A DNA stretch of 64,000 nucleotides from Streptomyces luomodiensis (GTDB taxonomy: Bacteria; Actinomycetota; Actinomycetes; Streptomycetales; Streptomycetaceae). Location of the stretch: the NCBI RefSeq assembly GCF_031679605.1, contig NZ_CP117522.1, positions 8,432,001 through 8,496,000 of the forward strand, written 5' to 3'. Below are positions 1 through 64,000 of the stretch, piece by piece. The position numbers and the translations under genes were made by a program. Within the stretch, counting starts at the first letter, position 1; each line of letters starts with the position of its first letter. Below the pieces are notes generated by a model that was not told the origin of the DNA, did not search any database, and worked only from the letters and a program-made list of their open reading frames with translations.

Positions 1-696
1 GCGGCCGGTGTCGGCCGGGTCGTTGTCGGTCGGCTCGGTGTCGGCCAGGCCGGTGACCCGCAGGGTGATGTTCAGCCGACCGGACGTCAGCCCGGTGGCC
101 GGATCGCCGGTCCCGGGCAGGATCCTGGGCACGGCGTGGTAGGCGTAGCGGGAGGGACCTCCGAAGACGAACAGATCGCCGGAGGCGAGTTCGAGATCGG
201 TGTACGGCTTGGTGCGGGTCTCGGTGTTGCCGAAGCGGAAGACGCAGCTGTCGCCGATGGTGAGCGAGACCACCGGGGCGGACGACCTCTCGTCCTTGTC
301 CTGGTGCATGCCGAGCTTCGCCTGCGCGTCGTAGAAGTTGATCAGCGCGGTGTCGGGGGTGTACCCGTCACCTGCCGTCTCGTCCTGGTACGCGTCGGCC
401 AGGGCGCGACGGCCCAGCTCGACCAGCCAGTCCGGGAACGCGGCGACCCGGGCGCCGTTCACATCGTCGGCGGTGCGGGTGTACGCGTAGGGCTGCCAGT
501 GCCAGCCGACGCACACCGTCCGCACCGACATGACGCCCCCGCGCGGCAGCCGCGTGTGCCGGATCGGGACGGGGCCGGTGGCCCAGCCCCGGCAGGCGGT
601 GACCAGCTTCCGCTGCTGTCCGAGGGTGAGCCAGCCCGGCACATGGACGGCGCCGGGGGCCACCTCGAGCCGTGGGCGGGGGATCAGGGCGTTCAT
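1..696 (-). CDS. alkB: AlkB-like 2OG-Fe(II) dioxygenase (3' end off the window)
   Basis: This is an alkylated-DNA repair dioxygenase of the AlkB family, which oxidatively removes alkyl groups from bases using Fe(II) and 2-oxoglutarate. The frame is open from the ATG at 694-696 to base 1, so at least 232 residues are present and the C-terminus is missing. Visible motifs are the iron-binding HxD in GMHQDKDE, a downstream RYAYHAV segment supplying the second His, and RLNITLRVTG with the 2-oxoglutarate-binding Arg pair region. It starts 19 bp after the ogt stop on the same strand, so the two look like an ogt-alkB repair operon. The family call is firm; the exact repair substrate is not known. Confidence 0.88.
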   Translation of the reverse strand, partial: MNALIPRPRLEVAPGAVHVPGWLTLGQQRKLVTACRGWATGPVPIRHTRLPRGGVMSVRTVCVGWHWQPYAYTRTADDVNGARVAAFPDWLVELGRRALADAYQDETAGDGYTPDTALINFYDAQAKLGMHQDKDERSSAPVVSLTIGDSCVFRFGNTETRTKPYTDLELASGDLFVFGGPSRYAYHAVPRILPGTGDPATGLTSGRLNITLRVTGLADTEPTDNDPADTGR

Positions 697-715
697 ACGG
701 GGGCTCCGCGAGTGC

Positions 716-1222
716 TCAGGCGGACTGGAGGGCGCCTTCGTGGACCAGGAGGCGCTCCTTGCGCTCCAGTCCGCCCGCGTAGCCGGTCAGCGCGCCACTG
801 GCGCCGATGACACGGTGGCAGGGCCGTACGATCAGCAGCGGATTGCGGCCGATCGCGGTGCCGACGGAGCGGACCGCCGTGCGCGGCGCGCCGATCTGCC
901 GGGCGATGTCGCCGTAGCTGACGGTCGTGCCGTACGGAATGGTCTCCAGCGCCTCCCAGACCCTGCGCTGGAAGTCCGTGCCGCCCACCACGCACTCGAT
1001 GTGGAAGCGGGTGCGCTCGCCGTCGAAGTAGGCGCGCAGCTGGGAGACGATCTCGGTGAACGCCCCGGCGTCCTCGCGCCAGCCGTCCTGGACGACGGCT
1101 CCGCCCTTCTGGCCGGGCACGGACAGGGAAACGAGCGCGGTGCCCCCCGGCGCGGTGGCGGACCGCTCGCCCACCAGCAGCAGCCGGCCGAGCGGGCTGT
1201 CGATCGTCGTGTGGACCGTCAT
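716..1222 (-). CDS. ogt: Methylated-DNA--[protein]-cysteine S-methyltransferase
   Basis: Suicide DNA repair protein that transfers the methyl group from O6-methylguanine to its own cysteine. It has 168 residues, normal for the Ogt/MGMT family. The active-site motif PCHRV lies at residues 134-138 with acceptor Cys135, preceded by the conserved NP of the DNA-binding loop, and [14 protein letters not shown] marks the helix-turn-helix region. I chose the ATG at 1220-1222, which has GAGAGGGA just upstream. The open frame extends to 1309, but the extra N-terminus does not look like this family. alkB follows 19 bp downstream, so both probably share one alkylation-repair transcript. Confidence 0.92.
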
Positions 1223-1497
1223 GGCGGGTCCCTCTCTTCTCGCCGTTCTGTGGTGCGCGGCTCCCAGCATGCGTCGTCCGGGGACGGAAAGCTGGCGGGA
1301 TTCGGACATGGCGTTTCCCTGCCCGGCACCAGCCTACGCGGGCACGAGGCCGGCCGATCCGCGTACGCCCGTACGGCTCCGGACTCCGGGCTGGTCGCGG
1401 GGAGAGCCGGACCTCGGGAAGCCGGGTTCCGCGTCCGCCCGGCCACGGGCACAATGAGGCGGTTGGACCAACTGACGTCCATGTCAAGGAGGTTCGG

Positions 1498-2400
1498 GTG
1501 AGAACAGCACGCCGCTCCGGGAGACGTCGCCGGCTGATCGCCGCGCTGTCCGGTCTGTTCGTCACGGTCGCCCTCGCATCAGTCGGCACGAGCGCGGCCG
1601 CTTCCTCCGCGCCCACCGCCCCGTCCGGGCCCGGCGCCGCCCCGGCCGCTTCAGCCGCCTCGGCCGTGGAGTCCCTGGGTATCCCGGGCACCGCCTGGAC
1701 CGTGGACGAGCGCACCGGAACGCTGCGGGTCGTCGTCGGTTCCACGGTCCGGGGAGCCGATCTGGCCAGGCTCGACCGTACCGCCGGGCGTTTCGGCGGC
1801 GCCGTCACCGTCGAGCGGCTCGGCGGTCCGCTGCGGACCCTCCTCTCGGGCGGGGACGGGGTCTACTCCGCGGGTCTGCGTTGTTCCGTGGGGGTCAATG
1901 TGCAGAGCGGGGCCTCGTACTACTTCATCACGGCCGGCCACTGCACCGATGGCAGCTCCACCTGGTACACCGGCTCCGGCCTGACCACCCCGGTCGGCCC
2001 GACCACCGGCACCAGCTTCCCGGGCGACGACTACGGCATCGTCCGGTACACCAACACGGCCGTTCCGCACCCCGGCACCGCGGGCACCGTCGACCTCACC
2101 GGAACCGCCACCGCCTACGTCGGCCAGCAGGTCTGCCGCCGCGGGGCCACGACCGGTGTCCAGTGCGGACAGGTCACCGCGCTCAACGCGACCGTCAACT
2201 ACGGCGGCGGTGACATCGTGTACGGCCTGATCCAGACCAACATCTGTGCCGAGCCGGGCGACAGCGGAGGTCCGCTCTACGCGGACGGCAAGATCATCGG
2301 CATTCTCTCGGGCGGCTCCGGGGACTGCGCCTCGGGCGGCACCACCTTCTACCAGCCGATCCAGGAGGTGCTGAGCGCCTACGGCCTCACCGTCTACTGA
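1498..2400 (+). CDS. Streptogrisin-like secreted serine protease precursor (S1 family)
   Basis: Secreted chymotrypsin-fold protease close to streptogrisins A/B of Streptomyces griseus. The 300-residue precursor has an Arg-rich N-region and hydrophobic signal segment (about 12-35), a propeptide to about residue 115, and a mature enzyme probably starting at LSGGDGVYS. The triad is visible: His148 in TAGHC, Asp178 in DDYGIVRY and Ser256 in GDSGGP. Six Cys in the mature part (129, 149, 213, 223, 250, 277) suggest three disulfides. The start is GTG with AAGGAGG at 1486-1492. The propeptide presumably acts as folding chaperone and is removed by autoprocessing, as in the family. A hairpin terminator follows at 2424-2461. 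Confidence 0.93.
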
Positions 2401-2423
2401 CACCGTCCGACGGCGGGCACGGC

Positions 2424-2461
2424 CACATCCCGCCGGCGGTCCCGGCCCCCGGCGGGATGTG
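2424..2461. terminator. 13-bp hairpin between convergent genes
   Basis: CACATCCCGCCGG (2424-2436) and its exact reverse complement (2449-2461) flank a 12-nt loop. It lies between the stop codons of the protease and the convergent flavoprotein gene, so it can serve both directions. There is no T-run, which is usual in Streptomyces. A further copy of GGCGGGATGTG follows at about 2475. Confidence 0.75.
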
Positions 2462-2523
2462 ACCGTGCGGGTCGGCGGGATGTGGCCGTGCCGCCGACGG
2501 GGCGTGGCCGTGCGCGACCGCCG

Positions 2524-3576
2524 TCACAGGCCGTGGCGACGGTCGCCCAGCACCGCCTCGCAGACCCGCGACTCCGCCGCGGCGGAGAACGCGAGGTCGC
2601 CGCGGGCTCGGGCGGCGACGGCCTGCCGGGTCTCCTCGGCGATCAGGTCGGCGTTGATATGGGCGGCCGCGGTCGCGCCCGCGGCCGCGGCCGCACCGAC
2701 CTGGGCGGCCGGATCGGTGACATTGCCCGCGACCCACACCCCCGGCACGTCGGTGCGGCCGGTCGCGTCGGACGGGATGTGCTCACCGGCGCCACTCGGA
2801 TGCTCCACCGGCCGCAGCCCGAGCGCCGTCAGGAAGCCGGTGCGCGCCACCATCCGGGGCGCGACGGCCAGGGCCTCCCGTTCCACCACGGTGCCGTCGC
2901 TCAACCGCAGACCGGTGAGGCGGTCCCCGACCACCTCCAGGGACGCCACCTCGCCGTCCACCACGCGGATGCCACGGGCGGCCAGCTGCTCCGCCTCCTC
3001 ACCGGACGGCGACGGCATGGTGTGCGAGAAGAACGTGATGTCGTCGCTCCACTGACGGAACAGCAGCGCCTGGTGCACCGACATCGGCCCGCTCGCCAGC
3101 ACCCCGATGGCCTGGTCACGGACCTCCCAGCCGTGGCAGTACGGACAGTGCAGCACATCCCGGCCCCACCGGGACCGCAGCCCCGCGACGTCCGGCAGCT
3201 CGTCGACCAGTCCGGTGGCCAGCAGCAGCCGGCGCGCCCGGACGGCCCGGCCGTCGGTCAGGGTCACCCGGAACCCGGTCTCCTCGCGGATCACCTCACC
3301 GACCTCGCCGGACACCACCTGACCGCCATAGCCGCGGACCTCGGCCCGGCCCCGCTCCACCAGCTCGGCCGGCCGCATCCCGTCCCGGGCCAGCAGTCCG
3401 TGCACCCCCGAAGCCGGGGCGTTGCGCGGGTTTCCCGCGTCGATCACCACCACCGACCGCCGCGCCCGGGTCAGCATCAGCGCCCCGCTCAGTCCCGCGG
3501 CACCACCGCCGATCACCACCACGTCATAGCCGTTCTTCAGCTCGTCGATCACCTCGACCACCTCCACGGCAACCAT
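2524..3576 (-). CDS. Thioredoxin-reductase-like FAD/NAD(P) oxidoreductase
   Basis: FAD-dependent pyridine-nucleotide oxidoreductase of the low-Mr thioredoxin reductase fold, about 350 residues. GGGAAG at residues 23-28 binds FAD. CPYC at 144-147 is the candidate redox disulfide, and the segment around 185-200 resembles a nucleotide-binding region. GVWVAGNVTD near the C-terminus is the second FAD motif. The CPYCHGW version is common in actinobacterial paralogues and differs from the CATC of true TrxB, so the partner is unknown; a dithiol oxidase role is an alternative. The start is uncertain: ATG at 3574-3576 has a weak RBS, whereas GTG at 3550-3552 has GGAGG nine nt upstream. It lies 50 bp after the exporter permease gene on the same strand. 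Confidence 0.83.
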   Translation of the reverse strand: MVAVEVVEVIDELKNGYDVVVIGGGAAGLSGALMLTRARRSVVVIDAGNPRNAPASGVHGLLARDGMRPAELVERGRAEVRGYGGQVVSGEVGEVIREETGFRVTLTDGRAVRARRLLLATGLVDELPDVAGLRSRWGRDVLHCPYCHGWEVRDQAIGVLASGPMSVHQALLFRQWSDDITFFSHTMPSPSGEEAEQLAARGIRVVDGEVASLEVVGDRLTGLRLSDGTVVEREALAVAPRMVARTGFLTALGLRPVEHPSGAGEHIPSDATGRTDVPGVWVAGNVTDPAAQVGAAAAAGATAAAHINADLIAEETRQAVAARARGDLAFSAAAESRVCEAVLGDRRHGL

Positions 3577-3626
3577 GCGAGCCTGCCGCGCGAAAGCGCG
3601 AAGCGTGTTGCCGGTACGGCAAAAAA

Positions 3627-4406
3627 TCACCTGGTGGTGCTGTTGAACAGCGAACGCGACCAGACGTAGCCGATCACGGTGATGCCCACGCACCAGGCGA
3701 GCGAGACCCAGCCGCTGGAGCCGATCTCCGAACCGGTGAGCAGCCCGCGCAGCGTCTCGGTCATCGGCGTGAACGGCTGGTTCTGGGCGAACCAGCGCAG
3801 GCCCGGGGCCATCGAGTCGGCCGGCACGAACGCCGAGCCGAGGAACGGCAGGAACTGGATGAGCAGCGGCTTGTTGCTCGCGGACTCGACCGTCTTGGAG
3901 ATCAGGCCGAGGGCCGCCGACAGCCAGGCCACGGCGAACGCGATGGCCGCGATCAGCCCGGCCGCCGCCAGCCACTCGAGGGGGTCGGCGTCCGGCCGGA
4001 AGCCGAGCGCGAGTGCCGCCCCCACCACCAGGACCAGGCTCACCACCGTGGTGATGACACTGCCGATGACATGGCCCGTCATGAACGACGAGCGTGTGAT
4101 GTTCATGGTGCGGAAGCGGTTGATGATGCCCTCGGTCATGTCCTGGCAGACCGCGATCGAGGTGGACATGGCCCCGGCCGCCACGCCCATGATGATGACG
4201 CCGGGCGTCAGATACTCCAGATACGCGTCCCGGCCGCCGCCCAGGCCGGCGCCGATCGAGTCCCCGAAGGCGTACACGAACAGCAGCAGCATCAGGATGG
4301 GCATCATGGCCGGGCCCAGGGACACGGCGGGATAGCGCAGGGCGTGCTTCAGGTTGCGCCGCAGCATCGTCTTCGAGTCGTGCACGGCGTGGGCGAGGGT
4401 GCTCAT
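3627..4406 (-). CDS. ABC-2 type transporter permease (DrrB-like)
   Basis: Membrane subunit of an ABC-2 exporter, 259 residues, with about six hydrophobic segments. The sequence LTPGVIIMGVAAGAM and the conserved TPMTETLRGLL near the C-terminus are typical of daunorubicin-resistance DrrB proteins. The ATG at 4404-4406 overlaps the TGA of the ATPase gene by four bases, so the subunits are translationally coupled and surely work together. The substrate cannot be read from the sequence; drugs or lipids are common for this family. The frame is open further upstream, but that part is only a shadow of the ATPase gene. Confidence 0.9.
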   Translation of the reverse strand: MSTLAHAVHDSKTMLRRNLKHALRYPAVSLGPAMMPILMLLLFVYAFGDSIGAGLGGGRDAYLEYLTPGVIIMGVAAGAMSTSIAVCQDMTEGIINRFRTMNITRSSFMTGHVIGSVITTVVSLVLVVGAALALGFRPDADPLEWLAAAGLIAAIAFAVAWLSAALGLISKTVESASNKPLLIQFLPFLGSAFVPADSMAPGLRWFAQNQPFTPMTETLRGLLTGSEIGSSGWVSLAWCVGITVIGYVWSRSLFNSTTR

Positions 4407-5401
4407 CGCGGGGTCTCCTTGGTGTGAAGGGCGGTGCCGGTGCTGCCGTCGCCGGTCAGGGCGAGGAACACGTCGTCCAGGTCGGGGGTGTGCACGGAGA
4501 AGGCGGCGGCCCGGCTGCCGGCGGCGTCGAGCCGGCCGAGCAGGGCGCGCAGCGCGTCGACGCCGGCGTCGCCCGCCACGCGCAGGGCGAGGTTCTCGTC
4601 GTCGCGGGCCGCGCCGGGGAAGGCGTCGGCCGCGCGCTCGAACTCGGCGATGTCGTCGAAGCGCAGCCGTACATGGCTGCCGGGGATCCGCGCCTTGAGT
4701 TCGTCGGCGGTGCCCTCGGCGACGATCCGGCCGCCGTCGAGCACGGCGATCCGGTCGGCCAACTGGTCGGCCTCTTCCAGGTACTGGGTGGTGAGGAAGA
4801 CGGTGACACCGCCCGCGACCAGTGAGCGAACCGTCTCCCACATGGTGCGGCGGCTGCGCGGGTCGAGCCCGGTCGTCGGCTCGTCCAGGAAGATCACCTT
4901 CGGGTCGCCGACCAGTGTCATGGCGATGTCGAGCCGGCGCCGCATACCGCCGGAGAAGGTCGCGGCCCGCTGGTGCGCGACGTCCGCGATGCCGAACCGC
5001 TCCAGCAACTCCTGTGCGCGGGAGCGCCCTTCCCGCTTGCCGAGGCGCAGCAGATCGGCCATCAGGAGCAGGTTCTCCTCGGCGGTGAGCAGGTCGTCGA
5101 GCGCGGCGAACTGCCCGGTGACGCCGATCGCGGCGCGCACCCCGTCCGGGGAGGTGGCGACGTCGTGGCCCGCGACCTGGGCCTGTCCGCCGTCGGCGGC
5201 GATGAGCGTGGACAGGATCCGCACGGTGGTGGTCTTGCCGGCGCCGTTCGGCCCGAGCAGCGCGAACACGGACCCGGCCGGGATGCGCAGATCGATGCCG
5301 TCGAGCACGGTCTTGTCGCCGTAGGACTTGCGCAGATCGGCAGTGGAGACGGCGGGGGCGGCGGCCGCGTTGATGGATGTGGGCATGACAGATGAACGCA
5401 T
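4403..5401 (-). CDS. ABC transporter ATP-binding protein (DrrA-like)
   Basis: Nucleotide-binding subunit of the exporter, 332 residues. Walker A GPNGAGKT is at 50-57, the ABC signature FSGGMRRR at 149-156 and Walker B IFLDEPTTGLD at about 170-180, followed by the switch region TTQYLEEAD. The C-terminal hundred residues match the extra domain of DrrA-type drug-resistance ATPases. The ATG at 5399-5401 is preceded by GGGAGGG; a second Met five codons later is less well placed. The gene sits between the DUF4097 gene (71 bp upstream) and its overlapping permease, suggesting one operon headed by the RHH regulator. Confidence 0.92.
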   Translation of the reverse strand: MRSSVMPTSINAAAAPAVSTADLRKSYGDKTVLDGIDLRIPAGSVFALLGPNGAGKTTTVRILSTLIAADGGQAQVAGHDVATSPDGVRAAIGVTGQFAALDDLLTAEENLLLMADLLRLGKREGRSRAQELLERFGIADVAHQRAATFSGGMRRRLDIAMTLVGDPKVIFLDEPTTGLDPRSRRTMWETVRSLVAGGVTVFLTTQYLEEADQLADRIAVLDGGRIVAEGTADELKARIPGSHVRLRFDDIAEFERAADAFPGAARDDENLALRVAGDAGVDALRALLGRLDAAGSRAAAFSVHTPDLDDVFLALTGDGSTGTALHTKETPR

Positions 5402-5472
5402 GGAGCCCTCCCGTTGAAGGCTGAAGGGGCGTGTGGAGTGGGGTGGCGTGGGCGAGCCGGCGGGATCGGCGC

Positions 5473-6315
5473 TCAGGGCCGGGCGCGGCGCACGTCGATG
5501 TTGCCCCAGCGGGTCCGGGCGCGGACCGTGACGGTGTCCTCGGTCTCCGCCGGGGGTGCGGTGTCGGCGAGGGAGTTGCGCACCTGCCCGCGCTCGGAGG
5601 CGGCGTCGAGCCAGGCGGCGGTGCCCTCGCGGATGCCGACCTCGATCGCGCCGTAGGAGGTCTCCAGTTGGACCGTGCCGCAGGCGACGTCGGCGACCCG
5701 AAGGGCGCCGTGGGCAGTGGTCGCGGTCACCGAGCTCTCGGCGCGCTCGATGTCGATGTCGCCATGGGCGCCGCTCACCCGCAGGTCGCCGGTCGCGGCG
5801 GCGACGGCCGTGTTGCCGTGCGAGTTCTTCAGGACGGCGGGGCCGTCGACGACGCCGAGGCGCAGGCTGCCGAAGCTGGTGGTGACCTCCGCCGTGCCCT
5901 CGATCCGGTCGACGGTGATCGAGCTGTGGGCGGCGGTCAGCCGGAGCGGCCCGGTCGTGTCGAGGCGGACGTCACCGGACGAGGTCTTCATCCGGACCTC
6001 GCCGAGCCGGCCCTCGCCGAGCACCTGGACCACGGAGCCGGTCATGTCGACGCGCGAGTCCGTGGGCAGGTCGACCGTCACATCGACGGCGCCGGAGGGC
6101 CCGACGAGGCGGCGCAGCTTCGTCCTGACGGTCAGGACGCCACTCGCGTACGAGACCTCGGTCTGCTCGGCGGCCCGTACGTCCTTGTCCCGCTTCGGGT
6201 CGCGGGGCCGCACCTCGACCACCGTGTCCAGGCGGTCGCTCGCGGTGAAGCGGAGCGAACCGGCGTCCACGCGGGCGGTGACCGAAATCGGTTCGGGAGT
6301 GTCGAAAGAAGGCAT
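5473..6315 (-). CDS. DUF4097 domain protein (beta-repeat, adhesin-like)
   Basis: A 280-residue protein made of repeated short beta-strand units such as SSGDVRLD, SFGSLRLG, AHGDIDIE, AHGALRVA and SYGAIEVG. This is the beta-helix-like pattern of DUF4097 (putative adhesin) proteins. There is no signal peptide or membrane segment, so it is probably cytoplasmic. The ATG at 6313-6315 has GAGGACGG upstream. In actinomycetes these genes often sit beside DrrAB-type exporters and a small DNA-binding protein, as here. No enzymatic residues can be recognised and the function is unknown; a sensing or scaffold role with the exporter is only a guess. Confidence 0.85.
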   Translation of the reverse strand: MPSFDTPEPISVTARVDAGSLRFTASDRLDTVVEVRPRDPKRDKDVRAAEQTEVSYASGVLTVRTKLRRLVGPSGAVDVTVDLPTDSRVDMTGSVVQVLGEGRLGEVRMKTSSGDVRLDTTGPLRLTAAHSSITVDRIEGTAEVTTSFGSLRLGVVDGPAVLKNSHGNTAVAAATGDLRVSGAHGDIDIERAESSVTATTAHGALRVADVACGTVQLETSYGAIEVGIREGTAAWLDAASERGQVRNSLADTAPPAETEDTVTVRARTRWGNIDVRRARP

Positions 6316-6410
6316 GGCTGTACCGTCCTCATGGGTCCTTGGGGCGTCCCCGCTGGTGGGACGTGGTGTGGGTGAAGTGCCGTTCTCTTGTGGCGCGGGC
6401 GCGGACGCGG

Positions 6411-6932
6411 TCAGCGCACCCAGCCCGTGAAGCTCTGTCCGACGGTGCGGGTCCTCTCCGTCGTCGTACGCGGCCGCGTGCCACCGTCGACCGCGGCCGA
6501 CACGGCCCGCACCAGCCACGCGTTGACCGACAGGCCCTCGCGGCTCGCGGCCTCCTCGGCGCGCGCCTTGAGGTGGGCCGGCAGCCGCAGATTGACGCGG
6601 GCGGTGCCACCCTCGTCGCCTTCGGCGGGCACCTGGGCCTTGGGCGGTTCGACGGGCGCGGCGGCCGCTTCGGCGGGGCCGCCGTCGGCGGGCGGCGGCG
6701 TCACCACGAAGTCGGGGTCGAGTCCGCGCAGCCGTACGTCGACCGAGCCGGGGGCGAGTTCGCGGGTGATCTCGTCCATAGCGGCGGAGAGCACGTTGAG
6801 CATGGTCAGACGGGTCGCCGACTCCAGAGGAGCGGTGAGCCGCTCGGCCAGCTCGCGGGCGTCTTCCCCGCCGGCTTCGGCGGCCACCGCCAGTTCGCGG
6901 CGAAGGTTGTCGACATACGGGGTGAGGTCCAT
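6411..6932 (-). CDS. Ribbon-helix-helix (HicB/Arc-type) DNA-binding regulator
   Basis: A 173-residue protein with a ribbon-helix-helix domain at about 111-148 (strand ARVNLRLPAHL, then two helices ending NAWLVRAVSAAV). An alpha-helical N-terminal domain and an Ala/Pro-rich linker (80-108) precede it. RHH proteins bind as dimers to short repeated boxes, often cooperatively. Strikingly, the start codon and upstream DNA carry a phased array of TGGCGCCA-like palindromes (6932-6983 and 7064-7160), the likely operator of this protein. It heads the DUF4097/ABC exporter set, which I infer it represses together with itself. No toxin partner is visible, so a toxin-antitoxin role is not supported. Confidence 0.86.
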   Translation of the reverse strand: MDLTPYVDNLRRELAVAAEAGGEDARELAERLTAPLESATRLTMLNVLSAAMDEITRELAPGSVDVRLRGLDPDFVVTPPPADGGPAEAAAAPVEPPKAQVPAEGDEGGTARVNLRLPAHLKARAEEAASREGLSVNAWLVRAVSAAVDGGTRPRTTTERTRTVGQSFTGWVR

Positions 6933-6983
6933 GACGCCATGATGGCACCACAATGGCGCCACTCGCAAGTCCGAGTGGCGTCT
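6932..6983. promoter_or_regulatory. Proximal operator boxes of the RHH gene
   Basis: Boxes TGACGCCA (6932), TGGCACCA (6943) and TGGCGCCA (6954) start exactly 11 bp apart. A 9-bp inverted repeat, CGCCACTCG (6957-6965) and CGAGTGGCG (6972-6980), follows. The first box overlaps the RHH start codon. The phasing of one helical turn suggests cooperative dimer binding. Binding by the neighbouring RHH protein is inference. Confidence 0.6.
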
Positions 6984-7063
6984 TGCTGGCAGTGGGCGTG
7001 GGTGATTGTCGCCCTGACCCGCTCTGACCTGCGGAAATGTGGAGAGGTCAACCTGGGGCAGGG

Positions 7064-7160
7064 TGGCGCCAGGTGTGCCCATGCGCCTTCGAGGGCGCGA
7101 GATGGTGCCAGCGCGGCACCGTATGGCGCCAAACGGTGCCACCCGGTGCCCGTGGTGCTG
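7064..7160. promoter_or_regulatory. Distal helically phased operator array
   Basis: TGGTGCCA (7103), CGGCACCG (7114), TGGCGCCA (7124), CGGTGCCA (7134) and CGGTGCCC (7144) begin 11, 10, 10 and 10 bp apart. An exact TGGCGCCA at 7064 and weaker boxes at 7074, 7092 and 7153 extend the series. The array sits upstream of a possible minus-strand promoter for the RHH gene (TTGACC near 7046-7051). The 406-bp gene-free stretch from 6933 to 7338 holds this array, the proximal boxes and the merR promoter. Confidence 0.6.
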
Positions 7161-7297
7161 CCGCGCACGGTCCCGGCCCGTGGGCCAGGGCCTGCCACAC
7201 TGGGCACCCAGGGGACATGAGCGGTGCGACGGCGGTGGCCATGCGGAGCCGGTTCCCGCGCGCCCGGTATGGGCGGCCGGGGCTCTCCGCCGTCCTG

Positions 7298-7328
7298 TTG
7301 ACCCTCACACCGTGTCAGGCGCTGAACT
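7298..7328 (+). promoter_or_regulatory. MerR-type promoter/operator with 19-bp spacer
   Basis: A -35 like TTGACC (7298-7303) and a weak -10 like TGAACT (7323-7328) are separated by 19 bp, the hallmark of MerR-controlled promoters. The spacer holds the dyad CCTCACAC-c-GTGTCAGG (7303-7319), with one mismatched pair. Transcription would begin only a few bases before the merR ATG at 7339, giving a nearly leaderless mRNA. Autoregulation is inferred. Confidence 0.65.
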
Positions 7329-7338
7329 CGGAGACACC

Positions 7339-8163
7339 ATGTTCACCATCGGAGACTTCGCCCGGCACGGCCGTGTCTCGGTCCGGATGCTGCGTCACTA
7401 CGACGCCACCGGACTGCTGCGCCCGGCCCATGTCGACCCCGCCACCGGCTACCGGTACTACTCGGCCGCCCAGCTCAGCCGCCTGAACCGGGTCATCGCG
7501 CTCAAAGAGCTCGGCTTCACCCTCCAGCAGGTGCGGGCCATCGTGGACGAGAAGGTCGGCACCGAGGAGCTGCGCGGCATGCTCCGGTTGCGGCGGGCCG
7601 AGCTGGCGGCCGCGGCGGCCGCCGCGGCGGCACGGCTGGTACAGGTCGAGGCGAGGCTCCGGTCGATCGAGAGCGAGGGACACATGCCCACGAACGACGT
7701 CGTCATCAAGAAGGTCCCGGCGGTGCGGGTGGCGGAGCTCACCGCGACCGCCGCCAGTTTCGAACCCCAGGAGATCGGCCCGGTCATCTCCCCCCTCTAC
7801 GACGAGCTGTTCCGGCGCCTCGACGCGGCGGGCATCACCCCGACGGGCCCCGGTGTCGCCTATTACGAGGACGCCCCGGACGGCGGCGGCGCCATCACCG
7901 TCCACGCCGCCGTCCAGGTCTCCGCCCCGCTCCGGGAAGGAGACGACATCCGGGTCCTCGACCTGCCGCCGGTCGAGCGGGCCGCGACCATCGTCCACCG
8001 CGGCCCGATGGACACCGTGGTGCCCACGGCCCAGGCCCTGGCCCGCTGGATCGACGGCAACGGCTACCGGTCGGCCGGCTATCCCCGGGAGATCAGCCTG
8101 GAGTGCCCCGAGGACCGCGAGGAGTGGGTGACGGAACTCCAGGCACCGGTGGTCGAGGTCTGA
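7339..8163 (+). CDS. MerR-family regulator with GyrI-like effector domain
   Basis: A 274-residue transcription factor. Residues 1-70 form the MerR winged helix (MFTIGDFARHGRVSVRMLRHY, GYRYYSAAQL). A helical linker to about 115 includes an Ala run. Residues about 120-274 match the GyrI-like/BmrR effector-binding domain, which binds small, often cationic drugs. GGAG lies five bases before the ATG at 7339. The gene appears to control itself through the 19-bp-spacer promoter in front of it, and a 16-bp-stem terminator follows. No obvious efflux target is adjacent, so its regulon is unknown. The frame is open from 7039, but that extension is not protein-like. Confidence 0.9.
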   Translation: MFTIGDFARHGRVSVRMLRHYDATGLLRPAHVDPATGYRYYSAAQLSRLNRVIALKELGFTLQQVRAIVDEKVGTEELRGMLRLRRAELAAAAAAAAARLVQVEARLRSIESEGHMPTNDVVIKKVPAVRVAELTATAASFEPQEIGPVISPLYDELFRRLDAAGITPTGPGVAYYEDAPDGGGAITVHAAVQVSAPLREGDDIRVLDLPPVERAATIVHRGPMDTVVPTAQALARWIDGNGYRSAGYPREISLECPEDREEWVTELQAPVVEV

Positions 8164-8183
8164 CCGCCGGCCCATGACCCGAC

Positions 8184-8217
8184 GGCGGCCGCTCGCCGGA
8201 CCCGGCGAGCGGCCGCC
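8184..8217 (+). terminator. 16-bp inverted repeat terminator after merR
   Basis: GGCGGCCGCTCGCCGG (8184-8199) and its exact reverse complement (8202-8217) form a very stable hairpin 20 bp after the merR stop. There is no T-run, as usual in Streptomyces. It insulates the next small gene. Confidence 0.8.
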
Positions 8218-8291
8218 CCCGTGTCGTCGCGCTGCCGGTACGCCTCCCGGCTGACGCTTCCCGCCCGAACGGTTTCTCTAGAATCGATCTC

Positions 8292-8534
8292 ATGTCTGAT
8301 CTGGTGACTGATGAGCTGATTGAGCTGCAAAAATCCTCCGATGCCGAGCATCAGCGGCTCTCCGGACTGGACGGCGATGAGCGCCAGGCCCAGTGGGAGC
8401 GATGGCGGGTGGCGGCGGAGCGGGCGCAGGCGGCGGTGACGGAGCACGCCGCGTCCGCCGGGCTGAGCAGATTCGAGGTGGAGCGGGCGGTGAAGAAGGC
8501 CGTAAGACATCCGGAGGACCCGGCCGCGGCCTAG
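8292..8534 (+). CDS. Small hypothetical protein, charged and helical
   Basis: An 80-residue acidic/basic protein that looks almost entirely alpha-helical (LIELQKSSDAEHQRLSGLDG, then QWERWRVAAERAQAAVTEHA). There are no Cys and no membrane segment. I do not recognise a named family, although similar short helical proteins are common in Streptomyces. The ATG at 8292 has no strong ribosome-binding site. It stands alone between a strong terminator and the convergent RraA-like gene, whose stop is only 14 bp away. The coding call rests on codon usage and a sensible composition; no function can be given. Confidence 0.65.
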   Translation: MSDLVTDELIELQKSSDAEHQRLSGLDGDERQAQWERWRVAAERAQAAVTEHAASAGLSRFEVERAVKKAVRHPEDPAAA

Positions 8535-8548
8535 CACTCCGGATGGCG

Positions 8549-9034
8549 CTACGCCCCCAGGAGGGCGATGCCGTCGTCGTCGGCGTGCAGGATGTCGCCG
8601 GGGCGGAAGGTGACCCCGCCGAAGGTGACGGGGACGTCGACGGCTCCGGCGCCGTCCTTGGCGCTCTTGCGGGGGATGGTGCCCAGGGCCTTGATGCCGA
8701 GCCGGAGACCGGCGAGGGCGACGCTGTCGCGGACCGCGCCGTGGAGGACGAGCCCGGCCCAGCCGTTGTCCTGGGCGGCGCCGGCGATGAGGTCGCCGAC
8801 CAGCGCGGTGCGCAGGGAGCCGCCCCCGTCCACGACGGGGACGCCTCCGTCGCCCGGGGTGCGCAGCAGGTCGCGCAGCAGGCCGTTGTCCTCGTGGCAG
8901 GAGACGGTGCGGACGGGCCCGGCGAAGCCGCGATGGCCGCCGAACTGGCGGAACTGGAGGTCGCAGACGCGCAGATCGGCGCCGTACTGGTCGACGAGGT
9001 CGGCGGTGGGGAGGGGGGTGACGGTCTCGGGCAT
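8549..9034 (-). CDS. rraA: RraA-like protein (RNase E regulator fold / oxo-acid aldolase)
   Basis: A 161-residue RraA-fold protein, the same length as E. coli RraA and alike along its whole length ([37 protein letters not shown]). GAVRD carries the Arg-Asp pair found in the HMG/CHA aldolases of this superfamily, which split 4-hydroxy-2-oxo acids with a divalent metal. Its place as last gene of an acid-sugar operon, 48 bp after otnC, favours a metabolic aldolase or decarboxylase role over RNase E control. The sequence does not settle this. AAGGAG precedes the ATG at 9032-9034. Confidence 0.83.
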
Positions 9035-9082
9035 GGTGGGACTCCTTCGCTGGGGCTGCCGCGCTCCTGTGTCATCCGGCCG

Positions 9083-9727
9083 TCAGGGGGACGGGGGCGC
9101 GAGCGCGGCGGCCTGTTCGGGGGTGAGGGGGCGGGTGGTGTGTCCTCGCAGGAGGAGGTGGAGTCTGGCGGTTTCCTCGAGTTCCTCGATCGCGTCGGCG
9201 GCTTGTTCCAGGGTGGCGCCGGCGATGACGGGACCGTGGTTGGCGAGGAGGACGGCGTGGTGGGTGCGGGCCGTCCGCTCGGCGAGCGGTTCCAGGCCGC
9301 TGTCGCCGGGGGCGTGGTAGGGGAGCAGCGGAAGGGTTCCGACGCGCATGGCGTAGTACGCGGTCAGCGGCGGCAGGACGTCGTCGGGGTTCACGTCGGC
9401 CAGGCAGGAGACGGCGGCGGCGTGGGTGGAGTGCAGGTGCACGACCGCGTGGGCGGTGGGCCGGGCCCGGTAGAAGGCGGCGTGCAGGAACGCCTCCTTG
9501 GTGGGCCGGGGACCGTCGAGGTGCGTGCCGTTCAGGTCGGTGCGGGAGAGTTCGGCTTCCTCGACGGTGCCGAGGCTGGAACCGGTGGGGGTGAGCAGGA
9601 GGCTGCCGTCGGCGAGGCGGACGGAGAGGTTGCCGGTGGAGCCGTGCGTCAGGCCGCGGCCGAACAGGGAGCGGGCGGTGCGTACGATCAGCGCGCGGGC
9701 CGCCGATGCGTCCGGGTAGGTGGTCAC
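9083..9727 (-). CDS. otnC: 3-oxo-tetronate 4-phosphate decarboxylase (class II aldolase family)
   Basis: A zinc-dependent class II aldolase/adducin-family enzyme, 214 residues. It has GNLSVR, SSLG, a metal-ligand HLHSTHAAA segment and a third His in LLANHGPV. In the OtnK/OtnC pathway described for DUF1537 kinases, this protein decarboxylates 3-oxo-tetronate 4-phosphate to dihydroxyacetone phosphate. Its GTG start (9725-9727) overlaps the otnK stop by four bases, with GAGGAGG just upstream, so production is coupled to the kinase. The family also contains ribulose-phosphate epimerases and fuculose aldolases; the pairing with OtnK decides the call. Confidence 0.86.
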   Translation of the reverse strand: MTTYPDASAARALIVRTARSLFGRGLTHGSTGNLSVRLADGSLLLTPTGSSLGTVEEAELSRTDLNGTHLDGPRPTKEAFLHAAFYRARPTAHAVVHLHSTHAAAVSCLADVNPDDVLPPLTAYYAMRVGTLPLLPYHAPGDSGLEPLAERTARTHHAVLLANHGPVIAGATLEQAADAIEELEETARLHLLLRGHTTRPLTPEQAAALAPPSP

Positions 9728-10998
9728 GTGGCCTCCTCGGCCGTGCTGGGCAGGGCGCGGGTGAACAGGTCGGGGGCGCCGAAGTTGCCGGACTTGAGCA
9801 TCAGGGCGAGGTCACCGGCCTCGGTGGTGGCGTAGGTCCAGGGCACGCCGGGGTCGGCCTCGGCACCGACCAGGACGGCGCGGACGCCGAGGGCCGTGGT
9901 GACGGCGCCCGAGGTCTCCCCGCCCGCGACGAGGAGTCGGCGTACGCCGCGCTCGACGAGGTGCGAGGCGAGGGTGCCGAGCAGCTCCTCCACCTGCGCG
10001 GCGGCCTCGGCGACCCCCAACTGGGCCTGTACGGCGGCGAGTTCCTCCGGCGACGCGGAGGCATAGATCAGCACGGGCAGGTCGGGATCCTGCTCGTCGT
10101 ACCAGGCCAGTGCCTCGCCGGTGACGTCGCGGCCGGTGGCGGCGGCGAGGACGTCGAGGTGGCGGGAGGGCAGGCCGGCGGCGTAGAACTGGGCGATCTG
10201 CTCCAGGGTGCGAGCGGAACAGCTGCCGGCCAGGACGGCGGCGCGGCCCGCGCGGGGCAGTGGTTCGGCGGCGGCCGGTCCGGTGCCGGGGTAGGCGTGG
10301 CCGAGCCCTTCGGCCAGGCCCGCTGCCCCGGCGACGACCGGCAGTTCGAGCGCGGCGGCACCCAGCACGGCGAGGTCGTCGTCGGTCAGGGCGTCGGCGA
10401 TGACGTGCCGGACGCCGGCGTGCCGGTGTGCCACCAGCGCCTCGCGCACGGCCTCGACCCCCTCCCGCACGGTGACCCAGTCGATCAGGGCCACCGCATG
10501 GCGGGTCTGCGCGGACAGCAGGCGCACCAGGGCGGAGTCCGTCATGGGGTTGAGGGGGTGGTGGCGCAGCGGCGAGTCGGACAGCAACTGGTCGTGGACG
10601 AACAGATGCCCCTGGTAGACGGTGCGGCCGTTGGGCGGGGAGGCCGGACAGTGCAGGGTGACGCTCGACCCGGCGGTCTCCATGAGGGCGTCGGTGACCG
10701 GGCCGATGTTGCCCTTGGGGGTGGAGTCGAAGGTGGAGCAGTACTTGACGTAGATCTGTGCCGCGCCCTTGGTCCACAGCCAGCGCTGGGCGGCGAGGGA
10801 GTCGGCGACGGCCTCGTCGGCGGGTGTGGAGCGGGACTTGAGGGCGATGACGGCGGCGTCGCAGTCATCGGGCAGCGCGATGGTGGTGTCCGGGGTGCCG
10901 AAGACCAGGGCGGTGCGCAGGCCGGCCCGCCGGAAGGCGGCGGCGACGTCGGTGCCGCCGGTGAAGTCGTCGGCTATGCAGCCGATGCGCAGGGTCAT
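9724..10998 (-). CDS. otnK: 3-oxo-tetronate kinase (DUF1537 family)
   Basis: A four-carbon acid-sugar kinase of 424 residues. The N-terminal domain begins with IGCIADDFTGGTDVA, the substrate-binding signature of the family. The C-terminal domain carries the nucleotide-binding segments LLVAGGETSGAV and KSGNFGAPDLF. It phosphorylates 3-oxo-tetronate (from D-erythronate or L-threonate) at O4, and the overlapping otnC product then decarboxylates it. An isomerase of the OtnI type lies two genes upstream. The ATG at 10996-10998 is the first good start. The kinase family is certain; the stereochemistry of the substrate cannot be read. Confidence 0.9.
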   Translation of the reverse strand: MTLRIGCIADDFTGGTDVAAAFRRAGLRTALVFGTPDTTIALPDDCDAAVIALKSRSTPADEAVADSLAAQRWLWTKGAAQIYVKYCSTFDSTPKGNIGPVTDALMETAGSSVTLHCPASPPNGRTVYQGHLFVHDQLLSDSPLRHHPLNPMTDSALVRLLSAQTRHAVALIDWVTVREGVEAVREALVAHRHAGVRHVIADALTDDDLAVLGAAALELPVVAGAAGLAEGLGHAYPGTGPAAAEPLPRAGRAAVLAGSCSARTLEQIAQFYAAGLPSRHLDVLAAATGRDVTGEALAWYDEQDPDLPVLIYASASPEELAAVQAQLGVAEAAAQVEELLGTLASHLVERGVRRLLVAGGETSGAVTTALGVRAVLVGAEADPGVPWTYATTEAGDLALMLKSGNFGAPDLFTRALPSTAEEAT

Positions 10999-11040
10999 GG
11001 TCGGGGATCTTCTCCTCGGGCGTGCGGGGGAGCGTGCGGT

Positions 11041-11072
11041 CCGGGGCGGGCGGCGGAGTCGGCCCGCCCCGG
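11041..11072 (-). terminator. 11-bp hairpin between dehydrogenase and otnK
   Basis: CCGGGGCGGGC (11041-11051) pairs with GCCCGCCCCGG (11062-11072) around a 10-nt loop, just past the dehydrogenase stop and before otnK. As both genes run the same way, it may be a partial terminator or an mRNA-stabilising hairpin. Confidence 0.6.
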
Positions 11073-11082
11073 AGCGGGTGGG

Positions 11083-12171
11083 TCAGTTCTGGCCGGCGCC
11101 GGCGGTGATGGCCTTGATGACGGCGGCGGTGAACTCGGTGGTGGAGGCGGAGCCGCCGAGGTCGCGGGTGGAGGTGCCGGAGGCGATGGCGGCGGCCACG
11201 CCGCTCTCGATGAGCCTGGCGACGGTGGCGAGCCTCTCGTCACCGTGCTGGGCGGCGAGCCACTCGAAGAGCATCGCGCCGGAGAGGATCATGGCGACCG
11301 GGTTGGCGATGTTCTGCCCGGCGATGTCGGGGGCGGAGCCGTGGGACGCCTGGGCCATGGCGGTGGTCGCGGAGGCGTTGATGGAGGGGGCGGTGCCGAG
11401 CGAGCCGGAGATCTCGCCGGCCAGGTCGGAGAGGATGTCGCCGAACATGTTCTCGGTGACGATGACGTCGAAGTCCTGGGCACGGCGCACCAGGTGGACG
11501 GTCATGGCGTCGATGTGGAAGTCGTCGACCGCCACGTCCGGGTAGTCCTCGGCGACTTCCTGGCAGACGGTGCGGAACAGGCCGGTGGTGAGCTTGAGGA
11601 CGTTGGCCTTGTGGACGATGGTGAGCTTCTTGCGGCGGGAGCGGGCCAGGTCGAAGGCGACGCGGGCGACCCGCTCGGTGGCCTCGCGGGTGATGATGCC
11701 CATCATGATCGCCGTATCGCGGGTGGGCATGAACTCGCCGGTGCCGGCGAAGGTGTTGCGGTCGGCGTAGAAGCCCTCGGTGTTCTCCCGGACGATGACG
11801 AGGTCGGCGTTGCCGCAGACGGCCTCGGCACCGGGGAAGCTCTTGGCGGGGCGGATGTTGGCGAAGAGCTGGAAGTGCTTGCGCAGGGTGCCCGACGGAT
11901 TGAGCGCGGACTTGTGCGGCTCGGGGTAGGACACGGAGTCGTGCGGGCCGAGGTACCAGCCGTCCAGACCGGCCAGGGCGTCCTTGGTCTCCTCGGGGAC
12001 CGGGGTGCCGTGGGTCTCGATGGCGGTGGCGGCGAGCGGCAGGGTCACCCAGTCGACGGAGACGCCGGCGACCTGGGCGGCGGCGGTGGCGATCTCCACG
12101 GAGGACGGGACGATCTCGGGGCCGATGCCGTCGCCTTCGAGGACGCCGAGGCGGTAGGTCGTGGTGCTCAT
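11083..12171 (-). CDS. Isocitrate/isopropylmalate/tartrate-type dehydrogenase
   Basis: An NAD(P)-dependent beta-decarboxylating or beta-hydroxyacid dehydrogenase of the isocitrate/isopropylmalate family, 362 residues. Visible family motifs are GDGIGPE at the start, substrate-binding VRENTEGFYADR, catalytic Lys in HKANVLK, metal-binding Asp pair in FHIDAMTVHLV and MFGDILSDLAG, and coenzyme-binding HGSAPDIAGQNIANP. It sits between an isomerase and the OtnK/OtnC pair, so it probably oxidises a tartrate-like or tetronate-like acid to a 2- or 3-oxo acid, taking the place of the usual LtnD/DenD. True leuB or icd is less likely in this context. The ATG at 12169-12171 follows GAGAGGAA. Confidence 0.85.
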   Translation of the reverse strand: MSTTTYRLGVLEGDGIGPEIVPSSVEIATAAAQVAGVSVDWVTLPLAATAIETHGTPVPEETKDALAGLDGWYLGPHDSVSYPEPHKSALNPSGTLRKHFQLFANIRPAKSFPGAEAVCGNADLVIVRENTEGFYADRNTFAGTGEFMPTRDTAIMMGIITREATERVARVAFDLARSRRKKLTIVHKANVLKLTTGLFRTVCQEVAEDYPDVAVDDFHIDAMTVHLVRRAQDFDVIVTENMFGDILSDLAGEISGSLGTAPSINASATTAMAQASHGSAPDIAGQNIANPVAMILSGAMLFEWLAAQHGDERLATVARLIESGVAAAIASGTSTRDLGGSASTTEFTAAVIKAITAGAGQN

Positions 12172-12220
12172 GGTGCGGGTTCCTCTCAGAACAGGGTGGT
12201 GGGCGGTCGGGAGGGACGGA

Positions 12221-13057
12221 TCAGGACAGCGCGGCCGCGGCATCGGCCAGCGCGGTCCAGGAGCGGGCGGCGGCCCTGGGACTGTCGCCGTCCTGGGTGT
12301 GCTCCAAGGTCAGCCAGCCGGTGAAACCGCCGGTGCGCAGCGCGTTCAGCAGGGCCGGGAGCCGGGGGTCGCGGAGGGTCAGGGGGCCCCGCGTCGAGGG
12401 CGCCGCGAGCTGGAGGCAGCCGGTGACGGGGGCGTGCTCGGCGACGGCCCGGACGGTATCGACGCCTTCGGCGTCGAGATGGTGGGTGTCCAGCACCAGC
12501 CCGGCCGGGGCGTCGAACGAGCCGATGACGGCGAGGGCCTCGTCGGGGGTGTGCCACAGCGAGGTGTTGGCGCGCGACTGGGGCTCCAGCAGCAGCCGGC
12601 TGCCGCGGGCGGCGGCCTCCTCGGCCAGCTGCGCCACGGCGCGTTCGGCCCAGGTGCGCTGCGTGTCCGCCAGTCCCGGCAGGAAGGTGCCGCGGGTCTG
12701 GCCGAGGGTGACCGGCACCCCGAGTTCCCCGGCGAGGCGGGCCGCGCCCAGCAGACGGTGCAGGGCGTGCCGGCGTACGTCCGGCGACGGGTCGGTCAGC
12801 GTCAGCCGGTCCTGGGCCGCGACCGGTCCGGTGCCGATGCCCAGGACCGTCAGACCGGCCGTCTCGGCGGTCCGGGCCAGGGCGTGGGCATCGCGTGCGG
12901 TGGTGTCACGGACCTGCACCTCCACTCCGTCATAGCCGAGTTCGGCCAGCCGGCGGACCGCTTCGGCCAGGGGCGCGCCGAATCCGAGCGGCATGGGCGC
13001 GGCGCAGTCGTCGCCGGAGACGGTGTAGGCCAGGGGCCAGGGCAGCCGCGCCGTCAC
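12221..13057 (-). CDS. Sugar phosphate isomerase/epimerase (OtnI-like TIM barrel)
   Basis: A 278-residue AP-endonuclease-2/xylose-isomerase-like TIM barrel. Metal-ligand acidic residues are seen in LLLEPQ and VLDTHHL, and a C-terminal Glu in WLTLEHTQ. In tetronate catabolism the hydroxypyruvate-isomerase-like OtnI converts 2-oxo-tetronate to 3-oxo-tetronate, the substrate of OtnK; that role is inferred from the neighbours. The start is GTG at 13055-13057, overlapping the racemase TGA (GTGA), so the two are translationally coupled. The open frame runs on to 13912 but only as a shadow of the racemase gene. Confidence 0.8.
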   Translation of the reverse strand: MTARLPWPLAYTVSGDDCAAPMPLGFGAPLAEAVRRLAELGYDGVEVQVRDTTARDAHALARTAETAGLTVLGIGTGPVAAQDRLTLTDPSPDVRRHALHRLLGAARLAGELGVPVTLGQTRGTFLPGLADTQRTWAERAVAQLAEEAAARGSRLLLEPQSRANTSLWHTPDEALAVIGSFDAPAGLVLDTHHLDAEGVDTVRAVAEHAPVTGCLQLAAPSTRGPLTLRDPRLPALLNALRTGGFTGWLTLEHTQDGDSPRAAARSWTALADAAAALS

Positions 13058-13764
13058 GGTGCGACCGCCGCGGTGGTGGCCGGCCGTCCCGCGCCGGAGG
13101 TGAGCAGGCCGCGCAGTTCCCGGGCGGCGGCGCCCGCACCGTCCAGCACCGGCACGCCCACCAGGTCGGCGAGCGCGTCGCGCACCGGGGTCAGTGAGTA
13201 CTGCGCCAGGAGCACCGCGTCGGCGTCCGAGCCCCCGGCCGCGTCCAGGGCGTTCGCCAGGTGGCGGGCGGTGGACTCGGCGTCGGCGGCGACGGCCGCC
13301 TCCTCGCTCAGCGCGGTCACGAGGTCGACCGGGCGGTCCGGGCGGGCCACCGGGATCAGCGCTTCGAGCTGGGCCACGGCGGCCGGGACGGCGGGCGGGG
13401 TGGAGGCGACGACGGCGATGCGCCGGTACGGACCGGCCAGGGCGGCCTTGAACATCGCCTCGTCGGACTTCAGGACGGGCACGTTCCACAGCGCGCGGGC
13501 GGTGTCCACGACCTCCCCGTAGGAGGAGCAGGTCAGCAACAGGCCCTGGGCGCCGCCGTCCATCACGTGCCCGATCAGGCGGAGCATGCGCCGGCGCAGC
13601 GCGTCGGTGAGGCCGCCGGCCTCGCGGGCCTCGTCCAGCAGGCGGTCGTCCAACACGTTCCACACGGTGGCCTGCGGGAACTCCCGTGTGAACGCCTCCT
13701 GGGCGATGCGGGTCGCGGCGGGCACGGCGTGGATCATGGCGACCAGGGGATGGGGTTCGATCAC
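13054..13764 (-). CDS. Aspartate/glutamate (hydantoin) racemase-family protein
   Basis: A 236-residue member of the Asp/Glu racemase superfamily, with one catalytic-type Cys in LLTCSSYGE and the second half motif VLLAQYSLTP, where a Cys is normally found but Gln-Tyr is seen. Loss of the second Cys suggests a lyase or decarboxylase-like reaction, or an altered isomerase, rather than a two-base racemase. It is the first gene of the acid-sugar operon. The start GTG at 13762-13764 has AGAGGAAAG upstream. Maleate isomerase and arylmalonate decarboxylase are related alternatives. The substrate is unknown. Confidence 0.72.
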   Translation of the reverse strand: MIEPHPLVAMIHAVPAATRIAQEAFTREFPQATVWNVLDDRLLDEAREAGGLTDALRRRMLRLIGHVMDGGAQGLLLTCSSYGEVVDTARALWNVPVLKSDEAMFKAALAGPYRRIAVVASTPPAVPAAVAQLEALIPVARPDRPVDLVTALSEEAAVAADAESTARHLANALDAAGGSDADAVLLAQYSLTPVRDALADLVGVPVLDGAGAAARELRGLLTSGAGRPATTAAVAP

Positions 13765-13910
13765 CGGGTTCTTTCCTCTTCCGGTAGGCGGGGACCGGGA
13801 AGGGTCCCGACCGCGGGCCCGCTCCGGCCGGCGCGGTGACGCGCCGCGAAAGCACGGGGGAGAAGGCCCGAGGTGGGGGGCGGCAACGTTCGCTGTGGTG
13901 CCGTGCCGCC

Positions 13911-13941
13911 ACTGTAGAAGCATCCGGTTAACCGGTCAACC
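13911..13941 (-). promoter_or_regulatory. Promoter with palindromic operator for the acid-sugar operon
   Basis: Read on the minus strand, TTGACC (13934-13939) and TACAGT (13911-13916) are separated by exactly 17 bp. The palindrome CCGGTTAACCGG (13924-13935) covers most of the spacer, and GGTCAACC (13934-13941) extends it as a second dyad. A repressor bound here would block RNA polymerase. Confidence 0.75.
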
Positions 13942-14031
13942 AGATGCGGCGAGGCTGGAAGTATCGCGTTTCCGGCCGTCCGTCCCCGGTGAGGGTTCCG
14001 CGTTTTAGGCGGTGAATCCCTCACGTCGGTA

Positions 14032-14081
14032 TTGACGTGATGGCTGGATTCTAGTTACCTACCGGCAATCCGGTTAACCGG
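14032..14081 (+). promoter_or_regulatory. Promoter and second CCGGTTAACCGG operator before the CitMHS gene
   Basis: TTGACG (14032-14037) with a possible -10 TTACCT (14055-14060, 17-bp spacer) is followed by CCGGTTAACCGG at 14070-14081, where transcription would start. The same 12-bp palindrome lies in the divergent promoter 146 bp away. The 500-bp gene-free stretch 13765-14264 also holds an inverted repeat GTGAGGG/CCCTCAC (13989-14024). Confidence 0.6.
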
Positions 14082-14264
14082 TCTGCCGGAAGCTCGGCGA
14101 GCCGCCCTCCCTTCCCGTACCGCCGCCGGAAGCCCCAGCCCGACCAGCGCACCCCCGACATCGGAAGCGGGCCACTGCCCGCCGCGACCGTGCGCCCGCC
14201 CGGACCGCCGTACAGAAAGCCGCACGACCGTGGCGGCCCCTCCGCCCTGCCCCTAGGAGCAACG

Positions 14265-15560
14265 ATGCTCGCCGTCCTCGGCTTCGCCACCCTGGGCAGC
14301 TTCATGCTGCTCGTGATGCGGAAACACCTCTCCGCGTTCACCGCCATCATGCTGACCCCGATCGCAGCCGCCCTGATCGCGGGCAAGGGCGCCAAGCTCG
14401 GCGACATGATCATGAACGGTCTGGACACCGTCGCACCCACCGCGGCGCTGCTGCTGTTCGCCGTCCTCTACTTCGGCCTGATGATGGAGTGCAAGCTCTT
14501 CGAGCCCGTCTGCCAGGCCATCGTCCGTGCCTCCAAGGGCGATCCGGTCCGCATCTGCGTCGGTACCGCGGTCCTGGCCCTGTGCGTCGCGCTGGACGGT
14601 GACGGCACCACCAGCTACATGATCGTCTGCTCCGCGTTCCTGCCCATCTACCGGCGCCTGGGGATGAACCCCCTCATCCTCGCCACCCTCTCCGCGATGG
14701 CGCTGGGCACGATCTCCGGCACCACCCCCTGGGGCGGAGCCGCCACCCGCGGCATCAGCGTGCTGCACCTGAGCGCCACCGAGTACTTCGTCCACATGAT
14801 CGCCCCCATGGCGCTCACCAGCCTGGCCATCATGGCCGCCGCCTACTGGCTCGGCCTGCGCGAGCGGCACAAGATCGACGCCGAGAAGCTCGCCGCCTAC
14901 CGGCTCGACATCGCCTCGGGAGAAGCCTTCGAGCCGGTGCGGGCGGACTGGCGGATGTGGTGCAACGCCGCCCTCACCGTGCTGCTGATGGTGCTGCTCG
15001 TCCTGGAGGTCGCCGATCTCCTGGTGCTGTTCATGGTCGCGTTCGTCATCGCCCTGCTCATCAACATCCGCACCATCGGCGACCAGCAGGAACTCATCAA
15101 GCGTCAGGCCGCCAACGCCGTCCCCGTGATGATCCTCGTCCTGGCCGCCGGTGTGTTCACCGGCATCATGACCGACTCCGGCATGATCAAGGCCATGGCG
15201 GATGCCGCCCTGGCCGTCGTCCCCGACTCCATGGGCAACCTCATCCCGCTGTTCACCGCCGTCCTCGCCCTGCCGCTCGGCTTCTTCATGTCCAACGACG
15301 GCTACTGGTTCGGCGTCGTCCCCGTTCTCGCCGAATCCGCCGCCCACTACGGCATCGACGCCAACGAAATCGCCAGGGCCGGCGCCATCGGCCAGATCCT
15401 CCACATGATGGGCCCCACCAGCGCACCCCTGTGGGTCCTGCTCGGACTCGTCAAGGCCGAGCTCGGCGACTTCCAGAAGCACGCCCTGCGCTGGGGCGTC
15501 CCCGTCTCCCTCGCCTACATCGGCTTCGCCGTCCTCACCGGGGCCACCACCGTCACCTGA
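14265..15560 (+). CDS. CitMHS-family citrate/acid-sugar:proton symporter
   Basis: An integral membrane transporter of 431 residues with about 11-12 hydrophobic segments, all along similar to CitMHS citrate-metal:proton symporters. Conserved pieces include DGDGTTSYMIV, ISGTTPWGGAATRG and the C-terminal MGPTSAPLWVLLGL. It is divergent from the acid-sugar operon and shares its CCGGTTAACCGG operator, so I infer that it imports the operon's substrate, a hydroxy di- or tricarboxylate or tetronate. The ATG at 14265 has AGGAG five bases upstream; the longer open frame starting at 14190 is not used. Confidence 0.88.
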   Translation: MLAVLGFATLGSFMLLVMRKHLSAFTAIMLTPIAAALIAGKGAKLGDMIMNGLDTVAPTAALLLFAVLYFGLMMECKLFEPVCQAIVRASKGDPVRICVGTAVLALCVALDGDGTTSYMIVCSAFLPIYRRLGMNPLILATLSAMALGTISGTTPWGGAATRGISVLHLSATEYFVHMIAPMALTSLAIMAAAYWLGLRERHKIDAEKLAAYRLDIASGEAFEPVRADWRMWCNAALTVLLMVLLVLEVADLLVLFMVAFVIALLINIRTIGDQQELIKRQAANAVPVMILVLAAGVFTGIMTDSGMIKAMADAALAVVPDSMGNLIPLFTAVLALPLGFFMSNDGYWFGVVPVLAESAAHYGIDANEIARAGAIGQILHMMGPTSAPLWVLLGLVKAELGDFQKHALRWGVPVSLAYIGFAVLTGATTVT

Positions 15561-15649
15561 GCCGGACGGCGAGACGGCCGGCACGGGCGCGTGGCCGCGT
15601 CGACCGCGACCCCGTACCCCTCCCGGCCCGCGGGAGTACCATCCCCACG

Positions 15650-16288
15650 ATGAGTGCTCCCGCGAACCGCCCCGGTGCCGTGCCCACACGGCCCCCGGTG
15701 AGGCGTGGCCGGCGCCCGTTCGAGGAGGTGCGGCAGGCCGTGTTGCGGGCGGCGGCCCAGACGCTGTTCGAGGCCGGGATCGCCGGCTTCACCATCGAGT
15801 GCGTCGCCCGCCGCGCCGGGGTCAGCCGGGTCACCGTCCACAAGCACTGGCCCTCGCGCGGCGCGCTCGCCCTCGACGCCTTCACGGACACCTTCCACAA
15901 CGACCTCGCCCTCCACGACACCGGCGACGTCCGCCGCGACCTGCATGAGGTCCTCGGGACCTTCGCCCGGCTCCTGGCGAGCAAGCCGGCCGGTCCCGCC
16001 TTCGCGCAACTGCTGGGCGCCGCACAGATCGACGCCGACCTCGCCGAGGCGATCCGGGAACGCTACTTCGCGCCCCGTCGCCACGCCGTCCTGGGCATCT
16101 TGAACGCCGCGAGGGAACGCGGCGAGATCCCCGCCGACATCGACGTGACGGTCATGGTCGACATGATGTGGGGCGCCTGTTACAACCGTCTTCTCATGCC
16201 CGGACTCACCGGCACGCTCACCGAGGACTTCGCCCGGTCCGTCGTCGACGTGGCCCTCGCGGGAGCCGGCGCCTCACCCCGCGCCTAG
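15650..16288 (+). CDS. TetR-family transcriptional regulator
   Basis: A 212-residue TetR regulator. The helix-turn-helix is at about 24-70 (AVLRAAAQTLFEAGIAGFTI, then VARRAGVSRVTVHKHWPSRG), and a helical ligand-binding domain follows. It lies 89 bp after the CitMHS gene and 146 bp before an MFS exporter gene on the same strand. Its target could be the MFS gene, where a TGTtCAC-g-GTGtACA dyad lies in the promoter region, or the acid-sugar locus. The sequence does not decide. The ATG at 15650-15652 is preceded by only a weak GGGAG (15632-15636). Confidence 0.88.
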   Translation: MSAPANRPGAVPTRPPVRRGRRPFEEVRQAVLRAAAQTLFEAGIAGFTIECVARRAGVSRVTVHKHWPSRGALALDAFTDTFHNDLALHDTGDVRRDLHEVLGTFARLLASKPAGPAFAQLLGAAQIDADLAEAIRERYFAPRRHAVLGILNAARERGEIPADIDVTVMVDMMWGACYNRLLMPGLTGTLTEDFARSVVDVALAGAGASPRA

Positions 16289-16375
16289 CGGCATCACACA
16301 CCCGCACGGACCGGGCTCCGCCGCTGCCCCGGGGCCGCCCCCTTCCGCCGGCCTGGCACCGCAGAAGCCGTTATC

Positions 16376-16390
16376 TGTTCACGGTGTACA
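16376..16390. promoter_or_regulatory. Dyad TGTtCAC-g-GTGtACA upstream of the MFS gene
   Basis: Two 7-bp arms with one mismatched pair form a 15-bp near-palindrome in an AT-richer patch 45 bp before the MFS start. It is of the size bound by TetR dimers, and a TetR gene ends 88 bp upstream. Tentative. Confidence 0.4.
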
Positions 16391-16434
16391 TTTACGAGGC
16401 GGCCAGGAGCACACGGAATGGAGCGACGGCGGAG

Positions 16435-17700
16435 ATGGCGGAAACGACGACAGAGGCTGTGAACCCTGGCGCGACAAGGAGCCGACGACGTCATGCCTAC
16501 GGCTTCGCCCTCTCGGCCGTGACCTTGGTGACGCTGACCGCGACGGTCGCCGCGCCCTCGCCGGTCTACCCGCTCTACCAGGCCGAATGGTCACTGGGGC
16601 CGGGCGTGCTGAGCCTGATGTTCGCGATATACGTCGTAGGCCTGCTGATCGTCCTCATCACGGCCGGGTCGCTGTCGGACCACACCGGTCGCCGGCCGGT
16701 GATACTCGCTGCCGCGCTGCTCGCGCTGATAGCCCTCGTGATCCTCGTCCTCGCCGGAGGCGTCGGCGCGGTGCTGGTGGCGCGGACCCTCCAAGGGGCG
16801 GCGATGGCGCTCGGGATCGGTGCCCTCGGCGCCGCCCTGCTGGACTTCGCCCCGCCCCATGGCGGCCGGCTCGCCGCTACGTTGAACGGCGCGCTGCCGC
16901 CGGTCGGCCTGGCGGTGGGATCGCTGCTGGGCGGTGTGTTCGTCCAGTTCGAGCCGGACCCCACCCGGCTCGTCTTCGTGGTGCTGTCGGTCGCGGTCAT
17001 CGTGCTCGGCGTGCTGGCCTTCTTCCTCCCGGAGCGCCACCCCCGCCGCCCCGGTGCGCTGGCCTCCCTGCGGCCCACCCTCAGTCTCCCGGCCCCGGTG
17101 CGTCCAGTGTTCTTCGCCGTGCTCGGCTGCATGCTCGCCTCCTGGGCACTCGCCGGCCTCTATCTCGGCATGGGCGCCACCCTCGTGCGAGGGATCTTCG
17201 ACGCCCCACAGGCGGTCGTCGGCGGCCTGGCGATCGCCTGCGTCACCGGGGTCGGCGCCCTCACCGGCATGGCCGGGCAGCGCCTGGACGCCCGGCATGT
17301 CATGATCACGGGTGCCATCGCACTCGTCATCGGCCCCCTGCTCATCCTCGCCGCCGTCCAGACCGGGCAGCTCTGGCTCATGTTCCTCGGCAACATCGTC
17401 GGCGGGATCGGTTTCGGCGGCGGTTTTCAAGGCGGGCTGCGGCTCATCCTCGCCGAAGCGCCGGAAGCCGACCGGGCCGGGCTGCTGTCGACCGTCTATC
17501 TGATCAGTTATTTCGCCTTCGGCGCGCCGTGCCTTCTCGCCGGGCTGCTCACCCCCACGCTCGGCCTGCGCACCGTCGTCATCGGCTACAGCGTCTTCGT
17601 CTCGCTCCTCTCCGCCGTCGCCCTCACGCTGCAACTCGCTCGTCGTGGTACCCGCACCGTCGAGATCGAAGCCGTGCGGGACGAGTTCGCCCGATCGTGA
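16435..17700 (+). CDS. MFS transporter
   Basis: A major facilitator superfamily protein of 421 residues with 12 hydrophobic segments. The loop 2-3 motif GSLSDHTGRRP is the MFS motif A, and a second-half equivalent follows TM8. The N-terminus (1-20) is hydrophilic and Arg-rich. The ATG at 16435 gives a natural N-terminus; its RBS (GGCGGAG) is unusually close, so the start is not certain. The TetR gene immediately upstream suggests inducible drug or metabolite efflux. No substrate can be deduced. A weak hairpin (TTCCGG/CCGGAA, about 17728-17751) follows the stop. Confidence 0.88.
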   Translation: MAETTTEAVNPGATRSRRRHAYGFALSAVTLVTLTATVAAPSPVYPLYQAEWSLGPGVLSLMFAIYVVGLLIVLITAGSLSDHTGRRPVILAAALLALIALVILVLAGGVGAVLVARTLQGAAMALGIGALGAALLDFAPPHGGRLAATLNGALPPVGLAVGSLLGGVFVQFEPDPTRLVFVVLSVAVIVLGVLAFFLPERHPRRPGALASLRPTLSLPAPVRPVFFAVLGCMLASWALAGLYLGMGATLVRGIFDAPQAVVGGLAIACVTGVGALTGMAGQRLDARHVMITGAIALVIGPLLILAAVQTGQLWLMFLGNIVGGIGFGGGFQGGLRLILAEAPEADRAGLLSTVYLISYFAFGAPCLLAGLLTPTLGLRTVVIGYSVFVSLLSAVALTLQLARRGTRTVEIEAVRDEFARS

Positions 17701-18135
17701 AATCCTCTCGAAGACTCCTGAGAATTCCGCCGGTTCCGGCCCCGGAAGCGGGTATCGCCGACGCATGTAAAACAAGTGGTAGTTGAGCACTCCGCTATGC
17801 CAAGTGCGGGTAAAATATCCTGGCGTACAGATTGTTTTTGGCCAACAATCCATCTATCAGGAGCCTCGCCTATCCCTTCGGCTTTAGTGATTTCTCTAAA
17901 ACGTTCGACTTAAGATCGACGTAGCGTCTGATGCCGAAGTCCGTGGAGGGCTGCAAGTGATATCGACAGATTCCGCATACGCGCGGGTTCAGCCCGGGAA
18001 ACCCGCCTGATCGGCCCCTGTGGGCTCTGCTGCAGCACCGCCGACCCCTGGGTCACGCAAGCCCGCTTACCGACGCCCCGACTCTCGTCCGCGGCGAGCG
18101 ATTTTGTCTTGATGGCGCTCCGATAGGGGATTCAG
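17701..18135. other. AT-richer gene-free region before the SARP gene
   Basis: No protein-coding frame is convincing in these 435 bases, and the composition between 17760 and 17970 is clearly less GC-rich than the surroundings. It contains the dyad GATTGTT (17830-17836) with AACAATC (17844-17850), TTCGAC (17904) and ATCGAC (17915) exactly 11 bp apart like SARP heptamer sites, a third ATCGAC at 17962, and a hairpin GCGGGTT (17983-17989)/AACCCGC (18000-18006) in the SARP leader. It probably holds the cluster regulator's promoter. Confidence 0.5.
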
Positions 18136-20778
18136 GTGATGCTCGAAAGGCGGCAGGACCGGCGACTCCGTGCGATGCCGAAACCCAGGACCGATGTCCG
18201 ATTCAACGTTCTCGGCCCGCTCCAGGTGGTCAGGGACGGTGCCATACTGCCGATGGGCGGCCCCAAGAAGCGCGCGGTTCTGGGCTACCTGCTGGTGCAT
18301 GCGAACGACGTGGTCGCCACCAGTCAGATGATCAAAGTGATCTGGCCCCAGGGAGCCCCCTCGACCGCGCGCAAGATGCTCCAGAACACCGTGTCGTGGT
18401 TCCGGAGCGTGCTCGCCGAACACGACCTCGCCCCGTCCTGCGCGTTGTTGACCCACTCACCCGGTTACCTTCTGCGGGTCGACGAGAGCATGGTCGACCT
18501 GCTCCGTTACGAACGACTGACCCGGGCCGGCCGCCAGGCGCTGGCCGACGGCCGGCGCGCCGAGGCCACCCGGACCCTGCGTGAGGCGCTCGACCTGTGG
18601 CGGGGCCCGGTGCTGGAGGACCTGACCGACACCGGCATCACCTGGCCCCGGCTGGCCGCCCTCCAGGAGGAACGGCTGACCACCCTGGAGGACTACCTGG
18701 AGGCGGAGATCGCCGCCGGCCGCCACCACCAGCACGTGGCGGAGCTCGACCAGTTGGTCACCGCGGAGCCGCACCGGGAGCGCGCCTGCCGGCTGTTGAT
18801 GATCGCGCTGTACCGCTGCGGCAGACAGGTCGACGCGCTGCGCGCCTACCACCGGACCCGCAAGGTACTGATGGACGACCTCGCCCTGGAACCCACCCGG
18901 GAGCTGCGCGAGCTGGAGTCCCGCATCCTCGCCCAGGACGTGTCCCTGCGCCCGGCCACCGAACCCGAGCTGCGGCTGACCCTCCCCGGCGCCGCGCACG
19001 CCCGCCCGGCACCGGCCGTCGAGGCCGTCCCGGACCGGGAGCCGACCGCCCACCGGGCCGGGGCCGAAGAGGCCGCGCCGTCCCCCAGACCGGCCGCCTC
19101 GACCGGGGAGCGCAAGCTCGTCTCCATCCTCACCACCTCGTTCGACCTCGGCCCCGAAGTGGACCCGGAGGACGTGGACGACCTGCTCGCCGACCTGGCC
19201 GCCGCGGTCCGCACCGAGGTGGAGACCGCCGGGGGCACCGTCGTGTGCTGCACCGGCTCCGCGGTCCAGGCGGTGTTCGGCGTCCCGCGCACCGGTGAAC
19301 ACGACATGCTGGCCGCGGTCCGCACCGGGCTGGCGGTACGCGACCGCTTCGCCGCCCGGGAGGACGCCGGCCCCCGGCCGGCCACCGTGCGCCTGTCGGT
19401 CAACACCGAAGAGGTCCTGATCAAGACGCACGGCGCGGCGCCGGAGGTGGTGAGCCCGGCGATCGACATCTGCCTGCGCCGGGTCTGGTCGCTGCCGCCG
19501 GACTCGGTGTGGATCTGCGAGGCGACCCGGCGCAGTGGGGGCGCCGACCTCATCCACGACCTCGCCCCGTACTCCTCGCCGGCCGGCCCGCCGCTGTGGC
19601 ACGCGACCGGGCTGCGCGGCGACCCCCCGTGCCCCGTCGACATCCCGCGGCCGCCGCTGGTCGACCGGGACCACGATCTGATGATCCTCCAGGAGCACTT
19701 CGACCAGGTGGTGCGGCGTGGGCGCGGGCGGATCCTGACCCTGGTCGGCGAGGCGGGCATGGGCAAGAGCCGTCTGGTGCTGGAGCTCGCCCGGCTGATC
19801 CGGCGCGGCCCCGACCGGGCCCGGGTGCTGCGGACCGGCACGGTGCACGGCCTGCGGACCGCCACCGCCGACCCGCTCGCCGGACTGGTCGCCTCCTGGG
19901 CCGGGCTGGCCCACGGCTGCACGCCCGAGGAGGCCGAGGCCAAGGTGACCGCCGCGGTGAGCGCGCTGCTCGGCGAGGAACCGGCGGCCCGGTCGCTGAC
20001 CCGCGACCTGCTCCCGCTGTTCGCCCCGGGCGGCCGGGCACGCGGCGGGCCGGACACCGGCGTACTGCACGCCGCCGTCGTCGACCTGCTCGTCCGGATC
20101 GCCGGGGAACTCCCGGTGGTGCTGGTGGTGGAGGACCTGCACGCGGCCGACGACGACCTGTCGCGGTTCCTCGGCCTGCTCGCCGGGCGGGTCGCCGCCA
20201 TCCCGCTGCTGTTGATCTCCACGGCCCGGCCGCAGCTCGCCCGCCGTCTGTGCTCCCAGGCATCCACCACCATCACGCTGGACCGGCTGACCGACGACGC
20301 GGTCCGGGAGCTGTGGGGGTCGGTGCTGCGGCGCGAGGACGGCGGCGACGGCGCCGGGCTGACCCCGGAGCTGTTCGACCGGATCGGCGGCAACCCCATG
20401 TTCGCCATCGAGTTCGCCCGGCAGCGGCTGCACGAGCCGGACGGTGCTCCGGAGGGCCGGCTGCCGGCCCGGATCTACCGGGTGGTCGCCGCCACCCTCG
20501 ACCGCCTCGCGCCGGATGAGAAGGAGATCCTGAAGGAGGCCACGCTGGTGTCCGGGCCCATCGTGCCGGACACCGTGGCCGCGCTGGGCTGCCACACCGT
20601 GGAGGTGGTACGGGGCTGCCTGGACGACCTGACCCGGCGGGACCTGCTGGTGCGCGACCGCGACGGCACGGGCTACGCCTTCGCGCACCCGGTGATCCGG
20701 GACGTGGCGCACGCCCAGTTACCGAAGGCCACCCGGTCCTGCGCCGACCGCCGGGCCGAGGCGCTGCGGGTCGGCTGA
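18136..20778 (+). CDS. SARP-family regulator with cyclase-like and AAA ATPase domains (PimR-like)
   Basis: A large pathway regulator, 880 residues. An OmpR-type winged helix at about 20-114 is followed by a bacterial transcriptional activation (BTAD) domain at 121-266, the SARP signature. After a Pro/Ala linker comes a degenerate adenylate/guanylate-cyclase-like domain (about 325-500), which starts ERKLVSILTTSFD and lacks the usual metal-binding Asp. An AAA ATPase domain has Walker A GEAGMGKS at 538-545. This SARP-LAL-like architecture is known from PimR of the pimaricin cluster, though this protein lacks a long C-terminal part. It probably activates the adjacent polyketide genes. The GTG at 18136 (followed by ATG) has AGGGGA upstream; Met14 is an alternative start. 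Confidence 0.88.
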   Translation: MMLERRQDRRLRAMPKPRTDVRFNVLGPLQVVRDGAILPMGGPKKRAVLGYLLVHANDVVATSQMIKVIWPQGAPSTARKMLQNTVSWFRSVLAEHDLAPSCALLTHSPGYLLRVDESMVDLLRYERLTRAGRQALADGRRAEATRTLREALDLWRGPVLEDLTDTGITWPRLAALQEERLTTLEDYLEAEIAAGRHHQHVAELDQLVTAEPHRERACRLLMIALYRCGRQVDALRAYHRTRKVLMDDLALEPTRELRELESRILAQDVSLRPATEPELRLTLPGAAHARPAPAVEAVPDREPTAHRAGAEEAAPSPRPAASTGERKLVSILTTSFDLGPEVDPEDVDDLLADLAAAVRTEVETAGGTVVCCTGSAVQAVFGVPRTGEHDMLAAVRTGLAVRDRFAAREDAGPRPATVRLSVNTEEVLIKTHGAAPEVVSPAIDICLRRVWSLPPDSVWICEATRRSGGADLIHDLAPYSSPAGPPLWHATGLRGDPPCPVDIPRPPLVDRDHDLMILQEHFDQVVRRGRGRILTLVGEAGMGKSRLVLELARLIRRGPDRARVLRTGTVHGLRTATADPLAGLVASWAGLAHGCTPEEAEAKVTAAVSALLGEEPAARSLTRDLLPLFAPGGRARGGPDTGVLHAAVVDLLVRIAGELPVVLVVEDLHAADDDLSRFLGLLAGRVAAIPLLLISTARPQLARRLCSQASTTITLDRLTDDAVRELWGSVLRREDGGDGAGLTPELFDRIGGNPMFAIEFARQRLHEPDGAPEGRLPARIYRVVAATLDRLAPDEKEILKEATLVSGPIVPDTVAALGCHTVEVVRGCLDDLTRRDLLVRDRDGTGYAFAHPVIRDVAHAQLPKATRSCADRRAEALRVG

Positions 20779-20817
20779 CGGCGGCGCTTCCGGGGCCGGC
20801 CGCGCCGCCGGGGCCGG

Positions 20818-20928
20818 CCCCGGCCACCGGCGACCGCCGGCCGTCCCCGGCCACTGGCGGTCGTCCGGGTCTGTCCCCGGCCACCGCCGGTCGGCCCCGA
20901 GGCCGGCCCCGGCCACCGGCGGTCGTTG
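20818..20928. repeat. Four imperfect direct repeats between convergent genes
   Basis: The unit CCCCGGCCACCGGCGGTC recurs with changes at 20818, 20845, 20875 and 20907, about 27-32 bp apart. It fills most of the 203 bp between the SARP stop and the SnoaL-like stop. It can fold into several GC hairpins and may act as a bidirectional terminator. Confidence 0.6.
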
Positions 20929-20981
20929 CCGTACCCGTGGGCCCACCGCCGGGTGGGTCCGGCCGGCCGCGGCGGCCGCGT

Positions 20982-21383
20982 CTAGTCGACGAGCACCTTG
21001 ACCGGGTCGCAGGACGCCCAGCACTCGGTGATCAGACCGTTCTCCACCTTGAGGATCTCGGTCAGCACCCGGGTGAACGTGGCACCCTCCGGCCCGATTT
21101 CGCCCGCGCCCGGACCCAGCTTGCCGATCACGCTCCAGTGCGTGGTGATGTACTCGTCCGTGATGATCGGCCCGACCAGGGTGGTGAATTTCGCCTCTTG
21201 GAAGATCGCGTTCACCGCCACCACCCACCTACGGACCGACTGCGCGTCGTTGATCGCGCTGAGGTCGCGGTCGGACTCCAGGCACAGCTTGAACCCGGGC
21301 GCGATGATCTCGTCGGTCAGATCCAGCTGGTTGTACCAGAGGTTGGTCCACTTCTCCCACAGGGACAGGTGCGTGGCGGTCAT
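20982..21383 (-). CDS. SnoaL-like/NTF2-fold protein
   Basis: A 133-residue NTF2-fold protein (SnoaL-like polyketide cyclase/epoxide hydrolase superfamily). It begins WEKWTNLWYNQLDLTDEIIA and ends EILKVENGLITECWASCDPV, typical first helix and last strands of the fold. Known members cyclise polyketides or open epoxides. The ATG (21381-21383) overlaps the FAD-monooxygenase TGA by four bases (ATGA), so it is translationally coupled and likely acts on that enzyme's product, for example by cyclisation after epoxidation or ring hydroxylation. That role is inference; a simple binding protein cannot be excluded. Confidence 0.82.
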   Translation of the reverse strand: MTATHLSLWEKWTNLWYNQLDLTDEIIAPGFKLCLESDRDLSAINDAQSVRRWVVAVNAIFQEAKFTTLVGPIITDEYITTHWSVIGKLGPGAGEIGPEGATFTRVLTEILKVENGLITECWASCDPVKVLVD

Positions 21384-22960
21384 ACGGGTCCTCCCGAGAG
21401 TGATCGTTGCGGCGTCGCGGACAGCAGCCCGCGACGCAGGTCGCCCACCAGCTCCGCCACCGACACACGGTCCGCGGCGGATCCGAAGACGTAGAAGTCC
21501 GGCCGCACCATCAGCGCGACCGCCGAGGACTCGGCCAGGAACGGCAGGTACACCCCGTCGTCGTCGGCCACCTCGCCCTCGCCCACCGGTGCCCCGGCCG
21601 GCACCACCCGCACCAGGCGGGTCCCGATGCCGGCCAGGAACTCCCGGTCGGCCTCGTCCAGCAGCGCCGCCGGGTCCTGCCCGGTCAGGAACACGAAGCC
21701 GCGTCCGGCCACGTCGTCGAAGCGTCCGGTGCCGGCGGTGCCGGTCACCCGGCCCTGCGGCATGTACGCGCCCGCGCCGGGGCCCGCCCCGGACAGCAGC
21801 CCCTCGGTCAGCGGCACCCCGCTGAGCTGTGGCGGCTCCTCGGCCTCCGGGTCGGCCGCCCGCGCCAGCAGCATGCTGTCGCGCACCGCGGCCGCGGCCG
21901 GGTCCAGCTCGCACACCATCTTGCCCAGCTCGATCGCGTAGCCGATGAAGTGCCGTAGGTGGCCGGTGCGTTCGACCGCGTAGCTGTCCAGCAGCGCCGG
22001 GTCGGCGCGGCCGCGCAGCACCAGGTCCAGCTTCCAGGCCAGGTTGGCCGCGTCCCGGACGCCGGCGCACATGCCCTGGCCGGCGAACGGGGGCATCAGA
22101 TGCGCGGCGTCCCCGGCCAGCAGGATCCGGCCGCGCCGCCACTGGTCCACCCACTGCGCGCGGAAGGTATACACCGAGTGCCGGTGCATGGTGGCGTTGT
22201 CCGGGGTGACGCCGTGCGGTTCCAGCAGCCGCCAGGCGGTCTCCGGCCGGTTCAGCTCCTCGACGCTCTCGCCCGGCAGCCGCATGAATTCCCAGCGACG
22301 GTGTTCCAGACCGCCGGAGACCACCGTGGTCGGCCGGGCCGGGTCGCAGATCTGGAGGTTGTTCGGCCGGAACTCGCGCGGCTCGTCCAGCACCAGGTCG
22401 CAGAGCAGCCAGTCGTAGAAGAACCCCAGGTCGGTCACGGTGGACCGGATGGCATGGCGCACCACGCTGTGCGCGCCGTCGCAGCCCACCACCCAGGAGG
22501 CGGTGAACCGGCGCCGGCCCGCACCGACCTCCACGTGATCGTCCCGCTCGACGCAGCCGGTCACCTCCACGCCGCGCAGCAGCCGCAGGTTCGGCAGCCG
22601 CTCGGCCCTCTCCTGCAACACTCGCTCCAGCGCCGGCTGGTGGAAGACCACCGACCTCGGCCAGCCGGCCGACCCGGGCGGGTCGCCGGCCAGCTCCAGG
22701 CGCATCAGCACCTGGCCGTCGGCGGTGTGGAACTCGTAGTCGACCGCCGGGTCCCCGACCTCGTGCAGCCGGTCCCCGATCCCGGCGGCCGCCAGATACC
22801 GCGCGGTCTCCCCGTCGAAGTGCACCGCCCGCGGGAACGGGTACGGCCGCTCGTAGCGCTCCAGCACGGTCACCCGCCAGCCCTGCTGGGCCAGCAGTAT
22901 CGCGGTCAGCCGGCCGACCGGCCCCCAGCCGACCACCAGCACGTCGCAGTCGGTGGTCAC
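21380..22960 (-). CDS. FAD-dependent aromatic monooxygenase (MhpA/PheA-like)
   Basis: A class A flavoprotein monooxygenase, 526 residues. It has a Rossmann GWGPVG at 11-16, the RAVHFDGET segment near 44-52 seen in 3-(3-hydroxyphenyl)propionate hydroxylases, the DG motif CDGAHSVVR at 160-168 and the GD motif GDAAHLMPPFAGQG at 283-296. A C-terminal thioredoxin-like domain follows from about 400. Such enzymes hydroxylate phenols or epoxidise double bonds using NAD(P)H and O2. Resemblance to a 3-hydroxyphenyl-acting enzyme fits an aryl-primed polyketide. The GTG start (22958-22960) overlaps the NmrA-like stop (GTGA), and the stop overlaps the SnoaL-like gene. The open frame beyond 22960 belongs to a shadow. 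Confidence 0.88.
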   Translation of the reverse strand: MTTDCDVLVVGWGPVGRLTAILLAQQGWRVTVLERYERPYPFPRAVHFDGETARYLAAAGIGDRLHEVGDPAVDYEFHTADGQVLMRLELAGDPPGSAGWPRSVVFHQPALERVLQERAERLPNLRLLRGVEVTGCVERDDHVEVGAGRRRFTASWVVGCDGAHSVVRHAIRSTVTDLGFFYDWLLCDLVLDEPREFRPNNLQICDPARPTTVVSGGLEHRRWEFMRLPGESVEELNRPETAWRLLEPHGVTPDNATMHRHSVYTFRAQWVDQWRRGRILLAGDAAHLMPPFAGQGMCAGVRDAANLAWKLDLVLRGRADPALLDSYAVERTGHLRHFIGYAIELGKMVCELDPAAAAVRDSMLLARAADPEAEEPPQLSGVPLTEGLLSGAGPGAGAYMPQGRVTGTAGTGRFDDVAGRGFVFLTGQDPAALLDEADREFLAGIGTRLVRVVPAGAPVGEGEVADDDGVYLPFLAESSAVALMVRPDFYVFGSAADRVSVAELVGDLRRGLLSATPQRSLSGGPV

Positions 22961-23805
22961 CGGAACGCCTCGATGTGGTCGGCGGCCCACTCCCGGTACG
23001 ACCGCGGCGGCCGGCCCAGGACTTCCGCCACCGCCCCGTCGACCCGCACCAGGCTCTCGTCGGTGTTGCGCAGCATGGTCAGCATCGCGTCGGCGACCGC
23101 CGGCGGGTAGTGCAGCCGCTCCACCATCGCCGCCCGAGCCACCGCCTCCGGGAGTTCCTCGAACGCCACCGGCTCGCCGAGCAGGCCGGACAGCACGGCC
23201 ACCTGCTCGGCGACCGTGATCACCTCGCCGCCGGTCAGCGTGTGCACCCGGGACCGGTGCGGGGCCGGGTCCGCCAGCACCCGGGCGGCCACCGCGCCCA
23301 CGTCCCGGGGATCCACCGCCGAACTGCGGAAGTCCCTGCCGAAGGCCCGCACCACCCGCTCGGCGCGCACCGACGGTGCCCACGGCAGCGTGTTGGACAT
23401 GAACGTGCCGCCGCGCAGCACCGTCCAGTCCAGGCCGGAGCCCTGGACCGCCGCCTCCGCCGCCAGGTTCGCCTGCTTGATGGCGCTGTCCCGCGCGCTG
23501 CCGGCCCGGATCGAGGACAGCAGCACCACATGCCGCACGCCCGCGTCGCGCACCGCGTCCACGATCGGCCCGGCCTGCGGTATCCCGGGCAGCACCAGGA
23601 GCAGGAACGCCCGGTCCACGCCGTCCAGCGCGGGACCCAGCGAGCCGGGGTCCGTCAGATCGCCGGTGACGACATCCACCGCCGTGGCCCAGCGCCGGGC
23701 GCCCTCGGGGTTCCGGGTGAGCACCCGGACCTTCTCTCCACGTTCCAGCAGCCGGTCGACGACCTCGCCGCCCACGGCCCCGGTAGCACCGGTCACCAAG
23801 ATCAC
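22957..23805 (-). CDS. NmrA-like NAD(P)-dependent reductase
   Basis: An atypical short-chain dehydrogenase of the NmrA/QOR2 type, 282 residues. The dinucleotide motif VTGATGAVGGEVV is at 4-16, NADP-type Arg at VRVLTRNPEG, and LLSSIRAGS follows. The classical YxxxK is not obvious: the usual Tyr-x3-Lys position reads RDSAIKQ, where only Lys is kept. It may therefore be a quinone/enone reductase or a redox sensor rather than a standard SDR. The start is GTG at 23803-23805 with AGGAGG at 23815-23820, directly after the DAHP synthase stop. It shares an operon with the monooxygenase, suggesting reduction of an oxidised aryl intermediate. Confidence 0.84.
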   Translation of the reverse strand: MILVTGATGAVGGEVVDRLLERGEKVRVLTRNPEGARRWATAVDVVTGDLTDPGSLGPALDGVDRAFLLLVLPGIPQAGPIVDAVRDAGVRHVVLLSSIRAGSARDSAIKQANLAAEAAVQGSGLDWTVLRGGTFMSNTLPWAPSVRAERVVRAFGRDFRSSAVDPRDVGAVAARVLADPAPHRSRVHTLTGGEVITVAEQVAVLSGLLGEPVAFEELPEAVARAAMVERLHYPPAVADAMLTMLRNTDESLVRVDGAVAEVLGRPPRSYREWAADHIEAFR

Positions 23806-23821
23806 GGGATCCAGCCTCCTG

Positions 23822-25000
23822 TCAGAAAATGGCGTCGATCAGCTCGGACGCCTGCTCTACGGTCAACCTCGGGTCGCACAGCGACAGGTAGCGCTCGGTC
23901 AGCGCGTGCTCCTCCTCCGGGCGGCCGACGCACTCGGTCACCCGCTCCGCGGCCACCTCCAGGTGCAGCCCGCCCACATGCCGGCCGGCCCGCTCCACCA
24001 CCCGGCGGAACTCCCGGCCCTCCGCGATCAGATCGGCCAGATACCGCGTCTTCAGCCCGCTCGCCGCCCGCCGGGTGTTGCCGTGCATCGGATCGCTCAG
24101 CCACACCACCGGGTGGCCGGCCGACACCACCGCCCGCACCAGCGGCGGCAGCGCCTCCGCGACCGCGTCCCGGCCCATCCGGAAGATCAATGTCAGCCGC
24201 CCCGGGACCCGGTCCGGGTCGAGCGCCGCGCACAGCCGCAGCAGCGTCTCCGGGTCGGTCGACGGGCCGATCTTGCAGCCCACCGGGTTGCGCACGGCGG
24301 CCAGCAGCGCCACATGCGCGTGGTCCAGCTGCCGGGTGCGCTCGCCGATCCACGGGAAGTGCGTGGAGCCCAGCAGCGATCGGCCGGCCGCCGGGTCATG
24401 CCGCACCAGACCGGCTTCGTAGTCCAGCACCAGCGCCTCATGGCTGCTCCACGGCCCCAGCCGCCCGCCGTCCGCCGCCTGGAGGCGCTGGGCGCGCAGG
24501 TCCCGCAGGATCTCCTCGCTCGCCTGGTACGCCCAGACCATCCGGCGCGGATCGGGCCGCCGGGCGAGCTCCGAGACCGTCTCCAGATTGACCATGTGCC
24601 CGCGGAAGACCGGTAGCGTCACCCCGTCGACCGTCTCGACCGGCGCCGACCGCGGCTTGGCGTACTGCCCGGCGATCCGCCCGATCCGCAGCACCGGCTG
24701 GCCGGTCCGCACCGCCATCCGGCCGGCCAGCTCCTCGATCGCCGCCACCTTCGCCGCGGTGTGCCCGGCACCCGACTCATAGAAGCTCTCCGCGCAGTCG
24801 CCCGCCTGCACCAGCCGGGCCTGGCCCCGCGCCACTTTCGCCAGGCCCCAGCCCAGGGCGGCCACCTCGGTGTGCGTCACCAGCGGCGCGGCGCCGCGCA
24901 GCCAGCCGAGCGCGGCGGCGTGCGCGGGGTGCGCGTCCCACTCCGGCTGCTGCGCGGCCGGCAGCGACTCCCACGCCGACGGCAGCGGTGCGCCCATCAT
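23822..25000 (-). CDS. Class II (plant-type) DAHP synthase
   Basis: First enzyme of the shikimate pathway: it condenses phosphoenolpyruvate with erythrose 4-phosphate to DAHP. It is 392 residues, shorter than housekeeping class II AroG-type enzymes (about 460) and like secondary-metabolism versions (PhzC, RifH). Metal ligands can be placed at Cys69 (QAGDCAESF), His306 (DPMHGNT), Glu348 (LHLEVA) and Asp376 (LCDPRLT). Substrate motifs RIGRIAGQYAKPRS and CKIGPSTDPE are present. The first of two adjacent ATGs (24998-25000) overlaps the LAL regulator stop (ATGA). It probably boosts chorismate for an aromatic starter. An aminoDAHP synthase (AHBA route) is the main alternative, but no AHBA gene is visible here. 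Confidence 0.9.
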   Translation of the reverse strand: MMGAPLPSAWESLPAAQQPEWDAHPAHAAALGWLRGAAPLVTHTEVAALGWGLAKVARGQARLVQAGDCAESFYESGAGHTAAKVAAIEELAGRMAVRTGQPVLRIGRIAGQYAKPRSAPVETVDGVTLPVFRGHMVNLETVSELARRPDPRRMVWAYQASEEILRDLRAQRLQAADGGRLGPWSSHEALVLDYEAGLVRHDPAAGRSLLGSTHFPWIGERTRQLDHAHVALLAAVRNPVGCKIGPSTDPETLLRLCAALDPDRVPGRLTLIFRMGRDAVAEALPPLVRAVVSAGHPVVWLSDPMHGNTRRAASGLKTRYLADLIAEGREFRRVVERAGRHVGGLHLEVAAERVTECVGRPEEEHALTERYLSLCDPRLTVEQASELIDAIF

Positions 25001-27843
25001 GCGGACGTCGCGATGTCGTGGTGGAGCAGCGCGGGCAGCTCCTCGCGGTGCTTCACGCCCAGCTTCCGGTACACCTTCGTCAGATGCTGCTCGACCGTGC
25101 TCTCGGTGACGAACAGCTTCTCCGCGATGGCCCGGTTGGTGTAGCCGGCCGAGGCCAGCGTCGCCACCCGGCGCTCGGCCCGGCTGAGGAAGGTCAGCGC
25201 GGTGTCCTCCAACGCACCCGGCCCGTCCACCTCGTGCTCGGCCATGCCCGGGAACAGCTCCCGGCACAGCGGCTCGGCCTGGCAGCTGCGCGCCACGTGC
25301 CAGGCCCGGCGGGCCGTCTGCCGGGCCCGCCGTTGCTCGCCGGACGTGTGGTGCGCGTGGCTGAGGTCGGCCAGCGCCCGCGCCAGTTCGTAACGGTCCC
25401 CGGCGCCCTCCAGGATCTCCACCGCGTCCCCCAGCAGATCGGTGCGCTGCCGCTGGCTCCCGCACGCCGCGAGCAGCCGGAGCGCCTGCCCCCGCACCCG
25501 GCCGAAGTCGGTCCCCACCCAGGCCAGCTGTTCGTTCAGCAGCCGTCTGGCTTGCTCCCGGTTGCCTTGCCGCAGCCAGGTCTCGGCCGCGCCGGTGCGC
25601 CACGGCACCAGGCCCGGGGTGTCCAGCGCCCAGGAGCGCATCAGCTCGCCGCAGGCGAAGAAGTCGGCCAGGGCGGCGGCGTGGTTGTCGCATACGAGGT
25701 GGTAGTGGCCGCGCGCGTACAGGTAGTGCAGCCCGTACCGGCTCTCGAACATCGACGCCGGGACCGGCACCCGCAGATACTCGGCGGCCGTTCGCAGCTG
25801 CCCCCTCCGGGTGGCGGCCAGGATCAGCGAACTCAGCGGCAGGCCGGCGGCCGTGCCCCAGGCCGGCGCGGACACCTCCTCCAGCGCGGCCCGCGCCCGT
25901 TCGGTGGCCGCCGTCAGGTCACCGCGCCGGACCGCGATCTCCGCCGACACCGCGGCCAGCTCGGCCCGGGACATCGGCACCCGCGCGGTCCACGGATCCC
26001 GGCGCCACGCCTCGCACCAGCGGGCCGCCCGCTCCGTCCGGTCGGCGTACACCTCCGGCATCAGGCACAGCAGCGCGGACTCCCCGGTCCACACCGTGCC
26101 CCGCTGCACGCTGGCCTTGTGCAGCAACTGCTCGGCCCGTTCGGTGGCCTCCTCGTACCGCCCGTGGATCAGCACATCCGCCAGCACCGCGGAGAACCGC
26201 TGCCACGGCGCGGACCGGTCCGCCGGCCCCTCGGCCGCCGGCCGGCCCCGCAGCACCGGCCGGCGCCGCCGGGCCGGCCGCGGGTGGGTGCACATCAGCC
26301 ACAGCTCGAACGCGCGCAGCCGGGCACCGGTGTCGGCCGCCTCGTCGGCCGGCGCGGCCCGCAGCCCCTCGATGAGCGTGGTGGCCTCCTCACAGTGGCC
26401 CTGCCACAGCAGTTGCCGGCACACCTCGATGGTGTCGCCGGCCGTCAGCAGACCGGCCCGTGCGTCCCCGACCAGCGGCTCCAGGTGCCGGGCCGCGGCG
26501 CGGGGGTCGCAGCGCCACTCCACCTGGGCCAGCCGGGCGCGGATCGCGGCCCGCTCCCGGCCGTCCCCGGCGCTGCGCAGCGCCTGCTCCAGGCAGTTCA
26601 CGGCCACCTCGAACCGCTGCTCCAACAGATGGCTCTCGGCCGCGTCCAGCAGTACCCGGGTGGCCGGGATCCCGTCGGCGCCCTCGCCCGCGATGATGTG
26701 CGCGGCGACCGCGGTGGCCGGCTCGCCCCGTTCCTGTAACAGCCGGGCCGCGGCGCGGTGCAGCGCCACACGCTGTGGCGGCGACAGGTCATCGAGCACC
26801 CCGGCCCGGCCGTTGGGGTGCGCGAAATCCCCGTCGGTGAGCAGCCCGCCCGCCTCGAAGGCCCGGACGGTGTCGGCGACCACGTCCACGTTCACCCCGA
26901 CCAGCCGGCTCAGCAACGCCTCCGAGGTGTACTCGCCCAGCACCGCAAGGCCCCGGACCACGGCCAGCCCGGCCGGCCCGGCGCGCCGCAGACTGGTCAG
27001 CAGCGCCTGCCGGTACGAGTGGCCGGCCATGTTCCGGCCGGTCCGCCAGTCGTCCAACAGGGCGCGCAGCAGCAGCGGGTTGCCGCCGCTGGCACGGAAG
27101 AACGCCGGCGCCAGCCGGTGCGCGGCCGACCGCCCGAGATGCCGGCCGATCAGCTCGGCGGCGCCCCGCTGCGACAGCCGGTCGACCGGGATCAGAGCGC
27201 TGTGCGGGTACCGCAACAGCTCGGTCCTGGCCGCCGCGAAGCCCGGGTGCGGGCCGACGTCGCTGGCCAGCACCACCAGCACGGGGGCCGGCCCGATCCG
27301 CCGGGCCAGCCACAGCAGCCACAGCACCGACTCCGGGTCGGCGTGCTGCACGTCGTCCACCGTGATCAGCGCCGGTGAACGGTTCACCAGGGCGAGCAGT
27401 TCCCTGCACAGCCCATGCAGCACCTGGGCGGCCAGCCGCTCGGTCGCCCCGGTATCGGGGGTGGACGCGAGCCTGTCGATCAGTTCCGCGGCCCGAGCCC
27501 GGAACGCCGCCGGCAGTGCGGGCGCCAGGAGCAGCTGGCTCACCACACCCAGCGGGAGCGCGCGCTCGGCCGGCGAACAGATCGCGTGCAGCCGCAGCAA
27601 CTCCCCGTCGGCCCCGGGCCCGCCGTCCGCTGGTGTGCCGTCGCAGGGCGCGTCCGTACCGGGGCCGCCGGTGCGGTGCGGGCGTGCGCCGTCGGCGGAC
27701 TGGGCGAACGAGTGCAGCAACTCCGTCTTGCCGGTCGCCGCCGCCCCCTCCACGAGGGCGATACTTCCCGTCCCCGACCTGGCCTGATGCAACAGCGTGG
27801 CGAGGCGGGACAGCTGCTCGTTCCTCTCCACCAATCTGGTCAA
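24997..27843 (-). CDS. LAL-type LuxR family regulator
   Basis: A large ATP-binding LuxR regulator of 948 residues. Walker A GAAATGKT is at 33-40, an AAA/TPR-like central region follows, and the C-terminal LuxR helix-turn-helix is about 880-940 (LSRAERRVATLASAGYTNRA, then STVEQHLTKVYRKLGV). LAL proteins activate macrolide and polyene PKS genes. The start is TTG at 27841-27843, with GGAGG at 27849-27853 and a 5-nt spacer; later TTG or GTG codons lack such a site. It heads the tailoring operon with DAHP synthase, its stop overlapping that start codon. It lies 219 bp after the last PKS gene. Confidence 0.9.
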   Translation of the reverse strand: MTRLVERNEQLSRLATLLHQARSGTGSIALVEGAAATGKTELLHSFAQSADGARPHRTGGPGTDAPCDGTPADGGPGADGELLRLHAICSPAERALPLGVVSQLLLAPALPAAFRARAAELIDRLASTPDTGATERLAAQVLHGLCRELLALVNRSPALITVDDVQHADPESVLWLLWLARRIGPAPVLVVLASDVGPHPGFAAARTELLRYPHSALIPVDRLSQRGAAELIGRHLGRSAAHRLAPAFFRASGGNPLLLRALLDDWRTGRNMAGHSYRQALLTSLRRAGPAGLAVVRGLAVLGEYTSEALLSRLVGVNVDVVADTVRAFEAGGLLTDGDFAHPNGRAGVLDDLSPPQRVALHRAAARLLQERGEPATAVAAHIIAGEGADGIPATRVLLDAAESHLLEQRFEVAVNCLEQALRSAGDGRERAAIRARLAQVEWRCDPRAAARHLEPLVGDARAGLLTAGDTIEVCRQLLWQGHCEEATTLIEGLRAAPADEAADTGARLRAFELWLMCTHPRPARRRRPVLRGRPAAEGPADRSAPWQRFSAVLADVLIHGRYEEATERAEQLLHKASVQRGTVWTGESALLCLMPEVYADRTERAARWCEAWRRDPWTARVPMSRAELAAVSAEIAVRRGDLTAATERARAALEEVSAPAWGTAAGLPLSSLILAATRRGQLRTAAEYLRVPVPASMFESRYGLHYLYARGHYHLVCDNHAAALADFFACGELMRSWALDTPGLVPWRTGAAETWLRQGNREQARRLLNEQLAWVGTDFGRVRGQALRLLAACGSQRQRTDLLGDAVEILEGAGDRYELARALADLSHAHHTSGEQRRARQTARRAWHVARSCQAEPLCRELFPGMAEHEVDGPGALEDTALTFLSRAERRVATLASAGYTNRAIAEKLFVTESTVEQHLTKVYRKLGVKHREELPALLHHDIATSA

Positions 27844-27848
27844 AGGTT

Positions 27849-27853
27849 CCTCC
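27849..27853 (-). promoter_or_regulatory. Strong RBS deciding a TTG start
   Basis: GGAGG read on the minus strand, five bases before TTG at 27841-27843. It supports TTG over the in-frame TTG and GTG codons 9-12 bases further on. Confidence 0.7.
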
Positions 27854-28062
27854 AGCGATCGAGCGTGTCCCCCCGTGCTGACCGAGTCCTTCCGGCGGCG
27901 CCGATGCTAGGTCTGGGCCGCGGCGGCGTTCCAGTGACGGAATTCCACCGGCCGTTCCACACGCCGGTCACCACCCGTCAGACAGCCGACCGGCCGACCA
28001 CCCGTCGGGCGAGGTCAGGAGGGGGAAAGGCGGCGTGCGGCCGGGATGCCGCCGCCACCTCG

Positions 28063-31000
28063 TCAGCCCAGCTTCTCCAGCCACCCCAGCAGCGCCTCCG
28101 CGGTGTCCGCCACCTCGTCGGTCAGCACCGTGAAGTGATCGCCCGCCACCTCGATCAGGTCGTGCGGCAGCGGCCACGACGCCTGCCAGCCGTCCTGTCC
28201 GGCCATCTCCGGCGTGGGGCGGCCGGCCCGCAGGAACAGCGTCGGCGTGGTGACCGCGTGCGGTGTCCAGCCGGCGAACATCCGCAGGTAGGCACCCATC
28301 GCCAGCAGCGCGGCGTCGTCCGGCGCGCCCTCCTCCACCGCGGCCCGCGCGGGCAGCCCGAGCAGCCACTCCTGGGCCCGCGCGGCGCCGTCCAGCGGAT
28401 AGGTGTCGATCAGTACCAGCCCCCGCGGCCCGCGGCCCAGCCGCTCCAGCTCGCCCGTGACGGCGTGCGCCACGGTGCCGCCCAGGGACCGGCCCACCAG
28501 CACGTACGGCTCGTCGCCGACGTGGTCGAGTACGGCCCGCGCGTGCATGCCGACCAGCGTCTCACGGTCCTCCGGTACGGCCTGACCGGTGCCGAAGCCG
28601 GGGTAGGGCAGCACCGCGCCGTCCAGGACCCCCTCCAGCCGACGGCCCAACGCGTCGTACTCGTGCGGGGTGGCCGCCGGAGTCACCGCCGGCACGCAGA
28701 CCACCCTCGGCCGCCGCGGACCGGTCGACAGCGTCACCGGCCGCACGGCGTGCTCCGCGCTGTCGCGGCCCGAGAAGGTCGGCACCGACCAGGACGCACC
28801 GACCAGCATCTGGGTCGCCGCCTCGATCCGACCGTCCCGGTACAGCCGCTCGTACAGCGTGGCCACCGTGTAGGCCGACGACCGCGGTGAACGCCCGGCC
28901 GCCAGCCGCTCCCGCACGTGGTCGGCGAGCGCGGTGGCCGTCGGGTGGTCGAACACCACGGTCGCGGACAGCCGCAGCCCGGTGGCGGACGCCAGCCGGT
29001 TCCGCAGCTCGACCGCGGTCAGCGAGTCGAAGCCGAACTCCCGGAAGTCCCGCTCGGGATCGACCGCGCCGGCGTCGCCGTGCCCCAGCACCTCGGCGAC
29101 CTGCTCGCACACCAGCTCCAGCGCCGACCCGGGGTCGACCACGGGCGGCGCCGCGATCGCGGCGCGCCGGGCGGTCGGCCGGGGCCGTCGGACCAGGTCC
29201 CGCAGCGCCTCCGGCACCGACTCCAGCCGGCCCAGTGTCCCGACGTCCAGCTTCACCGGCACCAGCACCGCCTCACCGGAGCCGACCGCCGCGTCGAAGA
29301 GCGCCAGCCCTTCGGCGTCCGACAGCGGCCGGAGCCCGTTGCGGGTCAGCCGGTCGTGGTCGGCTTGGGTGAGGTGGCGGGTCATGCCGGTGGTGCGGTC
29401 CCAGGCGCCCCAGGCGAGCGAGGTACCGGGCAGGCCGTGGCGGCGACGATGGGTGATCAGGGCGTCGAGAAAGGCGTTGGCGGCGGCGTAGTTGGCCTGG
29501 CCGGCGCTGCCGAGGGTGCCGGCGATCGACGAGAAGACCACGAAGAGGGTCAGGCCGTGATCGCGGGTGAGTTCGTGCAACCACCAGGCGGCGTCGGCTT
29601 TGGGTGCGAACGTGGTGGTCAGCGCGTCGGGGTCGAGGCGGTCGAGGGTGGTGTCGGCGAGGGCGCCGGCGGTGTGGATGATGCCGGTGAGGGGGCCGAT
29701 GTCGTCGATGAGTGTGGCGAGGGCGGTGCGGTTGGTGAGGTCGCAGGAGCGGACGCGGACGTGGGCGCCGAGGTCGGTGAGTTCGGTGGTGAGTTCGGTG
29801 GTGCCGTCCGCGTCGGGTCCTTGGCGGCTGGCCAGGACCAGGTCGCGGACGCCGTGTTCGGCGACCAGGTGACGGGCGACCAGTGAGCCCAGTCCGCCGG
29901 TGCCGCCGGTGATCAGCACGGGGCCCGAGGAGAGGTCGGGCCGTTCGTCGGGGGACGCCCCGGCGTCCACCGGCCCGCGTGTCAGTCGGGGGAGGGTGAT
30001 GGCGCCGTCGCGGATGCGGGCCTGGGGTTCGCCGGAGGCGATGACGGCGGGCAGGGCCTTGTGGGAGGCGGGGTGGTGGTCGGTGTCGATGAGGATGATG
30101 CGGTTGGGGTGTTCGGTTTGGGCGGTGCGGAGTAGTCCCCAGACGGCTGCGCCGGCGAGGTCGTCGTGGGTGGCTTCGACGACGAGGGGGGTGGTGGTGT
30201 TCTGGGCCAGGTGGTGTTGGACGTGGGCCAGGGTTTCGGTGGTGATGCGGTGGGTGTCGGCCAGGACGTCGTCGCCGACCGTCGGCACCGCGTACCGCTC
30301 GAACTCCGGGGCGACCTCGGGGCCGGTGAGCGGCGCGGGACGCCAGGCCAGTCGGTAGAGGTGCCGGCTGGACGGGGCGGTGGGGGCGGCGTGGCGCCGG
30401 GTGGCGAGGTGGTCGATGGTGATGACGGGCTGGCCGGTGGTGTCGGTGGCCAGCAGGCGGATGGCGCCGGTGTCGTCGATGTCCAGTCGGACTCGCAGGT
30501 GGGTGGCGCCGGTGGCGTGGACGGTGACACCGGAGAAGGAGAACGGCAGGTGGACGTCGCCGTCCTCGTCTTGTGCGGCGATCACCGCGGCGGGGTGGAG
30601 GGCGGCGTCGAGGAGTGCGGGGTGTAGGGGGTGGCCGGTGGTGGTGCCTGCGGTGGTGGGGAGTTGGATGTCGGCGTAGAGGGTGTTGTGGTGGTGGTGG
30701 AGGGTGCGGAGTCCTTGGAAGGCGGGGCCGTAGTGGAGTCCGGTGTTGGCGAGTTGTTGGTAGGCGTTGGTGAGGTCGATGGGGTGGGCGTCGGCTGGTG
30801 GTCGGGTGTCGTGTGGTGTGGGTGTGGGGGTGGGTGGGGTGTGGCGGCTGAGGGTGCCGGTGGCGTGGCGGGTCCAGGTGCCGTTGGTGTGGCGGCTGTG
30901 GAGGGCGAGGGGGCGGTGGCCGGTGGTGGTTTCGGGGCCTACGGTGATTTGGATGGGGGTGGGGTGGGTGAGGGTGAGGGGGGTGTGGATGACGAGTTCG

Positions 31001-33897
31001 TCGAGGGTGGTGTGGTCGGTTTCGTCGCCGGCTTGGATGGCCATGTCGAGGAGTGCTGTGCCGGGGACGATGACGGTGTTGCCGACTGTGTGGTCGGTGA
31101 GCCAGGGGTGGGTGGTGGTGGAGAGTCGGCCGGTGAGGATGAGTTCGCCGGTGTCGGCCACGGTGGTCATGGCGCCCAGGAGGGGGTGGTTCGTTGTGTC
31201 CAGGCCGGCTCCGGTCACCTCGGTGCCCCCGCCGGCGGCATCGTGCAGCCAGAAGTCCCGCCGTTGGAAGGGGTACGTCGGCAGGGATGTATGCCTCCCG
31301 GCCGGGGTGAGGGCCCGCCAGTCCACCGGGTGGCCCACGCTGAACACCTTGCCCAACGCGCTGAGCACGCTGTGGACTTCGTTGTGGTTGCGGCGGGTGG
31401 TGGGGATGAGGTGGGTGGTGGTGGGGAGGGTGGTGCGGGCGAGGGTGGTGAGGGTGGCGTCGGGGCCGATTTCGAGGTAGGTGGTGATGCCGTGGTGGTG
31501 GTGGAGGTGGTGGAGGGTGTCGGTGTAGCGGACGGGTGCGGTGATGTGGTGGGTCCAGTGGGTGGTGTCGGGGTGGGTGGGTGTTGCGGTGAGCATGCTG
31601 ATGAGGGGGGTGTGTGGGGGGTGGTGGGTGAGGGTGTTGAGGGTGGTGGTGAAGGGGGTGAGGATGGGTTGCATGAGGGGGGAGTGGAAGGCGTGGCTGA
31701 CGTTGAGCCAGTTGGTTTTGACGTTGAGTTGGGTGGCGATGTGGTGGAGGGTGGTGTGGTCGCCGGAGAGGACGGTGGTGTGGGGGCCGTTGATGGCGGC
31801 GATGGAGATGGTGTTTTTGTGGGCGGTGAGGTGGGGTTGGAGGGTGTGGGGGTCGGTGGCGATGGCGAGCATGGCGCCGCCGGGTGGGAGGTTTTGCATG
31901 AGGGTGGCGCGTGTGGTGATGAGGTGGATGGCGTCGGGGAGGGTGAGGGCGCCGGTGATGTGGGCGGCGGTGATTTCTCCGAGGGAGTGGCCGCATACGG
32001 CGTCGGGTTGGAGGCCCCAGGTTTGCCAGAGTCGGTAGAGGGCGGTTTCGAAGGCGAAGATGGCGATTTGTGCGTGGTCGGTGCGGTGGAGTGTGTCGGC
32101 TTGGTCGGGGTTGAACATGACGTCGCGTAGTTCGGGGCCGGTGAGTTCGAGGATGTCGTCGAGTGCTTCGGCGAAGGCGGGGAAGTGTTCGTAGAGTTGT
32201 CGTCCCATGCCGGGGCGTTGGGAGCCCTGTCCGGTGAACATCACCGCCAGCGGCCCGCGCCGGGGCGGGGTCGGCCGCATGGCGCGGAGCGCGGCGACGA
32301 ACTCCTCACGGGTCTCCCCGACGACCACCGCGCGGTGCGGGAGGGTGGCGCGGGTGGTGTTGAGGGTGTGTGCGACGTCGCCGAGCGGCGCGTCGTCCTC
32401 CGCGACATGCGTGGCGAGCCGTCCGGCCAGGGCGGTCAGCGCGGGCTCGGTGTGCGCGGACAGCACCCAGGGCACCGGCCCGGCCGACGGCGCCTCCGGC
32501 ACGTCGGGCTCCGGCGTGGCCGGGGCCTGTTCGAGGACCACATGCGCGTTGGTGCCGCTGATGCCGAACGAGGAGACCGCGGCGCGGCGGGGGCGCTGAT
32601 CGGTGCTCGGCCAGTCCCGGGCCTCGGACAACAGCCGGACCTCGCCCTGCGACCAGTCGACATTCGGCGTCGGCTCGCTGATGTGCAGCGTCTTCGGCAT
32701 CACACCGTGCCGCATGGCCAGCACCGTCTTGATGACGCCGGCCACCCCGGCGGCCGCCTGCGTATGGCCGATGTTGGACTTCAGCGACCCGAGGTACACC
32801 GGCAGCTCCCGGTGCTGCCCGTAGGTGGCGATCAGGGCCTGGGCCTCGATCGGATCGCCGAGCATGGTGCCGGTGCCGTGCGCCTCCACCACATCCACGT
32901 CGCTCGCGGTCAGCCGGGCGTCGGCGAGCGCGTCGCGGATCACGCGCTGCTGGGAGGGGCCGTTGGGGGCGGTGAGGCCGTTGGAGGCGCCGTCCTGGTT
33001 GACGGCGGTGCCGCGTACCACCGCCAGCACCGGGTGGCCGAGCCGCTGGGCGTCCGACAGCCGCTCCACCAGCAGCAGCCCGACGCCCTCGCTGAGCACG
33101 GTGCCGTCCGCGGCCGCGTCGAAGGCCTTGCACCGCGCGTCGGCGGCCAGCCCCCGCTGCCGGCTGAACTCCACGTACGGGTGCGGGACGGACATCACCG
33201 TGACGCCGCCGGCGACCGCGAGCGAGCACTCGCCGGAGCGCAGCGCCCGCACGGCGAGGTGCAGGGCGACCAGGGAGGAGGAGCAGGCGGTGTCCAGGGA
33301 GACGGCCGGTCCTTCGAAGCCGAAGGTGTACGAGACCCGGCCGGACGCCACGCTGGACGCGCTGCCGTTGCCGAGGTAGCCCTCCAACTCGGCGGGGAAG
33401 CCACGCAGACGGGTCACGTAGTCCTGGTACATGATGCCGGTGAACACGCCGGTGCGGCTGCCGCGCAGTGAGGTGGGGTCGATACCGGCGCGTTCCAGGA
33501 CCTCCCAGGTGGCCTCCAGCAGCAGCCGCTGTTGCGGGTCCATGGCCAGCGCCTCACGCGGCGAGATGCCGAACGGGTCCGGGTCGAACGCGCCGGCCCG
33601 GTCCAGGAAGCCGCCCTCGCGGACGTACGTGGTGCCCGGGTGGTCCGGGTCCGGGTCGTACAGGCTGTCCAGGTCCCAGCCGCGGTCGGTGGGGAACGGC
33701 GAGACCGCGTCCCCTCCCGAGGCCACCAGCTCCCACAGCGACTCCGGCGAGTCGACGCCGCCGGGCAGCCGGCAGGCCATCCCCACGATGGCAACCGGCT
33801 CGGCCGCCCCCTCCTGGAGCGAGGCGTTCTCCCGGCGCAGCCGGGCGTTCTCCTTGGCCGACACGCGCAGCGCCTCGACAAGCTGTTCATTGGTCAT
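28063..33897 (-). CDS. Type I PKS, module 6 (KS-AT-DH-KR-ACP-TE)
   Basis: Terminal polyketide synthase, 1944 residues. An N-terminal docking coil (1-32, [20 protein letters not shown]) precedes KS (Cys205), AT (Ser638 in [12 protein letters not shown] at 735-738, so malonyl-CoA), DH (His936), KR (nucleotide motif from 1332, Tyr1470, B-type Leu-Ala-Asp), ACP (Ser1625 in GFDSL) and a thioesterase with Ser1804 in GRSLGG. The DH motif reads [10 protein letters not shown]: Asn replaces the usual Gly of HxxxGxxxxP. If the DH works, the module adds the last CH=CH and the TE releases a free acid or lactone. The docking coil belongs to the class pairing with the module 5 C-terminus. GAGGGG precedes the ATG; the gene starts 11 bp after module 5 ends. 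Confidence 0.94.
30590..32258. repeat. Malonyl AT-DH block, copy in module 6
   Basis: Collinear with 53524-55192 of module 2 at an offset of 22934. Both flanks are almost identical, but an island of about 108 bp (31254-31361), which encodes the post-AT linker, differs. Confidence 0.8.
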
Positions 33898-33908
33898 CGT
33901 CGTACCCC

Positions 33909-36900
33909 TCAGGCTCCGGTTCCGTCCATCACGTGCCGGATCAGCGCCTCGGTGTCCATGGCGTCGATCAGGTCGTCCTCGTCGTGCTCGGCCGTGTCCG
34001 GTGCCTGCGCCGGGTCAGGACCGGCCAGCTTCAGCAGCGCCTCCAGCACGCCGGCGTCGCGGAACCGGGCGACCGGCACCTGCGCCAGGACCCGGCGCAG
34101 CTCCCGCTCGTCCGGGTCGTCGTCGGGTCCGGCGGCCGTCGGGGCGGGCGAGACCTGGTCCAGCAGGTACCGCGTGACAGCGCCGGCCGCCGGGTAGTCG
34201 AAGACGAGCGTGGCGGGCAGCCGGAGCCCGGTCATCGCCGACAGCCGGTTGCGGAACTCCACGGCGGTCAGGGAGTCGAAGCCGAGACTCTTGAACGCCT
34301 GGTCCGGCTCGATGGCGCCGGGGTCCGGATGCCCGAGCACCTGGGCGACCTGCTCGATCACCGACGCCAGCACCGACCGCTCCCGGCCCTCCGGGGCCAG
34401 CGCCGCGATCCGTTCCGTCCACGGTTCGGCCCCGTCGGCGCCCGCCCCGGCGGCCTGCCGGCGTGGCGCGCGCACCAGCCCACGCAGCAGGACCGGCACC
34501 GCGCCGGAGCGGCCGATGGCGGGCAGATCGAACGTGGCCGTCACCACCTGCCCGACGTCCGCGGCCAGCGCGCCGTCGAAGAGCTCCAGCCCCTGCTCAT
34601 CGGTGAGCGACCGCAGACCCGCACGGGCCAGCCGGTCGTGGTCCGCGCGGGTGAGGTGGCGGGTCATACCGCTGGCGCGTTCCCACGAACCCCAGGCCAG
34701 CGAGGTGCCGGGCAGGCCCAGACCGCGGCGGTGGGTGACCAGGCCGTCGAGGAACCCGTTGGCCGCCGCGTAGTTGGCCTGGCCGGCGCTGCCGAGCACG
34801 CCGGCCAGCGAGGAGAAGACCACGAAGAGGGTCAGGTCCTGGTCGCGGGTGAGTTCGTGCAACCACCAGGCGGCGTCGGCTTTGGGTGCGAAGGTGGTGG
34901 TCAGTGCGTCGGCGTCGAGGTGGTCGAGGGTGGTGTCGGCGAGGGCTCCGGCGGTGTGGATGATGCCGGTGAGGGGGCCGATGTCGTCGATGAGTGTGGC
35001 GAGGGCGGTGCGGTCGGTGAGGTCGCAGGAGCGGACGCGGACGCGGGCGCCGTGGTGTTGGAGTTCGGTGGTGAGTTCGGTGGCGCCGTCCGCGTCGGGT
35101 CCTTGGCGGCTGGCCAGGACCAGGTCGCGGGCGCCGTGTTCGGTGACGAGATGGCGGGCGATGAGGGAGCCGAGGCTCCCGGTGCCGCCGGTGATCAGCA
35201 CGGTTCCTTCGCCGATCGTCACCGGCTCGGTGGGAGCGACCACGGTCAGCCGGGGGACGGTGATGGCGCCGTCGCGGATACGGGCCTGGGGTTCGCCGGA
35301 GGCGATCAGGGTGGGGAGGGCCTTGTGGGAGGCGGGGTGGTGGTCGGTGTCGATGAGGATGATGCGGTTGGGGTGTTCGGTTTGGGCGGTGCGGAGTAGT
35401 CCCCAGACGGCTGCGCCGGCGAGGTCGTCGTGGGTGGCTTCGACGACGAGGGGGGTGGTGGTGTCGTGGGCCAGGTGGTGTTGGACGTGGGCCAGGGTCT
35501 CTGCGGTGATGCGGTGGGTGTCGGCCAGGACGTCGTCCCCGACCGTCGGTACGGTGTACCGCTCGAACTCCACGGCGCCACCGGACCCGCCCGCACCGGT
35601 CCAGGCGGTCCACTCCGGCCGGTACAGCGGCCCGGAGCGCGCACTCGCCGAACGCAACTGCTCGGGGCTGATCACCCGGCTCGCCAGGGACTCGACCGTC
35701 ACCACCGGCTGGCCGGCCGGGTCGAACGCCCGCAGGCTCGCGGAGCCCGACGCGTCCCATTCCAGCTCGACCCGGAGGCGGGGGGCGCCGGTGGCGTGGA
35801 TCCGCACGCCGGTCCAGGCGAAGGGCAGCCGGATCTCGTCCCCGTCGGAGACCGCGACCAGCGCGTGCAGGGCCGCGTCGAACAGCGCGGGGTGGATGCC
35901 GTAGCCGTCGGTGTCGCCGGCGTCCTCGGGGAGGTGGACGTCGGCGAGGAGTCGGTTGTCTTGGCGCCAGAGGGCTTGGAGGCCCTGGAAGGCGGGGCCG
36001 TATTCCAGTCCGGTGGTGGCGAGGTGGTGGTATGCCCCGTCCAGGTCGATGGGTTCGGCGTTGGTGGGGGGCCAGGTGGCTTCGGGGGTGGGGGGTGTGG
36101 TGTGGGTGCGGGTGAGGGTGCCGGTGGCGTGGGCGGTCCAGGGGGCGTCCGGGCTGGTGCGGGTGTGGATGGTGAGGGTGCGGGTGGTGGTGTCGTCCGG
36201 TGGGTTGATGGTGATCTGGATGGTGGTGGGGTGGGTGAGGGTGATGGGGGTGTGGATGATGAGTTCGTCGAGGGTGGTGTGGTGGGTGTGGTCGCCGGCG
36301 TGGAGGGCCATGTCGACCAGTGCGGTGCCGGGGAGGAGTGGGATGCCGTTGACGGCGTGGTCGGCGGTCCAGGGGTGGTGGGCCGGGTTGAGATGCCCGG
36401 TGAGGATGGTGGCCCCGGTTTCCGCGAGCGTGGTGGTCGCGGAGACGAGCGGATGCGGGGTCGGGACGAGTCCGAGCTGGGTGGCGTCCTGGGGGCCGGC
36501 CACGGTTTTGTCGTTGAGCCAGTAGCGGGTGTGTTGGAAGGGGTAGGTGGGGAGGGGGATGGTGGTGGCTGGTGGGATGAGGGTGTGCCAGGTGATGGGG
36601 TGGCCGTGGGTGTGGGCGTGGCCGAGTGCGGTGAGGAAGGCGTGGGTGTCGTCTTGGTTGTTGTGGAGGGTGTGGATGGTGGTGGTGTTGGGGTTGGTTT
36701 CTTGGATGCTGGGGGTGAGGGTTGGGTGGGGGCTGGTTTCGATGTAGGTGGTGTAGCCGTTGTGGGTGAGGTGTTCGATGGCGGGTTGGAAGAGGACGGG
36801 TTGGCGGAGGTTGCGGTACCAGTAGTCGGCGTTGAGGGTGGGGGTGGTGATCCAGGTGTTGTCGGTGGTGGAGTAGAGGGGGGTGGTGGGTGTTTGGGGG

Positions 36901-39900
36901 GTGATGGGGGCGAGGATTTCTTTCAGTTGGTGGTGGAGTTGGTCGATGTGGCCGGAGTGGCCGGCGAAGTCGACGCTGGGGAGTTGCCAGCGCATGATGT
37001 GGTGGTGGGCGAGTTGTTTGGTGAGGTGGTTGATGGCTTGGGGGTCGCCGGTGATGGTGGTGTTGTTGGGTGCGTTGTGGGCGGCGATCCAGATGCGGGT
37101 GTTCCAGTGGTCGGGGTTGGTGATGTTGCGGATTTTTTCGGGTGGTGCGAGGACGCTGATCATGGTGCCGTGGCCGGTGAGGGGGAGGAGTGCTTTGCTG
37201 CGGAGGGTGGTGATGCGGGCGGCGTCTTGGAGGGTGAGGGCTCCGGCGGTGTAGGCGGCGGCGATTTCGCCTTGGGAGTGGCCGATGATGGCGTCGGGGG
37301 TGAGGCCGTGGTGTTGCCAGAGGGTGGCGAGGGCGACCATGGTGGTGAAGAGGACGGGTTGGATGACATCGACGCGGTTCCAGGTGGGGGCGTGGGGTTG
37401 TTGGGTGAGGATGTCGGTGACGGACCAGTCGATGTGTTCGGAGAGGGCGGTGTCGATTTCGTGGATGGTGTCGCGGTAGAGGGGTGAGGTTTCCCAGAGG
37501 CGTTGTCCCATGCCGATCCATTGGGAGCCTTGGCCGGGGAAGACGAGGACGGTTTTTCCGCCGTCGGGGGTGTGTCCGGTGAGGTTGTCGAGTGCGGTGT
37601 CGAATTCTTCGCGGGTGGAGCCGACGAGGACGGCGCGGTGGGGGAGTGTGGTGGAGCGCTGGGTGATGAGGGTGTGTGCGATGTCGTGGACCGTGCCGGT
37701 GGTTTCCGTCACCAGTTGACGGGCCAGGTCTTTGAGTGCGGCCTCGTTCTGCGCGGAGAGCACCCACGGCACCGGACCGGAGGGCACGGACTGCTCCGGG
37801 GTGTCCTCCGCCGTCTCGTCGGGCTCCGCCTCGGGTGCCTGCTCCAAGACCACGTGCGCGTTCGTCCCGCTCGCGCCGAATGACGAGACCCCCGCGCGCC
37901 GGGGACGTTCGTCCGAGCCCGGCCAGTCCCGGGGCTGGGCCAGGAGTTCGACGGCGCCCGCTGACCAGTCGACCTCCGGAGTCGGCTCGTCGATGTGCAG
38001 GCTCTTGGGCATCACGCCGTGGCGCATGGCCATGACGGTTTTGATGACGCCGGCCACCCCGGCGGCGGCCTGGGTGTGCCCGATGTTCGACTTCAGCGAG
38101 CCCATCCACACCGGCTGGTCGCGGTCCTGCCCGTAGGCGGCGATGATCGCCTGGGCCTCGATCGGATCGCCGAGTTTGGTGCCGGTGCCGTGGGCTTCGA
38201 TGAGGTCGATGTCGGTCGGGGTGAGGTGGGCGTTGGTGAGGGCGTCGCGGATGACGCGTTGTTGGGAGGGGCCGTTGGGGGCGGTGAGGCCGTTGGAGGC
38301 GCCGTCCTGGTTGACGGCGGTGCCGCGTACTACCGCCAGTATCGGGTGGCCGAGGCGTTGTGCGTCGGAGAGTCGTTCGATGAGGAGGACTCCGGCGCCT
38401 TCGGACCAGGCGGCGCCGTCGGCGGTGGCGGCGAAGGATTTGCAGCGTCCGTCGGGGGAGAGGCCGCGTTGGCGGCTGAACTCGATGTAGGAGGAGGGGG
38501 AGGCCATGACGGTGACGCCGCCGGCGACGGCGAGGGTGCATTCGCCGGCGCGCAGGGCCTGGACGGCGAGGTGCAGGGCGACCAGGGAGGAGGAGCAGGC
38601 GGTGTCGACCGACACCGACGGGCCCTCGAACCCGAACGTGTACGACACCCGGCCGGAGACGACGCTGCCCGATCCCCCGTTGCTGGTGTACCCCTCCAGC
38701 TCGGACGGGAAGTGCCGCAGGCGGGAGATGTAGTCGTGGTACATGACGCCGGCGAAGACGCCGGTGCGGCTGCCGCGGAGTGAGGTGGGGGCGATGCCGG
38801 CGCGTTCCAGGACCTCCCAGGTGGTCTCCAGCAGCAGCCGCTGCTGCGGGTCCATGGTCAGCGCTTCGCGGGGGGAGATGCCGAACAGGGCGGCGTCGAA
38901 GTCGCCCGCGTCGTAGAGGAAGCCGCCTTCGCGGACGTAGGAGGTGCCGGGGTGGTCCGGGTCGGGGTGGTAGAGGTGATCCAGGTCCCAGCCACGATCG
39001 GTCGGGAACGGCGAGATCGCGTCCGTGCCCGACGCGACCAGGTCCCACAGCTCCTCGGGCGAGGTGACGCCGCCGGGGTAGCGGCAGGCCATGCCGACGA
39101 TCGCGATCGGCTCGCTGTCCGTGGCCGACACCGGTGTCACCCACGGGTCCGGTACCGCCGGCGTGGCCTGGCCGGAGAGCCGTTCGGCCAGCAGCCCGGC
39201 GACCGCGGCGGTGGTCGGGTAGTCGAAGATCAGGGTTGCCGGGAGGCGCAGTCCGGTCGCGGCGGTCAGCTGGTTGCGCAGCTCGACGGCGGTCAGCGAG
39301 TCGAAGCCCAGCTCGTTGAAGGCCTGGTCGACGGCGATCCGGCGGGCGTCGCTGTGCCCCAACACCGAGGCCACCCGACCGCGTACCAGCTTGACCATGG
39401 CGTTCACCCGGTCCTGCGGGGCCATCGCCGCGACCTGGTCGGCCAACGAGGCGTCGCCCGCGTTGCCCGCCTGCCGCCGACCGCGCCGGACGACCAGGCC
39501 CCGCAGCACCTCCGGCACCGCCTCGGCCCGGCCGAGCGCGGCCAGGTCCAGCCTCGCCGCGACCACCGGGCCGGCCCCGGCGGCCAGGGCCGCGTCGAAC
39601 AGGGCGGTTCCCTCGGTGTCCGACAGTGGGCGCAGTCCGGCGCGGGCTTGCCGGTTCCGGTCGGTCGCGCTGAGGCTCCGGGTCAGTCCGCCGACCCGCT
39701 GCCAGGATCCCCAGGCGAGTGAGGTGCCTGGCAGGCCCTGGCGGTGGCGGTGGGTGGCCAGGGCGTCGAGGAAGCTGTTGGCGGCGGCGTAGTTGGCCTG
39801 CCCGGGTGAGCCCAGGACGCCGGCGACGGAGGAGAAGAGGGCGAAGAGGGTGAGGGGGTGGTCCTGGGTGAGTTCGTGGAGCCACCAGGCGGGGTCGGCT

Positions 39901-42900
39901 TTGGGCGCGAAGGTGGTGGTCAGTGCGTCGGCGTCCAGGTGGTCGATGGTGGTGTCGGCCAAGGCCCCGGCGGTGTGGATGACCCCGGTGAGGGGGCCGA
40001 TGTCGTCGATGAGTGTGGCGAGGGCGGTGCGGTCGGTGAGGTCGCAGGAGCGGACGCGGACGCGGGCGCCGAGGTCGGTGAGTTCGGTGGTGAGTTCGGT
40101 GGCGCCGTCCGCGTCGGGTCCCTGGCGGCTGGCCAACACCAGTTCGCGGGCGCCGTGTTCGGCCACGAGGTGGCGGGCGACGAGGGAGCCGAGGCTGCCG
40201 GTGCCGCCGGTGATGAGGATCGTTCCGTCGCCGATCGTGACCGGTTCGGTGTCCGCGGCCAGGCGTGCGAGCCGGGGGAGGGTGACCGCGCCGTCGCGGA
40301 TGCGGGCCTGGGGCTCGCCGGAGGCGACCAGGGCGGGCAGGATCTCTCGGGAGGCGGGGTGGTCGTCGGTGTCCACCAGCACGATGCGGCCCGGGTGTTC
40401 GGTCTGGGCGGTGCGGAGCAGCCCCCAGACGGCCGCGCCGGCGAGGTCGTCGTAGGGCGCTTGGACGACGAGCGGGGCGGTGGTCCCGGTCAGGTGCCGC
40501 TGGACGTGTGCGAGTGCGTCGGTGGTGGCTCGGTGGGTGTCGGCCACGACGTCATCACCGGCCGGCTCCACCACATACCGCTCGAAGACCGGCACGGTCG
40601 TCGGCGTCGCCGGAGTGTGGGAGACCCACTCCAGGGCGTACAGGCCGTTCGGACCCGAGCCGGCCCGCCGCAGCTGGTCGGCGGTGACCGGCCGGGTGAC
40701 CAGCGCGTCGACGGTGACGACCGGCCGGCCGGTGGTGTCGGTGGCCAGGAGGCGGACGGCGCCCGTGTCGTCGGTGTCCAGCCGGACCCGCAGCCTCGTC
40801 GCGCCGGTGGCGTGCACCGCGACGCCGGTCCAGGCGAACGGCAGCCTGATCTCGGACAGCTCGGCCGTGCCGGCGACCGCGTGCAACGCCGCGTCGAACA
40901 GCGCCGGGTGCACCGCGTAGCCGTCGGCGTCCCCGGCCGCGTCGGGCAGGGTGACGTCCGCGTACAGGCTGCCGTCCTGCCGCCAGAGCGCCTCCAGTCC
41001 CTGGAAGGCGGCCCCGTAGACCAGCCCGCCGTCCGCCAACCGCTCGTACAGCCCGGTCAGATCGACCGCCTCCGCCCCGGCGGGCGGCCAGCTCCGTGGT
41101 GGAACGTGCGCCTCCGCCTCCTGGGCGAGGGTGCCCACCGCGTGCTCGACCCAGTCGCCGTCGTCCCGCCGGGCGTGCACGGACACCGGGCGGCGCCCGT
41201 CCGCCTCCGCCGGTCCCACACTGACCTGCACGGCGGCGGCCCGGTCGAGCACCAGCGGGGTCTGCACGACCAGCTCGTCCAGGACACCGCAGCCGACCTC
41301 GTCGCCAGCCCGGATCGCCATGTCGACCAGCGCGGTGCCCGGCAGGACGACCGTGCCGGCGACCGCGTGGTCGGCCAGCCACGGCATCGAGGCCACCGAC
41401 AGCCGGCCCGACAGCACGACCGCGCCGCTGCCGGCGATCGTGGTCACCGCGCCCAGCAGCGCGTACCGCGTCGGCAGCAGCCCCAGACCGGTGGCGTCGC
41501 CGGCCGAGCCGGACCCGCGCTCCAGCCAGTACCGGTCCCGCTGGAACGGGTAGGTCGGCAGGTCCACCCGCCGGCCCTCCCCGACCACCGCGTCCCAGTC
41601 CACCCGGGCGCCCCCGATGTGGAGCTCGCGCGCCGCGGCGAGCAGCGCCGCCACGTCGTGGTGGTCACGCCGCAGCGTCCCGGTGACGACCGCTTCCGGG
41701 CAGCTCTCCCGCATGCTCGTGGTGAGCACCGGATGCGGGCTGACCTCGACGAACACATCGAAGCCGGCCTCGGAGAGCCGGCCCACCGCGTCATGGAACC
41801 ACACTGTCTGGCGCAGGTTCCGGTACCAGTAGCCGGCGTCCATCGAGGCGGTGTCGATCCAGTCCCGCTCCACGGTGGAGAACAGCGGCACCGGCGACGT
41901 CACCGGCCGGACGTCCGCCAGCGTCCGGGCCAGCTCCTCCTCGATCCGCTCCACCTGCGCCGAGTGCGACGCGTAGTCCACCGCGACTCGCCGCGCGCGG
42001 TCCTCGGTGGCCAGCAGCTCCTCCAGCGCGGCCACCTGACCGGACACCACCACTGCCTCCGGCCCGTTCACCACCGCGACCGACAGCCGGCCCTCCCACT
42101 GGCGCAGCAGGTCCTCCACGTATGCCACCGACCGCTGGACGACGACCATGCCGCCCTCTCCGGCCAGCGCGGTCAGCGCCCTGCTGCGCAGCGCGACCAC
42201 CCGGGCCGCGTCGCGCAACGACAGCCCGCCCGCCACGTACGCGGCGGCGATCTCGCCCTGCGAGTGCCCCACCACGGCGGCGGGCTCCACGCCGTAGGAC
42301 CGCCACACCTCGGCCAGCGCCACCATCACCGTGAACAGCACCGGCTGGACCACATCCACCCGGTCCAGGTCCGGTGTCCCCGGCTCGCCGGCCAGCACGG
42401 CCGCGGCCGACCACTCCACGAACTCGGCCAGCGCGCGGTCGGTGCGCAGCACGCTGTCACGGAACACGGCGGAGCTCTCCCACAGCCGTCGGCCCATACC
42501 GATCCACTGCGAACCCTGACCGGGAAAGACGAGGGCCACCTTCGACGCCCTGCCGGACCCGCAGGTCAGCGCGTCGAGTTCGGCGGCGAAGTCCTCCCGC
42601 GTCGCCCCGATCATGACCGCCCGGCAGGGCAGCGCGGCGCGACCGCGCAGCAGCGAGTGGGCCACGTCCGCCACGTGTCCCTCGCTCCGTGTCACCAGCC
42701 GCCGCGCCAGCTCCCGCAGGGCGGGTTCGGTGTGTGCGGAGAGTATCCAGGGCACGGGTCCGGTCGGGGGTGTGTGTGAGGTGTCGGGTTCTGGTGTGGT
42801 GGGTTCTGGTGTGGTGGGGGCTTGTTCGAGGATGACGTGGGCGTTGGTGCCGCTGACGCCGAAGGAGGAGATGCCTGCGCGGCGGGGGTGGTGGTCGGTG

Positions 42901-44195
42901 GTGGGCCAGTCGCGGGGTTCGGTGAGGAGTTCGACGGTGCCGGCGGTCCAGTCGACTTCGGGGGTCGGTTCGTCGATGTGCAGGGTTTTGGGCATCACGC
43001 CGTGGCGCATGGCCATGACGGTTTTGATGATGCCAGCCACTCCTGCGGCGGCTTGGGTGTGGCCGATGTTGGATTTCAGGGAGCCCATCCACAGCGGTTG
43101 GTCGCGGTGTTGTCCGTAGGTGGCGATGAGGGCTTGGGCTTCGATCGGGTCGCCGAGTTTGGTGCCGGTGCCGTGGGCTTCGATGAGGTCGATGTCGGTG
43201 GGGGTGAGGTGGGCGTTGGTGAGGGCGTCGCGGATGACGCGTTGTTGGGAGGGGCCGTTGGGGGCGGTGAGGCCGTTGGAGGCGCCGTCCTGGTTGACGG
43301 CGGTGCCGCGTACCACGGCGAGTATCGGGTGGCCGAGGCGTTGTGCGTCGGAGAGTCGTTCGATGAGGAGGAGGCCGATGCCTTCGGCCATGCCGAAGCC
43401 GTTGGCGTTGGCGGCGAAGGCTTTGCAGCGGCCGTCGTCGGCGAGGCCGCGTTGTCGGCTGAACTCGATGAACGGTGCCACCGATGCCAGGACGGTGACG
43501 CCGCCGGTGACGGCGAGGGTGCACTCGCCGGAGCGCAGTGCCTGGACGGCGAGGTGCAGGGCGACCAGGGAGGAGGAGCAGGCGGTGTCCAGGGAGACGG
43601 CCGGGCCCTCGAAGCCGAAGGTGTACGAGACCCGGCCCGAGGCCACGCTCGCCGCGCTGCCGTTGCCCAGATAGCCCTCCAACTGGTCCGTGTCGTCGGC
43701 CGACCAGTCGGCGTAGTCATTGTGGATCACTCCGGTGAACACGCCGGTACGGCTGCCGCGCAGGGTCTCCGGGTCGATGCCGGCGCGTTCCAGGACCTCC
43801 CAGGTGGCCTCCAGCAGCAGCCGCTGCTGCGGGTCCATGGCCAGCGCCTCACGTGGCGAGATGCCGAAGAACGCGGGGTCGAACCCGGCCGCGTCGTCCA
43901 GGAAGCCGCCCTCCCGGGCGTACGTCGTGCCCGGGTGGTCGGGGTCCGGATCGTAGACGCCTTCCAGGTCCCAGCCCCGGTCGGTGGGGAACGCGGAGAC
44001 GCCGTCGCGACCGGCGGCGACCAGCTCCCACAGCGACTCCGGCGAGTCGACGCCGCCCGGCAGCCGGCACGCCATGCTCACGATCGCGATCGGCTCGCGG
44101 TCCCTGGCTTCCAGCTCATGGATCTGCTGCCGGGCGTCACGCAGGTCGGCGGCGGCCTTCTTGAGGTAGTGCAGAAACTCGTCTTCGTTCGCCAT
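33909..44195 (-). CDS. Type I PKS, modules 4 and 5
   Basis: Bimodular synthase of 3428 residues with an N-terminal coiled docking segment ([15 protein letters not shown]). Module 4: KS Cys206, AT Ser645 with YASH at 741-744 (methylmalonyl-CoA), DH His943 ([10 protein letters not shown]), KR Tyr1469, ACP Ser1633. Module 5: KS Cys1867, AT Ser2307 with FAGH at 2410-2413, DH His2613 ([10 protein letters not shown]), KR Tyr3142, ACP Ser3308. All catalytic residues seem intact and both KRs are B-type, so each module should build a trans double bond, the first methyl-branched. The C-terminus ([20 protein letters not shown]) is a docking helix of the class expected for the module 6 protein. The start ATG lies 73 bp after the module 3 gene. 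Confidence 0.94.
34140..39115 (-). other. PKS module 5 (KS-AT-DH-KR-ACP, FAGH-type AT)
   Basis: Extent of module 5, from its KS start ([16 protein letters not shown]) to the end of its ACP. The AT-DH part from 36504 to 37781 is nearly identical to that of module 3. The FAGH codons lie at 36957-36968. Confidence 0.85.
36504..37781. repeat. Near-identical AT-DH block, copy in module 5
   Basis: This 1278-bp stretch matches 47812-49089 of module 3 at a constant offset of 11308, with only two or so base differences seen by eye (for example a His/Arg codon change in LHNNQ/LRNNQ). It covers the KS-AT linker and the whole FAGH-type AT. Confidence 0.85.
39110..44105 (-). other. PKS module 4 (KS-AT-DH-KR-ACP, methylmalonyl)
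   Basis: Extent of module 4 inside the bimodular gene, from the KS start ([13 protein letters not shown]) to just before the next KS. Its AT differs clearly from the other ATs: it has ordinary mixed codon use and the YASH motif (near 41964-41975), with no His/Pro/Thr-rich stretches. Confidence 0.85.
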
Positions 44196-44268
44196 CGGTG
44201 CTCAGCTCCATACGTGAACCGGAAGGACGGGGACCGCGCGGACGCTCTTCGGGGCGGTCCGTCGAAGA

Positions 44269-47200
44269 TCAGTGGGACGTGTCCTGACCCGCTTTGCCAT
44301 CGAGGAAGTCGAAGATCTCCCGGGCGCTCGCCGCGTCGAGGTCCAGTGCGGTGTCGGTGGCCGGCCGGGTGGTGTCCAGCGTCGACATCCACTGCTTCAG
44401 CCGCGCCACCACGGCCGGTCGCCGCTCCTCGTCCTCGGCCAGCGCACGCAGCGTCACCTCGATGCCGTCCAGATCGGCCAGTGAGGGCCCGGTGTCGGCC
44501 GGGACCAACCGCGCCACCAGGTGATCGGCCAGCGCGTTCGGCGTGGGGTGGTCGAAGACGAGGGTGGCGGGCAGCCGCAGCCCGGTGGCGGCGGTGACGC
44601 GGTTGCGGAACTCGACGGCGGTGAGCGAGTCGAAGCCACCGTCCTTGAACGCCTGGGTCGGACTGACGTGCTCGGCGTCCGCGTGGCCGAGCACGGTGGC
44701 CGCCTGCGCCCGCACCAACTGGAGGACGGCCGCCCGACGCTCCTCGGGCGCCAGCGCGGCGACACGGTCGGCCCAGGTGCCGTCCTGGGCGGCCGCCTGG
44801 CCGGCGGTGGGCCGGGCGGCGCGGACCAGCGCGCGGAGCACCGGCGGCACGCTGCCGGAACGCCCGACGGTAGGCAGGTGGAGCTTGACCGGTGCGACGG
44901 TGCCGAGTCCGTGGCCGAGGGCGGTGTCGAACAGTGCGGTGCCTTCGTCGTCGGTGAGTCCGTGGATTCCGGCGCGGGTCATGCGGTCGTGGTCGGCCTG
45001 GGTGAGGTGGGCGGTCATGCCGCCTTCCCGCTGCCACCAGCCCCAGGCGAGCGAGGTGCCCGGCAGGCCCTGGCGGCGGCGGTGGGTGACCAGGGCGTCG
45101 AGGAAGCTGTTCGCGGCGGCGTAGTTGGCCTGCCCGGGGCTGCCCAGCACCGCGGCCGAGGAGGAGAAGACGACGAACAGGGCGAGATCCTGGTCGCGGG
45201 TGAGTTCGTGCAACCACCAGGCGGCGTCGGCCTTGGGTGCGAAGGTGGTGGTCAGGGCGTCGGGGTCGAGGTGGTCGATGGTGGTGTCGGCGAGGGCTCC
45301 GGCGGTGTGGACGATGCCGGTGAGGGGGCCGATGTCGTCGATGAGTGCGGCGAGGGCGGTGCGGTCGGTGAGGTCGCAGGAGCGGACGCGGACGCGGGCG
45401 CCGTGCTGTTCGAGTGCGGTGGTGAGTTCGGTGGCGCCGTCCGCGTCGGGTCCTTGGCGGCTGGTGAGGACGAGGTCGCGGACGCCGTGTTCGGTGACGA
45501 GGTGGCGGGCGATGAGGGAGCCGAGGCTGCCGGTGCCGCCGGTGATGAGGACGGTTCCGTCGGGGGTGTGCGGGATGGTGAGGACGACCTTGCCGACGTG
45601 GTGGGCCTGGGCCATGAACCGGAAGGCGTCCACCGCCTCCCGCACGTCCCAGCACCGCACCGGCGGCAAGCGCAGCGCGCCGCTGCCGAACAGCTCCACC
45701 AACTCGGTCAGCATGGCCGCGATCCGGTCGGCGCCGGCATCCCGTGCCAGATCGAACGCCTGGTACGTGACCCCCTCGGGCAGGTCCGCGGGGTCGCGGA
45801 GGTCGGTTTTGCCCATTTCGATGAAGCGTCCGCCTGGGGTGAGGAGGCGGAGGGAGGCGTCGATGAGGTCGTCGGTGAGGGAGTTGAGGATGACGTGGAT
45901 GCCGTGGTCGTGGGTGGTGGTGCGGAAGGTGTTTTCGAAGTCGTGGGTGCGGGAGGTGGCGATGTGGTCGTCGTCGAGGCCCATGGCGCGTAGGTGGGGC
46001 CATTTGGCGGGGCTGGCGGTGGCGAAGACTTCGGCGCCGAGGTGTTGGGCGAGTTGGATGGCGGCGGTGCCGACGCCGCCGGTGCCGGCGTGGATCAGGA
46101 CGCGTTCGCCGGGTTTGAGGGCGGCCAGGTCGTGCAGGGCGTAGTAGGCGGTGAGGAAGACGATGGGGAATGCGGCGGCTTGGGTGTGGGACCAGCCTGT
46201 TGGTGTGGGGGTCATCATGCGCCGGTCGGCTATCGCGGTGTTCGTGAGTGCGTTGGGGAAGAGTCCGGTGACGTGGTCGCCGGGGGTGAGGTCGGTGATG
46301 TCGGGGCCGACGTCGAGGACGATGCCGGCGGCTTCGCTGCCCATGGTGGCCTGGCCGGGGTACATGCCCAGGGCGATCAGCACGTCGCGGAAGTTCAGAC
46401 CGGCGGCTCGTACCGCGATCCGTACTTCTCCTGGCAGCAGGTTCCGGGTGGGGGTGTCGGTCGGGAGCAGTGTGAGGTTTTCCAGTGTGCCGTGTTCGCT
46501 GGTGTCCAGGTGCCAGGCGTCGGTGTCGGCTGGTGGTGTGAGTGCTTCCGTCGCTGCTGTGGTGGTCAGTCGGGGGACGGTGACGGTGCCGTCGATGATG
46601 CGGGCCTGGGGTTCGCCGGAGGCTACGAGGGCGGGCAGGATCTCGCGGGAGGCGGGGTGGTGGTCGGTGTCGATGAGGATGATGCGGTTGGGGTGTTCGG
46701 TTTGGGCGGTGCGGAGTAGTCCCCAGACGGCTGCGCCGGCGAGGTCGTCGTGGGTGGCTTCGACGACGAGGGGGGTGGTGGTGTTCTGGGCCAGGTGGTG
46801 TTGGACGCGGGCCAGCGCCTCGGTGGTGATGCGGTGGGTGTCGGCGACCACGTCGTCGCCGACCGTCGGGACCACGTACCGCTCGAAGTCCACCGTGGTT
46901 GCGGTGCCGCCGCTGGACCACGGGAGCCAGTCCAGCGCGTACAGGTCGTCGGCCCCGCGAGGGCGGGCGCGCAACTGGGCAGGGTCGATCGGCCGCGTGG
47001 TGAGCGAGTCGACGGTGACGACCGGCTGACCGCTGGTGTCGGTGGCCGACAGGGACACCGCGCCGGTGTCGTCCGTCTCCAGTGTGACCCGGAGGTGGGT
47101 GGCGCCGGTGGCGTGGAGGGTGACGCCGGTCCAGGCGAAGGGCAGCCGGATCTCGTCTCCGTCGGAGTCCGCGACCAGCGCGTGGAGGGCGGCGTCGAGG

Positions 47201-50200
47201 AGTGCGGGGTGGATGCCGTAGCCGTCGGTGTCGCCGGCGTGGTCGGGGAGGTGGACGTCGGCGAGGAGTCGGCCGTCTTGGCGCCAGAGGGCTTGGAGGC
47301 CCTGGAAGGCGGGGCCGTATTCCAGTCCGGTGGTGGCGAGGTGGTGGTAGGTGTCGTGCAGGGGGATGGGTTCGGCGTTGGTGGGAGGCCAGGTTTCCGG
47401 GGTGCGGGGGGTGTGCCGGCGTTGGGCGAGGGCGCCTGTGGCGTGGTGGATCCAGGGCTGGTCGGGGTCGGTGCGGGTGTGGATGGTGAGGGTGCGGGTG
47501 GTGGTGTCGTCCGGTGGGTTGATGGTGATCTGGATGGTGGTGGGGTGGGTGAGGGTGATGGGGGTGTGGATGATGAGTTCGTCGAGGGTGGTGTGGTGGG
47601 TGTGGTCGCCGGCGTGGAGGGCCATGTCGACCAGTGCGGTGCCGGGGAGGAGTGGGGTGCCGTTGACGGCGTGGTCGGCGAGCCAACCGTGCTGGGTGGG
47701 GCTGAGCCGACCGGTGAGGACGGTCTCGCCGGAGTGGGCGAGGGTGGTGGCGGCGCCGAGGAGCGGGTGGTCGGTCCGGCTGAGTCCGGCGCTTTCCACG
47801 TCGGCGTCAGCGGTTTTGTCGTTGAGCCAGTAGCGGGTGTGTTGGAAGGGGTAGGTGGGGAGGGGGATGGTGGTGGCTGGTGGGATGAGGGTGTGCCAGG
47901 TGATGGGGTGGCCGTGGGTGTGGGCGTGGCCGAGTGCGGTGAGGAAGGCGTGGGTGTCGTCTTGGTTGTTGCGGAGGGTGTGGATGGTGGTGGTGTTGGG
48001 GTTGGTTTCTTGGATGCTGGGGGTGAGGGTTGGGTGGGGGCTGGTTTCGATGTAGGTGGTGTAGCCGTTGTGGGTGAGGTGTTCGATGGCGGGTTGGAAG
48101 AGGACGGGTTGGCGGAGGTTGCGGTACCAGTAGTCGGCGTTGAGGGTGGGGGTGGTGATCCAGGTGTTGTCGGTGGTGGAGTAGAGGGGTGTGGTGGGTG
48201 TTTGGGGGGTGATGGGGGCGAGGATTTCTTTCAGTTGGTGGTGGAGTTGGTCGATGTGGCCGGAGTGGCCGGCGAAGTCGACGCTGGGGAGTTGCCAGCG
48301 CATGATGTGGTGGTGGGCGAGTTGTTTGGTGAGGTGGTTGATGGCTTGGGGGTCGCCGGTGATGGTGGTGTTGTTGGGTGCGTTGTGGGCGGCGATCCAG
48401 ATGCGGGTGTTCCAGTGGTCGGGGTTGGTGATGTTGCGGATTTTTTCGGGTGGTGCGAGGACGCTGATCATGGTGCCGTGGCCGGTGAGGGGGAGGAGTG
48501 CTTTGCTGCGGAGGGTGGTGATGCGGGCGGCGTCTTGGAGGGTGAGGGCTCCGGCGGTGTAGGCGGCGGCGATTTCGCCTTGGGAGTGGCCGATGATGGC
48601 GTCGGGGGTGAGGCCGTGGTGTTGCCAGAGGGTGGCGAGGGCGACCATGGTGGTGAAGAGGACGGGTTGGATGACATCGACGCGGTTCCAGGTGGGGGCG
48701 TGGGGTTGTTGGGTGAGGATGTCGGTGACGGACCAGTCGATGTGTTCGGAGAGGGCGGTGTCGATTTCGTGGATGGTGTCGCGGTAGAGGGGTGAGGTTT
48801 CCCAGAGGCGTTGTCCCATGCCGATCCATTGGGAGCCTTGGCCGGGGAAGACGAGGACGGTTTTTCCGCCGTCGGGGGTGTGTCCGGTGAGGTTGTCGAG
48901 TGCGGTGTCGAATTCTTCGCGGGTGGAGCCGACGAGGACGGCGCGGTGGGGGAGTGTGGTGGAGCGCTGGGTGATGAGGGTGTGTGCGATGTCGTGGACC
49001 GTGCCGGTGGTTTCCGTCACCAGTTGACGGGCCAGGTCTTTGAGTGCGGCCTCGTTCTGCGCGGAGAGCACCCACGGCACCGGACCGGACGGTTCCAGCA
49101 CAAGCCCGGCGGGCTCGGGAGGCTCGGTGGGCTCCGCCGGTTCGGGTGCGGGCGGCGCCTGTTCGAGGATGACATGCGCGTTGGTGCCGCTCACGCCGAA
49201 CGACGACACCCCCGCGCGCCGGGGACGTTCCTCCGAGCCCGGCCAGCTCCGGGCCTGGGCCAGGAGTTCGACGGCGCCCGCTGACCAGTCGACCTCCGGA
49301 GTCGGCTCGTCGATGTGCAGGCTCTTGGGCATCACCCCGTGCCGCATGGCCATGACGGTCTTGATGACGCCGGCGACCCCGGCGGCGGCCTGGGTGTGCC
49401 CGATGTTCGACTTCAGCGACCCGAGCCACACCGGCCGGTCACGGTCCTGCCCGTACGTCGCCAGCACCGCCTGCGCCTCGATCGGATCGCCCAGCTTGGT
49501 GCCGGTGCCATGCGCCTCCACCACGTCCACGTCGGCCGCCATCAGTCGGGCGTCGGCGAGCGCGGCCCTGATGACCCGCTGCTGCGCGGGGCCGTTCGGC
49601 GCGGTGAGGCCGTTCGACGCGCCGTCCTGGTTGACGGCGGTGCCGCGTACCACGGCCTGCACGGGGTGGCCGAGCCGCTGGGCGTCGGACAGCCGCTCGA
49701 CCAGCAGCAGGCCGACACCCTCGCTGAGTCCGGTGCCGTCGGCCGACGTGGAGAACGCCTTGCAGCGGCCGTCCCTGGCGAGCCCGCGCTGCCGGCTCAG
49801 CTCGGAAAAGATCCGCGGCGTGGCGAACACGGTCACCCCGCCGGCGACCGCCAGCGGGCACTCGCCGGCCCGCAGCGCCCGTACCGCCAGGTGCAACGCG
49901 GTCAGCGACGAGGAGCAGGCGGTGTCGACCGACATCGCCGGCCCCTCGAACCCGAACGTGTACGACACCCGCCCGGACGCGACACTCGCCGCCTCCCCGT
50001 TGCCCGTGTAGCTCTCCAGCTCGCCGGGGATCCGCCGCACCCGCGTCGTATAGCTGTTGGCCATCAGACCGGTGAACACGCCGGTGCGGCTGCCGCGGAG
50101 TGAGGCCGGGTCGATGCCGGCGCGTTCCAGCACCTCCCACGTGGTCTCCAGCAGCAGTCGCTGCTGCGGGTCCATGGCCAGTGCCTCGCGCGGCGAGATG

Positions 50201-50532
50201 CCGAAGAACGCCGGGTCGAACCCGGTGGCGTCCTTCAGGAAGCCACCCTCGCGCATGTACGAGGTGCCCTCCTGGGCCGGGTCGGAGCCGAAGAAGCCCT
50301 CCAGATCCCAGCCTCGGTCGTCCGGGAAGCCGGAGATGGCGTCGGTGCCGGACGCCACCAGCTCCCACAATGCCTCCGGTGAGGTCACGCCGCCGGGGAA
50401 GCGGCAGGCCATGCCGATGATCGCGATCGGCTCGGCGGACGCGGACTCGACCTCGGCGAGCCGCTCACGGGTCCGGTAGAGATCCGCCGTGACCCGCTTC
50501 AGGTAGTCGGCCAGGGTCTTCGAATCAGCCAT
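44269..50532 (-). CDS. Type I PKS, module 3 (KS-AT-DH-ER-KR-ACP)
   Basis: Fully reducing single-module synthase of 2087 residues. After the docking coil ([20 protein letters not shown]) come KS (Cys206), AT (Ser650 in [15 protein letters not shown] at 753-756), DH (His954, [10 protein letters not shown]), ER (NADPH motif GTGGVG from residue 1483), KR (Tyr1804) and ACP (Ser1969). It should add a fully saturated, alpha-branched two-carbon unit. The AT signature is neither malonyl HAFH nor classical YASH; the wider sequence is of the branched-extender (methylmalonyl-like) kind. The C-terminus ([16 protein letters not shown]) is a docking segment matching the coil of the next protein. It lies 38 bp after the module 1-2 gene. 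Confidence 0.94.
47812..49089. repeat. Near-identical AT-DH block, copy in module 3
   Basis: Second copy of the 1278-bp block found at 36504-37781. It ends abruptly where the KS-AT linker sequences diverge (after the shared [14 protein letters not shown] segment). A third, shorter copy lies at 59148-60200. Confidence 0.85.
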
Positions 50533-50570
50533 GCGGTATCAACCTTTGAGGATGAGGGCGAGCCGAGCGG

Positions 50571-53500
50571 TCAGTTGGAGGCACGGCCGAATTCCTTGTC
50601 GATGAAGCTGAGCAGCTCCGATTCGGAGGCGTCCGCCAACCTGTCGAGGACCTGGTCGCCGCCCGCCGCGGCGGCCGGCGCCGTGGACGGCGCGTCGAGC
50701 CGGGCCAGGATGGAGCGCAACCGGACGGCGATCGCGGTGCCTGTCTCGTCGTCCGGCCGGTTGTCGAACAACTGCCGTTCGAAACGCTCCAGCTCGCGCA
50801 GCATCTCCGGGGACGACGACCCGCCGTCGTCCAGCGGCCCGAGCTGGGCGAGCAGGTGACCGGTGAGGGCGTCCGGCGTGGGGTGGTCGAAGACCAGAGT
50901 GGCGGGCAGCCGCAGCCCGGTGGCGGTGGTGATCCGGTTGCGGAACTCGACGGCGGTGAGCGAGTCGAAACCGGTGTCCTTGAACGCCTGGCTGGGGTTG
51001 ATCCGGTCGGCGTCGCTGTGCCCGAGGACCCGCGCCGCCTGCTGGCGGACCAGGTCCAGCACCGCCCGGTCCCGCTCCTCCGGCGCCAGCGCGGAGATAC
51101 GGTCCGCCCAGTTCTCGGCGGGGGCGGTCGCCTCGCGGGCGGCAGGCCGAACGGCGTGGACCAGCCCACGGAGCACGGCGGGCACCGTGTCGGTCCGATT
51201 GAGGGTGGGCAGGTGGAGCTTGACCGGTGCGACGGTGCCGAGTCCGTGGCCGAGGGCGGTGTCGAACAGTGCGGTGCCTTCGTCGTCGGTGAGTCCGTGG
51301 ATTCCGGCGCGGGTCATGCGGTCGTGGTCGGCCTGGGTGAGGTGGGCGGTCATGCCGCCTTCCCGCTGCCACCAGCCCCAGGCGAGCGAGGTGCCCGGCA
51401 GGCCCTGGCGGCGGCGGTGGGTGACCAGGGCGTCGAGGAAGCTGTTCGCGGCGGCGTAGTTGGCCTGCCCCGCGTTGCCGAGCACACCGGCGACCGACGA
51501 GAAGACGACGAACAGTGCCAGGTCGTGGCTCCGGGTGAGTTCGTGCAACCACCAGGCGGCGTCGGCCTTGGGCGCGAAGGTGGTGGTCAGTGCGTCGGGG
51601 TCGAGGCGGTCGATGGTGGTGTCGGCCAGAGTCCCGGCGGTGTGGATGACGCCGGTGAGGGGGCCGATGTCGTCGATGAGTGCGGCGAGGGCGGTGCGGT
51701 CGGTGAGGTCGCAGGAGCGGACGCGGACGCGGGCGCCGTGCTGTTCGAGTGCGGTGGTGAGTTCGGTGGCGCCGTCCGCGTCGGGTCCTTGGCGGCTGGT
51801 GAGGACGAGGTCGCGTACGCCGTGTTCGGTGACGAGGTGGCGGGCGATGAGGGAGCCGAGGCTTCCGGTGCCGCCGGTGATGAGGACGGTTCCGTCGGGG
51901 GTGTGCGGGATGGTGAGGACGACCTTGCCGACGTGGTGGGCCTGGGCCATGAACCGGAAGGCGTCCACCGCCTCCCGCACGTCCCAGCACCGCACCGGAA
52001 GGCTCCGCAGCGCTCCCCGCTCGAACAACCCGGTCAGCTCCACCAGCATCGCGCCGATGCGGTCCGGACCCGCGTCGTCGGCGATGTCGAACGCGCGGTA
52101 CGTCACGCCCGGATGCGCCCGTGCCACTTCCGCGGGGTCGCGGAGGTCGGTTTTGCCCATTTCGATGAAGCGTCCGCCTGGGGTGAGGAGGCGGAGGGAG
52201 GCGTCGATGAGGTCGTCGGTGAGGGAGTTGAGGATGACGTGGATGCCGTGGCCGTGGGTGGTGGTGCGGAAGGTGTTTTCGAAGTCGAGGGTGCGGGAGG
52301 TGGCGATGTGGTCGTCGTCGAGGCCCATGGCGCGTAGGTGGGGCCATTTGGCGGGGCTGGCGGTGGCGAAGACTTCGGCGCCGAGGTGTTGGGCGAGTTG
52401 GATGGCGGCGGTGCCGACGCCGCCGGTGCCGGCGTGGATCAGGACGCGTTCGCCGGGTTTGAGGGCGGCCAGGTCGTGCAGGGCGTAGTAGGCGGTGAGG
52501 AAGACGATGGGGAATGCGGCGGCTTGGGTGTGGGACCAGCCTGCTGGTATGGGGGTCACCATGCGCCGGTCGGCTATCGCGGTGTTCGTGAGTGCGTTGG
52601 GGAAGAGTCCGGTGACGCGGTCGCCGGGGGTGAGGTCGGTGATGTCGGGGCCGACGTCGAGGACGATGCCGGCGGCTTCGCTGCCCATGGTGGCCTCGCC
52701 GGGGTACATGCCCAGGGCGATCAGCACGTCGCGGAAGTTCAGCCCGGCGGCTCGTACCGCGATCCGTACTTCTCCTGGCAGCAGGTTCCGGGTGGGGGTG
52801 TCGGTCGGGATCAGTGTGAGGTTCTCCAGTGTGCCGTGTTCGCTGGTGTCCAGGTGCCAGGCGTCGGTGTCGGCTGGTGGTGTGAGTGCTTCCGTCGCGG
52901 CTGTGGTGGTCAGTCGGGGGACGGTGACGGTGCCGTCGATGATGCGGGCCTGGGGTTCGCCGGAGGCTACGAGGGCGGGCAGGATCTCGCGGGAGGCGGG
53001 GTGGTGGTCGGTGTCGATGAGCACGATGCGGTTGGGGTGTTCGGTTTGGGCGGTGCGGAGTAGTCCCCAGACGGCTGCGCCGGCGAGGTCGTCGTGGCTG
53101 GCTTCGACGACGAGGGGGGTGGTGGTGTTCTGGGCCAGGTGGTGTTGGACGCGGGCCAGCGCCTCGGTGGTGATGCGGTGGGTGTCGGCGACCACGTCGT
53201 CCCCGACCGTCGGCACCACGTACCGCTCGAACTCCGGGCCGGTCGCGGAAACGGCCGGGGTGTACGGGACCCAGCCCAGACCGTACAGGTCGTCCGTCCC
53301 GGGCCGGGTACCACGGAGATGCTCAACGGCGAGCGGCCGGGTGACCAGCGAGTCGATGGTGATGACGGGCTGACCGGTGGTGTCGGTGGCCAGCAGGCGG
53401 ATGGCGCCGGTGTCGTCGATGTCCAGTCGGACTCGCAGGTGGGTGGCGCCGGTGGCGTGGACGGTCACGCCGGTCCAGGAGAACGGCAGGCGGGGGATGC

Positions 53501-56500
53501 CGTCGTCCGTGGTGCTGAGGGCGGCGGGGTGGAGGGCGGCGTCGAGGAGTGCGGGGTGTAGGGGGTGGCCGGTGGTGGTGCCTGCGGCGGTGGGCAGTTC
53601 GATGTCGGCGTAGAGGGTGTTGTGGTGGTGGTGGAGGGTGCGGAGTCCTTGGAAGGCGGGGCCGTAGTGGAGTCCGGTGTCGGCGAGTTGTTGGTAGGCG
53701 TTGGTGAGGTCGATGGGGTGGGCGTCGGCTGGTGGTCGGGTGTCGTGTGGTGTGGGTGTGGGGGTGGGTGGGGTGTGGCGGCTGAGGGTGCCGGTGGCGT
53801 GGCGGGTCCAGGTGCCGTTGGTGTGGCGGCTGTGGAGGGTGAGGGGGCGGTGGCCGGTGGTGGTTTCGGGGCCTACGGTGATTTGGATGGGGGTGGGGTG
53901 GGTGAGGGTGATGGGGGTGTGGATGACGAGTTCGTCGAGGGTGGTGTGGTCGGTTTCGTCGCCGGCTTGGATGGCCATGTCGAGGAGTGCTGTGCCGGGG
54001 ACGATGACGGTGTTGCCGACTGTGTGGTCGGTGAGCCAGGGGTGGGTGGTGGTGGAGAGTCGGCCGGTGAGGATGAGTTCGCCGGTGTCGGCCACGGTGG
54101 TCATGGCGCCCAGGAGGGGGTGGTTCGTTGTGTCCAGGCCGGCTCCGGTCACCTCGGTGCCCCCGACGGCGGCATCGTGCAGCCAGAACCGTTCGCGCTG
54201 GAACGGGTAGGTCGGCAGCTCCACGCGTCGGCCCCGGGGGACCACGGCGGACCAGTCGAGCTCCACACCGCTGGCGTGGAGCTGCCCGGCGGCGGTGAGC
54301 ACGCTGTGGACTTCGTTGTGGTTGCGGCGGGTGGTGGGGATGAGGTGGGTGGTGGTGGGGAGGGTGGTGCGGGCGAGGGTGGTGAGGGTGGCGTCGGGGC
54401 CGATTTCGAGGTAGGTGGTGATGCGGTGGTGGTGGTGGAGGTGGTGGAGGGTGTCGGTGTAGCGGACGGGTGCGGTGATGTGGTGGGTCCAGTGGGTGGT
54501 GTCGGGGTGGGTGGGTGTTGCGGTGAGCATGCTGATGAGGGGTGTGTGTGGGGGGTGGTGGGTGAGGGTGTTGAGGGTGGTGGTGAAGGGGGTGAGGATG
54601 GGTTGCATGAGGGGGGAGTGGAAGGCGTGGCTGACGTTGAGCCAGTTGGTTTTGACGTTGAGTTGGGTGGCGATGTGGTGGAGGGTGGTGTGGTCGCCGG
54701 AGAGGACGGTGGTGTGGGGGCCGTTGATGGCGGCGATGGAGATGGTGTTTTTGTGGGCGGTGAGGTGGGGTTGGAGGGTGTGGGGGTCGGTGGCGATGGC
54801 GAGCATGGCGCCGCCGGGTGGGAGGTTTTGCATGAGGGTGGCGCGTGTGGTGATGAGGTGGATGGCGTCGGGGAGGGTGAGGGCGCCGGTGATGTGGGCG
54901 GCGGTGATTTCTCCGAGGGAGTGGCCGCAGACGGCGTCGGGTTGGAGGCCCCAGGTTTGCCAGAGTCGGTAGAGGGCGGTTTCGAAGGCGAAGAGGGCGA
55001 TTTGTGCGTGGTCGGTGCGGTGGAGTGTGTCGGCTTGGTCGGGGTTGAACATGACGTCGCGTAGTTCGGGGCCGGTGAGTTCGAGGATGTCGTCCAGTGC
55101 TTCGGCGAAGGCGGGGAAGTGTTCGTAGAGTTGTCGGCCCATGCCGGGGCGTTGGGAGCCCTGTCCGGTGAACATCACCGCCAGCGGCCCGCCGTCCCCG
55201 GTGCCCGGCGTCAGGTCGGCCAGCCCGGCTGTGAAGTCCTGCACCGTCTCCCCGACGACCACCGCGCGGTGCGGCAGGACCGCCCGGGTGGTGATGAGTG
55301 AGTGCGCCACATCATGGACGGACACCTCCTCGCCCTCGACCAGCGCCGCCAGCCGCTGTGCCGACTCCCGCAGGGCGGGTTCGGTGTGTGCGGAGAGTAT
55401 CCAGGGCACGGGTCCGGTCGGGGGTGTGTGTGAGGTGTCGGGTTCTGGTGTGGTGGGTTCTGGTGTGGTGGGGGCTTGTTCGAGGATGACGTGGGCGTTG
55501 GTGCCGCTGACGCCGAAGGAGGAGATGCCTGCGCGGCGGGGGTGGTGGTCGGTGGTGGGCCAGTCGCGGGGTTCGGTGAGGAGTTCGACGGTGCCGGCGG
55601 TCCAGTCGACTTCGGGGGTCGGTTCGTCGATGTGCAGGGTTTTGGGCATCACGCCGTGGCGCATGGCCATGACGGTTTTGATGATGCCAGCCACTCCTGC
55701 GGCGGCTTGGGTGTGGCCGATGTTGGATTTCAGGGAGCCCATCCACAGCGGTTGGTCGCGGTGTTGTCCGTAGGTGGCGATGAGGGCTTGGGCTTCGATC
55801 GGGTCGCCGAGTTTGGTGCCGGTGCCGTGGGCTTCGATGAGGTCGACGTCGGTGGGGGTGAGGTGGGCGTTGGTGAGGGCGTCGCGGATGACGCGTTGTT
55901 GGGAGGGGCCGTTGGGGGCGGTGAGGCCGTTGGAGGCGCCGTCCTGGTTGACGGCGGTGCCGCGTACCACGGCGAGTATCGGGTGGCCGAGGCGTTGTGC
56001 GTCGGAGAGTCGTTCGATGAGGAGGAGGCCGATGCCTTCGGCCATGCCGAAGCCGTTGGCGTTGGCGGCGAAGGCTTTGCAGCGGCCGTCGTCGGCGAGG
56101 CCGCGTTGTCGGCTGAACTCGATGAACGGTGTCACCGATCCCAGGACGGTGACGCCGCCGGTGACGGCGAGGGTGCACTCCCCGGAGCGCAGTGCCTGGA
56201 CCGCGAGGTGCAGGGCGACCAGGGAGGAGGAGCAGGCGGTGTCCAGGGAGACGGCCGGGCCCTCGAAGCCGAAGGTGTACGAGACCCGGCCCGAGGCCAC
56301 GCTCGCCGCGCTGCCGTTGGCCACGTAGCCTTCGAGCTCGGCCGGCGCGCTGCCTCGCAGGGCGACGTAATTGCTGGCCATGATGCCGGTGAAGACGCCG
56401 GTGCGGCTGCCGCGCAGTGAGGTGGGGTCGATACCGGCGCGTTCCAGAAGCTCCCAAGTGGCCTCCAGCAGCAGCCGCTGCTGCGGGTCCATGGCCAGCG

Positions 56501-59500
56501 CCTCACGCGGGGAGATGCCGAACGCGTCCGGGTCGAAGTCGCCGGCGCTGTCCAGGAAGCCACCGTGGCGGGTGTAGGTGGTGCCGGGGTGGTCCGGGTC
56601 GGGGTCGTACAGGCTGTCCAGGTCCCAGCCACGGTCGGTGGGGAATGTGGTGATGGCGTCGCCGCCGGTGCTGATCAGGCGCCACAGGTCCTCGGGGGAG
56701 TCGACGCCGCCGGGCAGCCGGCAGGCCATCCCCACGATCGCGATCGGCTCCGCGTCTCCGGCCACGGCGGCCCTCGGCCGGGCGGTGTCCGCTGCCGAGC
56801 CGAGCAGCAGACCGGCCGCCGCCGCGCAGGTGGGGTAGTCGAAGATCAGTGTGGCCGGCAGCCGCAGTCCCGTCGCCGCCGACAGCCGGTTGCGGAACTC
56901 CACGGCGGTCAGGGAGTCGAACCCGAGGTCCTTGAAGACCTGACGCGCTCCGATCGCGGTGGCGTCGGCATGCCCGAGTACGGCCGCGGCCTGCTCCCGG
57001 ACCATGTCGACGGCCACCCGCTCTCGCTCCTGCCGCGTCATCCCGGCCAGCCGGTCGCGCCAGGTCCCGGCGGCCTCGTCGCTGCTCGCGGTCGCCCGGG
57101 GCCTGCGCACCAGGCCGCGCAACACGGTCGGTGTCACCGGTGCGGCGCGGAGCGCCACCAGGTCGAACGCGGCCGTGACCACGCTCCCGGCGTCCGTGGC
57201 CAGCGCGGCGTCGAACAGGGCCAGCCCCTCGGTGTCGGCCAGCGGCCGGAGCCCGTCGCGGGCCAGTCGGTCGTGGTCCGCGCGAGTGAGGTGGCGGGTC
57301 AGACCGGTGGTGCGTTCCCACGAGCCCCAGGCCAGAGAGGTACCGGGGAGACCGTGGCGGCGACGGTGGGTGATCAGACCGTCGAGGAAGCTGTTGGCGG
57401 CGGCGTAGTTGGCCTGCCCCGCGTTGCCGAGCACACCGGCGACCGACGAGAAGACCACGAACATGGCCAAGCCGTGATCCAAGGTCAGCTCGTGCAACCA
57501 CCAGGCGGCGTCGGCCTTCGGTGCGAACGTGGTGGCCAGCGCGTCGGCGTCCAGGCGGTCGACGGTGGCGTCGGCCAGCACCCCGGCCGTGTGCACCACG
57601 CCCGTCAGCGGACCGACCTCGTTGACGAGTGTGGCGAGGGCGGTGCGGTCGGTGAGGTCGCAGGAGCGGACGCGGACGTGGGCGCCGAGGTCGGTGAGTT
57701 CGGTGGTGAGTTCGGTGGCGCCGTCCGCGTCGGGTCCTTGGCGGCTGGCCAGGACCAGGTCGCGGACGCCGTGTTCGGCGACCAGGTGACGGGCGACCAG
57801 TGAGCCCAGACCGCCGGTGCCGCCGGTGATCAGCACGGGGCCCGAGGAGAGGTCGGGGCGCTCGTCGGGGGACGCCCCGGCGTCCACCGGCCCGCGTGTC
57901 AGCCGGGGGAGGGTGATGGCGCCGTCGCGGATGCGGGCCTGGGGTTCGCCGGAGGCGATCAGGGTGGGGAGTGCCTTGTGGGAGGCGGGGTGGTGGTCGG
58001 TGTCGACCAGCACGATGCGGTCGGGGTGTTCGGTTTGGGCGGTGCGGAGCAGTCCCCAGACGGCTGCGCCGGCGAGGTCGTCGTGGGTGGCTTCGACGAC
58101 GAGGGGGGTGGTGGTGTCGTGGGCCAGGTGGTGTTGGACGTGGGCCAGGGTTTCGGTGGTGATGCGGTGGGTGTCGGCGACCACGTCGTCGCCGACCGTC
58201 GGCACCACGTACCGCTCGAACTCCGCCGTGACGGCGCTCGCGTCCAGCGGGCGGGCGACCCATGCCAGGTCGTAGAGCTGGTGGGCGCCGGTGCTCCCGG
58301 CACGGAGCTGGTCCGCATCCACCGGCCGTGTCACCAGAGAGTCGATCGAGACGACGGGCTGTCCCGTGGTGTCCCGCGCCAACAACCGGATCGCGCCGTC
58401 GTCGTCGATGTCCAGCTCGACCCGCAGCCTGGTCGCTCCGGTGGCGTGGAGGGTGACGCCGGTCCAGGCGAAGGGGAGTCGGGTGTCGGTGTGGTTCTGC
58501 GCGACGGTGGCGGCGTGGAGGGCGGCGTCGAGGAGTGCGGGGTGGATGCCGTAGCCGTCGGTGTCGCCGGCGTTGTCGGTGAGGTGGACGTCGGCGAGGA
58601 GTCGGTTGTCTTGGCGCCAGAGGGCTTGGAGGCCTTGGAAGGCGGGGCCGTATTCCAGTCCGGTGGTGGCGAGGTGGTGGTATGTCCCGTCCAGGTCGAT
58701 GGGTTCGGCGTTGGTGGGGGGCCAGGTGGTGTGGGGGGTGGGGGGTGTGGTGTGGGTGCGGGTGAGGGTGCCGGTGGCGTGTTGGGTCCAGGGTTGGTCG
58801 GGGTCGGTGCGGGTGTGGATGGTGAGCGTGTGGGTGTTGTCGTTGTGGGTGGGGGTGGTGGTGATCTGGATGGTGGTGGGGTGGGTGAGGGTGATGGGGG
58901 TGTGGATGATGAGTTCGTCGAGGGTGGTGTGGTGGGTGTGGTCGCCGGCGTGGAGGGCCATGTCGACCAGTGCGGTGCCGGGGAGGAGTGGGGTGCCGTT
59001 GACGGCGTGGTCGGCGGTCCAGGGGTGGTGGGCCGGGTCGAGGTGCCCGGTGAAGATGGTGGCGCCGGTGTCGGCGACCGTTGTGGTGGCGCCGAGCAGT
59101 GCGTGGTCGGCCTGGCTCAGACCGGCGCTTTCCACCTGTGCGTCAGCGGTTTTGTCGTTGAGCCAGTAGCGGGTGTGTTGGAAGGGGTAGGTGGGGAGGG
59201 GGATGGTGGTGGCTGGTGGGATGAGGGTGTGCCAGGTGATGGGGTGGCCGTGGGTGTGGGCGTGGCCGAGTGCGGTGAGGAAGGCGTGGGTGTCGTCTTG
59301 GTTGTTGTGGAGGGTGTGGATGGTGGTGGTGTTGGGGTTGGTTTCTTGGATGCTGGGGGTGAGGGTTGGGTGGGGGCTGGTTTCGATGTAGGTGGTGTAG
59401 CCGTTGTGGGTGAGGTGTTCGATGGCGGGTTGGAAGAGGACGGGTTGGCGGAGGTTGCGGTACCAGTAGTCGGCGTTGAGGGTGGGGGTGGTGATCCAGG

Positions 59501-62500
59501 TGTTGTCGGTGGTGGAGTAGAGGGGTGTGGTGGGTGTTTGGGGGGTGATGGGGGCGAGGATTTCTTGGAGTTGGTGGTGGAGTTGGTCGATGTGGCCGGA
59601 GTGGCCGGCGAAGTCGACGCTGGGGAGTTGCCAGCGCATGATGTGGTGGTGGGCGAGTTGTTTGGTGAGGTGGTTGATGGCTTGGGGGTCGCCGGTGATG
59701 GTGGTGTTGTTGGGTGCGTTGTGGGCGGCGATCCAGATGCGGGTGTTCCAGTGGTCGGGGTTGGTGATGTTGCGGATTTTTTCGGGTGGTGCGAGGACGC
59801 TGATCATGGTGCCGTGGCCGGTGAGGGGGAGGAGTGCTTTGCTGCGGAGGGTGGTGATGCGGGCGGCGTCTTGGAGGGTGAGGGCTCCGGCGGTGTAGGC
59901 GGCGGCGATTTCGCCTTGGGAGTGGCCGATGATGGCGTCGGGGGTGAGGCCGTGGTGTTTCCAGAGGGTGGCGAGGGCGACCATGGTGGTGAAGAGGACG
60001 GGTTGGATGACGTCGACGCGGTTCCAGGTGGGGGCGTGGGGTTGTTGGGTGAGGATGTCGGTGACGGACCAGTCGATGTGTTCGGAGAGGGCGGTGTCGA
60101 TTTCGTGGATGGTGTCGCGGTAGAGGGGTGAGGTTTCCCAGAGGCGTTGTCCCATGCCGATCCATTGGGAGCCTTGGCCGGGGAAGACGAGGACGGTTTT
60201 CCCGCCGTCGGGAGTGTGTCCGGTGATCTGTTCCAGGGCGGTGGCGAATTCTTCGCGAGTGGAGCCGACGACCACGGCACGGTGCGGCAGCCCGGCCCGC
60301 GTGCTGATCAATGAATGGGCGATGTCCCGCACCGAGCCGTCCACGGTGGCCAGTTGACGCGCCAGGTCTTTGAGTGCGGCCTCGTTGTGCGCGGAGAGCA
60401 CCCACGGCACCGGACCGGACGGTTCCAGCACAAGTTCGGCGGGCTCGGAAGGCCCGGCGGGCTCGGTGGGCTCCGCCGGTTCGGGTACGGGCGGCGCCTG
60501 TTCGAGGATGACATGCGCGTTGGTGCCGCTCACGCCGAACGACGACACCCCCGCGCGCCGGGGACGTTCCTCCGAGCCCGGCCAGTCCCGGGCCTGGGCC
60601 AGCAGTTCGACGGCACCCGCCGACCAGTCGACCTCCGGAGTCGGCTCGTCGATGTGCAGGCTCTTGGGCATCATCCCGTGCCGCATCGACAGGACCGCCT
60701 TCATCACACCGGCGACCCCGGCGGCGGCCTGGGTGTGGCCGATGTTCGACTTCAGCGACCCGAGCCACACCGGCCGGTCACGGTCCTGCCCGTACGTCGC
60801 CAGCACCGCCTGCGCTTCGATCGGGTCGCCGAGTTTGGTGCCGGTGCCGTGGGCTTCGATGAGGTCGATGTCGGTGGGGGTGAGGTGGGCGTTGGTGAGG
60901 GCGTCGCGGATGACGCGTTGTTGGGAGGGGCCGTTGGGGGCGGTGAGGCCGTTGGAGGCGCCGTCCTGGTTGACGGCGGTGCCGCGTACCACGGCGAGTA
61001 TCGGGTGGCCGAGGCGTTGGGCGTCGGAGAGTCGTTCGATGAGGAGGACTCCGGCGCCTTCGGACCAGGCGGCGCCGTCGGCGGTGGCGGCGAAGGATTT
61101 GCAGCGTCCGTCGGGGGAGAGGCCGCGTTGGCGGCTGAACTCGATGTAGGAGGAGGGGGAGGCCATGACGGTGACGCCGCCGGCGACGGCGAGGGTGCAT
61201 TCGCCGGAGCGCAGTGCCTGGACCGCCAGGTGCAGGGCGACCAGGGAGGAGGAGCAGGCGGTGTCGACCGACACGGACGGTCCCTCGAACCCGAACGTGT
61301 ACGACACCCGGCCCGACACCACGCTCCCCGAGCCACCACTGCTCAGGTAGCCCTCCAGCTCCGGCGGCACGGTCCGCAGGCGCGAGATGTAGTCGTGGTA
61401 CATGACGCCGGCGAAGACGCCGGTGCGGCTGCCGCGGAGTGAGGTGGGGGCGATGCCGGCGCGTTCCAGGACCTCCCAGGTGGTCTCCAGCAGCAGCCGC
61501 TGCTGCGGGTCCATGGCCAGTGCCTCGCGGGGGGAGATGCCGAACAGGGCGGCGTCGAAGTCGCCCGCGTCGTGCAGGAAGCCGCCTTCGCGGATGTAGG
61601 AGGTGCCGGGGTGGTCCGGGTCGGGGTGGTAGAGGTGATCCAGGTCCCAGCCACGATCGGTCGGGAAGCCGGAGATGGCGTCGCCCCCGGAGGACAACAG
61701 GTCCCACAGCCCCTCGGGCGAGGTCACGCCGCCCGGCAGCCGGCAGGCCATGCCGACGATCGCGATCGGCTCACCGGATGGAGCGGCGGCGTCCGCGGGC
61801 TCCGTGTCGGGGCCCGCCGCGGACGCGTCGCCGAACAGGCGGCCGTTGAGGTAGGCCGCCAACGCGTCGGGGTTGGGGTAGTCGAAGGCGAGCGTGGCGG
61901 GCAGCGCCAGCCCGGTCGCCGCCGTCAGCCGACCGCGCAGCTCCACGGCGCTGGTCGACGTCATGCCGATGTCGCGGAACGACTGCCGGCCGTGCACCGG
62001 CCGGCCGCCGGTGATCACGCCGACCTCGGACAGCACCAGGTCGAGCAGGGCCCGGTCGCGCTCCGCCTCGGGGAGCCGGGCCAGCCGCCCGGCGGCGCCG
62101 GTGTCCACGGCCGATGCGGCCAGCTCGTGCCGCATCGCCAGCACCGACGCGTCGTCCACCGTGGTCGCCGCGTCGAACAGGGCGAGCCTCTCCCGGGGCG
62201 TCAGCTCCTCGCGCGGCCCCCAGCCGAGGGCCAGTGCGGGCAGTCCCCGGGCGTGCCGACGGTTGGCCACCGCCTGGAAGACCGCGTGCGCCGGACCGTT
62301 GTCGATCGGTGCGGACAGCACGAACAGCGACGGGGGCGCCTCCCGGGTGAGCTCGTCCAGGGCCAGCGCGTCCTGGAGCGGGCCGAGTTCGACCTCGCCG
62401 GCGAGCGTGGTCGGCAGCGTCTCGGGACCGGCCACCTGGAGCACGGCCGTGATCGGCGGCCCGGCCGCCCGGAACGCCGCCGCCAGCGATGCCCGGTCGC

Positions 62501-64000
62501 CGGGCTCGCGGACCAACTGGGTCACGGTCGCGCCCAGTTCGGTCAGACGGGCGGCCAAGTCCGGTACGGCCGTGCGGGCGAGCAGCCGCACATGCCGTAC
62601 GCCGTACGCGGCGACCAGGTGCCCGGCGAGCTCGGCGGCCTGCTCCTGGTCCGCGCCGGAGACCAGCACGGTGCCGTCCGGGTCCGGCCGGCTCACCCGC
62701 TGCCCGCTCCCCGCACGGGCCAGCCGGGGAACCAGCACCTCGCCGCCGCGTACCAGCGCCCGCGGCTGCCCGGACACCAGGGCGGCCGACACGGCGGCGG
62801 TCGCCTCGCCGCCGTCGGCGTCCACCAGCACCAGCGCGTCGTCCGGCACGTCCGCCCGCATGGACTCCACCAGTCCCCAGGCCGCGGCCTGCGCCGGGTC
62901 GCGGTCCACGCCGTGGGTCAGCACGGCGACCCGGCCGGACTGGTCGGCCAGCCCGGCCCGCACCGCGCGCAGCACGTCGTCCAGGGAGCCGGACGGGCAG
63001 TCCACGACCGCCGCCCCGGGCGCGTCGGGGTCCGCCGGCGCGTCGGGCAATGCTGGGCGGCGCGGCAGGGTCGGCGCGTTGGACACTGCCGGGTGGTTCG
63101 GCAGAGTCGGCGCGTTGGACACTGCCAGCCGGTCCGGCAGAGTCGGCGCGTCGGGCAGGTCCGGGGCCCCGGGGCGGGTGGGGGTCTCCGGCAGGTCCGG
63201 GACGCCGAGCGGCTCGGCAGCGTTCCGCAGGCTCGGCGCGTCCGTCGGTTTGGCGGTGTTCCGCGGGCTCGGCGCGTCCGTCGGTTTGGCGGTGTTCCGC
63301 GGGCTCGGCGCGTCCGTCGGTTTGGCGGTGTTCCGCGGGCTCGGCGCGTCCGTCGGTTTGGCGGTGTTCCGCGGGCTCGGCGCGTCCGTCGGTTTGGCGG
63401 TGTTCCGCGGGCTCGGCGCGTCCGTCGGCTCGGTGGCGTCCCGTAGGCCCGGCGCGTCCGTCGGCGCGGTCGAGTCCGGGCCCTCCGAGAGGGCCGGCGT
63501 GTCCGGGTCCTCCGAGAGGGCCGGCGTGTCCGGTCCGTCCGCTGGGGCTGGACGGCCGTCGGTGAGCGGCGTGTCGCCGTCCGCGGGCGCCACGCCGCCC
63601 TCGGACCGGTGCGCGGAGCCCGCCTGGCCGCCGTCGCCCGGTCCGGTGTCCGTCGACAGCGGCGTCCACTCCACGCGGAACAGCGACTCGAACGACCCGG
63701 CGCTCACCGCCCGCAGCCGGGCCGGGCTCTGCTCCAGCGCGTGCCGCTTGATCTTCCCGGACCCGGTGCGCGGTATCGAACCGATCTCGTACAGCTCCTC
63801 CGGCACCTTGAAGTACGCCAGGTGCTCGCGGCAGGCGGCGAACACCTGGTCCGGGTCGAAGCCGTCCGCGGCCGGTACGAGGTAGGCGACCGGCACCTCA
63901 CCGAGGGCGGGGCGGGCCGAGCCGACGACCGCCGCGTCGGCCACGCCCGGTACGCGCAGCAGCACCTGCTCCACCTCGGTCGGGTGGATGTTCTCCCCGC
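50571..64000 (-). CDS. Type I PKS, loading module plus modules 1 and 2 (5' end off the window)
   Basis: The first synthase; its start lies beyond base 64000, as the frame continues to the edge reading GENIHPTEVEQ. Over 4470 residues are seen. Loading part: C-terminal subdomain of a CoA-ligase with the catalytic Lys segment RTGSGKIKRHAL, a repeat-rich linker, a degenerate KR-like domain and an ACP (Ser codon 61956-61958). Module 1: KS (Cys codon 61254-61256), FAGH-type AT (Ser 59919-59921), DH, KR, ACP. Module 2: KS (Cys 56232-56234), malonyl AT (HAFH 54618-54629), DH (HTVGN variant), ER (GTGGVG 52413-52430), KR, ACP (Ser 50961-50963). The C-terminus (ASESELLSFIDKEFGRA) is a docking helix fitting the module 3 protein. 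Confidence 0.94.
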   Translation of the reverse strand, partial: GENIHPTEVEQVLLRVPGVADAAVVGSARPALGEVPVAYLVPAADGFDPDQVFAACREHLAYFKVPEELYEIGSIPRTGSGKIKRHALEQSPARLRAVSAGSFESLFRVEWTPLSTDTGPGDGGQAGSAHRSEGGVAPADGDTPLTDGRPAPADGPDTPALSEDPDTPALSEGPDSTAPTDAPGLRDATEPTDAPSPRNTAKPTDAPSPRNTAKPTDAPSPRNTAKPTDAPSPRNTAKPTDAPSPRNTAKPTDAPSLRNAAEPLGVPDLPETPTRPGAPDLPDAPTLPDRLAVSNAPTLPNHPAVSNAPTLPRRPALPDAPADPDAPGAAVVDCPSGSLDDVLRAVRAGLADQSGRVAVLTHGVDRDPAQAAAWGLVESMRADVPDDALVLVDADGGEATAAVSAALVSGQPRALVRGGEVLVPRLARAGSGQRVSRPDPDGTVLVSGADQEQAAELAGHLVAAYGVRHVRLLARTAVPDLAARLTELGATVTQLVREPGDRASLAAAFRAAGPPITAVLQVAGPETLPTTLAGEVELGPLQDALALDELTREAPPSLFVLSAPIDNGPAHAVFQAVANRRHARGLPALALGWGPREELTPRERLALFDAATTVDDASVLAMRHELAASAVDTGAAGRLARLPEAERDRALLDLVLSEVGVITGGRPVHGRQSFRDIGMTSTSAVELRGRLTAATGLALPATLAFDYPNPDALAAYLNGRLFGDASAAGPDTEPADAAAPSGEPIAIVGMACRLPGGVTSPEGLWDLLSSGGDAISGFPTDRGWDLDHLYHPDPDHPGTSYIREGGFLHDAGDFDAALFGISPREALAMDPQQRLLLETTWEVLERAGIAPTSLRGSRTGVFAGVMYHDYISRLRTVPPELEGYLSSGGSGSVVSGRVSYTFGFEGPSVSVDTACSSSLVALHLAVQALRSGECTLAVAGGVTVMASPSSYIEFSRQRGLSPDGRCKSFAATADGAAWSEGAGVLLIERLSDAQRLGHPILAVVRGTAVNQDGASNGLTAPNGPSQQRVIRDALTNAHLTPTDIDLIEAHGTGTKLGDPIEAQAVLATYGQDRDRPVWLGSLKSNIGHTQAAAGVAGVMKAVLSMRHGMMPKSLHIDEPTPEVDWSAGAVELLAQARDWPGSEERPRRAGVSSFGVSGTNAHVILEQAPPVPEPAEPTEPAGPSEPAELVLEPSGPVPWVLSAHNEAALKDLARQLATVDGSVRDIAHSLISTRAGLPHRAVVVGSTREEFATALEQITGHTPDGGKTVLVFPGQGSQWIGMGQRLWETSPLYRDTIHEIDTALSEHIDWSVTDILTQQPHAPTWNRVDVIQPVLFTTMVALATLWKHHGLTPDAIIGHSQGEIAAAYTAGALTLQDAARITTLRSKALLPLTGHGTMISVLAPPEKIRNITNPDHWNTRIWIAAHNAPNNTTITGDPQAINHLTKQLAHHHIMRWQLPSVDFAGHSGHIDQLHHQLQEILAPITPQTPTTPLYSTTDNTWITTPTLNADYWYRNLRQPVLFQPAIEHLTHNGYTTYIETSPHPTLTPSIQETNPNTTTIHTLHNNQDDTHAFLTALGHAHTHGHPITWHTLIPPATTIPLPTYPFQHTRYWLNDKTADAQVESAGLSQADHALLGATTTVADTGATIFTGHLDPAHHPWTADHAVNGTPLLPGTALVDMALHAGDHTHHTTLDELIIHTPITLTHPTTIQITTTPTHNDNTHTLTIHTRTDPDQPWTQHATGTLTRTHTTPPTPHTTWPPTNAEPIDLDGTYHHLATTGLEYGPAFQGLQALWRQDNRLLADVHLTDNAGDTDGYGIHPALLDAALHAATVAQNHTDTRLPFAWTGVTLHATGATRLRVELDIDDDGAIRLLARDTTGQPVVSIDSLVTRPVDADQLRAGSTGAHQLYDLAWVARPLDASAVTAEFERYVVPTVGDDVVADTHRITTETLAHVQHHLAHDTTTPLVVEATHDDLAGAAVWGLLRTAQTEHPDRIVLVDTDHHPASHKALPTLIASGEPQARIRDGAITLPRLTRGPVDAGASPDERPDLSSGPVLITGGTGGLGSLVARHLVAEHGVRDLVLASRQGPDADGATELTTELTDLGAHVRVRSCDLTDRTALATLVNEVGPLTGVVHTAGVLADATVDRLDADALATTFAPKADAAWWLHELTLDHGLAMFVVFSSVAGVLGNAGQANYAAANSFLDGLITHRRRHGLPGTSLAWGSWERTTGLTRHLTRADHDRLARDGLRPLADTEGLALFDAALATDAGSVVTAAFDLVALRAAPVTPTVLRGLVRRPRATASSDEAAGTWRDRLAGMTRQERERVAVDMVREQAAAVLGHADATAIGARQVFKDLGFDSLTAVEFRNRLSAATGLRLPATLIFDYPTCAAAAGLLLGSAADTARPRAAVAGDAEPIAIVGMACRLPGGVDSPEDLWRLISTGGDAITTFPTDRGWDLDSLYDPDPDHPGTTYTRHGGFLDSAGDFDPDAFGISPREALAMDPQQRLLLEATWELLERAGIDPTSLRGSRTGVFTGIMASNYVALRGSAPAELEGYVANGSAASVASGRVSYTFGFEGPAVSLDTACSSSLVALHLAVQALRSGECTLAVTGGVTVLGSVTPFIEFSRQRGLADDGRCKAFAANANGFGMAEGIGLLLIERLSDAQRLGHPILAVVRGTAVNQDGASNGLTAPNGPSQQRVIRDALTNAHLTPTDVDLIEAHGTGTKLGDPIEAQALIATYGQHRDQPLWMGSLKSNIGHTQAAAGVAGIIKTVMAMRHGVMPKTLHIDEPTPEVDWTAGTVELLTEPRDWPTTDHHPRRAGISSFGVSGTNAHVILEQAPTTPEPTTPEPDTSHTPPTGPVPWILSAHTEPALRESAQRLAALVEGEEVSVHDVAHSLITTRAVLPHRAVVVGETVQDFTAGLADLTPGTGDGGPLAVMFTGQGSQRPGMGRQLYEHFPAFAEALDDILELTGPELRDVMFNPDQADTLHRTDHAQIALFAFETALYRLWQTWGLQPDAVCGHSLGEITAAHITGALTLPDAIHLITTRATLMQNLPPGGAMLAIATDPHTLQPHLTAHKNTISIAAINGPHTTVLSGDHTTLHHIATQLNVKTNWLNVSHAFHSPLMQPILTPFTTTLNTLTHHPPHTPLISMLTATPTHPDTTHWTHHITAPVRYTDTLHHLHHHHRITTYLEIGPDATLTTLARTTLPTTTHLIPTTRRNHNEVHSVLTAAGQLHASGVELDWSAVVPRGRRVELPTYPFQRERFWLHDAAVGGTEVTGAGLDTTNHPLLGAMTTVADTGELILTGRLSTTTHPWLTDHTVGNTVIVPGTALLDMAIQAGDETDHTTLDELVIHTPITLTHPTPIQITVGPETTTGHRPLTLHSRHTNGTWTRHATGTLSRHTPPTPTPTPHDTRPPADAHPIDLTNAYQQLADTGLHYGPAFQGLRTLHHHHNTLYADIELPTAAGTTTGHPLHPALLDAALHPAALSTTDDGIPRLPFSWTGVTVHATGATHLRVRLDIDDTGAIRLLATDTTGQPVITIDSLVTRPLAVEHLRGTRPGTDDLYGLGWVPYTPAVSATGPEFERYVVPTVGDDVVADTHRITTEALARVQHHLAQNTTTPLVVEASHDDLAGAAVWGLLRTAQTEHPNRIVLIDTDHHPASREILPALVASGEPQARIIDGTVTVPRLTTTAATEALTPPADTDAWHLDTSEHGTLENLTLIPTDTPTRNLLPGEVRIAVRAAGLNFRDVLIALGMYPGEATMGSEAAGIVLDVGPDITDLTPGDRVTGLFPNALTNTAIADRRMVTPIPAGWSHTQAAAFPIVFLTAYYALHDLAALKPGERVLIHAGTGGVGTAAIQLAQHLGAEVFATASPAKWPHLRAMGLDDDHIATSRTLDFENTFRTTTHGHGIHVILNSLTDDLIDASLRLLTPGGRFIEMGKTDLRDPAEVARAHPGVTYRAFDIADDAGPDRIGAMLVELTGLFERGALRSLPVRCWDVREAVDAFRFMAQAHHVGKVVLTIPHTPDGTVLITGGTGSLGSLIARHLVTEHGVRDLVLTSRQGPDADGATELTTALEQHGARVRVRSCDLTDRTALAALIDDIGPLTGVIHTAGTLADTTIDRLDPDALTTTFAPKADAAWWLHELTRSHDLALFVVFSSVAGVLGNAGQANYAAANSFLDALVTHRRRQGLPGTSLAWGWWQREGGMTAHLTQADHDRMTRAGIHGLTDDEGTALFDTALGHGLGTVAPVKLHLPTLNRTDTVPAVLRGLVHAVRPAAREATAPAENWADRISALAPEERDRAVLDLVRQQAARVLGHSDADRINPSQAFKDTGFDSLTAVEFRNRITTATGLRLPATLVFDHPTPDALTGHLLAQLGPLDDGGSSSPEMLRELERFERQLFDNRPDDETGTAIAVRLRSILARLDAPSTAPAAAAGGDQVLDRLADASESELLSFIDKEFGRASN
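50850..56755 (-). other. PKS module 2 (KS-AT-DH-ER-KR-ACP, malonyl)
   Basis: From the KS start ([19 protein letters not shown]) to the ACP end; KR Tyr codon 51456-51458. It should add a fully reduced, unbranched CH2-CH2 unit. Its AT-DH is collinear and nearly identical with module 6, while its ER-KR resembles module 3, so the module looks like a mosaic. Confidence 0.85.
53524..55192. repeat. Malonyl AT-DH block, copy in module 2
   Basis: Partner of 30590-32258. The divergent island here is 54188-54295 and has the same length as in module 6, so the reading frame and spacing are kept. Confidence 0.8.
56800..61775 (-). other. PKS module 1 (KS-AT-DH-KR-ACP, FAGH-type AT)
   Basis: From the KS start ([19 protein letters not shown]) to the ACP end. 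DH His codon is 59007-59009 ([10 protein letters not shown]) and KR Tyr codon 57405-57407, with B-type Leu-Ala-Asp. It should give an alpha-branched aryl-alkene directly on the starter. The AT-DH stretch 59148-60200 is close to identical with modules 3 and 5. Confidence 0.85.
59148..60200. repeat. Near-identical AT block, copy in module 1
   Basis: About 1050 bp matching modules 3 and 5 with few differences (for example Lys for Gln in LWKHHG, and HHQLQE for HHQLKE). Similarity drops at about 60200, just before the VFPGQGSQ motif of the AT, so this copy is shorter on the KS side. Confidence 0.8.
61780..64000 (-). other. Loading module: CoA-ligase (C-terminal part), degenerate KR-like domain, ACP
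   Basis: The ligase C-terminal subdomain (about 63700-64000) shows the A8-A10 type region and invariant Lys (TGSGKIKR). The next folded domain (about 62130-62990) aligns with KR domains. However, its nucleotide motif is ruined (LVSGADQEQAAEL in place of ITGGTGGLG), and the Tyr site reads PAHAVFQAVANR, so it should not reduce. The ACP reads IGMTSTSAVEL, keeping the Ser but with Thr in place of the usual Asp. Ligase-loading modules with a vestigial reductive domain are known from rapamycin/FK506 (ER). They prime with a carboxylic acid, here probably aromatic. Confidence 0.8.
63241..63420 (-). repeat. Five perfect 36-bp tandem repeats (12-aa linker repeat)
   Basis: Five identical 36-bp units begin at 63241, 63277, 63313, 63349 and 63385, encoding the 12-residue unit KPTDAPSPRNTA in frame. 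Degenerate copies flank them on both sides, and a second 12-residue family (NAPTLPxxxAVS) occupies about 63040-63150. A shorter 9-residue repeat (DPDTPALSE) lies near 63490-63530. All are in the linker between the ligase and KR-like domains. Confidence 0.92.

Follow-up and report, generated by a model that had tools for sequence, protein, structure and literature searches.

Near-identical acyltransferases in a cuevaene-type polyketide cluster of Streptomyces luomodiensis point to a possible role of methoxymalonyl units in ring closure

Cuevaene A (C21H22O5) is built from 3-hydroxybenzoate (3-HBA) and six extender units, and the cuevaenes C-E, for which an NMR table is published, share the constitution of cuevaene A or of its amide (PMC3999817). 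The NMR data place the acid or amide at C1, a double bond at C2=C3, a methoxy group at C4, a methyl group at C6, a vinyl position at C7 and a CH at C8, followed by methylene groups at C9-C11, quaternary carbons at C12 and C13, an oxygen at C15 and a hydroxyl group at C18 (PMC3999817). From this table and the term 'tricyclic core' (PMC3999817), we read a bond between C8 and C13 and an oxygen bridge from C12 to C15.

The locus compared here lies in a window of 64,000 nucleotides, the whole stretch of DNA that was analysed (positions 8432001-8496000 of the 10.04 Mb single-contig genome). Flanks of 20 kb on its left and 40 kb on its right were also fetched, and the ORFs as far as 82.9 kb in window numbering, together with a few left of the cluster, were compared with protein families. 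It contains four PKS genes, all on the minus strand, in the order A (65246-50571), B (50532-44269), C (44195-33909) and D (33897-28063):

50571..64000, continuing beyond the window to about position 65246 of the same numbering, minus strand: PKS A, ligase-type loading module with modules 1 and 2
44269..50532, minus strand: PKS B, module 3 (DH-ER-KR)
33909..44195, minus strand: PKS C, modules 4 and 5 (DH-KR each)
28063..33897, minus strand: PKS D, module 6 (KS-AT-DH-KR-ACP) and thioesterase (TE)

All four reading frames are open and the catalytic motifs are present. By Pfam and motif scans, modules 1, 4, 5 and 6 have the composition KS-AT-DH-KR-ACP and modules 2 and 3 the composition KS-AT-DH-ER-KR-ACP, with a C-terminal TE. 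The catalytic His and Asp motif is kept in all six DH domains. The DH domains of modules 2 and 6 deviate from DHAVxGxxxLP (HxxxGxxxxP); that of module 6 is nonetheless needed for the 2,3-double bond. The loading module carries an AMP-binding C-terminal domain by Pfam, scanned for its in-window part, and an SGTTGRPKG motif; a repeat-rich linker, a stretch resembling a degenerate KR, and an ACP make up the remainder. The linker holds five tandem copies of TDAPSPRNTAK (window about 63248-63464), which are absent from the S. solisilvae relative. The first-pass annotation had described a ligase-type loading module, six modules with these reductive sets and a TE, and the scans bear this out with the sole correction that PKS A exceeds the window; its probable start at 65246 is derived from homology with the start of S. 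solisilvae P0127. The B-type Asp noted earlier in every KR is likewise present, as HTAGxLAD in 6/6 domains. A different order of the PKS genes was considered and rejected in view of the four co-directional genes, the single loading module and the single TE. Matches to the PKS in the plasmid collection are all below 60% identity.

Read out module by module, the assembly line follows the cuevaene chain: module 1 sets C13=C12, module 2 C11H2-C10, module 3 C9H2-C8, module 4 C7=C6(Me), module 5 C5=C4(OMe) and module 6 C3=C2. The C6 methyl group corresponds to AT4 with its YASH motif, the unsubstituted C2 and C10 to AT6 and AT2 with HAFH, and the C4 methoxy group is accounted for, by prediction, by the AT5 motif together with a methoxymalonyl cassette. 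The predicted reductive pattern suits C12=C13, the methylenes C9-C11 and the 2,4,6-triene, and the TE would give the free acid. Since module order, reductive order, chorismatase and methoxymalonyl cassette all match cuevaene A, we file the cluster as cuevaene-type; judged through the published structure and module order rather than cuv gene sequences, this assignment is very probably correct. The link to cuevaene and the colinear chain, both put forward on first inspection, are thus well supported: the order of double bonds, methylenes, methyl, methoxy and acid agrees with published cuevaene A, the skeleton equals the NMR structure carbon by carbon, and the chorismatase comes in addition.

By the CIP rules, a methoxy group on C4 makes the chain-trans isomer '4Z'. 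With 4Z read as chain-trans and all six KRs B-type, no mismatch is left for cuevaene A. In the cuevaene C-E paper, the Asp of KR5 led to the expectation of a trans C4=C5 bond, and the main products were called cis (PMC3999817); our reading from the CIP rules offers an explanation of this mismatch as one of nomenclature. Compound 4, the amide of cuevaene A, is assigned 4Z and shows an NOE from 3-H to 5-H, which fits the chain-trans form (PMC3999817). The text on cis and trans at C4=C5 conflicts with the 4E/4Z assignments of the same paper (PMC3999817).

Starter supply is indicated by two genes, one of them beyond the window:

65506-66594 (window numbering, beyond the window), plus strand: chorismatase, TIGR04444 with 526 bits against a cut-off of 325
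23822..24997, minus strand: class II DAHP synthase, PF01474, with a TIGR01358 match under its cut-off

The chorismatase belongs to the FkbO/Hyg5 family and lies about 1.5 kb past the window end, adjoining the first PKS gene and divergent from PKS A. It is identical in 316/340 aligned residues (92.9%) to PDB 5ag3, which we take to be Hyg5 from Streptomyces hygroscopicus (so also PMC7170507) and whose own entry title is putative pteridine-dependent dioxygenase. In the chorismatase of the present cluster, Cys349 and Glu356 stand seven residues apart, at the positions of the CH-Hyg5 residues; for Nat-Hyg5, PMC7170507 gives Cys318 and Glu325, again seven residues apart. In the alignment, FkbO has Ala at the Cys position. 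The Hyg5 Cys/Glu pair makes 3-hydroxybenzoate the likely starter, as judged from sequence, and the DAHP synthase fits a supply of chorismate through the shikimate pathway. Chorismatase matches occur in 21 of 392 genus genomes drawn, with more than 60% identity only in this genome and one of the same species; among named genomes, close copies are present in Streptomyces sp. S465 (99%), S. endocoffeicus (92%) and S. samsunensis (94%). The first-pass annotation had directed the search for a chorismatase-type starter gene past base 64000, where the Hyg5-type enzyme is found, and had named an AHBA starter pathway as evidence against its proposal. The AHBA starter and an ansamycin product are rejected: among the ORFs scanned round the PKS there is no AHBA gene or amide synthase, and TE and chorismatase are present instead.

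The six AT domains fall into three motif types:

59235..60227, minus strand: AT1, MRW...FAGHS, differing from AT3 in 3 and from AT5 in 2 of 330 residues
54267..55214, minus strand: AT2, HAFH, malonyl type, 92% identical to AT6
47899..48891, minus strand: AT3, MRW...FAGHS, differing from AT5 in 1 of 330 residues
41610-42548, minus strand: AT4, YASH, methylmalonyl type
36591..37583, minus strand: AT5, MRW...FAGHS, methoxymalonyl-ACP type
31324-32265, minus strand: AT6, HAFH, malonyl type

AT1, AT3 and AT5 thus share the motif MRW(6 residues)FAGHS with 1-3 differences in 330 residues. The substituents at modules 1, 3 and 5 had earlier been left undecided; that these three ATs are one near-identical type had not been noted, and the methoxymalonyl cassette lay outside the DNA seen on that first inspection. 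According to PMC4207774, after Haydock et al., MXW ahead of a YASH-type motif distinguishes ATs whose extenders are bound to an ACP; compared with that motif, the spacing from MRW to FAGHS is one residue longer here. The three ATs have Gln in GHSXG, whereas PMC4207774 gives Leu for the methoxymalonyl ATs of FkbA. Methoxymalonyl AT motifs are called poorly defined in PMC7489565.

The best comparison for FAGHS comes from a cluster in another genome, G096. Its gene set comprises an ORF with adenylation motif, a carbamoyltransferase, a P450, a DHQ-synthase-like gene, an O-methyltransferase, a 3HCDH and FkbH, and the seven ATs in three ORFs have the order YASH-FAGH-YASH-YASH-FAGH-HAFH-YASH. In geldanamycin, the methoxy groups set by the PKS come from modules 2 and 5, and the G096 AT order is that of the geldanamycin extenders. 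From gene content and this extender order, we take the G096 cluster to be geldanamycin-type. Among its seven modules, YRW...FAGHS stands at the second and the fifth and is absent at the other 5; as modules 2 and 5 are the geldanamycin methoxy modules, FAGHS, combined with YRW in this case, marks methoxymalonyl in a cluster whose compound type has a known structure. In overall identity to AT5, the FAGH ATs of G096 (49-50%) are no closer than its YASH ATs (equally 49-50%), so that it is the motif that carries the methoxymalonyl argument. The shared motif of AT1, AT3 and AT5 and the G096 pattern together lead to methoxymalonyl being predicted three times, at modules 1, 3 and 5, a prediction we hold with good confidence.

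The distribution of the motif was surveyed in this genome, with 106/108 AT matches typed and two short partial matches (920878, 3573185) left out. MRW...FA[AG]HS occurs in 4/106 typed ATs, the three described here and one with FAAHS beside another FkbH gene, and in 0/87 ATs more than 75 kb from any FkbH gene; since three of the four are AT1, AT3 and AT5 themselves, the genome holds one independent MRW AT. Three further ATs near FkbH have a Trp in another position or context and were left uncounted: AT2 and AT6 (KTNW...HAFHS) and the AT at 9409841 (WVRR...CPTHT). In other genomes, ten FkbH neighbourhoods of 80 kb each contain 45 ATs in all, 5 of them without a readable motif; a hydrophobic-X-Trp pattern is found in 7 ATs, spread over 5/10 neighbourhoods, with none typed in the remaining 5. 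A small PKS at G000:C1:8131110-8147527, beside an FkbH gene, has ATs with YASH, HAFH and FAAHS and resembles the AT set near FkbH in G055.

Conservation can be followed in several relatives. Streptomyces sp. S465 is the same species by genome grouping, with 97-98% DNA identity over the cluster region. MRW...FAGHS is kept in orthologues covering one module each, namely M5 in S. rapamycinicus (P0125), M1 in S. solisilvae (P0127, partial) and M3 in S. malaysiensis (P0145), which are 88-91% identical; P0125 as a PKS is 89% identical to PKS C. In the drafts of S. endocoffeicus and S. samsunensis, AT1, AT3 and AT5 were not found, where module-4 contigs are only about 5.1 kb long and near-identical ATs may be lost in assembly. 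The best AT matches to AT5 in these drafts are 45-50% identical, and, apart from two module-4 copies, the eight that were inspected show YASH motifs of the RAR or RAK type.

Within the present cluster, the AT stretch compared in six windows of 150 bases is 98-100% identical in DNA among modules 1, 3 and 5, and identity outside the AT ranges from 47 to 100%. AT2 and AT6 are 99-100% identical in DNA across most of the AT and again across part of the DH. At four positions this strain departs from S465, and it does so simultaneously in each of the three copies of AT1/3/5. AT-centred identity and concerted changes against S465 are the mark of gene conversion per extender class, and AT1/3/5 as well as AT2/6 look as if they had been homogenised in this way.

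The genes around the PKS supply candidates for tailoring, regulation and export:

18136..20778, plus strand: AfsR/SARP-type regulator (BTAD and AAA_16, Pfam)
20982..21383, minus strand: SnoaL-like small protein of 133 aa, candidate cyclase (PF07366, weak)
21380..22960, minus strand: MhpA-like class A FAD monooxygenase of 526 aa, candidate aryl para-hydroxylase (PF01494; NF004829 with 607 bits against a cut-off of 390)
22957..23805, minus strand: NmrA-like NAD(P)-binding protein (PF13460 91.8 bits, PF05368 82.9 bits)
24997..27843, minus strand: LuxR-family LAL regulator (AAA_16 and GerE)
66652-67155 (window numbering, beyond the window), minus strand: AtaL-family protein (PF08982 with 50 bits against a cut-off of 27; no NCBIfam match)
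67391-68863 (window numbering, beyond the window), plus strand: predicted MFS exporter (family match)
68916-73182 (window numbering, beyond the window), plus strand: methoxymalonyl-ACP cassette (O-methyltransferase, 3HCDH, ACP, acyl-CoA dehydrogenase, FkbH)

Of the three tailoring genes proposed earlier, the MhpA-like and NmrA-like ones are clear; the SnoaL-like assignment is weak and stays below the family cut-off (PF07366, E 0.022, 15 bits against 28.4). Among the ORFs scanned from 11 kb to 82.9 kb in window numbering, no P450 matches and the MhpA-like protein is the only monooxygenase. Its relatives are 95-98% identical in 3/3 other cuv-bearing genomes searched, and the AtaL-like gene lies within DNA that aligns in all three relatives. 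Left of the cluster, window 8549-12243 holds RraA-like, class II aldolase, SBD_N/NBD_C kinase and Iso_dh genes, resembling a small set for acid-sugar catabolism.

AT1 and AT3 are predicted to be of methoxymalonyl type, whereas cuevaene A has no methoxy group at C8 or C12 and keeps only one. We propose the following course. The chorismatase would provide 3-hydroxybenzoate, which the ligase loading module would activate, and the extenders would be methoxymalonyl, malonyl, methoxymalonyl, methylmalonyl, methoxymalonyl and malonyl in this order, before the TE releases the acid. The linear acid predicted from sequence would be 3-hydroxyphenyl-CH=C(OMe)-(CH2)3-CH(OMe)-CH=C(Me)-CH=C(OMe)-CH=CH-COOH, C23H30O6. 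On chemical grounds, the MhpA-like FAD monooxygenase may hydroxylate C15, para to the C18 hydroxyl group. The C8 methoxy group would then depart, aided by the C4-methoxy diene, with the cation spread over C8, C6 and C4, and C13, at which the C12 enol ether is nucleophilic, could attack C8 and close a six-membered ring. Attack of the C15 phenol on C12 with loss of a second methanol would yield the tetrahydrodibenzofuran (benzofuran) of cuevaene A. The SnoaL-like and AtaL-like proteins are candidate catalysts of the cyclisation.

The mass balance of this route closes exactly: C23H30O6 plus one hydroxylation minus two methanols gives C21H22O5 and needs no additional redox step. If just one of modules 1 and 3 took methoxymalonyl, two H would be in excess, and with malonyl at both, four. 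Treating the C8 and C12 methoxy groups as leaving groups thus brings published structure and sequence into agreement. That both leave as methanol, in the order of cyclisation given, is chemical reasoning to which we give an even chance. The same holds for the wider idea of a traceless methoxymalonyl, which could equally be right or wrong: the C4 methoxy would activate, those at C8 and C12 would leave during redox-neutral closure, and gene conversion would keep the three ATs alike. The proposal requires the loss of two of three predicted methoxy groups, and the literature examined contains no such intermediate. A search on methanol loss, methoxymalonyl, cyclization and polyketide gave no match; the idea may already be in print.

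The missing methoxy groups at C8 and C12 of cuevaene A can also be taken at face value. Modules 1 and 3 would then really use malonyl-CoA, through relaxed or mispredicted ATs, and the tricycle would arise by oxidative cyclisation; the poor definition of methoxymalonyl motifs stated in PMC7489565 lends itself to this. We consider it unlikely, as AT5 must supply the C4 methoxy group, yet AT1, AT3 and AT5 differ in at most 3 of 330 residues, and as the chain C21H26O4 after one hydroxylation would still carry 4 H too many, with a single monooxygenase among the ORFs scanned. Conversely, the three methoxy groups that the ATs predict might all be real in the product, which would be a new cuevaene relative, a linear or partly cyclised trimethoxy triene acid with the C8 and/or C12 methoxy retained. 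This appears quite improbable: once two methanols are lost, the predicted chain corresponds exactly to cuevaene A, and both the MhpA-like gene and the AtaL-bearing DNA are kept in all three relatives, none of which is a known producer here.

A silent or decayed cluster without any product is hardly to be expected, with open PKS frames, catalytic motifs in place and the high identity maintained in S465. Taken together, a cuevaene-type cluster that incorporates three methoxymalonyl units and loses two of the methoxy groups is the explanation we favour, with moderate confidence. If true, an uncommon extender unit would have the function of a programmed leaving group and not of decoration; the AT evidence bears specifically on how the cuevaene ring system forms.

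Among known systems, the geldanamycin-type cluster of G096 shares FAGHS ATs, methoxymalonyl genes and ligase-type loading with the present cluster. It differs in having seven ATs, a carbamoyltransferase, a P450 and a DHQ-synthase-like gene, and G096 is not among the 21 genomes with a chorismatase match. A cluster at about 9.36-9.43 Mb of the same genome, which we assign to the FK506/FK520 type, likewise combines a chorismatase with FkbH; this chorismatase is only 43% identical to the present one, and two of the ATs there have GHSLG/HAGHS and no MRW. Its loading ORF carries adenylation, ER and ACP motifs. Hyg5 (PDB 5ag3) has the same Cys and Glu as the chorismatase described here. The closest system is the cuv cluster of Streptomyces sp. 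LZ35, source of cuevaenes A-E, with the same 3-HBA starter, six extenders, chorismatase, C6-methyl/C4-methoxy triene acid and B-type Asp in KR5 (PMC3999817). The cluster class is therefore already known and the finding itself is modest. In contrast to the assembly line described here, the account of the LZ35 cluster mentions neither methoxymalonyl nor three ATs of this type (PMC3999817).
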